IMG/VR virus record: IMGVR_UViG_3300009702_000068
Coordinates: 1-27,448 of that record
Length of the DNA stretch: 27,448 nt
Strand: one strand, 5' to 3'
From: a virus
Shown: piece by piece, positions 1 to 27,448 of the stretch
Layout: every line of letters begins with the position of its first letter
Position numbering within the stretch: the first letter of the stretch is position 1
The notes under the pieces: generated by a model
The model's database searches: none
The model's input: only the letters and a program-made list of their open reading frames with translations
What the model was told of the DNA's origin: nothing
Position numbers and translations under genes: made by a program

Positions 1-1954
1 ATTTCGGCACATCTTCCGCTCTGAGAACCCCGCCCTCCATTGCTTTACCAATGTTTTGGGCTACTCCCTTCATTTTTGATTCAAATGTTTTTGCATCTGT
101 ATTGTATGGATTGGCAGATCCTAATCTACACTTAATTGGTCCCATTATATTTTTCATTTCTTCTACATCTTTTTCAAGACTTGTCAATATACTTAATGAA
201 TTTTCAAGATCAGATATCTCTTTCTCTTGTCCTGATGTCAGTGTCGATTTCGGGTTCATCTTCTCCTGAATCCCCTGAAATGCTTGTATTTGATTCAGTA
301 CTTTTGTGTCTCCGGTAAGAAGTGCCATAAGTGCGAGTTGATTCAGTTTGTCATTGTCTATACTATTAGTGGGGGACTGTGGTTGATCTTGCTGTGTGAA
401 TGCTCCTTGTTGCTGTAGAGCGCCGTATGTGGTCTTTGTTCCATCCATTAGCGTGACTTCAAGATTTGGATCAAATTGCTCTTGACTTTGTGGCGTTTGT
501 GGTAAAATTTGGTTATTAGTATTTGATATATTATTTTGATTCAACTTGCCATAACTATTGGATCCTTCTTGTTCTTGGTTAGTATTGCCATTATTTCTGT
601 AATTTTGATTTTCTCCTTCATTGCTTGGATTCTCCCCGGACCCAAAAAGCCTACTAAGTAACTGCGATCCAACTAACCCACTATCAGGAGTAGGAATATT
701 CGTTGCTTTTCCAATAATATCTTGCATAGACTTCGGAAGCGATCCAACAGGATCAATGATTCTTGAAGCTATTTTAGGTTGATTAGATGCTGCCTCAATC
801 CATGATATTGGGTTTAGAGGGTTGATATTACCAGTTCGAATTTTACTCCCTTGTGTGCTTCCTGTTCCCCTAGCTCTATTTAATATTGGCTGCAAGGTTA
901 AAAGCTCAGATTGCCTATCTAATGCGCCTGACAAATCTGGAAATAGTTTTTTCAATGCACTTCTCATAACATTTCCTTCAAGCTTTTGTGCAGCAGTTGC
1001 AACAGCATCACCTGGATCAGTGTCTACTATATTTTTACCAAACTTCTTATTTGCCCTTCTTAGAGTGTCAAGCGCTCTTTTTACACTGGCGCCATTCTTA
1101 TATTTTTTTTCTGCTTGTTTTATAAGATTGTCAATTGCTTTACTTCTAGCCTCTCCGCCAAGCTCCTGCTTAATGCCTCTAGCTTCTGATTTCAAAGCCT
1201 TTATCAAATCATCTCCAGATATTCTTATAGTAGAACCTGCTTTTTTTGCTGTTCCCTGTATTATTTTTTCCGCTTCTTTTAGATTATTTCCAATTATTCC
1301 ACCCTTACCCCTATCTTTAATTGGGCCTAGCAAGTCATCATAATTTGATCCGGCCGGTGTGTATTTTTTGATCAACTTATTTATGTCCATTCCTTTTTCT
1401 GAAACAGCCTTCTCAAACATTGATGGAGTAGCTTTTCCAATTCCCTGTGTAGCCTTATTTGAAAGGTATCCTGCTACTCCCTTTAACGCATTTGATGCTA
1501 ATTTTGAACCTCCATGAAATATTCCCACACCAGCTGCACCTGATGTTATTCCTGTTATCAAGGACATGGGATCCGTCTTACCCTCTGCAAGAGTATTCAT
1601 CCCACCAACAGCAGCCCCCGGAATAAGAGCTTTTGATGCAATATTCGCACCTTTACCAAATGGCACAGCCCAGCTTCCAAGCTCAAGCGCACCCCGACCT
1701 ATTCCCTTTGCATATTGCTTTGGATCAAACTGATTTTCCTGTTTCCCCGCATCAAATCCAAACTGTTTCAATGCCTGATTTGCCAGATTTCTTTTTTGAT
1801 TATATTCAATAAGCTGTTTTTGCTTATTTTGAGCATTTCCGGCTGTATTGTATTCGAGATAATCCTTAAGCATTCCAAGTGTATTTTTACCAGCTGATCC
1901 TGCAGCTGTTGCTTTCGGTGCTAAAAACGATGCTATTCTTGAAAGTAAATTCAT
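1..1954 (-). CDS. Internal-virion-like phage structural protein (partial, runs off left edge)
   Basis: A minus-strand reading frame starts with ATG at 1954 and stays open to base 1, so about 651 residues are visible and the C-terminus lies outside the window. I translated it by hand. It begins MNLLSRIASFLAPKATAAGS. A Gly/Ala-rich, weakly hydrophobic stretch at about residues 85-165 is followed by a Lys-rich helical region, an Asn/Gln-rich low-complexity linker at about 435-500, and a probable coiled coil at about 570-605. It is last in the operon, after the receptor-binding-like genes and two further small genes. Large late proteins mixing hydrophobic and helical segments in this position are often internal or ejection proteins of short-tailed phages, but no specific family was recognised. 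The function is inference; the reading frame itself is certain. Confidence 0.75.
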   Translation of the reverse strand, partial: MNLLSRIASFLAPKATAAGSAGKNTLGMLKDYLEYNTAGNAQNKQKQLIEYNQKRNLANQALKQFGFDAGKQENQFDPKQYAKGIGRGALELGSWAVPFGKGANIASKALIPGAAVGGMNTLAEGKTDPMSLITGITSGAAGVGIFHGGSKLASNALKGVAGYLSNKATQGIGKATPSMFEKAVSEKGMDINKLIKKYTPAGSNYDDLLGPIKDRGKGGIIGNNLKEAEKIIQGTAKKAGSTIRISGDDLIKALKSEARGIKQELGGEARSKAIDNLIKQAEKKYKNGASVKRALDTLRRANKKFGKNIVDTDPGDAVATAAQKLEGNVMRSALKKLFPDLSGALDRQSELLTLQPILNRARGTGSTQGSKIRTGNINPLNPISWIEAASNQPKIASRIIDPVGSLPKSMQDIIGKATNIPTPDSGLVGSQLLSRLFGSGENPSNEGENQNYRNNGNTNQEQEGSNSYGKLNQNNISNTNNQILPQTPQSQEQFDPNLEVTLMDGTKTTYGALQQQGAFTQQDQPQSPTNSIDNDKLNQLALMALLTGDTKVLNQIQAFQGIQEKMNPKSTLTSGQEKEISDLENSLSILTSLEKDVEEMKNIMGPIKCRLGSANPYNTDAKTFESKMKGVAQNIGKAMEGGVLRAEDVPK

Positions 1955-1994
1955 ACTATGTTATAAATATTTGTAATGTGGCTTTATATAATAG

Positions 1995-2180
1995 TTATTT
2001 GATAATAAATCTGTAAATAAGGGCGATAATTAATGTCGATCCGAGTATTGGCGCTAGAATAGACCACAACAATACAAAAATTCTCTTTGTTAGAGTATTA
2101 AATTCTGTTTCTTTCATTTTGTTTACTTGCATAATAATTTCAACTACGTTAAAATATATATGCACAATAGTTTTGATCAT
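1995..2180 (-). CDS. Small single-pass membrane protein, possible holin
   Basis: This 61-residue protein has a polar N-terminal half and one strongly hydrophobic segment at about residues 35-58 (LLWSILAPILGSTLIIALIY) followed by a basic tail. Two internal methionines (residues 17 and 22) could be the true start, because the purine-rich stretch before the first ATG (AAAGAGAG) touches it with almost no spacing. It sits 44 bases after the preceding structural gene and 40 bases before the large internal-virion-like gene. One transmembrane helix with a charged C-terminus fits a small holin or another phage membrane protein, but no motif decides between them. Confidence 0.5.
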   Translation of the reverse strand: MIKTIVHIYFNVVEIIMQVNKMKETEFNTLTKRIFVLLWSILAPILGSTLIIALIYRFIIK

Positions 2181-2190
2181 CTCTCTTTAA

Positions 2191-2219
2191 ATCCCCGTTA
2201 GTAGCGGGGATTTTTTTTT
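2191..2219 (+). terminator. Intrinsic terminator pointing rightward
   Basis: The stem ATCCCCG / CGGGGAT (2191-2197 and 2205-2211) encloses a 7-base loop and is followed by nine T on the plus strand. In the minus direction, in which the flanking genes are transcribed, the hairpin is followed only by TTTAAAG, so it is a weak terminator for them. It therefore seems to stop antisense or rightward transcription entering the late region. It may also act as an intercistronic hairpin in the late mRNA. Confidence 0.7.
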
Positions 2220-2224
2220 AACTT

Positions 2225-3178
2225 TTATTTTCCCCCTGTCCAACCTGCGGTTCCATCACTCCATAAATATCGACCATCAGTGAGTCTTCCAATAACTGAT
2301 TTTTGTGGCTGGGTTGATGCCATAGATCCTCCGAGCATTGAAAGTAACGATCCAATTCCGCTATCATTTGACGTTGAATATGGCTTATTTATGTCATATT
2401 GAGTACGCGCGGTATCATTTGCAAGTTGCCCTTGTTGAATCTTCAATGTCGCTTCCTTTAGTGCATTTTCAAGCTCTGCTGCCTTTGACTGCGCCTCCGA
2501 TGCCTTGTCTTGTGAGAATAGGTTTAATCCAGTTGATACTGCATTATTTCCCGCCCCCGACTCAAGACTTGCGATATTTCCGAGAATTGACCGTATTGCA
2601 GCACTCTCCTGATCGGTGAGCCCTGTTATACGACTTGACAAGTCTTGAAGATCAGCTTCTCTTGATATGGCTGCGTCTTTGGCAAGTCCTGTATATTGCT
2701 TAGTTATTGGATTCAATACATTTGTCATTTCTTGCTGATATACACCTGAATCATTTGTTATTCCACGACGCGCAAGCTCATTGTTTGTGGTTGTCGTTTG
2801 ACGTGTTTCTGCGACCTGCTGATTTCCTTTTATTGAGTCAATGAGATTTTTATATCGATCCTTTATTGTGCCCTCTTGTCCTTGGAGTCTTGTACGTTCA
2901 TTTGCAAACATTGTCTTTTGTTCTGGGATTGAGGCTTTAAGATTAGCCACTGCGGGCTCATTTGCTTTTTTATATGATGCCATTGCGGCGTCAATATATG
3001 ATTGAGGGTTTGAGGTATTTGTTGAAGAAAATGAGGAAGATGACCCGCCTGATGGATTCCAGTTTACGCCATCCCATATGAAACTTTGTCCGTTGTAGTT
3101 TCTTCTATCTCCGACCGAGGCTCCTTGTGACTTTACATCTCGTAAATCTGTTTGTAGATAGGGGTTAAATTGCGGCAT
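2225..3178 (-). CDS. Coiled-coil phage structural protein
   Basis: This 317-residue protein is the first gene of the last minus-strand operon. Its N-terminus carries a short aromatic module (about residues 25-42, YNGQSFIWDGVNWNPSGG). A similar module closes the C-terminus (about 295-317, GRLTDGRYLWSDGTAGWTGG). Between them lies a long Ala/Gln/Glu-rich region of predicted helices and coiled coils (about 60-260) with a short Ser/Gly linker before it. The start codon follows the U-tract of the leader terminator by only four bases, with no Shine-Dalgarno site in between. Position and composition suggest a virion protein, perhaps an internal or tail-needle component. I recognise no named family. 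Confidence 0.65.
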   Translation of the reverse strand: MPQFNPYLQTDLRDVKSQGASVGDRRNYNGQSFIWDGVNWNPSGGSSSSFSSTNTSNPQSYIDAAMASYKKANEPAVANLKASIPEQKTMFANERTRLQGQEGTIKDRYKNLIDSIKGNQQVAETRQTTTTNNELARRGITNDSGVYQQEMTNVLNPITKQYTGLAKDAAISREADLQDLSSRITGLTDQESAAIRSILGNIASLESGAGNNAVSTGLNLFSQDKASEAQSKAAELENALKEATLKIQQGQLANDTARTQYDINKPYSTSNDSGIGSLLSMLGGSMASTQPQKSVIGRLTDGRYLWSDGTAGWTGGK

Positions 3179-3182
3179 GTAT

Positions 3183-3212
3183 AAAAAAAGACACTTGTAA
3201 TTACAGTGTCTT
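3183..3212 (-). terminator. Leader terminator before the 3178 operon
   Basis: Read on the minus strand, stem AAGACACT / AGTGTCTT (8 bp, 9-base loop) is followed by seven T. It lies between the promoter at 3252-3280 and the first ATG at 3178. Any transcript from that promoter must therefore pass it. It could also stop read-through from the upstream tail operon. Confidence 0.8.
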
Positions 3213-3226
3213 CTTTATCACGTATG

Positions 3227-3244
3227 CCAGCCCCATATGTCTGG
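3227..3244 (-). promoter_or_regulatory. Conserved 5'-end hairpin of late leader
   Basis: On the minus strand CCAG and CTGG pair around the 10-base loop ACATATGGGG. The hairpin begins at about the predicted transcription start, some 7 bases after the -10 box. Copies with related loops occur at 8817-8833, 10063-10081 and 19728-19744. Confidence 0.6.
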
Positions 3245-3251
3245 TAGTTAT

Positions 3252-3280
3252 ATTATATTGTTTTTGTGCTATTACTTCAA
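3252..3280 (-). promoter_or_regulatory. Late promoter TTGAAG-17-TATAAT
   Basis: On the minus strand the -35 box TTGAAG (3275-3280) is separated by exactly 17 bp from a perfect -10 box TATAAT (3252-3257). The -35 box lies one base beyond the stop codon of the preceding gene. It should drive the operon starting at 3178. Confidence 0.8.
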
Positions 3281-3281
3281 G

Positions 3282-3698
3282 CTAGAAACCGAGATTGTTA
3301 CGAAATAATTTGTAATGATATGTTGCAGTTCCATATAGAGTCCCTCCTGAGAAGTTTTCGAGATACAGTAAAAATATTAGGTTTCCTGTCCCACATGAGG
3401 CTGATGCGTGGAAAGTGATTGCACCTGCTCCCACATCATAATAACTATTCTGATAATATCTATTTGGATCCTGATTGCTAGTAATCTCAACTTGGTTGTA
3501 TGGGCAGTACCCCAATCCATGCACAAGAGTTCCATAAACAGCACTCGTACTTCCAAATGGGACAGATCCATTAAGAGTAACACTTCCCTCTGCATAATAC
3601 TTCAATGTGTTGTAATCTGAAGAATATGTGAGATCATCTGGATTTGTTGCTGTCAAAACGTCATTGCTTCCTTTTGAAACTGCGATTACTTGAGTCAT
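3282..3698 (-). CDS. Receptor-binding-like protein, paralog 3 of 3
   Basis: This 138-residue protein is the last of three tandem homologous genes. All share an N-terminal V-S-K-x-x-x-D-V-L-like segment, an N-T-x-K motif near residue 32, and a conserved H-x-L-G-Y-x-P motif (here HGLGYCP at about residues 60-66). The C-terminal halves diverge and are rich in Tyr, Asn and Gly, as expected of beta-sandwich tail-fibre or spike modules. H-L-G-Y-x-P segments are common in phage tail-fibre-type proteins. Its start overlaps the stop of the previous paralog by one base, so the three are translationally coupled. The late promoter at 3252-3280 lies immediately after its stop. The receptor-binding role is inferred. 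Confidence 0.65.
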   Translation of the reverse strand: MTQVIAVSKGSNDVLTATNPDDLTYSSDYNTLKYYAEGSVTLNGSVPFGSTSAVYGTLVHGLGYCPYNQVEITSNQDPNRYYQNSYYDVGAGAITFHASASCGTGNLIFLLYLENFSGGTLYGTATYHYKLFRNNLGF

Positions 3699-4087
3699 TA
3701 TGATAATGGAACTTCATAACATATATAACTAACTTTAATATTTTTTGATGAGCTATAATCATTTTTTATTTCAAAATACAAGCTAGTTCCGTCTGATGCA
3801 GCTGATAAGAATGCATAATCTCTAGGGAAAGGGAGCGTACCCCCAACACCAATTACGCGACTATCTCCAGTTGCAAGACTAAAGGCGTCTACCAGCGGGG
3901 AATACCCCAGCCCATGTGACAACGTGATAGTGCCCGTGCTTGTACCCGGCACAGTACCAAGAATTGTTCCACTTGACACTATTTTAAACGTATTTAGTTC
4001 TGTATCGATGATTGTATTGTTCGGGACTGTTCCCGCAGTACCTAGGACATCAATTCCTTGTTTTGAAACTCTAACAGAAGTATTCAT
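3698..4087 (-). CDS. Receptor-binding-like protein, paralog 2 of 3
   Basis: This 129-residue middle member of the tandem trio starts MNTSVRVSKQGIDVL. It carries the shared N-T-F-K motif at about residues 32-35 and the motif HGLGYSP at about 58-64. The region between them is a Gly/Thr/Pro-rich stretch that reads like repeated beta strands. The second half shares little with its neighbours. Overlaps of 4 bases upstream and 1 base downstream show a compact translationally coupled set. The conserved first half and variable second half suggest a common virion-anchoring part and a divergent tip, which is inference. Confidence 0.65.
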   Translation of the reverse strand: MNTSVRVSKQGIDVLGTAGTVPNNTIIDTELNTFKIVSSGTILGTVPGTSTGTITLSHGLGYSPLVDAFSLATGDSRVIGVGGTLPFPRDYAFLSAASDGTSLYFEIKNDYSSSKNIKVSYICYEVPLS

Positions 4088-4437
4088 ACTCCTTGATCGT
4101 GAAATAAGTAATAATGAAAAGTTCTTGTCGATCCACTAGTATTATGAAATATAATATTTCCTGTTCCTAGATTCCAAAAAGCGCCATATGTTGAGTTTAG
4201 ATCACTCCCCCCAATACTTACATATTTCCCCCCAAAATTTACAGATACCTTAGCAAGAGGAATATATCCTAAACTATGATTGATGGTTCCTTGAGAAGAT
4301 GAGTTTACATTTATTGTCCCTCTTGTTTTCTCCTTAATCAATACATTATCGCTATCAGCATATACTGAATAATGATCAATCGTCCCATCGGTTAGTGCAT
4401 CATACCCTGGCAAGGATACTCTCATTGTCATTCCCAT
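4084..4437 (-). CDS. Receptor-binding-like protein, paralog 1 of 3
   Basis: This 117-residue protein starts MGMTMRVSLPGYDALTDGT. Aligning it with the other two paralogs supports the first ATG, because the R-V-S segment then falls at the same distance from the start. The shared motif here is HSLGYIP at about residues 56-62, preceded by a Gly-Thr-rich segment. The C-terminal half (Gly, Asn, Tyr, Phe) is unlike its neighbours. It follows the 94-residue gene by three bases. I see no enzymatic motif and call it a probable tail-fibre or spike module by context. Confidence 0.65.
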   Translation of the reverse strand: MGMTMRVSLPGYDALTDGTIDHYSVYADSDNVLIKEKTRGTINVNSSSQGTINHSLGYIPLAKVSVNFGGKYVSIGGSDLNSTYGAFWNLGTGNIIFHNTSGSTRTFHYYLFHDQGV

Positions 4438-4440
4438 ATG

Positions 4441-4725
4441 TTATACGCTCCCAATTACTATTCTGTTTGTAGTTCCATCATGTACTAATATTCTATTATT
4501 TGCACCATCAAGTAAAACATATCCACTTGTTGATGATCCCAAGTTTAGTCCTACAATGACCGTTCCTGATGCTATTTTGTCTGCTGACATATACGCAATC
4601 TTATTATTCCCCACACTATTTCTCTCATACTGACCATCAAAGTCATAAGAGGATACTACCTTTTGATTATTGACAATTGGTGAGTTTTTCGGTTGCAGGA
4701 ATATATCAAGCCCTAGATTATTCAT
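4441..4725 (-). CDS. Small beta-rich tail protein
   Basis: This 94-residue protein has a polar N-terminal third followed by a run of short strand-turn units (about residues 50-94: KIASGTVIVGLNLG, GYVLLDG, NNRILVHDG, NRIVIGSV). The repeating pattern of alternating hydrophobic residues followed by D-G or N-N turns resembles the triple-stranded beta domains of phage fibres. The start overlaps the preceding beta-propeller-like gene by four bases (ATGA), and the three paralogous receptor-binding-like genes follow. A fibre or adaptor linking the tail hub to those proteins is plausible but unproven. Confidence 0.6.
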   Translation of the reverse strand: MNNLGLDIFLQPKNSPIVNNQKVVSSYDFDGQYERNSVGNNKIAYMSADKIASGTVIVGLNLGSSTSGYVLLDGANNRILVHDGTTNRIVIGSV

Positions 4726-6134
4726 GATTTTACATCCGTCTTAGCATCAAGGGCGCAGCCATAATAGGTATACTTTGCGTTCTTGCTGGACTCTGTAATG
4801 CGAACATATAATAGATTTGACTTGCTACCTTGTGGAAAGCGATACTCACATACTCCACGCGTACAATCTCCAAGATCACGCCACGGAAGAGTATCAACGT
4901 CTTGATATGTGTTTACGCATGCAACCTGCACTCTTGTCTGGCATCCTGGATTGAATATCCCTCTATACCAGTTCCATTTTTTTTCATATTCTGGTGATCC
5001 ATAGTGATAGACAAATATCATCTCAGATGCTATTACCGATCCATTGTCAGTTGTTGCGGTTCCTGCCATCTTGTAGCATTGACCACTTGAGTCACCGAAT
5101 ATGAGCTGTCTTTCTTTCCCTGTGTCGGTATACGAGTGAAATGATGTAGGATTATTTGCAAATGAATAATTCAAAAACTCATTTTTTTGATAGTCATATT
5201 TTATGATTGCATTACTGATCGTTCGTCCGACAAAATCATCTGTTATGCTTCCAACTGCTAGAAGATAATCATACTTATGACACTCTCCTTGAAGAGTTGA
5301 GAAAATAGTTCCCACAATCCCTGATCCTGACGAATTGTATATTTGTCTTTGAATGGGATTAGATATTAGCTGAGGCTTTCCACCTCCCTGACCGAAAATG
5401 CCATACTGATTTGTGTAAAACCAATAATCCTCAGTGCGTGCGACAGAGTATGGGCTGGATGGCCCGTAATTTGTCGACATATCAATACGTGCGTACCCGT
5501 CCCATTTATTCATGATCCCACTATTTTTTGTGGCGATGAGCTTGTCTTGCGCTTTAAATATTTTTGACAATTTTCCTGCTCCTGGTATTTGTAGAGACGA
5601 TGAGTCTGACGTGCCACTTGTATTCCAATTTGTCGCGTCGTTAGATGTTGAGTAAAAAAGAGTTGAAGAAGTTCCCGCTGCATATATTCTTCCTTGATAT
5701 TCTTCAAAGAATGTGGCTACTGGTGCGAGTGTTCCATCGGTAAATGCAGTCCCATTTGTCGTGTATCTCGTTGACCCCACGCCATCTCCTATGATCATTG
5801 TGTTGTTTAGAATTGCATCTCCTACATAAGCAGACGCACCTACTGTCCCATTTCCGGTAACAGTCCACGCGCCAGTCCCCTGAAAGCTTGAGTATACAAG
5901 TGTTCCTGATTTTCTATACAGATACTGCGTTGTTCCATCATTCTTATCAAATGAGAAGAGGGAGTTTACCTGTGCATTATCAGGCGTTCCTAAAAAAGAC
6001 ACATATCCGCTTCTTTTTGTCTTGGCCCCATATGGAGATGAGTCCATGTTGACGCTATGGATAAGCGCTCCGTCATTCAATAGCGGATTTATGTATGTAT
6101 TTATCCCTCCTAAATTGAAATATTGTTGTGCCAT
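4722..6134 (-). CDS. Beta-propeller-like tail protein, candidate nozzle or hub
   Basis: This 470-residue protein starts MAQQYFNLGGINTYINP. It is almost entirely strand-rich with recurrent blade-like units: an aromatic residue, a turn and a short strand (for example YQGRIYAAGTSSTLFYS at about 148-164, and DKLIATKNSGIMNKWDG at about 196-212). Short-tailed phages build the nozzle of the tail from such propellers. The gene follows the adaptor-like gene and precedes the fibre-like genes, the usual adaptor-nozzle-fibre order. Four cysteines cluster near residues 395-425. The nozzle assignment rests on composition and gene order, not a recognised signature. Confidence 0.6.
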   Translation of the reverse strand: MAQQYFNLGGINTYINPLLNDGALIHSVNMDSSPYGAKTKRSGYVSFLGTPDNAQVNSLFSFDKNDGTTQYLYRKSGTLVYSSFQGTGAWTVTGNGTVGASAYVGDAILNNTMIIGDGVGSTRYTTNGTAFTDGTLAPVATFFEEYQGRIYAAGTSSTLFYSTSNDATNWNTSGTSDSSSLQIPGAGKLSKIFKAQDKLIATKNSGIMNKWDGYARIDMSTNYGPSSPYSVARTEDYWFYTNQYGIFGQGGGKPQLISNPIQRQIYNSSGSGIVGTIFSTLQGECHKYDYLLAVGSITDDFVGRTISNAIIKYDYQKNEFLNYSFANNPTSFHSYTDTGKERQLIFGDSSGQCYKMAGTATTDNGSVIASEMIFVYHYGSPEYEKKWNWYRGIFNPGCQTRVQVACVNTYQDVDTLPWRDLGDCTRGVCEYRFPQGSKSNLLYVRITESSKNAKYTYYGCALDAKTDVKS

Positions 6135-7273
6135 TATATATATTCTATTCCCGAGTCAAAACCCGATACAGCTTCATCCATATCTATCATCTGTATTCCT
6201 GTTCTGTCTCGCGGAGTAATTTCATTAATAAAGTCTGATTTAATTTTTTGAGCTTTTCCGTAGTGTCTGTCTGATGTATCGGCTTTTTCATCATTGTCAT
6301 ATGCACAGTACAATCCATACTCAATAAATCCTCTGGTATATCTTCTCATTGGATATGGAAGCTCATCACTCTCATCATCGAGTATTGCTTGTCCCTTTGA
6401 ATATATAATTCGTGCAGTACCTCCAATGCTTGTTGGTAAGAATTGAATGAGGTTGTCTCCTTGCCATGAATGATATGGATCTGCACTAGAAAATGAGGTA
6501 TTGTCATCAAACCGTGTCATATCAGTTTTTGTAGATCGAGTGTATTTTGTGCCGTCACTTGTTACTTCAATTTTTTCTGCATACATGAAGTCTGATGCGG
6601 TTATCGTTCCAAGACCTGTTGTTCCTATAGCAATAGATGTCGTGCCGAGAAGATACCCGTTATTGACTTTTACTGCTGCTGTATTCATTTCTTCGAGCCA
6701 CTCATTGACCCAGTCATCAATAACGCTATCGGACTTGATATATCCTGTATCGAATAATCTTTCCTTTATCCTGCTTCTCAACTTTGCTTTGCTATAGAAT
6801 GTTGGCCCACCTGGCACAAACCAGTCGGAGTCTGACGATTCATTACCCGTTGCCGAGTTTCGAAATCGTGTCATGTATGCATATGATGCTGCACCTGACG
6901 TATCATTGTATTCGGTGTATTGTGAGTCGGGAGTGATTGTAACCGTTGCTATTGCTGTTGCAGTACCTGCTGTCCCCGTTGTTGACCTTTTGAATATTAT
7001 TTGATTGTAATTTACGTCATAAATAGGAGTATCTATTGCGTGATCAAATCTGAGAGCTGCTGCTGTGGTGAGCGCTGTTCCTGATGGAGTGGTGGAGGAG
7101 AGAAGTACAATCTCGGCCTGCTCTTCCCCTGTTTTACCGAGTTGAATTGCGTGCTGTGCTGTATAGTTGTTAATGTTTTTAACAGGCACAGTTGTTCCTC
7201 CCGATGATATATTGACGGATGAGTAGCTGTATTGCGCTTGTTGATCAAGATTATTTTGTACTGATATTATCAT
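6134..7273 (-). CDS. Tail adaptor / head-tail connector-like protein
   Basis: The 379 residues fall into two parts. The N-terminal part (about 1-155) is strand-rich and Ser/Thr-rich and looks like a fibronectin- or Ig-like module. The C-terminal part (about 160-379) is helical and contains a segment typical of phage adaptor proteins: LRSRIKERLFDTGYIKSDSV followed by D-D-W-V-N-E-W-L-E-E-M-N. A later acidic and aromatic stretch continues it. Such helical adaptors dock on the portal and carry the nozzle. Its start overlaps the upstream gene by four bases and its stop overlaps the nozzle-like gene by one. The beta-module fusion at the N-terminus is notable. Family membership is inferred from the helical pattern. 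Confidence 0.6.
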   Translation of the reverse strand: MIISVQNNLDQQAQYSYSSVNISSGGTTVPVKNINNYTAQHAIQLGKTGEEQAEIVLLSSTTPSGTALTTAAALRFDHAIDTPIYDVNYNQIIFKRSTTGTAGTATAIATVTITPDSQYTEYNDTSGAASYAYMTRFRNSATGNESSDSDWFVPGGPTFYSKAKLRSRIKERLFDTGYIKSDSVIDDWVNEWLEEMNTAAVKVNNGYLLGTTSIAIGTTGLGTITASDFMYAEKIEVTSDGTKYTRSTKTDMTRFDDNTSFSSADPYHSWQGDNLIQFLPTSIGGTARIIYSKGQAILDDESDELPYPMRRYTRGFIEYGLYCAYDNDEKADTSDRHYGKAQKIKSDFINEITPRDRTGIQMIDMDEAVSGFDSGIEYI

Positions 7274-7971
7274 GAAAATGTTGGTCGAATGTTTTTAACT
7301 ATTTGAGGAGTTATTACTTTATATTGTTCTCCATATACCCCTCCATACGAAAGATCCGCATCATTGTATGTGCTTCCTGATTCGTTGTAGGTAAATCCTT
7401 GATTATATATCTGCGAATTGGTTGCATTTACATGCACCTTCATTTTTGGTATTACGGATATATTAAGGTTTTCGATAGCTTCTATGCCAGCTGATGGGAT
7501 ACTTGAAAGAAGCTCGATTACATCAGGAGAAAGATATACATTCCGAATAGCTTCAATAGTGGGGGATGGATTTGACAGCGTAACGGTAAGTGGATTTGCC
7601 TCAATGAGCTTTGGTATTGATACTTGTGACGAGGGAAGAGATATAACAAGGGATAATGCATTAGGAGATAGAGATACATTGCTCGTTGTCGAAATGTCTG
7701 CTATAGGTTGTGTAAGGAGAAGATTAAGCACATTTGCTTGAAATGATACTGCGTACACAACGTCTGAATCAGGAAGACTGAGTGTCATATCAACTGACTC
7801 AGCAAGTATTGTTATATTACATATCCCTAGATAGGGATACCCTACTTCATTATATGATAAACCTACTTCATTGTAGGCTGTGCAATTATCTTCTATAGAC
7901 TTGAATCCTTGATAGGAAGAATACTGCTCGTTGTATGTAAATCCTGACTGATTATAGGAGATATTAGCCAT
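7270..7971 (-). CDS. Repeat-containing virion protein with Tyr-rich ends
   Basis: This 233-residue protein is built from two repeat types. Short Tyr-rich units of the form YNxxGxxYNExxxxYxG occur twice near the N-terminus (about residues 6-22 and 33-49) and once near the C-terminus (about 189-212). Between them lie repeats of about 27-30 residues with the pattern V-x-L-S-P-x-x-L-x-L-x-L-S-x-P-S-x-x-I (about 60-175). Proteins with such Leu/Ser/Pro strand repeats are common among phage and giant-gene structural proteins, but no function is assigned to them. The gene sits between a widespread small virion protein and the adaptor-like gene. No catalytic motif is seen. Confidence 0.55.
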   Translation of the reverse strand: MANISYNQSGFTYNEQYSSYQGFKSIEDNCTAYNEVGLSYNEVGYPYLGICNITILAESVDMTLSLPDSDVVYAVSFQANVLNLLLTQPIADISTTSNVSLSPNALSLVISLPSSQVSIPKLIEANPLTVTLSNPSPTIEAIRNVYLSPDVIELLSSIPSAGIEAIENLNISVIPKMKVHVNATNSQIYNQGFTYNESGSTYNDADLSYGGVYGEQYKVITPQIVKNIRPTFS

Positions 7972-7975
7972 TACG

Positions 7976-8398
7976 TCATCCTAAATTGATAATTCCCTCC
8001 GTATTCCATTGAATGGTGAAATTACCACTTGAAGATGTTTGGTCAGATCCAAAATCTAAATAGGCGATAAGAGGGCTTGTTGATCCCACGCCAGTATCTT
8101 GATACAGGACTGCACCTCGTGCGGTAAGACTTGATGTTCCCCATGTCACATCGTCTGCATCATACACTGCCTCATCATCTGTATTGTCTTGAGTCACCGT
8201 TCCGTTTGCAAGTGTTGCTCCACCTGTTGTGTATCCAGTTCCTGACACTTCATTTGTTACATCGTCTTTAAAATCATGAGTGTCTTGATCTGGTGTGTAT
8301 GTCGACGTGACAAGCATTATTTTTACTGAGCTTGTGCCAAAGTTTATGCCCGCGTTCAACAATTGTTTTTTGAAACTGTTGTATATTACATCAGCCAT
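7976..8398 (-). CDS. Conserved phage structural protein (MADVIYNSFK type)
   Basis: This 140-residue protein begins MADVIYNSFKKQLLNAG and contains the segments VKIMLVTSTYTPDQDTHDF, DVTNEVSGTGYTTGGATL, DADDVTW, ARGAVLYQDTG and PLIAYLDFGSD. I recognise this pattern from many tailed-phage genomes, where it is annotated only as a phage structural or hypothetical protein. Length and domain are complete. It is all-beta, probably a virion decoration or tail component. It lies 55 bases after the first tail-operon gene and four bases before the repeat protein. No close Shine-Dalgarno site precedes the ATG. Confidence 0.8.
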   Translation of the reverse strand: MADVIYNSFKKQLLNAGINFGTSSVKIMLVTSTYTPDQDTHDFKDDVTNEVSGTGYTTGGATLANGTVTQDNTDDEAVYDADDVTWGTSSLTARGAVLYQDTGVGSTSPLIAYLDFGSDQTSSSGNFTIQWNTEGIINLG

Positions 8399-8453
8399 TT
8401 TTATTCTTTGAAATTGATATTTTTATTGGTTTAGTTTTTATTTTTACGTTCAT

Positions 8454-8762
8454 TTATCTTCCTCCTGATGCTATACAGCCGAGATCAGCAGTATTTGTAA
8501 TTGTTAAGCCATTTTTAGTTCTAACGTCAATCACGTATGAAGCTTGTGGATCATCTGCAGTATTTGTTCCGAGAACGATTGTTCCGACTACCGTTCCTGA
8601 TGTGCCGGCACTATCATAGATTATGAATTGACCAGATGCTTTTCGATGTGTAACGGTAATTGAGTGAAGGTAGTACGACTCTTTAGATATCGTAGTCGTA
8701 CCTGCAACGGTTCCTATTCTTGAATAGTCAAATACTGTTGGAGTGTTTATAAGTAATGCCAT
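8454..8762 (-). CDS. Small beta-rich structural protein, first gene of tail operon
   Basis: The preferred start is the ATG at 8762 (MALLINTPTVFDYSRIGTV), giving 102 residues. A longer reading to 8810 would translate the terminator hairpin and is rejected. The protein is strand-rich, with a recurring G-T-V or G-T-I pattern (about residues 17-24 and 56-64) and a C-terminal GCIASGGR. It is the first gene of the tail operon behind the leader at 8768-8868; its ATG lies five bases after the U-tract. It resembles small head or tail decoration proteins, but no family is identified. Confidence 0.6.
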   Translation of the reverse strand: MALLINTPTVFDYSRIGTVAGTTTISKESYYLHSITVTHRKASGQFIIYDSAGTSGTVVGTIVLGTNTADDPQASYVIDVRTKNGLTITNTADLGCIASGGR

Positions 8763-8767
8763 AGGGT

Positions 8768-8801
8768 AAAAAAAAGACACTGATAATAGTTTCAGTGCCT
8801 T
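8768..8801 (-). terminator. Leader terminator before the tail operon
   Basis: On the minus strand a 10-bp stem AAGGCACTGA / TCAGTGTCTT with one G-U pair and an 8-base loop is followed by eight T. It stands between the promoter at 8840-8868 and the ATG at 8762. The stem differs in sequence from the copies at 3183 and 19678 while keeping its pairing. Confidence 0.8.
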
Positions 8802-8816
8802 CTTGAACACAATATG

Positions 8817-8833
8817 GCAGTCCCATATACTGC
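8817..8833 (-). promoter_or_regulatory. Conserved 5'-end hairpin of late leader
   Basis: Minus-strand GCAG and CTGC pair around the loop TATATGGGA. Compared with the copy at 3227-3244 the outer pair has changed from C-G to G-C, a compensatory change that supports RNA structure. Confidence 0.6.
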
Positions 8834-8839
8834 AGTTAC

Positions 8840-8868
8840 ATTATATATTTTTTATACTTCTTCTTCAA
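8840..8868 (-). promoter_or_regulatory. Late promoter TTGAAG-17-TATAAT
   Basis: The minus-strand -35 box TTGAAG (8863-8868) and the perfect -10 box TATAAT (8840-8845) are 17 bp apart, identical in layout to the copy at 3252-3280. The whole -35 box lies inside the last codons of the glycosyltransferase gene that ends at 8852. Confidence 0.8.
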
Positions 8869-10009
8869 GGCGTGAAAGGAAGGGAATCCATTTCTCTTTG
8901 AACACAACGTCGGTATCATAGTTCTTGACTACATGCTCTCTTGCAGCTTTTCCCATTTTTACGCGATCTGATTTATATATTCTCATCATACAGTCATATA
9001 GTGACTTTACGTCAGGTGTCGCGACATACGATCCGATCTGATCATATCTTTTGTATCCAATTTCACAAATTTCTCCAGTTATATGGTTTTTTACCAGTTC
9101 AGGCATTGCAGTAAAGTTATTGACCACCACCGGCACTCCGCATGATTGCGCCTCAATAATAGGAACTCCGAATCCCTCATTTGTGGAGGGGCAGAGGAGC
9201 ATGTCAAACGTGTTGTATACATTCGACATCTGTTCTTTTCCATATTTAAAGTTCATGAGGTATTCATTTGGAAATATTACCTTGTTTTTTATACCAATAA
9301 ACTCAGCAAATTGTTTGATTGGGAAACCTCCGGGAAAATCGGGGAATGTATGAATGTAGAGCATTGCATTTGGTACTTTTTCAAGAAACATCTTAAAAGC
9401 CTCCATTGCCTCCTGAAATGACTTGCGAGGAGGATTGTCTTTGTTTGCCGAAACCATTCCACAAAGGAATACATCCTCTGGAAGACCTGCCTCAACTTTT
9501 CTTCTTTTCTTTTCTTGTGGAGCGTAAGCTTTAGTATCTACCGTATGGGGGATATATGTACTATGTAGACCATTGCGCTTTAGTTCTTCATGTCCAAACT
9601 TTGAGTATGTTACGATTCGATATGCCATTTTCAATCGATCAATGATCTGTTTTGGTACAGGTTCATGGTCAATAGGTACAATAGGTATCCATTTGTCAAC
9701 TTTCTTCAAATCATTTGGATGAAGTATCCATATGTCTTGAAGCGTGAATACTATATCTGCCTTGAAATCCTTAGCATGATGCACTATCGCATCAGACCCA
9801 TATACGTGATTGATTTTTGGATAATATACGACGTCATTAATATTAAGTATCCCACCTTCAAGACCGTAGAATGCTGATACTGCGAGTTGGTAGCCCTTTC
9901 CTCTAATGCGTGGTACAAGATCATTCATCTGTTGACCGTATCCTGAGATTGACCAGGGGGCATTGCTGTTTATAAATAAACGAAGAGTTTTTTCTTTCTT
10001 TTTAGACAT
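8852..10009 (-). CDS. GT4-type (GT-B fold) glycosyltransferase
   Basis: This 385-residue retaining glycosyltransferase probably transfers a sugar from a nucleotide-sugar donor to a surface or virion glycan in the cytoplasm. The C-terminal donor domain shows the family pattern: ANKDNPPRK at about 188-196 (loop after the first donor-domain strand), then NEGFGVPIIEAQSCGVPVV at about 277-295, containing the E-x7-E motif (E278, E286). The N-terminal acceptor domain starts LRLFINSNAPWSISGYGQQ. The ATG at 10009 is preferred over an upstream TTG at 10057 because it begins the recognisable domain. It lies inside a long AU-rich hairpin and has its own leader with a conserved 5' hairpin. It ends the second cargo operon after a GT8-like gene. 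Confidence 0.85.
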   Translation of the reverse strand: MSKKKEKTLRLFINSNAPWSISGYGQQMNDLVPRIRGKGYQLAVSAFYGLEGGILNINDVVYYPKINHVYGSDAIVHHAKDFKADIVFTLQDIWILHPNDLKKVDKWIPIVPIDHEPVPKQIIDRLKMAYRIVTYSKFGHEELKRNGLHSTYIPHTVDTKAYAPQEKKRRKVEAGLPEDVFLCGMVSANKDNPPRKSFQEAMEAFKMFLEKVPNAMLYIHTFPDFPGGFPIKQFAEFIGIKNKVIFPNEYLMNFKYGKEQMSNVYNTFDMLLCPSTNEGFGVPIIEAQSCGVPVVVNNFTAMPELVKNHITGEICEIGYKRYDQIGSYVATPDVKSLYDCMMRIYKSDRVKMGKAAREHVVKNYDTDVVFKEKWIPFLSRLEEEV

Positions 10010-10042
10010 ACAAATATAATTGAACTTATATATGTATGCCCT
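10007..10042 (-). promoter_or_regulatory. AU-rich hairpin containing the glycosyltransferase start codon
   Basis: On the minus strand a 13-bp helix with one mismatch pairs CATACATATATAA with TTATATTTGTATG around the loop GTTCAA. The last three bases of the 3' arm are the ATG at 10009. Folding would hide the start codon, so translation could be structure-controlled or temperature-sensitive. Confidence 0.55.
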
Positions 10043-10062
10043 TCTTAATTTCGGCAAACGTG

Positions 10063-10081
10063 GTCAGCCCTATTGTCTGAC
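10063..10081 (-). promoter_or_regulatory. Conserved 5'-end hairpin upstream of the GT4 gene
   Basis: GTCAG and CTGAC pair around the loop ACAATAGGG on the minus strand, closely matching the loop ACAATATAG at 19728-19744. A -10-like TACAAT (10084-10089) stands just upstream, with a poor -35 (TAGTGT) at 17 bp, so promoter strength here is doubtful. Confidence 0.5.
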
Positions 10082-10092
10082 TAATTGTATTG

Positions 10093-10878
10093 TTATTTCT
10101 TATCCGACACTAAATAATCCAGTCTTTTTGTCACTTCATCTGAAAATCTAGTCTTGTAATTCATTTTCTCAGCACCTTCTCCTCCAGCCCAATGAATGAC
10201 TCTTAATTGCCACTCTCTTGAAAATGCGCTCTTACTTTCCGTATCAGGTGGGATTATTATATTATCACCCTTCATCTCAGCACGAAGCCACTCTCCTTTG
10301 CTTATAAGTCCATGCCATGAATAGTAGTTTGCAATACCATCTCCATGATCAAAACACCTGACATTATAATTGCCATAGTAACAAAGGATGTTAAGCAAGT
10401 CCTGCTCTCTCATCTGCAACCTATCAAACTGGGGGGAAAAGCAGACCACAGCCCAGTGATGAACAAACTTCTCACTTCGCATGGCGACTAGTCCGCAATT
10501 GAAGTATTCAACCGGAGATATTCCCCATCCTTGAACGAGTCCGTACGTCTGTGGATCGATCCTATTCCAATTGAGGACAGTGCCAACGTCATAATCTTTC
10601 GTTTTTAGTATATAGTCAAGATCCCCTGTAATAATTTGATCAGCATCGAGCTTCAAGACTAGATCATATTCTTTTATGAGTTTTTCTCCGATCACGGGCG
10701 TTGCACGATAAAAGAAGTTAGGGTCATTTGCAAGCTCAGCTTTCAGATCTTCACCTGTTATGATCTTGAGTGGCAATTCTTTTGCTGTATGAAATTTACG
10801 AAGAGAATTTTCAAGCATCTTTGCATACTTCATGTTCTTTTCGTCTGCGATTGTGAATGCGATTACTGGTTTTTTCAT
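10093..10878 (-). CDS. GT8-like (GT-A fold) glycosyltransferase
   Basis: This 261-residue protein shows GT-A features. The N-terminal strand is PVIAFTIADEKN. A DxD-type motif, LKLDADQII (Asp78-Ala-Asp80), would bind the divalent metal and nucleotide-sugar diphosphate. YFNCGLVAMRS (about 125-135) and REQDLLNIL (about 157-165) are typical of family 8 enzymes, and VIHWAGG near residue 232 matches their C-terminal His-Trp-x-Gly metal-binding loop. It overlaps the upstream 64-residue gene by four bases and precedes the GT4 gene. It probably adds a hexose to a surface glycan or glycosylates phage proteins. Donor and acceptor cannot be told from sequence. Confidence 0.8.
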   Translation of the reverse strand: MKKPVIAFTIADEKNMKYAKMLENSLRKFHTAKELPLKIITGEDLKAELANDPNFFYRATPVIGEKLIKEYDLVLKLDADQIITGDLDYILKTKDYDVGTVLNWNRIDPQTYGLVQGWGISPVEYFNCGLVAMRSEKFVHHWAVVCFSPQFDRLQMREQDLLNILCYYGNYNVRCFDHGDGIANYYSWHGLISKGEWLRAEMKGDNIIIPPDTESKSAFSREWQLRVIHWAGGEGAEKMNYKTRFSDEVTKRLDYLVSDKK

Positions 10879-11069
10879 TTCTTCTTTTCTTCAACTTTTT
10901 CAAACTCAATGATATTTGCTATGTTTGCAAAGGGAATGAAGAAGCGAATTTGCTGCTTTGGGTAATTTGTCCATACTCCAGATGTTTCAAATGTTACATT
11001 CACTTTTTCTTCAACTGTATCTCTTTGTCCTTCAACTGGGTATTTGAACACGATTTTGTACTGTTTCAT
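10875..11069 (-). CDS. Small hypothetical protein in glycosylation operon
   Basis: This 64-residue protein starts MKQYKIVFKYPVEGQRDTVE. It has alternating hydrophobic residues suggesting a small beta sheet (about 3-9, 22-28 and 41-56) and a charged Lys/Glu tail. No signal peptide, membrane helix or cysteine is present. It is wedged by four-base overlaps between a 35-residue membrane protein and the GT8-like gene, so it is co-translated with the glycosyltransferases. I do not recognise it. Confidence 0.6.
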   Translation of the reverse strand: MKQYKIVFKYPVEGQRDTVEEKVNVTFETSGVWTNYPKQQIRFFIPFANIANIIEFEKVEEKKK

Positions 11070-11173
11070 GATATGTATTTAATAAGTGCTAATAATGAAT
11101 CAAAAATAATATATGCTAATAATGCTCCACAAGCAAAAAATCCAAGCAGTATAAGATACTCTAATATTTTCAT
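11066..11173 (-). CDS. 35-residue single-pass membrane protein
   Basis: Hand translation from the ATG at 11173 gives MKILEYLILLGFFACGALLA and a further hydrophobic stretch ending IKYIS. One transmembrane helix spans about residues 5-32 with a single Cys at 15. The gene starts in an ATGA overlap with the methyltransferase stop and ends in an overlap with the next ATG. That perfect tiling is the main reason to believe so short a gene. It may anchor the glycosylation enzymes or act on its own; nothing in the sequence decides. Confidence 0.6.
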   Translation of the reverse strand: MKILEYLILLGFFACGALLAYIIFDSLLALIKYIS

Positions 11174-11820
11174 TTTCTTTTTGCGACAAATGTACTAGCT
11201 TCTGTAGCATTCATCCATTTAAACTCATAACCATAGTCGATAAAGCATGTTGCAAACTGTTGAGGATTTACACCACTCCATGTATGAAACTCGCCTAATA
11301 TTAAATCGATTTTATCCTTCACTTTCACAAATCCATCGGACACAATCAGATCATACTCAGATCCTTCAATGTCCATCTTCAAAATGTCGATGTGTTTTAT
11401 TTTCAGATCCTTCATCATTTGATCAAGAGTCTTCGTCTCAACCTCTTCATATTCGTTCTTGTTGTTTACTTCTCCGCGAAGTGAATACATGGTGGTATTG
11501 TCGTTATGATAAAACTTTGTTTTTCCGTTTTTTGAGGATACTGCATAGGGATAAATCTCGGCATTCATATCGTTTTGTGCGTGCATAGTCTTGAGTGTTT
11601 TGATGTGGTCTTTTGAAGGCTCAACTGCAATGAGTCGTTTTGCGTAGTCTTTGAAGTAGAAGTTTGTTATGCCGATATTGCTCCCAAGATCAACTATAGT
11701 AAGATCTTTTCTTCCACGAGTATATTGATCGTATATCCTATCGAGGTATACCTCTTTTAAAATGTGAGGTAGATATGAGTTTTTGAAGTCTTGAAAATAA
11801 AATGCTTGTAGTTTTGACAC
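11170..11820 (-). CDS. FkbM-family SAM-dependent methyltransferase
   Basis: This 216-residue enzyme carries the AdoMet-binding motif IVDLGSNIGITNFYF (about 42-56), an acidic residue after strand 2 (VEPS, 66-69) and the FkbM signature ILKMDIEGSEYDLI (146-159). FkbM proteins methylate hydroxyl groups on sugars or polyketides. Followed by two glycosyltransferases, this one probably caps or modifies a glycan. The start is GTG at 11820; no ATG in frame lies near the domain start. There is no Shine-Dalgarno site, but the start is preceded by the sequence ATGAAATAA, which is nearly repeated in the leader at 21971-22010. It is the first gene of its operon, behind an extended -10 promoter at 11848-11856. 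Confidence 0.85.
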   Translation of the reverse strand: MSKLQAFYFQDFKNSYLPHILKEVYLDRIYDQYTRGRKDLTIVDLGSNIGITNFYFKDYAKRLIAVEPSKDHIKTLKTMHAQNDMNAEIYPYAVSSKNGKTKFYHNDNTTMYSLRGEVNNKNEYEEVETKTLDQMMKDLKIKHIDILKMDIEGSEYDLIVSDGFVKVKDKIDLILGEFHTWSGVNPQQFATCFIDYGYEFKWMNATEASTFVAKRK

Positions 11821-11856
11821 TTATTTCATAGGTCGTTCTGCATGAGTATTATACCA
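11821..11856 (-). promoter_or_regulatory. Cargo-operon promoter and conserved leader (copy 2)
   Basis: On the minus strand TGGTATAAT (-10 at 11848-11853, TGG at 11854-11856) is an extended -10 promoter without a good -35. The next 30 bases, ATGCAGA through ATGAAATAAGTG, closely match the leader before the zinc-ribbon operon (21971-22010). It drives the methyltransferase and glycosyltransferase operon. Confidence 0.7.
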
Positions 11857-11857
11857 C

Positions 11858-11886
11858 AAAAAATACCCGCATCGCTACGGGTATTT
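11858..11886 (-). terminator. Terminator of the head operon
   Basis: The minus-strand stem ATACCCG / CGGGTAT with an 8-base loop is followed by six T (plus-strand 11858-11863). It lies 22 bases after the stop of the gene ending at 11908. The plus-strand side is followed by TTTTG only, so it acts mainly on leftward transcription. Its U-tract sits in the spacer of the next promoter. Confidence 0.85.
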
Positions 11887-11907
11887 TGACTAAAAATAAC
11901 AATACTT

Positions 11908-12570
11908 TTAGATTTTTGCTTGGAGTCCTTGACTTGATAGGTCTTTGGATGGCTTGTACCATACAACGAAACTATCAGCTGCGGCGACTCCACCTGCTAC
12001 TTCAATGCGGATTGCATTTTGTGCAAGATCAACATGAGAAGCGGCATTGTGCTGCTTTTCCGTGTCTGCATCGATCCATGCGACTGCCTTTACATCGGTT
12101 GTTCCACCGAGTTTATCGGGGAGTCCAAATATGGGGCCTGTTGAGGATGTGCCAATCTGAAATCCAAGTGCTACCGTTCCGACTGCTGTACCACCAAGTC
12201 CATCTGGAGTGAATGTACCACCAGAGAACGTTGCAAATACTTTCGTACCTGCTGTGGTACCACCACCCGCTGCGCTACCAATGCTGATAGTCTCAGATAC
12301 AGGGGCTCCAAATTGATCTTTTCCACTGACAACCGCTGTTCCTCCCATTCCGCCTGCAACACCGGTCACAGAAAGAAGGAGGTTACGCGGGTATGTCGTT
12401 CGCGTATTGACTGCTACGATTGCAGCTTCTGATGCTGTCTCTACCGTTCCAAAGAAGGAAGGAGATACTGATGGATGAAGTATGACGTATTGTCTATACA
12501 TATCCATCTCATCAGGGGATACTTTGTATCCAGCTTGCAATGCAGGTTCATGTGTTTTAAGTCCTGACAT
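11908..12570 (-). CDS. Gly/Thr-rich head structural protein
   Basis: This 220-residue protein follows the capsid and connector-like genes. The N-terminus (MSGLKTHEPALQAGYKVSPD) is polar. The central part (about 60-150) is a Gly/Thr/Ala-rich strand repeat (TAVVSGKDQFGAPVSETIS, then G-T-A-G-T-K-V-F-A-T-F-S-G-G-T-F). The end returns to a charged alternation (about 160-205). The composition resembles phage decoration or Ig-like head proteins. A strong terminator lies just downstream, so this closes the head operon. No catalytic residues are apparent. The decoration role is inferred. Confidence 0.6.
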   Translation of the reverse strand: MSGLKTHEPALQAGYKVSPDEMDMYRQYVILHPSVSPSFFGTVETASEAAIVAVNTRTTYPRNLLLSVTGVAGGMGGTAVVSGKDQFGAPVSETISIGSAAGGGTTAGTKVFATFSGGTFTPDGLGGTAVGTVALGFQIGTSSTGPIFGLPDKLGGTTDVKAVAWIDADTEKQHNAASHVDLAQNAIRIEVAGGVAAADSFVVWYKPSKDLSSQGLQAKI

Positions 12571-12587
12571 ATGTAATTTTTGAATGT

Positions 12588-12941
12588 TTATAACAAAATA
12601 GGTCTGCGTAGCTTTGTGTTGCCATTTAGCCTATTGACCGTATCTGCGACACGGATTTTGGATAAAATCTTTTCGCCTATCATTCGCTTGTAGAGGCTAT
12701 CTCCGAGATAGTCCTTTATTTTCTTAGTGCCGCGGTTAAGGCGGTAGCAAGCATATGCTGATACCGCCTCAATGCGTTCACCTAGAGCTTCCTCAATGGC
12801 CAGTCCCGATGTTTTATGAAATGTATCTGCTTCCTTTATCGTTTCTTCAATTACTGCCTTATTTCGTGCAGGATTGAATGACGAGTCTGGATTTGCAACG
12901 ATATATTTATAATCTCTTGGATCTAGTTCATTGGTTTCCAT
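12588..12941 (-). CDS. Candidate head-tail connector / head completion protein
   Basis: This 117-residue, mostly helical protein (ETNELDPRDYKYIVANPD at the start, then long amphipathic helices at about 25-50 and 55-105) lies three bases after the major capsid gene. Small helical proteins directly downstream of the coat gene usually complete the portal ring (gp6- or gp15-like). The length fits that group. I do not see a diagnostic motif, so the assignment comes from position, size and predicted helices. Confidence 0.55.
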   Translation of the reverse strand: METNELDPRDYKYIVANPDSSFNPARNKAVIEETIKEADTFHKTSGLAIEEALGERIEAVSAYACYRLNRGTKKIKDYLGDSLYKRMIGEKILSKIRVADTVNRLNGNTKLRRPILL

Positions 12942-12944
12942 AGG

Positions 12945-14210
12945 TTATTTTGTCCTTCTAAAGAGTCTTCCGTTTGCAGCTGGTGCTTTACAGAAGAGAT
13001 TGGTGTACCATGTGAACACCTTTTGGAAGGTGATATAGTCACTTCTTCGTGGCATACCGTCTTCAATGAAGCTCATGTCTGCAACTTGCGCGACAGTCCA
13101 TGTGTCAAGATTAAGAAGCACAGCTTCTCCGTCTCGCACTTCATAATCAAGATATACTCCGACTGATCCTTGACCAGCTTCGTATTCAAGACCTGACCAA
13201 CCAGATACGAGTTCTGTCTTGTTGACTGTGCGACGCATCGCTTGCAGAAGATTACCATATTTGGTGTAAATACTCTTATTCATGAACCATGCATATCGAT
13301 CGCCCTCTTCGGCGTATTCGATTGCGTCCATATAGACTGAGTCCATATCTGCAATGGCAAGAGCTGCATTTGCTGCTGTTCCCATTGTTTGTGGAGCCCA
13401 GACATCAAGAGTTCGTGCGAGACCTGCATATGAGCTTGTGCCACTTGCAAGTGCCGCTGCGTATCCTTGAATTTCGTTGTTTGCTCCTTCCTCATCGCCA
13501 TCGACGATGTAGACTGAGTCATTTGCAACGATTGCTGGTGCGCCAGTTACAACAATTGTTCCAGTCGAGTTTCCTCGATTGTATGCAATTGATGAAATGG
13601 TTCCAACGTCAGCTGCCGCGGTTCCGATACCGATTGCCATTCCTGGAGTTCCAACCGACAAATACTTTGTTGGTTTTATATCTCCATTGATGGTTCCGTA
13701 CCAGTTTTCTGATCGTCCATCGTCAAGATTTGAATCAGGATATTGAACGGTTAAAGTTCCAGCTCCGACTGAGCCTGCAACTTGCGCGACAATTCCAATA
13801 CCGTCTGATGCATATTGTCGATTTACAGATTTAACGAAGTCATTTTTAATTGCCTTCATCTGAAATGACATAGCACTTTCAACTGCGCCTTTTCTATTCT
13901 CAGATGCTTTTTTAAGAACATCATTAATATCAAAAGTAGCAGTGAGGTATTTAGGTGAGACCGTACCACGAGTTGTTGCAGATGCACCAGTTCGAAGTTT
14001 GTTGTTTGCTCCGCCCAAGTTTGCAACACCAGTGTGTCGGTTTGATCGGATAGGTACAATGAACTCATCGTTCATATATTCCACACCGTCATTGGTTTTT
14101 ATAACTTGCATCAGTTTTGCCTGCTTTGGTACATTGTCCTGAATATAGGGCTGTACTACTTCTTTCAAAGCTGCATCAAAATCTGATAAAGAAAAAGATG
14201 TCGTTGACAT
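12945..14210 (-). CDS. Major capsid protein (HK97-type fold)
   Basis: This 421-residue protein is next to the scaffold gene and has a typical coat layout. There is an N-terminal helical arm (about 1-40), then an extended loop region with basic residues (SNRHTGVANLGGANNKLRTG at about 54-73), a spine-helix region (VLKKASENRKGAVESAMSFQ at about 98-117), a Gly/Thr-rich insertion (about 150-255), and a C-terminal domain with MNKSIYTKYGNLLQAMRR and a final aromatic-basic tail (FTWYTNLFCKAPA). No protease or internal cleavage signal is evident. It assembles the icosahedral shell with the scaffold upstream. Length and gene order strongly support the call. Confidence 0.85.
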   Translation of the reverse strand: MSTTSFSLSDFDAALKEVVQPYIQDNVPKQAKLMQVIKTNDGVEYMNDEFIVPIRSNRHTGVANLGGANNKLRTGASATTRGTVSPKYLTATFDINDVLKKASENRKGAVESAMSFQMKAIKNDFVKSVNRQYASDGIGIVAQVAGSVGAGTLTVQYPDSNLDDGRSENWYGTINGDIKPTKYLSVGTPGMAIGIGTAAADVGTISSIAYNRGNSTGTIVVTGAPAIVANDSVYIVDGDEEGANNEIQGYAAALASGTSSYAGLARTLDVWAPQTMGTAANAALAIADMDSVYMDAIEYAEEGDRYAWFMNKSIYTKYGNLLQAMRRTVNKTELVSGWSGLEYEAGQGSVGVYLDYEVRDGEAVLLNLDTWTVAQVADMSFIEDGMPRRSDYITFQKVFTWYTNLFCKAPAANGRLFRRTK

Positions 14211-14227
14211 GAAATTTTATTTAATTG

Positions 14228-14956
14228 TTAATTTTTTGAGCCTAATCGCTCTGATAGTAAATCCATAACATTGTCATCGGTCACTTTGACAGGTTTTGGC
14301 TCTTTCTTTCCTTCCGGCTTATCAATAGTTCTCAAGGATGGATTTTTCTTTCCAGCCACTTGCTGATCTTTCCATGACTTGAGCTGAGGTTCGTACATAT
14401 CCTCATATGCCTTTATAGGATCCTCAATTCCATATGCTTGCATGTATGCAAGAACAGCCTTCTTGTTAAATGGTGGCCTTCCATCCTCGCCCGTTATCTC
14501 ACTTTCGTACTTGTCAGCATCCCCAAGGATCTTATCAACAGCTTTTTGTTCTGCTGTGTATTGCTGAAAATACTTTGGTAAGTCATCCTTTTTGATATAC
14601 CCTGATTTCTCAAGGTCTTCATTGAAGATGATTCCGAGCTTTCGAGCTGCTTCACGTGCTTTACTTGTGTCCACCTGTGTTTCTGTGCCTGCGTCTTTCT
14701 TTTCAGAGAATTTTGCAAGCTGTTCACGAGCTTCTGCAAGTTCAGACTGTGTCGCTTTATGCTCCTGCGTCAGACGACCATAATCTGGCCAAACCTTATC
14801 GAGAGAGGTATTCCATTTCTGCTCATACTCACGTGTCTTCTTTCCAAGACCGACAAGTTCTTGAGCTTCATCTGATGAATACTCCTCACCGTTTATAACA
14901 ATATTCGAAGGGGCTTCTATCGGTGCCGCTTCTGTACCTTGATCTGGGTTATCCAT
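14228..14956 (-). CDS. Capsid scaffold protein
   Basis: This 242-residue, highly charged protein has an acidic N-terminus, a coiled coil at about residues 38-88 (EYEQKWNTSLDKVW through EAREQLAKFSEKK), a Gln/Lys-rich middle, and a basic Pro/Lys-rich tail (about 203-222) followed by a short helix (DNVMDLLSERLG). This composition and its place between portal and coat genes are classic for phage scaffolds, whose C-terminal helix binds coat subunits. It is the first gene of the head operon, lying 62 bases downstream of a leader terminator, the longest gap of the four such leaders. Confidence 0.85.
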   Translation of the reverse strand: MDNPDQGTEAAPIEAPSNIVINGEEYSSDEAQELVGLGKKTREYEQKWNTSLDKVWPDYGRLTQEHKATQSELAEAREQLAKFSEKKDAGTETQVDTSKAREAARKLGIIFNEDLEKSGYIKKDDLPKYFQQYTAEQKAVDKILGDADKYESEITGEDGRPPFNKKAVLAYMQAYGIEDPIKAYEDMYEPQLKSWKDQQVAGKKNPSLRTIDKPEGKKEPKPVKVTDDNVMDLLSERLGSKN

Positions 14957-15018
14957 AATCGTATTAGTTACCAGTCGTGCTTATATACACGCTGTGTAAT
15001 TGATAATGTATACCCAAC

Positions 15019-15063
15019 AAAAAAAGGCCTGGATACCCAATTTGTGTTGGATGTCCAAGCCTT
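15019..15063 (-). terminator. Leader terminator before the head operon
   Basis: On the minus strand AAGGCTTGGA pairs with TCCAGGCCTT (10 bp, one U-G pair), extended inward by CCAA/TTGG, and is followed by seven T. It lies between the promoter at 15107-15135 and the scaffold ATG at 14956. The 3' flank repeats TTGGGTAT, so alternative pairings with the CCAA arm exist. Confidence 0.8.
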
Positions 15064-15082
15064 CTATTGTTCGCTTGATCTG

Positions 15083-15099
15083 GCGGTCATTTTTACCGC
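15083..15099 (-). promoter_or_regulatory. 5'-end hairpin of the head-operon leader
   Basis: Minus-strand GCGGT and ACCGC pair around the 7-base loop AAAAATG at the predicted start of the transcript. It occupies the same position as the hairpins at 3227, 8817 and 19728 but has a different loop, so position rather than sequence is conserved here. Confidence 0.55.
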
Positions 15100-15106
15100 T
15101 ACTTAT

Positions 15107-15135
15107 ATTATCTATTTTTTATCTATTTTTGTCAA
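15107..15135 (-). promoter_or_regulatory. Late promoter TTGACA-17-GATAAT
   Basis: The minus-strand -35 box TTGACA (15130-15135) is perfect and stands 17 bp from GATAAT (15107-15112), five of six bases matching consensus. The -35 box overlaps the portal gene stop codon. It should drive scaffold and capsid genes. Confidence 0.85.
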
Positions 15136-17216
15136 ACCGTCCCCATTGACTGAGCTGCTGACCCTGCATCTATTGCAATTCCTGCTTGACCCGCCGCCTG
15201 CACTTTTCCTTCTGGAGGGAGATCCTTGTATGATATTGACACTTTATTCTTCTCTTGCGGCTTCTCTTTATTAACCATGCCAAGATCACGCATTGCCTCT
15301 GCGACTCCAAGCTTTGTCGTTTCGACCATCTTCTGATCTGCCTCTTGACCGGCTGCTCCTAGATCTTTCATTGTCTCTGCCACGGCCAATTTTATCTTAT
15401 CGATTACCTGTTCATCGAGTTCCTGAGTTGTAAGCCCCTCATCAAGTAGCTCCATAAATTCCTGAGTATTTCCGTATCCGAATGTTTCTAGGAATTTCTT
15501 TATTACCATATGAAGTGCCTCTTGTGGGATCTTTCCAAGCTCTGCAAATTGAGCCATGAATGTGATGATCTGTTGCATCGCTTCGCGCTTTCCTTGCATC
15601 GTCAGACCGAGTCCAGGCTCTATTTCAATACGAACCTTTGCTGACTTATCGATAACAACAACATCATGAGGTAATTTCTTTTCGACCTGTTGTGATAGTT
15701 CATATCCTCTTTGTCCGATGATATCAAAGTAGTCAGGCTCACCGTCATTCATGTACTCAACCTCAACGGGTTCAAGGAAGTCTTTATCAGCACGCTCAAG
15801 CATGAGATTTGCTACATCTCTTATAGTCTTTTTCAGCATCTTTGTTGCTATTTTTAGGTTTGCGTATTCCGTTGCCTTCAATGATTCAATTGCTACTCCT
15901 GATTTGACACCAGATGGAAGCTGATTAAGTGCGGATGTTGATGATCCTTGCTCTTCAATATATTTATCAAGGAGTTCAACCATGTTGAATGGTGTATTCC
16001 CGACGCTTGCATTTGCCATTTGCCGAAGTGGAATAGTTTCGTATTCGATCATCTGTCCCCCTGGAATATTTGAAACCTTATAGTTTTCATTTTTCTGTTT
16101 CTGATACACACCGACAACCATTGTATTTATCCACTTCTCAAGTCTTGTTACAATCACATCAAGAGACTTGTTTTGAGGGATGAAGTTTTCGATGAATGGT
16201 TTTTGATAAAGGTATCCTGGCTCGAATCGAAACTCTGCAAATGGATAGTTATCGTAGTTTATATATTCATCAAGAAGTGTAACGCCACCTGCCGAAAACA
16301 CATGACGCATAATGTCATCTCCCTTTGATTTTCCTTCCATCGCTCCAGTATCAGACCCCTTTTTGACAGCGTCTTTCCAGTTTGCTTCTGTCAGTTTTTC
16401 TTCGAGGAAGGTTTCTTTCTCCATGATAGTACCCTCCTTTTCCGTATTAGTCTTTGATCCATAGCGTGATACCATATATGCCTGTTTTACCTCAGATGTC
16501 GCATATCTATTGTCTGGTTGTAGTCTTTCGGTATTGGCGTTCTTATAAGCTTCATCAGCCATAATGTTATGAATGACGCGACTTCGTGTCTTTGTAATAA
16601 ATGGACAGTGCTTTAGCTCTTCCTTATCACCATAAAGAATGATATCGAATGCATCATATACCTCTGTATGTATCTCCTGTTTATCGGTATCGCTCCATAC
16701 TTGCAGATATGATATTGAGTTTTTAGCAGCCTTTAGCATCATGTTTATGAGCTTGATGTCAAAGTCTTGATTATCTTCCCACTCTGTGGTAAGCCATGTT
16801 CCTTGCTTTCTTGCAATGATTTTAGATTTTTCGACTTCCTGCATATATACTTGCATGTCTACTTGACCCTGTGCATCTGTGTAGTCTGCAGTTGTTACAC
16901 GCGCAGGATATACAACGGGGTAGGGTTCTGCTGCAAAGAGCAGGTTTGATACTCCTCGTATCTGACGACTTGCGCGGGGGATTGCACGTTCTACATAGTT
17001 TCCAGTTCCTCCTACATGATCAATGGTTTTCCCAGTTTTTTTAGATATAACTTTAAAGTGGAAACCATCATCGAAATAGTTATTCTCAAACCATCTTCGT
17101 TCATGCGATCTTCTCTGTCCTATTGCTTTTCCAATAAGATCATCGAGCGTCGCACCGATTGTTGCAGATTTGACGAAGCTTAGTTCTCTTGTTAGCTTAA
17201 AATCTTTCAGGTTCAT
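15132..17216 (-). CDS. Portal protein
   Basis: At 694 residues this is close in size to the large portals of P22-like short-tailed phages. It is rich in helices and acidic-aromatic clusters. Typical features are an N-terminal segment with ERRWFENNYFDDGFHF, a middle wing with WEDNQDFDIKLINMMLKAA, a helix-rich stem region near LDVIVTRLEKWIN, and a long C-terminal Gln/Glu/Lys helix (about 560-665) that may form a barrel. It lies between terminase and scaffold genes. Twelve copies would form the DNA channel at one capsid vertex. The start overlaps the upstream membrane-protein gene by four bases. Confidence 0.85.
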   Translation of the reverse strand: MNLKDFKLTRELSFVKSATIGATLDDLIGKAIGQRRSHERRWFENNYFDDGFHFKVISKKTGKTIDHVGGTGNYVERAIPRASRQIRGVSNLLFAAEPYPVVYPARVTTADYTDAQGQVDMQVYMQEVEKSKIIARKQGTWLTTEWEDNQDFDIKLINMMLKAAKNSISYLQVWSDTDKQEIHTEVYDAFDIILYGDKEELKHCPFITKTRSRVIHNIMADEAYKNANTERLQPDNRYATSEVKQAYMVSRYGSKTNTEKEGTIMEKETFLEEKLTEANWKDAVKKGSDTGAMEGKSKGDDIMRHVFSAGGVTLLDEYINYDNYPFAEFRFEPGYLYQKPFIENFIPQNKSLDVIVTRLEKWINTMVVGVYQKQKNENYKVSNIPGGQMIEYETIPLRQMANASVGNTPFNMVELLDKYIEEQGSSTSALNQLPSGVKSGVAIESLKATEYANLKIATKMLKKTIRDVANLMLERADKDFLEPVEVEYMNDGEPDYFDIIGQRGYELSQQVEKKLPHDVVVIDKSAKVRIEIEPGLGLTMQGKREAMQQIITFMAQFAELGKIPQEALHMVIKKFLETFGYGNTQEFMELLDEGLTTQELDEQVIDKIKLAVAETMKDLGAAGQEADQKMVETTKLGVAEAMRDLGMVNKEKPQEKNKVSISYKDLPPEGKVQAAGQAGIAIDAGSAAQSMGTV

Positions 17217-17458
17217 GAATTTTCTTTAATAAATTTAGTAAATGTCTCATCATCTGCCTGATCGAGTGGTATTTCGTCAGACTCTTTAAATGGGATATCT
17301 TTTTTATTTTCAGTCGTCTTCATTGAGAGATACTCATTGGTATTTTTAGCAATGAGCGCTTGCATATAATGATCTTGTTGCTTATGCGATTCTCTTGCAA
17401 AAAGGTATCGCTCTACAATGAGTCCGATAATGATTACTCCAAGTATTATTTCTATCAT
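17213..17458 (-). CDS. Small N-terminally anchored membrane protein
   Basis: This 81-residue protein begins with a hydrophobic helix (IEIILGVIIIGLIVERYLF, about residues 2-20) followed by a charged cytoplasmic or periplasmic tail rich in Asp, Glu and Lys. It overlaps both neighbours by four bases (ATGA), lying between the nucleotidyltransferase-like gene and the portal gene. Small type II-like membrane proteins in packaging operons have no settled role. No lipobox or lysis motif is present. Confidence 0.6.
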   Translation of the reverse strand: MIEIILGVIIIGLIVERYLFARESHKQQDHYMQALIAKNTNEYLSMKTTENKKDIPFKESDEIPLDQADDETFTKFIKENS

Positions 17459-17880
17459 AGGTATATTTTTTTGAATGTTTTATAAGGGTTGGGAATGTAA
17501 AAATACTCCATTGCATAAGGTAGGGGATCGGTACTCTCTATGCAGGAATGATTCTTTTTGAATATTTCAATTGTTATGGAAACGCCCAAGTGATCGTATT
17601 CAATCTTATTTTTCGACGTATCAATTGCATCTGCGACAAGGCTCACAATGTCCATACCGCTTGACATCCAGTCGGTGTAGCGTACTCCAAGATATATCCC
17701 ATCTCCTGATAGGTCTCCGCCTTTCATTATCGATTCTGCGGTGTCTTTTATAACAAAGTAGGGGATAGCTCCACGAGATAGCACGTCATCTATGTAGTAC
17801 AGTGCGTCCAGTAATTGTTGATGACTAAACGATTTCGACTTGATCCCAGTCGTTTTGGTCTCTGTTCCTTTTGATTTCAT
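17455..17880 (-). CDS. Nucleotidyltransferase-fold-like protein
   Basis: This 141-residue protein reads like a small nucleotidyltransferase-fold protein. The helix LLDALYYIDDVLSRGAIPYF (about 24-43) is followed by VIKDTAESIMKGG, then DLSGDGIYLGVRY (about 56-68), resembling the G-x-x-(x)-D-x-D strand-turn of that fold, and later YDHLGVSITIEIF (about 96-108) and YFYIPNPYKTFKKIYL at the end. The second catalytic acid is not clear, so it may be inactive. The first ATG overlaps the terminase gene by 56 bases, unusually long here; an internal start cannot be ruled out. The activity is inferred from motif resemblance. Confidence 0.5.
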   Translation of the reverse strand: MKSKGTETKTTGIKSKSFSHQQLLDALYYIDDVLSRGAIPYFVIKDTAESIMKGGDLSGDGIYLGVRYTDWMSSGMDIVSLVADAIDTSKNKIEYDHLGVSITIEIFKKNHSCIESTDPLPYAMEYFYIPNPYKTFKKIYL

Positions 17881-19312
17881 TCAAGTGTTTTGCAACAACT
17901 GATAATTTTTCATCTTGTCTATCTGATGCTATTGGTCGTGACATAAAATAATATCTATCACGATCATATGCATGATCCTCAGCGTCTGTATCTACATCCT
18001 CAACTCTTGTCTTGCTGTAGACAAGAGCTGGTATTGTTCGTATCGTGTCGTAACACGTACTAAATACTCTGTACTCTGGCACTCCGTTTTTTATTGCGAG
18101 CGCTTCTTGATATCGATTGAGCCCATTCATACGGTCATTGTCTGCCCGAATCATTCTCAAGCCTTCATCTATCATGATTTCAGCGTATGACTCTCCTTCT
18201 GGTTTTTTGCTATCCTCTCCGAGCAAAATCTTATTCCACATGGATGGATCTGCGACCATATACTCATAGTCCTCGCCCGCCTTCTTTGTCATGTCTATAA
18301 CAAGTCTTGCGAGTCTTCTTGCAGTCAGTGGCTGATGATACCGTGACTCAAACTCAATCTTATTCATATAAAGTTCTCTATATAGATAAGACTGACCATC
18401 ATAATTTTGTGCGTACCAACCGATAGCAAAAGGCTTATTCGATCCCCAGTCCATTGCGAGATATCGCCTCCATTCCGGTGGTATTGGAAATGGCTTTACA
18501 ACATGGATATTTCTGTTCCATTCTGCAAATACTTGCCCCTCAAACACATCCCACGATCCATCTCTCCAAGCCTTACGCTTTGCCTCTGGCATTGAGTCAA
18601 GCTGTTTCATGTACTCTGCTGTTGTGTAGGGGTTATCTTCTGGAAGTGATCTTATGAAAAAAAATCTATCTTGTTCCGGGTCAGGACTTCGCGGATCAGG
18701 CTCTATCCAGTATTTACGTACCCATGCGTGCCCGATTTGTCCAGGATTGGTGACTCCTACAAACTTCGGGTCATCAATCATTACCTTCTCTTCTCCGATC
18801 TTCTTTTCGTTTTTATATATACCTCTCGTACCTGTGTATCTGAGTCTGAATCTCAAGTCCTCAAATGTCTCAACTGGGTTTTTGGTCAGCTCTTCAACAA
18901 GAATTGCCGCAAACTCAGCCGATGCATATTTGGATGGATCATCAAGATTGCGGAGAAGTATACGGAAGCCTCCATACGAATCATTCGCCCTGAACATATA
19001 TCCCTCATCACGGTCTTCAATAAGTTTCCCAAGCCAAGAGGGAAACTCATGCTTGATTCGTGCAATCTGTCTATCTTTCAAGGTAGGATAATCTTCACTA
19101 AACAGACCAATTGGTACATTTTTGATGTTGTACTTTGTGCTGTAATATATCCCAAGACCAAGTGCGATCCATCTCAAAAAATACGACTTTCCGCCATGCG
19201 CGGCTCCTCCGTAGAGTAGATACTTACACTGATTGTCAAAGAGCGTTTTGTACGCCTCTATTTGGCGTACGTTTTTTTCAAACCCTGCTAGCTTGTAAAA
19301 TGATTGTTTCAT
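17825..19312 (-). CDS. terL: Terminase large subunit
   Basis: This 495-residue packaging motor has both domains. In the ATPase domain the Walker A loop is YGGAAHGGKS (34-43), the Walker B strand with its catalytic Glu is AAILVEE (135-141), and the coupling motif follows near GVTNPGQIG (186-194). The RNase-H-like nuclease domain starts RYLAMDWGSN (Asp288), followed by YMVADPSMW (Asp355) and DAEDHAYDRDRYY (about 443-455), which supply the metal-binding acids. It cuts and pumps concatemeric DNA into the procapsid through the portal. It overlaps the small subunit gene by four bases. The domain order and length are typical. Confidence 0.93.
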   Translation of the reverse strand: MKQSFYKLAGFEKNVRQIEAYKTLFDNQCKYLLYGGAAHGGKSYFLRWIALGLGIYYSTKYNIKNVPIGLFSEDYPTLKDRQIARIKHEFPSWLGKLIEDRDEGYMFRANDSYGGFRILLRNLDDPSKYASAEFAAILVEELTKNPVETFEDLRFRLRYTGTRGIYKNEKKIGEEKVMIDDPKFVGVTNPGQIGHAWVRKYWIEPDPRSPDPEQDRFFFIRSLPEDNPYTTAEYMKQLDSMPEAKRKAWRDGSWDVFEGQVFAEWNRNIHVVKPFPIPPEWRRYLAMDWGSNKPFAIGWYAQNYDGQSYLYRELYMNKIEFESRYHQPLTARRLARLVIDMTKKAGEDYEYMVADPSMWNKILLGEDSKKPEGESYAEIMIDEGLRMIRADNDRMNGLNRYQEALAIKNGVPEYRVFSTCYDTIRTIPALVYSKTRVEDVDTDAEDHAYDRDRYYFMSRPIASDRQDEKLSVVAKHLNEIKRNRDQNDWDQVEIV

Positions 19313-19677
19313 TTTTTCGGCATATCAAGAACGATCTGCAATTTCTCTCCATCTCCTCCTGTATGTTCGCTTCGCACTGCAAACTCATCCTTGTATTTTC
19401 GCTCAAGCCACCATGCGGAAGCTTGCCATGATTTTTTACTGGCAAAATCAATATTTTTGATATGTCGTCTTTTATTTTTTGATTCTGCTTTTTTTAATGA
19501 CTCTATAAAGTCTTGTTTCTGTACGTCAGAAAGGGGACTAGGATGATCTTTGCTGTCGGATTTCCATTGATAAAAAGTAGATTCACCAATACCAGATAAA
19601 ATAGCGGCGTCCTTTTGGGATAGGCCCTCTGATATGTACTTGCAGATTTCTTTTACTCTTTCGCGAGAATACTTCAT
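19309..19677 (-). CDS. terS: Terminase small subunit
   Basis: This 122-residue protein has an N-terminal helix-turn-helix (about residues 19-40: LSQKDAAILSGIGESTFYQW) for recognising the packaging site. Helical oligomerisation segments and a C-terminal strand that may touch the large subunit follow. The ATG at 19677 is chosen; an upstream GTG at 19689 lies inside the terminator stem. The ATG directly follows the seven-T tract of that terminator, so the gene has no room for a normal ribosome-binding site. It is the first gene of the packaging operon, upstream of terL. Confidence 0.85.
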   Translation of the reverse strand: MKYSRERVKEICKYISEGLSQKDAAILSGIGESTFYQWKSDSKDHPSPLSDVQKQDFIESLKKAESKNKRRHIKNIDFASKKSWQASAWWLERKYKDEFAVRSEHTGGDGEKLQIVLDMPKK

Positions 19678-19709
19678 AAAAAAAGTCACCTTGATAATCT
19701 CGGTGACTT
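19678..19709 (-). terminator. Leader terminator directly abutting the terS start codon
   Basis: The minus-strand stem AAGTCACC / GGTGACTT (8 bp) is followed by seven T and then immediately by ATG of terS. It lies downstream of the promoter at 19752-19780. AGAAG sits at the 5' foot of the stem, as in the other leaders. Confidence 0.8.
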
Positions 19710-19727
19710 CTGATTCTCACGCGTATG

Positions 19728-19744
19728 CCAGCTATATTGTCTTG
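19728..19744 (-). promoter_or_regulatory. Conserved 5'-end hairpin of late leader
   Basis: Minus-strand CAAG and CTGG flank the loop ACAATATAG, followed by GGCATACG as in the copy at 3227-3244. One pair of the stem is mismatched here, so this copy is the weakest. Confidence 0.5.
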
Positions 19745-19751
19745 TAGTTAT

Positions 19752-19780
19752 ATTATATGATTTTATTGGTCTTTATTCAA
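19752..19780 (-). promoter_or_regulatory. Late promoter TTGAAT-17-TATAAT
   Basis: The minus-strand -35 box TTGAAT (19775-19780) and the perfect -10 box TATAAT (19752-19757) are 17 bp apart. The -35 box abuts the stop codon of the transketolase fragment at 19781. It should drive the packaging operon. Confidence 0.8.
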
Positions 19781-20257
19781 TTATCTCTTTAAATTCAAAT
19801 AATAAGGACTCTCATCATCAATCATCTGATCAACGATTCGTTTCATCTCTTTTATATCATCAGGCCAGAATGATTTAATATTTTCAAAGTTGTTTATGAA
19901 TATATCATCATCTCCTGCATAGTGACTAAATCCATCATGACCATAGTCATCATCGCGCCCTGACCCTATGAGCTTCACATTCAGCTTCTCGTGATTGATA
20001 TATGTCCGTATCGTCTCAAATCCACGATATAGAAGAAATGGTGTAATTTAATACACAAATGGTATTTTCCCTTCAAGTGAGAGACCACAGGCAATGTCAA
20101 GTGCTGATTGCTCAGCAGCTCCGGTGTTGATAAACCTCCGTTCATAACATCGCTGTATTGAGTCAAATCCACCATATCCCAAGTCAATAGATATTACCCA
20201 GATATCTTCATTCTTACTCATCTTGTTATGTAAGTATGTAAAGAAATCACGTCTCAT
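19781..20257 (-). pseudogene. Transketolase pyrimidine-domain subunit with in-frame stop
   Basis: From ATG 20257 the frame reads MRRDFFTYLHNKMSKNEDIW through EGKIPFVY, meets TAA at 20048-20050, and continues in the same frame as ITPFLLYRGFETIRTYINHE and VKLIGSGRDDDYGHDG to a stop at 19781. The two halves join into one recognisable transketolase Pyr domain; only one codon is wrong (TAA, one base from TCA). RFINTGAAEQSALDIACG is the typical glutamate-containing cofactor region. Even when restored it is only about 158 residues and lacks the transketolase C-terminal domain. An internal ATG at 19978 could yield a fragment. It overlaps the PP subunit by 11 bases. It may be a pseudogene, a population variant or a recoded gene. 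Confidence 0.75.
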
Positions 20258-20879
20258 ACGTTTTTTTTAACTGATTATATTCTCCATCACTCAATACCGC
20301 ATAATGTGCTTTTAGTCCGGATAGAAATAAGAAGCCCGGAGAATCTGTTTTATGTATTTTTACATCGCATGTGCTTTCAATGATTGTAGTCAAGGGAATT
20401 ATGGACTTCATCATGATCTTTCGATATGCGCCCCATGAGTTGTAATTTATATGAATTACCATGTTGCTTATTTTGTTTTGCTGTATTACATTGAATGATT
20501 CAAATACTGACCCTTCAGCACATTCCCCATCAGATAGCAGGACGTGTACCTTTCTTGATCTGTCTGAGATCGCCATTCCTGTTGCAATTCCGATTCCATG
20601 ACCAAGAGATCCAGTAGAACAATATATATCATGTTTTAGATTCCTGTTAGGGTGCACTCCGTAAGTATCAAAAAGCATCTCAGCATCAATGCCTAAGTAT
20701 TTTTCTATTACAACGTATAGAGCAAGCCCTGCATGACCGCTTGATAGGATAAATGGCTCATTGGGTTTTTTGTCTGCATACACACGGTCTATAATATCTA
20801 CCGCAGTCAGACACGATCCGATGTGGCTCAATTTCTTTTTATACGATATGTCAATTATCCTTTGCTTTAATGTGTTCAT
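20247..20879 (-). CDS. Transketolase thiamine-diphosphate (PP) domain subunit
   Basis: This 210-residue protein matches the N-terminal half of transketolase. SSGHAGLALYVV at 46-57 supplies the cofactor-site His region, STGSLGHGIGIATGMA at 88-103 is the conserved Gly-rich loop, and LLSDGECAEGS at 114-124 with INYN at 144-147 is the metal/thiamine-diphosphate motif (usually GDG..N, here SDG..N). It should form a two-subunit enzyme with the Pyr-domain gene downstream, moving two-carbon units between sugar phosphates or nucleotide sugars. ATG 20879 is preferred to an upstream TTG; GAAGAAGGA lies about 11 bases before it. It overlaps the epimerase by 29 bases. Confidence 0.82.
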   Translation of the reverse strand: MNTLKQRIIDISYKKKLSHIGSCLTAVDIIDRVYADKKPNEPFILSSGHAGLALYVVIEKYLGIDAEMLFDTYGVHPNRNLKHDIYCSTGSLGHGIGIATGMAISDRSRKVHVLLSDGECAEGSVFESFNVIQQNKISNMVIHINYNSWGAYRKIMMKSIIPLTTIIESTCDVKIHKTDSPGFLFLSGLKAHYAVLSDGEYNQLKKTYET

Positions 20880-21693
20880 ATGTTTTAAAAATTCCTTCTT
20901 CAAGTGTGGTCATAGGTCGCCAGTTTAGCTCCCTAAGTCTTCTGTTATCTGACACCCACACATCACTATCTTGTATCTTTCTTTCATTACTTATCGTGAA
21001 TGAATCACTTATTAGATTTGCAATGTCAAAATTTGATTTCATCTCTCCCGACCCTATATTGAATGTTCTGTGAGGGAGTGATCCTGCGTTCTCAACAAGC
21101 TTCATCACGCCATTTATGAAATCATCAATATATATCCAATCATGATTTCCTTGTATCACTGTGCTTACATTTGCCTGCATGTCGTTTCTGATGAGTGTCG
21201 GAATGAAACGGAAGTCAGCCTCGCCTGGGCCATATACAGAGAATGGGCGCACATTGACGATTACCTTTTTATATTTCTTTCTAAAGTGCCGGCATAAATA
21301 CTCAGCCCCTGCCTTTGTTGCGGCATACAACGTATCCGGCTTCAATCGATGATATTCTCGCATTCTTCTATATGTCTTGCCATATACTGACGAGGTGGAG
21401 AAATTGACAAAGAGGACATATGGAAGATTTAATGTTGCCTGAATAAGATTATATGTGTTTATATAATTGGCCTGCACCATCTCATCCTCATCGCTCTGAT
21501 TTGACATATTGCCATATGAGGCAAGGTGAAAAATATATTGCGGATTTATTGATCCCATGTATCCTAAAAGATATTCTTTTGATTTCAGATTTTCATGAGG
21601 GATTCGAACGACATCAAATCCTTCTGATTTCAATCTCCTTACTAGGTGACTTCCGATAAATCCTGATGAACCTGTTACCACTGCCTTTTTCAT
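20851..21693 (-). CDS. NAD-dependent nucleotide-sugar epimerase/dehydratase (extended SDR)
   Basis: This 280-residue extended short-chain dehydrogenase/reductase has the Rossmann motif VVTGSSGFIGSHL at 5-17, the FHLASYG segment at about 55-61, STSSVYG at 99-105, and catalytic YAATK with Tyr and Lys at about 122-126. RPFSVYGPGE and DWIYIDDFINGV follow as in UDP- or GDP-sugar epimerases. It would interconvert or dehydrate a nucleotide sugar. With the transketolase-like subunits it suggests synthesis of an unusual sugar for a glycan, perhaps used by the distant glycosyltransferases. Its start overlaps the zinc-ribbon gene stop by four bases. Confidence 0.87.
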   Translation of the reverse strand: MKKAVVTGSSGFIGSHLVRRLKSEGFDVVRIPHENLKSKEYLLGYMGSINPQYIFHLASYGNMSNQSDEDEMVQANYINTYNLIQATLNLPYVLFVNFSTSSVYGKTYRRMREYHRLKPDTLYAATKAGAEYLCRHFRKKYKKVIVNVRPFSVYGPGEADFRFIPTLIRNDMQANVSTVIQGNHDWIYIDDFINGVMKLVENAGSLPHRTFNIGSGEMKSNFDIANLISDSFTISNERKIQDSDVWVSDNRRLRELNWRPMTTLEEGIFKTYEHIKAKDN

Positions 21694-21902
21694 GTTCCTT
21701 GGGTTGTATTAGTAACAATAGTGCCATTTGCAACATTTAAGGTATATCCACATCCACAAAGGACAGAATATTCTTTAGAGTTTATGATGGTCGTTCCATG
21801 ATGAAAACGAAGTACGATAAATTCGCCACTTTCGGTAAGTCTTCCAAGAACAGGCTTTTTATCCCGACAGATGGGGCAGGTTATGAGAGTTCCTGAGTTC
21901 AT
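21690..21902 (-). CDS. Small zinc-ribbon protein
   Basis: This 70-residue protein has two cysteine pairs: CPIC near residue 9 and CGC near 50, with LITCPICRDKKPVLGR before and YSVLCGCGYTLNV after. These could bind one zinc ion as a zinc ribbon. Strands between the pairs fit the fold. It heads the epimerase-transketolase operon and overlaps the epimerase start by four bases. The ATG overlaps the stop of a possible 24-codon upstream frame. Function is unknown; nucleic-acid or protein binding is possible. Confidence 0.65.
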   Translation of the reverse strand: MNSGTLITCPICRDKKPVLGRLTESGEFIVLRFHHGTTIINSKEYSVLCGCGYTLNVANGTIVTNTTQGT

Positions 21903-21973
21903 TTGAGGATATATGAACTACTAATGAAGGACAGAGAAAATATATTATAAAGTGGATGTTTTTTTGTATTCAC
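21899..21973 (-). CDS. Possible 24-codon GTG-initiated leader peptide
   Basis: GTG at 21973 opens a frame of 24 codons (starting MNTKKHPLYNIF if initiated) whose TGA overlaps the zinc-ribbon ATG in an ATGA junction. The GTG lies at the same place in the conserved leader as the start codon of the FkbM gene, after ATGAA(T/A)TAA. That correspondence and the coupling junction are the evidence. The peptide is Ser/Ile-rich and unrecognised. It may be translated only to deliver ribosomes to the next gene. Confidence 0.3.
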   Translation of the reverse strand: MNTKKHPLYNIFSLSFISSSYILK

Positions 21974-22010
21974 TTAATTCATGGTTCAGCTCTGCATCTC
22001 TATTATACCA
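21971..22010 (-). promoter_or_regulatory. Cargo-operon promoter and conserved leader (copy 1)
   Basis: On the minus strand TGGTATAAT (-10 at 22002-22007, TGG at 22008-22010) begins a block continuing ATGCAGA...GAACC and ATGAATTAAGTG. The same block, with small changes, precedes the methyltransferase operon at 11821-11856. It lies immediately beyond the integrase stop and drives the zinc-ribbon, epimerase and transketolase genes. Confidence 0.7.
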
Positions 22011-23027
22011 TCATGATAGGGTGATTTCACGAGTATGTTCATTCTTGTGGGTTATTTCTAGGTGAATATTATATTTACTCATATCTACTATTTTTTTAAG
22101 CGTTTCAATACAAACACGCTTAAGCGTGTCTATTGACTGGTGCTGCCTCAGACCAGGATGAGAGGAATCAAGCGCATCTGCAAGATTTTGCACGTCATAC
22201 TGTAAGTAATATTTGTACATAGTGCTAATGCTATGTCCTGATATCTTTGCAATCTGCGGAAGCGTCGCCTCTCCGCCACCCAAAGCACAAAGCGTATCAA
22301 ACGAATAGCGGAAATTATATGCAGTAATTGATTCATTCATTTTTAACTTATTGAGTCTCTTTTTCAGCTCTAGATTTATTGTCGCTGGTTTTAGCTTTCC
22401 GCGTGATGATCCGAAAATATATTCATTATCGTATCTTTCTAGCTGATCAAACATCTTTGACACAAATTCAGGAAGAGGAACGATTCTTTTTTTTCCTGTT
22501 TTATTTCTGTATACGGAGAGATGTGTTCCGTGGTAATTACTCCAGGTAAGACAACACACATCGTCAGGAGGCATACCCGAAAATCTGAGAAGCTGAAATA
22601 TTGTTTTAAACTTGTGGTTATATGCAAGCTCGTACTCCGAATGCTTTACGCATCCTGGCTTTGATACATAGCACTCAGCAATAGCCTTCATCTGTATGTC
22701 AGTCATGATAATCTTCTCTTTTTTTGACTCCACATTTCTGTACCCTCTAAAATCTGCAAGAAGATTGTATTCAAAGTACCGATCCATATACTTTGCCACC
22801 TGAATATATTTGTTAAGGGTTGACTTTGATATTTTTCTTCCGTCTCGGCCTTCTACTCTCAACGTATATAGAATATTACGCATTATCTTGCTATCAACCC
22901 TATTATTTGAAAAATACGGCAAAAAGTACCGTGAGGCACTTTTAATAAAAGAAGTGGGTGAAACATGGTACTCATCTTTCAGGAATATATTGAATTTACT
23001 ATAAAATTCAACAAAATTAAATGTCAT
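22011..23027 (-). CDS. int: Tyrosine recombinase (phage integrase), divergent active site
   Basis: This 338-residue protein has an N-terminal SAM-like core-binding domain (about 1-95) and a C-terminal catalytic domain. The region that normally holds Arg I reads LLRFSGMPPDDVCCLTW (146-162), where the usual T-G-x-R-x-x-E has no Arg; SGMP-type variants are known among tyrosine recombinases. The beta-hairpin Lys is in NKTGKKR (175-181). Box II reads AYNFRYSFD with Arg240 but Tyr in place of the first His. The last block is SGHSISTMYKYY with His265 and the probable nucleophile Tyr274. It would integrate or excise the phage, or resolve dimers. It is divergently oriented to the early operon. Confidence 0.88.
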   Translation of the reverse strand: MTFNFVEFYSKFNIFLKDEYHVSPTSFIKSASRYFLPYFSNNRVDSKIMRNILYTLRVEGRDGRKISKSTLNKYIQVAKYMDRYFEYNLLADFRGYRNVESKKEKIIMTDIQMKAIAECYVSKPGCVKHSEYELAYNHKFKTIFQLLRFSGMPPDDVCCLTWSNYHGTHLSVYRNKTGKKRIVPLPEFVSKMFDQLERYDNEYIFGSSRGKLKPATINLELKKRLNKLKMNESITAYNFRYSFDTLCALGGGEATLPQIAKISGHSISTMYKYYLQYDVQNLADALDSSHPGLRQHQSIDTLKRVCIETLKKIVDMSKYNIHLEITHKNEHTREITLS

Positions 23028-23028
23028 T

Positions 23029-23113
23029 TTTACGGTTCGAGTTTAACAGAATACAGATCGAAAAATAGTAACTTTGAATGCTATATATGTAAGAAATGTG
23101 TATATACCGTAAA
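23029..23113. promoter_or_regulatory. Divergent control region with TTTACGG/CCGTAAA inverted half-sites
   Basis: TTTACGG at 23029-23035, just upstream of the integrase ATG, is the inverted complement of CCGTAAA at 23107-23113, just upstream of the rightward -35 box. The positions suit an operator pair that could bridge the two promoters. With only two short copies this is tentative, and no clear integrase promoter was found between them. Confidence 0.3.
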
Positions 23114-23119
23114 TGTGGA

Positions 23120-23148
23120 TTGACAGACGCGGAATTATCTGATATAGT
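23120..23148 (+). promoter_or_regulatory. Early rightward promoter TTGACA-17-TATAGT
   Basis: A perfect -35 box TTGACA (23120-23125) stands 17 bp from TATAGT (23143-23148), five of six bases matching the -10 consensus. Transcription would start near 23155 and give a leader of about 175 bases before the first ATG at 23332. Confidence 0.85.
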
Positions 23149-23150
23149 TT

Positions 23151-23257
23151 AGTCAGCATTGATAATTAGTCTGCGTGTTTAGAGCTGTAGAAGAGATAAA
23201 AGCTCATTTTACTTCTGGAAAGTCGCGGGTATGAATCCCCTTGGGGTCACACTCACG
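23151..23257 (+). ncRNA. Structured early leader with antiterminator and possible pseudoknot
   Basis: Three helices can be read. AGAAG plus TAAAA (23189-23193 and 23197-23201, 3-base bulge) pairs with TTTTA plus CTTCT (23207-23216), leaving a loop containing GCTC. GAGCT (23182-23186) can pair with AGCTC (23201-23205) at that loop, forming a pseudoknot or competing fold. GGAAAGTC (23217-23224) is perfectly complementary to GACTTTCC (23261-23268), which is also the 5' arm of the downstream terminator, so the two helices exclude each other. This is the layout of an attenuator or riboregulator. The ligand or trigger is unknown, and I match it to no known class. Confidence 0.6.
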
Positions 23258-23335
23258 AAAGACTTTCCTTTAGGTAAAAGGGAAGTCTTTTTTTTACTTC
23301 ATAACTCTTCGCGCAAACATATAAAAATAATATGA
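23231..23335 (+). CDS. Possible 34-codon leader peptide across the terminator
   Basis: ATG at 23231 opens a frame (MNPLGVTLTKDFPLGKREVF...) that runs through the antiterminator and terminator and ends with TGA overlapping the ATG of the 23332 gene. A ribosome on it would cover both competing helices, which is how classical transcription attenuators work. However, the sequence is dictated largely by the hairpin, the Shine-Dalgarno site is weak, and there is no run of regulatory codons. It may be fortuitous. Confidence 0.25.
   Translation: MNPLGVTLTKDFPLGKREVFFLLHNSSRKHIKII
23258..23295 (+). terminator. Leader terminator of the early operon
   Basis: AAAGACTTTCC pairs with GGGAAGTCTTT (11 bp with one U-G pair, 11-base loop) and is followed by eight T. 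It lies between the early promoter and the first gene at 23332. Its 5' arm is shared with the antiterminator helix. Confidence 0.85.
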
Positions 23336-23550
23336 ATTTGCGAAATTATACCACAGAAAAATTCAAAATCTCACAGGCCACCAACACATCCTTCAATCGC
23401 CTATTTTCTTCTATAAAAAATCAAATTACTGCTGATATTGCCGTTCGTCTCCATAGACGTGGTTTGGGTTGGACAGATATTGCAGACATTGTGAAGGTTC
23501 ATCAGAAAAACTTATCACGACATATTACTCGTTATTCAACTGAAAAATAA
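23332..23550 (+). CDS. Small helix-turn-helix protein, first early gene
   Basis: This 72-residue basic protein has a helix-turn-helix-like C-terminal half: ADIAVRLHRRGLGWTDIADI (about 35-54) followed by a recognition-like helix, VKVHQKNLSRHITRY. It is the first gene after the early leader and terminator, the position where phages place antiterminators or repressors. The ATG has no Shine-Dalgarno site and overlaps the stop of the 34-codon frame. A role in controlling the leader terminators is an attractive guess, without direct sequence proof. Confidence 0.6.
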   Translation: MNLRNYTTEKFKISQATNTSFNRLFSSIKNQITADIAVRLHRRGLGWTDIADIVKVHQKNLSRHITRYSTEK

Positions 23551-23716
23551 CATAAGCCCTGTATCAATCATTATTCTAGCCATAACGATCACTTCATATA
23601 TTTACGTCTGTCTTGACAAGATAGAAGATACATTCAAAAGGAATGATAAAGGTCAGTTTGTCTCAGAAAATATGACATATACGCAGTTTAGAAGTTTACA
23701 AGGATTAAGGGGGTGA
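23540..23716 (+). CDS. Possible membrane protein without a canonical start codon
   Basis: A frame open from 23495 to TGA at 23714 encodes NNISPVSIIILAITITSYIY followed by VCLDKIEDTFKRNDKGQFVS, then a short tail. That is a convincing single transmembrane segment and a charged cytoplasmic part. No ATG, GTG or TTG precedes the membrane segment; CTG at 23540 or ATT at 23534 are the candidates, both overlapping the end of the preceding gene. Coupled initiation at CTG would give 58 residues. The strong Shine-Dalgarno site of the next gene overlaps its stop. It may also be a decayed or frameshifted gene. Confidence 0.4.
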   Translation: MKNNISPVSIIILAITITSYIYVCLDKIEDTFKRNDKGQFVSENMTYTQFRSLQGLRG

Positions 23717-23718
23717 TC
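23707..23718 (+). promoter_or_regulatory. Exceptionally strong Shine-Dalgarno site
   Basis: AAGGGGGTGATC differs by one base from the full complement of the canonical 16S rRNA 3' end and is ideally spaced before ATG 23723. Most other genes in the window lack any such site, so this gene is likely translated far more efficiently than its neighbours. Confidence 0.8.
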
Positions 23719-23722
23719 GAAT

Positions 23723-23950
23723 ATGAGAAAGATAAAAAATAAGATTAAATCTACAAAGGAATATTTCATCGGATTTTTAGTAGGAGGAATATTTGTAGGA
23801 ATATTTGGAATATCTTTGTATGTCAAGCCACGCGCTAAAGCGTATGCAAATGCCCTAAGAGTTGCACATGAGGACTATAGGGAGCTTGAAGGATTTCATG
23901 TAGACAAAATCCAGAAAGAGGGAGCGTTTACGGTGTCTATAAAAAAATAA
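23723..23950 (+). CDS. Small membrane protein with strong ribosome-binding site
   Basis: This 75-residue protein has a basic N-terminus (MRKIKNKIKSTKEYF), one Gly-rich hydrophobic helix (FIGFLVGGIFVGIFGISLYV, about 15-34) and a charged tail. The layout, basic then membrane helix then soluble, is type II-like. G-x-x-x-G spacing in the helix (GG, then G, G) would favour helix packing and oligomers. It has the best Shine-Dalgarno site of the window. Early phage membrane proteins of this size include superinfection-exclusion and host-takeover factors, but this one is unrecognised. Confidence 0.65.
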   Translation: MRKIKNKIKSTKEYFIGFLVGGIFVGIFGISLYVKPRAKAYANALRVAHEDYRELEGFHVDKIQKEGAFTVSIKK

Positions 23951-23967
23951 GCACTCTCTTGGAAAGA

Positions 23968-24201
23968 ATGCTTATATTAGAAATTTCAGAAAAATGTATG
24001 ACAAATATAACAGATTTTAAGAAAAAAATCAACACCGAGATTGAGGCAGGCATTGATATTGCCTACGAGATGATGAAGGCTGATGATCCACTCGATAAGG
24101 TCATTATGATAAACAGCATCGCATCATGCTTCAAAAACATCAGATATGTGTTTAATGATTTAGAAATTCAGGCGGGAAAAAATATACCAGCCGAATCATA
24201 G
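23968..24201 (+). CDS. Small helical early protein
   Basis: The frame could start at TTG 23959, ATG 23968 or ATG 23998; 23968 is preferred because GGAAAGA lies just before it, giving 77 residues. The conserved-looking part (MTNITDFKKKINTEIEAGID onward) is amphipathic and helical, with MMKADDPLDKVIMINSIASC in the middle. No membrane segment or DNA-binding motif is seen. It lies between a membrane protein and a coiled-coil protein in the early operon. Function unknown. Confidence 0.5.
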   Translation: MLILEISEKCMTNITDFKKKINTEIEAGIDIAYEMMKADDPLDKVIMINSIASCFKNIRYVFNDLEIQAGKNIPAES

Positions 24202-24206
24202 ATTAT

Positions 24207-24374
24207 ATGAACATTAAAGACTTGAATAGTTACCTTAACTTTCTAAAAAATCAGAAAAAAGAGCTTGATGTTATTGAGGAGAAAATAAATGACCTATGGA
24301 ATGGTATCGATGCGTGGGAAGAAAAAATGAAAAAGCATGTTAGCAATTTGAAGAAATTACATGAAAACATCTGA
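24207..24374 (+). CDS. 55-residue coiled-coil protein
   Basis: Hand translation from ATG 24207 gives MNIKDLNSYLNFLKNQKKEL, continuing D-V-I-E-E-K-I-N-D-L-W-N and ending LKKLHENI. Heptad-like spacing of Leu, Ile and Val across nearly the whole length indicates one long coiled coil. The 3' end overlaps the start of the single-strand annealing gene by 14 bases, suggesting translational coupling. It may be a small partner of the recombinase, which is inference from position only. Confidence 0.55.
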   Translation: MNIKDLNSYLNFLKNQKKELDVIEEKINDLWNGIDAWEEKMKKHVSNLKKLHENI

Positions 24375-24918
24375 ATCAATTGTAAAAATAACCGAAGCAT
24401 TTTTAAGCGCTCAGAAAAAGATTAACTCTGCAATCAAAGATGCTAAAAATCCACATTTCGGGAATACCTTTGCATCTCACAAGGCAGTGATTGACGCATG
24501 TAAGCAGAAGCTCAATAATGAGGGAATATCAATCTTACAGCCAATTGATGGCATGTATGTGGAGACTGTTCTCATTCACATATCGGGAGAATGGTTTTCG
24601 AGTAGTACTCCTATTGTGTCAAAAGATGATCAAAATCCTCAAGCGCTTGGCTCGGCAATAACATACGCAAAAAGATATGGGCTTCAAAGTATGGTGCTGT
24701 TGCCCGCAGAAGATGACGACGGAGCGCAAGCATCAAAGCCATCGACAAAAAGTGGAGTACCACAAAAAACATCTACTGGACTTTCAAAAGATTGTCAGGA
24801 GCAAGGTTGCTCCATAAAGGGGCTATCCGATCAAGTTGTCGAGGAAAGTAATAAGCTTTTTGGAAAAACATATTGTTTTAACTGTAGAAAAAAATATCAG
24901 AAGGGAGATATTGTATGA
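24361..24918 (+). CDS. erf: ERF-family single-strand DNA annealing recombinase with Cys-rich tail
   Basis: This 185-residue protein carries the ERF core. KNPHFGNTFASHKAVIDACK (29-48) matches the usual NP-x-F-x-s-x-Y/F-A-x-l signature. QALGSAITYAKRYGLQSMVLL (94-114) with EDDDGAQA (117-124) is the conserved end of the core. ERF proteins anneal complementary single strands during phage recombination and genome circularisation. Beyond the core is an extra tail with CQEQGC (145-150) and YCFNC (171-175), a plausible zinc ribbon. It overlaps the next zinc-ribbon gene by four bases. The N-terminal core is slightly short but complete. Confidence 0.87.
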   Translation: MKTSESIVKITEAFLSAQKKINSAIKDAKNPHFGNTFASHKAVIDACKQKLNNEGISILQPIDGMYVETVLIHISGEWFSSSTPIVSKDDQNPQALGSAITYAKRYGLQSMVLLPAEDDDGAQASKPSTKSGVPQKTSTGLSKDCQEQGCSIKGLSDQVVEESNKLFGKTYCFNCRKKYQKGDIV

Positions 24919-25145
24919 AAGAGATTAAATCATATAAGTGCGATAGGTGCGATAAAGGAATATCTCGCGCCATGTGGTTTAACGGTGTGCGTATTCGAGG
25001 AGAGGCGCTTTGTATCCCCTGTCAGATAGTAAAAAATGAGGAGACAATGACGGAAAAGATGTATTCGATACGAAACAAAGAGATGATGATTAAGTTTCAT
25101 GTTAGCAAAGAGGAGTTAGATAGATCACGAAGTATTAACAATTAG
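24915..25145 (+). CDS. Small zinc-ribbon protein
   Basis: This 76-residue protein has CDRC (9-12) and CIPC (33-36), two C-x2-C knuckles about 20 residues apart, fitting a treble-clef or zinc-ribbon module. The C-terminal half is helical and charged (TMTEKMYSIRNKEMMIKFHV). Its ATG overlaps the ERF-gene stop, whose own tail is also Cys-rich, so the two may work together on DNA. Four cysteines and no other metal ligands are apparent. No family name is offered. Confidence 0.6.
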   Translation: MKEIKSYKCDRCDKGISRAMWFNGVRIRGEALCIPCQIVKNEETMTEKMYSIRNKEMMIKFHVSKEELDRSRSINN

Positions 25146-25156
25146 TTCTGCAAGCT

Positions 25157-25303
25157 TAAAGCCCCTTAGGCTGACGATTAAGGGGCAAAGTTCTACCGCG
25201 TGGGGACGACGGTAGAACTTTAGAAATTAGGCTTGTCGCTTGTAAGTCTCGGATTAGTTATTCAAATAATTGAATTGCTCATCTGAGAATTGTAGGCGAC
25301 AAG
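25157..25303 (+). ncRNA. Highly structured RNA element upstream of the replication gene
   Basis: Three consecutive helices fill the gap between two genes. Helix I pairs GCCCCTTA with TAAGGGGC (loop GGCTGACGAT). Helix II pairs AAAGTTCTACCG with CGGTAGAACTTT, a perfect 12-bp stem (loop CGTGGGGACGA). Helix III is a rod: CTTGTCGCT / GGCGACAAG at its base (25232-25240 and 25295-25303), then TGTAA/TTGTA with G-U pairs, TCTCGGAT / ATCTGAGA with one G-U pair, and a tip ATTCAA / TTGAAT. The G-U pairs favour the plus-strand RNA. No U-tract follows, so these are not terminators. It could be a free RNA, a 5' untranslated regulator of the gene at 25315, or part of an origin. I match it to no known family. 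Confidence 0.6.
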
Positions 25304-25314
25304 TATTTATAGAT

Positions 25315-26040
25315 ATGGCACGCAAACGAATGCTTGATCCTACAATTTGGGCAGATGAAGACTTTGGCACTTTAACATATCAGGCGATGGTCATGTATAT
25401 CGGCATTATGAGTAATGCTGACGATGAGGGTAGACTTCCTGGGAATGCTCTCTACCTCTCTTCTATTGTTTATCCTTGGAAAGAACTTAATAAAAAAGAC
25501 TCATTGAAAATAAGAAACGAAATACTAAGAAAAATGAAATCAGTGCTTTTGTACGAGGTTGATGGCAAGGAATACATACAATTGAAGAACTGGACGAAGT
25601 GTCAGAAGATAAATAGACCGTCAGAAAGCAAATATCCACCATTCACTGAACGTTCAGTGAATGATCATGGAACGTTCACTCCTAATAGAATAGAAATGAA
25701 TGGAATAGAAGAGAATAGAATAGAAAAGAATAATGGGAATTTTTCAAATTCACCATTGAGCGAAGCTTTGAACAAAAAAAAGAAAGATCTGGAGATGAAA
25801 CCTACAAGAACTGGCATCACAAAAGAATGGCAGGATAAGGCATTTAGGCACGCGGAATACCTAAAAATATCGCTATCAGAAGATCTGAAAAAACGATGGC
25901 TTTCCTTTTATAAGAAAAATCCTGGAACAAAAACCGATGCAACTGTCTCTTATTTAACAGATTATGAGCCCTTTTTACGGCTTTCAAGTGACGAGGCAAA
26001 GGTTAAATATTATTTTGCCGTATTTTACAAACGCATATGA
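25315..26040 (+). CDS. Phage replisome organizer / replication initiator-like protein
   Basis: This 241-residue protein opens MARKRMLDPTIWADEDFGTL and continues MYIGIMSNADDEGRLPGNAL, then EYIQLKNWTKCQKINRPSES. That is the winged-helix N-terminal domain of phage replication organizers, which bind the origin and load the replicative helicase. A linker with NRIEMNGIEENRIEKNNG (about 124-141) is encoded by phased repeats, and a helical C-terminal domain (from about 165) probably contacts host or phage helicase. ATG 25315 is chosen over 25270 because the family starts there and the longer form would translate the RNA rod. The origin probably lies inside the gene (25640-25740). Confidence 0.82.
   Translation: MARKRMLDPTIWADEDFGTLTYQAMVMYIGIMSNADDEGRLPGNALYLSSIVYPWKELNKKDSLKIRNEILRKMKSVLLYEVDGKEYIQLKNWTKCQKINRPSESKYPPFTERSVNDHGTFTPNRIEMNGIEENRIEKNNGNFSNSPLSEALNKKKKDLEMKPTRTGITKEWQDKAFRHAEYLKISLSEDLKKRWLSFYKKNPGTKTDATVSYLTDYEPFLRLSSDEAKVKYYFAVFYKRI
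25640..25663. repeat. 24-bp perfect palindrome inside the replication gene
   Basis: The sequence from 25640 to 25663 is its own reverse complement, with core ACTGAACGTTCAGT centred between 25651 and 25652. A partial second copy, GGAACGTTCACT, lies at 25669-25680. It sits in the linker-coding part of an initiator gene, as expected for an initiator binding site or origin. Confidence 0.8.
25684..25725 (+). repeat. Phased AATAGAA repeats, candidate origin iterons
   Basis: Five copies of AATAGAA start at 25684, 25689, 25704, 25714 and 25719. Spacings are multiples of 5 and mostly 10 bp, close to one helical turn, and the first pair is repeated exactly 30 bp later. They encode the N-R-I-E repeats of the linker. 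The purine strand is AT-rich and easily melted. Initiator genes with embedded origins have this arrangement, as in lambdoid phages. Confidence 0.65.
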
Positions 26041-26501
26041 AAATCATATTACCTATTATTATCGCGCTTCTTTTTAGCACTGCAAATATTGTATTTGCAT
26101 CCCAAATTGGAGTATACGAGATAAAGGGAGATTACGAGATAGTGGAAAAGATTGAAGAGCGCTTGAGTACTCCTGAACTTACGGAGAAAAAAGTATACTC
26201 ACAATCTGAAATTCATGATCTTATATGTGATGTGTTTGGTGATGAGTGTGATATTGCAGTAGCGATAGCTAAGGCTGAAAGTGGATTGAGATGCGACCGA
26301 AGATCGTATAAGGCAAATACGAATGGCACGTATGATCATGGTCTTTTCCAGATCAATGACACACACAGGAGTAGGTATCCACATGCGGATTTTTATGACT
26401 GTAAGACAAGTATACGAATCGCAAAAGATATTCGTGAGTCATGGAAAGGATATCATGCGTGGAGCGTGTACAACAATAAAAGTTATTTGAAATTCTTATG
26501 A
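26037..26501 (+). CDS. Secreted lysozyme-like / SLT-type transglycosylase
   Basis: This 154-residue protein has a signal peptide (hydrophobic residues 3-20, likely cut after VFA at 19-21). A lysozyme-fold domain follows, with IAKAESGLRC (Glu81 the likely catalytic acid), NTNGTYDHGLFQIND (94-108) and a C-terminal SWKGYHAWSVY (135-145). These are the E-S, G-x-x-Q-I and aromatic motifs of soluble lytic transglycosylases. Four cysteines (about 64, 71, 86, 122) may pair outside the membrane. It cleaves peptidoglycan, for lysis, DNA entry or release. It overlaps the replication gene by four bases, an unusual place for a lysis gene. Confidence 0.8.
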   Translation: MKIILPIIIALLFSTANIVFASQIGVYEIKGDYEIVEKIEERLSTPELTEKKVYSQSEIHDLICDVFGDECDIAVAIAKAESGLRCDRRSYKANTNGTYDHGLFQINDTHRSRYPHADFYDCKTSIRIAKDIRESWKGYHAWSVYNNKSYLKFL

Positions 26502-26818
26502 CACAAGAACAGAGAATACTTTCAATATTGAAAAGACATCCGGAAGGCATACATCCTTCTACACTAGCTTTTGAGGCAAAGATCACTCAATATAATGCGC
26601 GGATAAATGGTCTCAGAGCTGAATTTGGGTGTGAGTGCAAAAACGGATATAGATGTTCTGGTCAGAGACATATAGTTAATGAGCGTCAAGATGACGGTAC
26701 TACAAAGTTCTTTTATATACGAAGTGGCTCCGATATTGATTGGGAGAGCATGAGAAAAGAGACTGTTTCGAAAATAAATGAAGATGAGGATGTGGAAAGT
26801 TCATTATTTGATTTCTAA
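26498..26818 (+). CDS. Winged-helix-like small protein
   Basis: The 106 residues begin TQEQRILSILKRHPEGIHPS, the start of a winged helix, followed by TLAFEAKITQYNARINGLRAEFG as the helix-turn-helix. A short Cys-containing wing follows (CECKNGYRCSGQ at about 45-56), then RHIVNERQDDGTTKFFYI as strands, and an acidic C-terminus ending SSLFDF. The tail resembles an SSB-like acidic tip. It overlaps the lysozyme-like gene by four bases. It probably binds DNA in regulation or recombination. Confidence 0.65.
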   Translation: MTQEQRILSILKRHPEGIHPSTLAFEAKITQYNARINGLRAEFGCECKNGYRCSGQRHIVNERQDDGTTKFFYIRSGSDIDWESMRKETVSKINEDEDVESSLFDF

Positions 26819-26820
26819 AT

Positions 26821-27222
26821 ATGAATATAAATATTATCGCAACCGTACAAAATGGAAAAACAAAGCTCACTCCATATCAAAAAAATAAGGTGCGCGATGT
26901 ATTGAGTCGTAATGAGGGGAAAAATGTACAAATAACAATTGGAGACATCGGTAATAAAAGATCAAATAATCAGAATGCGTATTATTGGGGATGCGTGTTG
27001 AAGCTCGTTGCTGAGCATACCGGATATTCTGAAAATGAGCTTCATGAGGTGTTTAAAAATATGTTTCTGCCAAAGAAGTTTGTAACGATTAACGATAGAG
27101 AGTTTGAAATAACAAAAAGTACCACGCAAGTAAAAACCACGGAATTTGAAGAGTATGTCGAAAGAATACGTGAGTACGCAGGATCGGAATTACAAGTGGC
27201 TATACCATTACCTAACGAATGA
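26821..27222 (+). CDS. NinB-like recombination protein
   Basis: This 133-residue protein contains KRSNNQNAYYWGCVLKLVAE (46-65) and HTGYSENELHEVFKNMFLPK (66-85), segments I recognise from NinB/YbcN-type phage proteins, plus an N-terminal strand region. NinB binds single-stranded DNA and helps phage recombination in place of RecO/RecR-type functions. Together with the ERF annealing protein upstream it gives the phage a recombination set. ATG 26821 follows the previous stop by two bases. The C-terminus is helical and overlaps the next ATG. Confidence 0.7.
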   Translation: MNINIIATVQNGKTKLTPYQKNKVRDVLSRNEGKNVQITIGDIGNKRSNNQNAYYWGCVLKLVAEHTGYSENELHEVFKNMFLPKKFVTINDREFEITKSTTQVKTTEFEEYVERIREYAGSELQVAIPLPNE

Positions 27223-27320
27223 AATACTCAACAGACATACTAATAGCGCTTCTTGCTCTTATTATTGCTCTGATTATGTTTACGTATGCATTATTGACGT
27301 TTAAATTTAAAAATCTATGA
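27219..27320 (+). CDS. 33-residue single-pass membrane protein
   Basis: Hand translation from ATG 27219 gives MKYSTDILIALLALIIALIM followed by a short basic end (TFKFKNL). It is one transmembrane helix and little else. Start and stop both tile with ATGA overlaps onto the neighbours, which supports expression. Function is not visible from sequence. Confidence 0.55.
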   Translation: MKYSTDILIALLALIIALIMFTYALLTFKFKNL

Positions 27321-27448
27321 AAACACAAGAAGGAATACTCGTGAAAGGTGATCCAAAAGGAATAATAAAAGGAGATGTGATATGTACAGATGATTCAGTT
27401 GTTATCTTGACAGACGAAGGTAATGTTAAGGGTGGTAGCTTCTCCTCA
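27317..27448 (+). CDS. Hypothetical early protein (partial, runs off right edge)
   Basis: ATG 27317 opens a frame to the window end (44 codons) beginning MKTQEGILVKGDPKGIIKGD and continuing VICTDDSVVILTDEGNVKGG. It looks beta-rich, with alternating hydrophobic residues and Gly/Asp turns. The ATGA overlap with the upstream membrane-protein gene supports it. Too little is visible for a family call. Confidence 0.5.
   Translation, partial: MKTQEGILVKGDPKGIIKGDVICTDDSVVILTDEGNVKGGSFSS

Follow-up and report, generated by a model that had tools for sequence, protein, structure and literature searches.

The question raised by this locus is why several late operons of one phage should each begin with a near-consensus promoter that is followed, before the first gene, by what looks like an intrinsic terminator. 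The window analyzed here is the whole 27,448-nucleotide stretch of the IMG/VR record IMGVR_UViG_3300009702_000068, and the original prediction, made from its letters alone, had described such leaders at four places on the minus strand. We searched for a promoter scoring at least 10 of 12 that has a stem of 7 bp or more and then 6 or more T downstream of it, and found four promoter-then-terminator leaders in the window, compared with a mean of 0.08 (maximum 1) per surrogate in 150 order-1 Markov surrogates, which confirms that the observation is real and above chance. The contig (27.4 kb) comes from a tailed phage. Its terminase, portal and capsid are encoded on the minus strand; the plus strand has ERF, NinB-like, lysozyme-like and replication genes, and an integrase gene occupies 22011–23027. 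Searches with the portal and capsid proteins led to roughly 100 related contigs of viral origin, together with a single bacterial genome. This genome, Candidatus Roizmanbacteria UBA1450, contains a prophage whose portal is 77% identical; because of this prophage relative, the host group is probably the Patescibacteria (CPR), which are very small bacteria and for the most part have not been cultured.

The four sites share one arrangement, described here in the direction of transcription on the minus strand. At site 1, the promoter (3252..3280; TTGAAG-17-TATAAT, 10/12) has its predicted start at 3245 and is followed by a 5′-terminal hairpin, P1 (3227..3244; CCAG(ACATATGGGG)CTGG, then CA), by a putative antiterminator hairpin, P2 (3206..3221; GTG(ATAAAGAAGA)CAC), which shares nucleotides with the 5′ arm of the terminator and is identical in sequence in the nearest relative, and by the terminator stem-loop itself, P3 (3183..3212), with a run of 7 U (3183–3189) that ends 63 nt past the predicted start; the R1 match covers 3185–3247 (48.4 bits), and the first gene (2225–3178) starts 4 nt past P3. 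Site 2 has the same promoter hexamers and score (8840..8868; TTGAAG-17-TATAAT, 10/12; predicted start 8833), P1 at 8817..8833 (GCAGT(ATATGGG)ACTGC), P2 at 8795..8810 (GTG(TTCAAGAAGG)CAC, or alternatively GTGTT paired with GGCAC), and P3 at 8768..8799 with 8 U (8768–8775) ending 66 nt past the start; the R1 match lies at 8771–8836 (38.7 bits), and the first gene (8454–8762) begins 5 nt past P3. The promoter of site 3 (15107..15135; TTGACA-17-GATAAT, 11/12; predicted start 15100) overlaps the 3′ end of the portal gene, and is followed by P1 (15083..15099; GCGGT(AAAAATG)ACCGC), P2 (15056..15077; CAAGC(GAACAATAGAAG)GCTTG) and P3 (15019..15061; R1 match 15021–15102, 40.0 bits) with 7 U (15019–15025) ending 82 nt past the start. 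Its first gene (14228–14956), which starts 62 nt past the U-run, precedes the major capsid gene and is scaffold-like by position. At site 4, the promoter (19752..19780; TTGAAT-17-TATAAT, 10/12; predicted start 19745) leads to P1 at 19728..19744 (CAAG(ACAATATAG)CTGG), P2 at 19703..19720 (GTGA(GAATCAGAAG)TCAC, with the same pairing scored in the prophage homologue) and P3 at 19678..19709 (R1 match 19680–19747, 28.6 bits) with 7 U (19678–19684) ending 68 nt past the start, and the small terminase gene (phrog_4102) starts directly after the U-run, at 19677.

Once re-derived, these coordinates bear out the original prediction as to the four positions, the near-consensus promoters with an exact 17-bp spacer, the placement of the hairpins upstream of the first genes, and a predicted short RNA of about 65–80 nt, for which the calculated lengths are 63, 66, 82 and 68 nt. 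The small hairpin that had been described at every RNA 5′ end is imperfect at site 4, where CAAG/CTGG carries one mismatch in this genome and RNAfold predicts no such hairpin; the homologous P1 in the relative G001 and in the prophage reads CCAG/CTGG. The U-runs have the length of 7–8 that had been claimed for them, but the stems are not strictly GC; their composition is mixed.

Judged from sequence comparison, the best explanation of the four sites is that they are copies of one regulatory RNA leader. The covariance search of related phages that had been suggested as a check found the element conserved in many of them, with letters that are quite different and a constant order: a near-consensus promoter (spacer usually 17 bp), a predicted start A, P1 (about 17 nt, starting with predicted nucleotide 2), an unpaired C, a linker, the motif (T)AGAAG, and P3 with its U-run. 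When relatives were scanned for a promoter of at least 10/12 together with [TA]AGA[AG]G, a search in which pairing was not demanded, P1 and the terminator were both present at 34 of 52 sites; shuffles gave 1.6 such sites, and reversed sequence gave 0 of 30. The conserved letters comprise the predicted start A ahead of P1, the A that opens the P1 loop and the G or A at its end, the unpaired C after P1 (36 of 36), a G six nucleotides 5′ of the motif, and AGA(A/G)G, whose letters belonged to the search pattern. Raw leaders could not be usefully aligned by structure with MAFFT, and RNAalifold detected no pairing; equal-length rows with trimmed loops were used instead. Changes on both sides of P1 and P3 pairs occurred in 115 cells of such rows, versus 35 ± 5 after shuffling, in a set of rows picked for pairing and hence biased towards structure, and these compensatory changes support the predicted P1 and P3.

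Across 96 loci, a covariance model of 59 positions produced 70 matches at an E-value of 10 or less. Almost all of them lie on the late strand, and most come with a promoter, a feature that the model does not include; whole contigs with matches usually hold 1–5. Rfam 15, run against the whole window at E up to 1, gave one chance-level snoRNA hit and no family, and a pattern scan of viral contigs found P1 with a terminator in 4 of 66 distinct matches examined, all four in this phage family. Among 380 Patescibacteria genomes the element occurs at chance level only, save in the prophage-bearing genome, and the idea that it was borrowed from the host was rejected on these grounds. The possibility that TAGAAG serves as a Shine-Dalgarno site was also rejected, because the motif is kept where a real Shine-Dalgarno site stands downstream.

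The original prediction had missed a further feature: the linker before AGAAG can pair with the nucleotides that begin the 5′ arm of P3. The resulting hairpin, P2, has 3–6 bp and a loop of about 10 nt that ends in AGAAG, and it was found in some leaders but not in all. In the 10-nt-loop geometry, 22 of 55 leaders form at least 3 bp, versus 7.1 ± 2.2 (maximum 14) when arms were exchanged among leaders in 2000 rounds. For three pairs of P2 in the alignment A6, which was not fitted to this hairpin, 18 double-sided changes were counted versus 6.8 ± 2.5, and the covariation was 0.43 versus 0.20 ± 0.04, with 0 of 500 shuffles as high; these shuffles ignore relatedness, so that the figures are not strict probabilities. 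Slid registers scored lower, the next best being a slide of +2 (0.30), which fits loops of 12 nt. While a first antiterminator test, based on the longest complementary run, was negative, the later position-specific tests were positive. Folding the leaders with RNAfold, as had also been suggested, gave P3 at all four sites for the full leaders, the 5′ hairpin of site 4 remaining unpredicted. In RNAs truncated before the 3′ arm of P3, P1 and P2 formed at sites 1 and 3, P2 with a different 5′ fold at site 2, and neither P1 nor P2 at site 4. P2 and P3 are mutually exclusive, and they would therefore constitute a terminator/antiterminator pair.

The position of the leaders is conserved along with their structure. 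Under strict automatic counting, a leader stands before the gene preceding capsid in 14 of 25 cases (about 19 by eye), before homologues of the gene starting at 2225 in 12 of 21, and before homologues of the gene starting at 8454 in 7 of 18; the other gene clusters examined have 0 or 1 leader. For the capsid-side gene, 5 relatives are without a leader and 3 have diverged forms that possess the terminator. Two layouts recur: in one, the start codon lies 0–12 nt past the U-run with no Shine-Dalgarno site, and in the other it lies 45–75 nt past the U-run, usually with such a site. One branch has lost the U-run at several sites: in the relatives G002 and G398, several leaders have the promoter, P1 and AGAAG but no U-run, and in G002 the start codon either adjoins or lies within the second hairpin. 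Because of these leaders, termination is not the sole output of the element. Nor does it precede every operon, as the original prediction had proposed: a block of sugar genes at 19781–21902, on the same strand as the leaders, is without one. Promoter-proximal termination that is overcome by antitermination or attenuation, at several late operons but not genome-wide at every operon, is nevertheless the reading with the best support.

We consider it likely that these late operons, which comprise head and other late genes, are each gated by a terminator/antiterminator switch operated by a trans-acting factor, and the virus probably relies on this switch to control its late expression. According to this model, host RNA polymerase would initiate at the strong promoter and the first ~17 nt of RNA would fold into P1, followed by the linker and by P2, which holds the first 3–6 nt of the 5′ arm of P3. 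By default, the more stable P3 would displace P2 and, if it terminates in vivo as we infer, transcription would stop after about 63–82 nt. A factor gripping P1, the P2 loop or both would delay P3, making P2 the read-through form and allowing the polymerase to enter the late operon, and one such factor could switch several late operons together, so that the leaders would act as a timing device. The main idea is strengthened by the conservation in relatives, by the competing antiterminator hairpin and by a divergent pair of leaders in the prophage (L126+L127). There, the genes from terminase to portal are on the plus strand and those from the pre-capsid gene to the tail genes on the minus strand, and the leader of the minus-strand module stands back to back with a second leader, their promoters overlapping (G004:C2, about 483193–483231); therefore, neither of the two prophage terminators has an upstream operon to end.

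This arrangement bears directly on the simpler proposal that each hairpin merely ends the operon upstream and leaks. In the window every leader is indeed preceded by same-strand genes, and the terminators are ordinary in appearance, but the explanation is refuted at the divergent pair, and it does not account for the fixed distance to the leader's own promoter or for the conservation of P1, AGAAG and P2; we regard it as very improbable. Somewhat less improbable, though still poorly favored, is a post-transcriptional role in which the leader guards the RNA 5′ end or hides the start codon. In its favor, P1 opens with the second nucleotide of the predicted RNA, a start codon is often found within 12 nt of the U-run with no Shine-Dalgarno site, and the start codon of G002 is abutted by or embedded in the second hairpin. 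Nevertheless, such a role needs no U-run, and the leaders before the pre-capsid gene, mostly 45–75 nt from a start codon that usually has a Shine-Dalgarno site, still keep the terminator and AGAAG.

The put RNA of phage HK022 works without a protein factor, through the zinc-binding domain of the RNA polymerase β′ subunit. A put-like element here, in which P1 and downstream structure bind polymerase in cis, factor-free, so that terminators are ignored, is in our judgment unlikely, if the strongest of the alternatives. It would agree with the conserved sequence at the P1 flanks and loop ends, with the lack of any protein factor found, with the leaders that have no U-run, and with putL, a phage antitermination RNA that also starts just past its promoter and has two stem-loops in about 70 nt at the transcript start (PMC9378689), a likeness shared by putR. 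However, put belongs to early transcripts and has long stems, neither of which is a terminator, whereas the present leader belongs to late operons and has short stems, the last of which is a U-run terminator that competes with P2; moreover, a cis RNA that is always active gates nothing. The comparison with lambda, also invoked by the original prediction, likewise fits less well than the main idea. A late promoter that looks constitutive, with a terminator to be passed behind it, is the logic of lambda pR′ and tR′, although lambda has one such site and these phages usually have 3–5 leaders per genome. A Q-like factor recruited through a DNA site in the promoter, with the hairpins incidental, can be given hardly any weight: in 27 promoters with 17-bp spacers, the region from −35 to −10 has no conserved sequence beyond A-richness that could be a Q-type element, and it is the RNA pairing that covaries.

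The search for the trans-acting factor that we infer covered phage and host proteins. No ANTAR domain was found in 17 phage records, many of them fragments, and no CAT domain in 18 records including the host genome. The Roizmanbacteria host of the prophage encodes one GAF-ANTAR protein, adjoining glnA, which is disfavored as the reader because the leaders fail the A1/G4 loop rule: ANTAR-type hexaloops with A1 and G4 occur in 0 of 55 leaders, in neither hairpin. No regulator or other early protein common to the relatives emerged from the few early regions covered (most contigs are without early genes), and inspection of the leaders gave no consistent small reading frame for a leader peptide.

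Among described systems, the leaders read by the ANTAR proteins EutV, NasR and AmiR offer a close architectural parallel, with P1, a linker and a P2 whose 3′ side lies over the 5′ arm of the terminator (PMC3369936, PMC3369931); they also occur in multiple copies before related operons, and some targets are predicted to act on translation (PMC3369931). The phage leaders likewise have a P2 that overlaps the terminator and several copies per genome, and those of G002 and G398 without a U-run parallel the translation-acting targets, but their loops are mostly 7–10 nt in P1 and 10–12 nt in P2. An antiterminator exclusive with an intrinsic terminator is shared with BglG/LicT, where a protein stabilizes the antiterminator hairpin (PMC3369936); LicT-type elements, in contrast, are single hairpins read through internal loops, and the phage element adds a 5′ hairpin and carries its motif in a terminal loop. 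ANTAR leaders thus already exemplify the principle of two hairpins with a competing terminator and antiterminator (PMC3369936). To judge from Rfam and the openly licensed papers searched, the novelty lies in the RNA itself, in its loops, in its restriction to a single phage group and in its repeated use as a late gate; no account of late-gene control in Patescibacteria phages was found in the openly licensed literature. Opinion can be evenly divided on the broader proposal that the leaders represent an undescribed class of antiterminator RNA, restricted to this group of Patescibacteria phages and gating several late operons simultaneously; a phage or host factor would read it through the two loop motifs, and the output would be a terminator or else a start-codon hairpin.

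The 59-position model is a tool for finding more copies, and the leader could serve as bait for the factor. If the proposed switch is right, these phages would time their late expression with a compact RNA switch in repeated copies, natural variants of which are available for testing, and terminator/antiterminator switching, best known in bacterial metabolic operons, would serve a virus as a coordinated late gate.

Two long open reading frame calls in the window, 8454-8810 and 19309-19689, start with GTG inside the leaders, the RNA elements that precede several late operons; their true starts are likely the ATG codons at 8762 and 19677, respectively. At the third leader, 62 nt (window 14957-15018) separate the terminator from the start codon, a spacer that differs at 1 base in the nearest relative and displays neither an obvious Shine-Dalgarno site nor a conserved reading frame. 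A second attenuator, of a type different from the late leaders, is possible in the early region (window 23120-23332, plus strand), where a 15-bp hairpin with a U-run lies about 110 nt downstream of an early promoter (score 11/12) and directly 5' of a gene for 72 aa, which shares 97% identity with its counterpart in the nearest relative.

The proteins encoded at G385:12753-14357 (L145) and G386:16622-16936 (L147) look like GroEL and GroES, respectively, on inspection of their sequences. GroEL-like proteins were present in 8 leader-positive relatives and GroES-like proteins in 6, and neither was found in the relatives serving as leader-poor controls (0/8). The gene at G003:4707-4865, 3' of the capsid gene of another relative, encodes a small protein with homologues in 11 further relatives; these proteins (43-52 aa) are rich in arginine at the N-terminus and resemble an HTH at their end, have no PHROG match and occur in both leader-positive and leader-negative relatives.

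Many relatives share the sugar-related cassette of the window (20048-21693 and 8852-11820), comprising split transketolase-like genes, an epimerase, a glycosyltransferase and an FkbM-type methyltransferase. In the prophage of Candidatus Roizmanbacteria UBA1450 (L126+L127, G004:C2:459000-487140), the capsid-to-tail module is inverted relative to terminase-portal when the arrangement is set against that of the window and of the three viral relatives nearest to it, and the contig ends within or close to the prophage. The same host genome carries a GAF-ANTAR gene (L295, G004:C1 near 614000) near glnA, and upstream of glnA lies CCAC(ACAGTT)GTGG, an A1/G4 hexaloop hairpin through which this CPR bacterium may possess an ANTAR target of the canonical kind.
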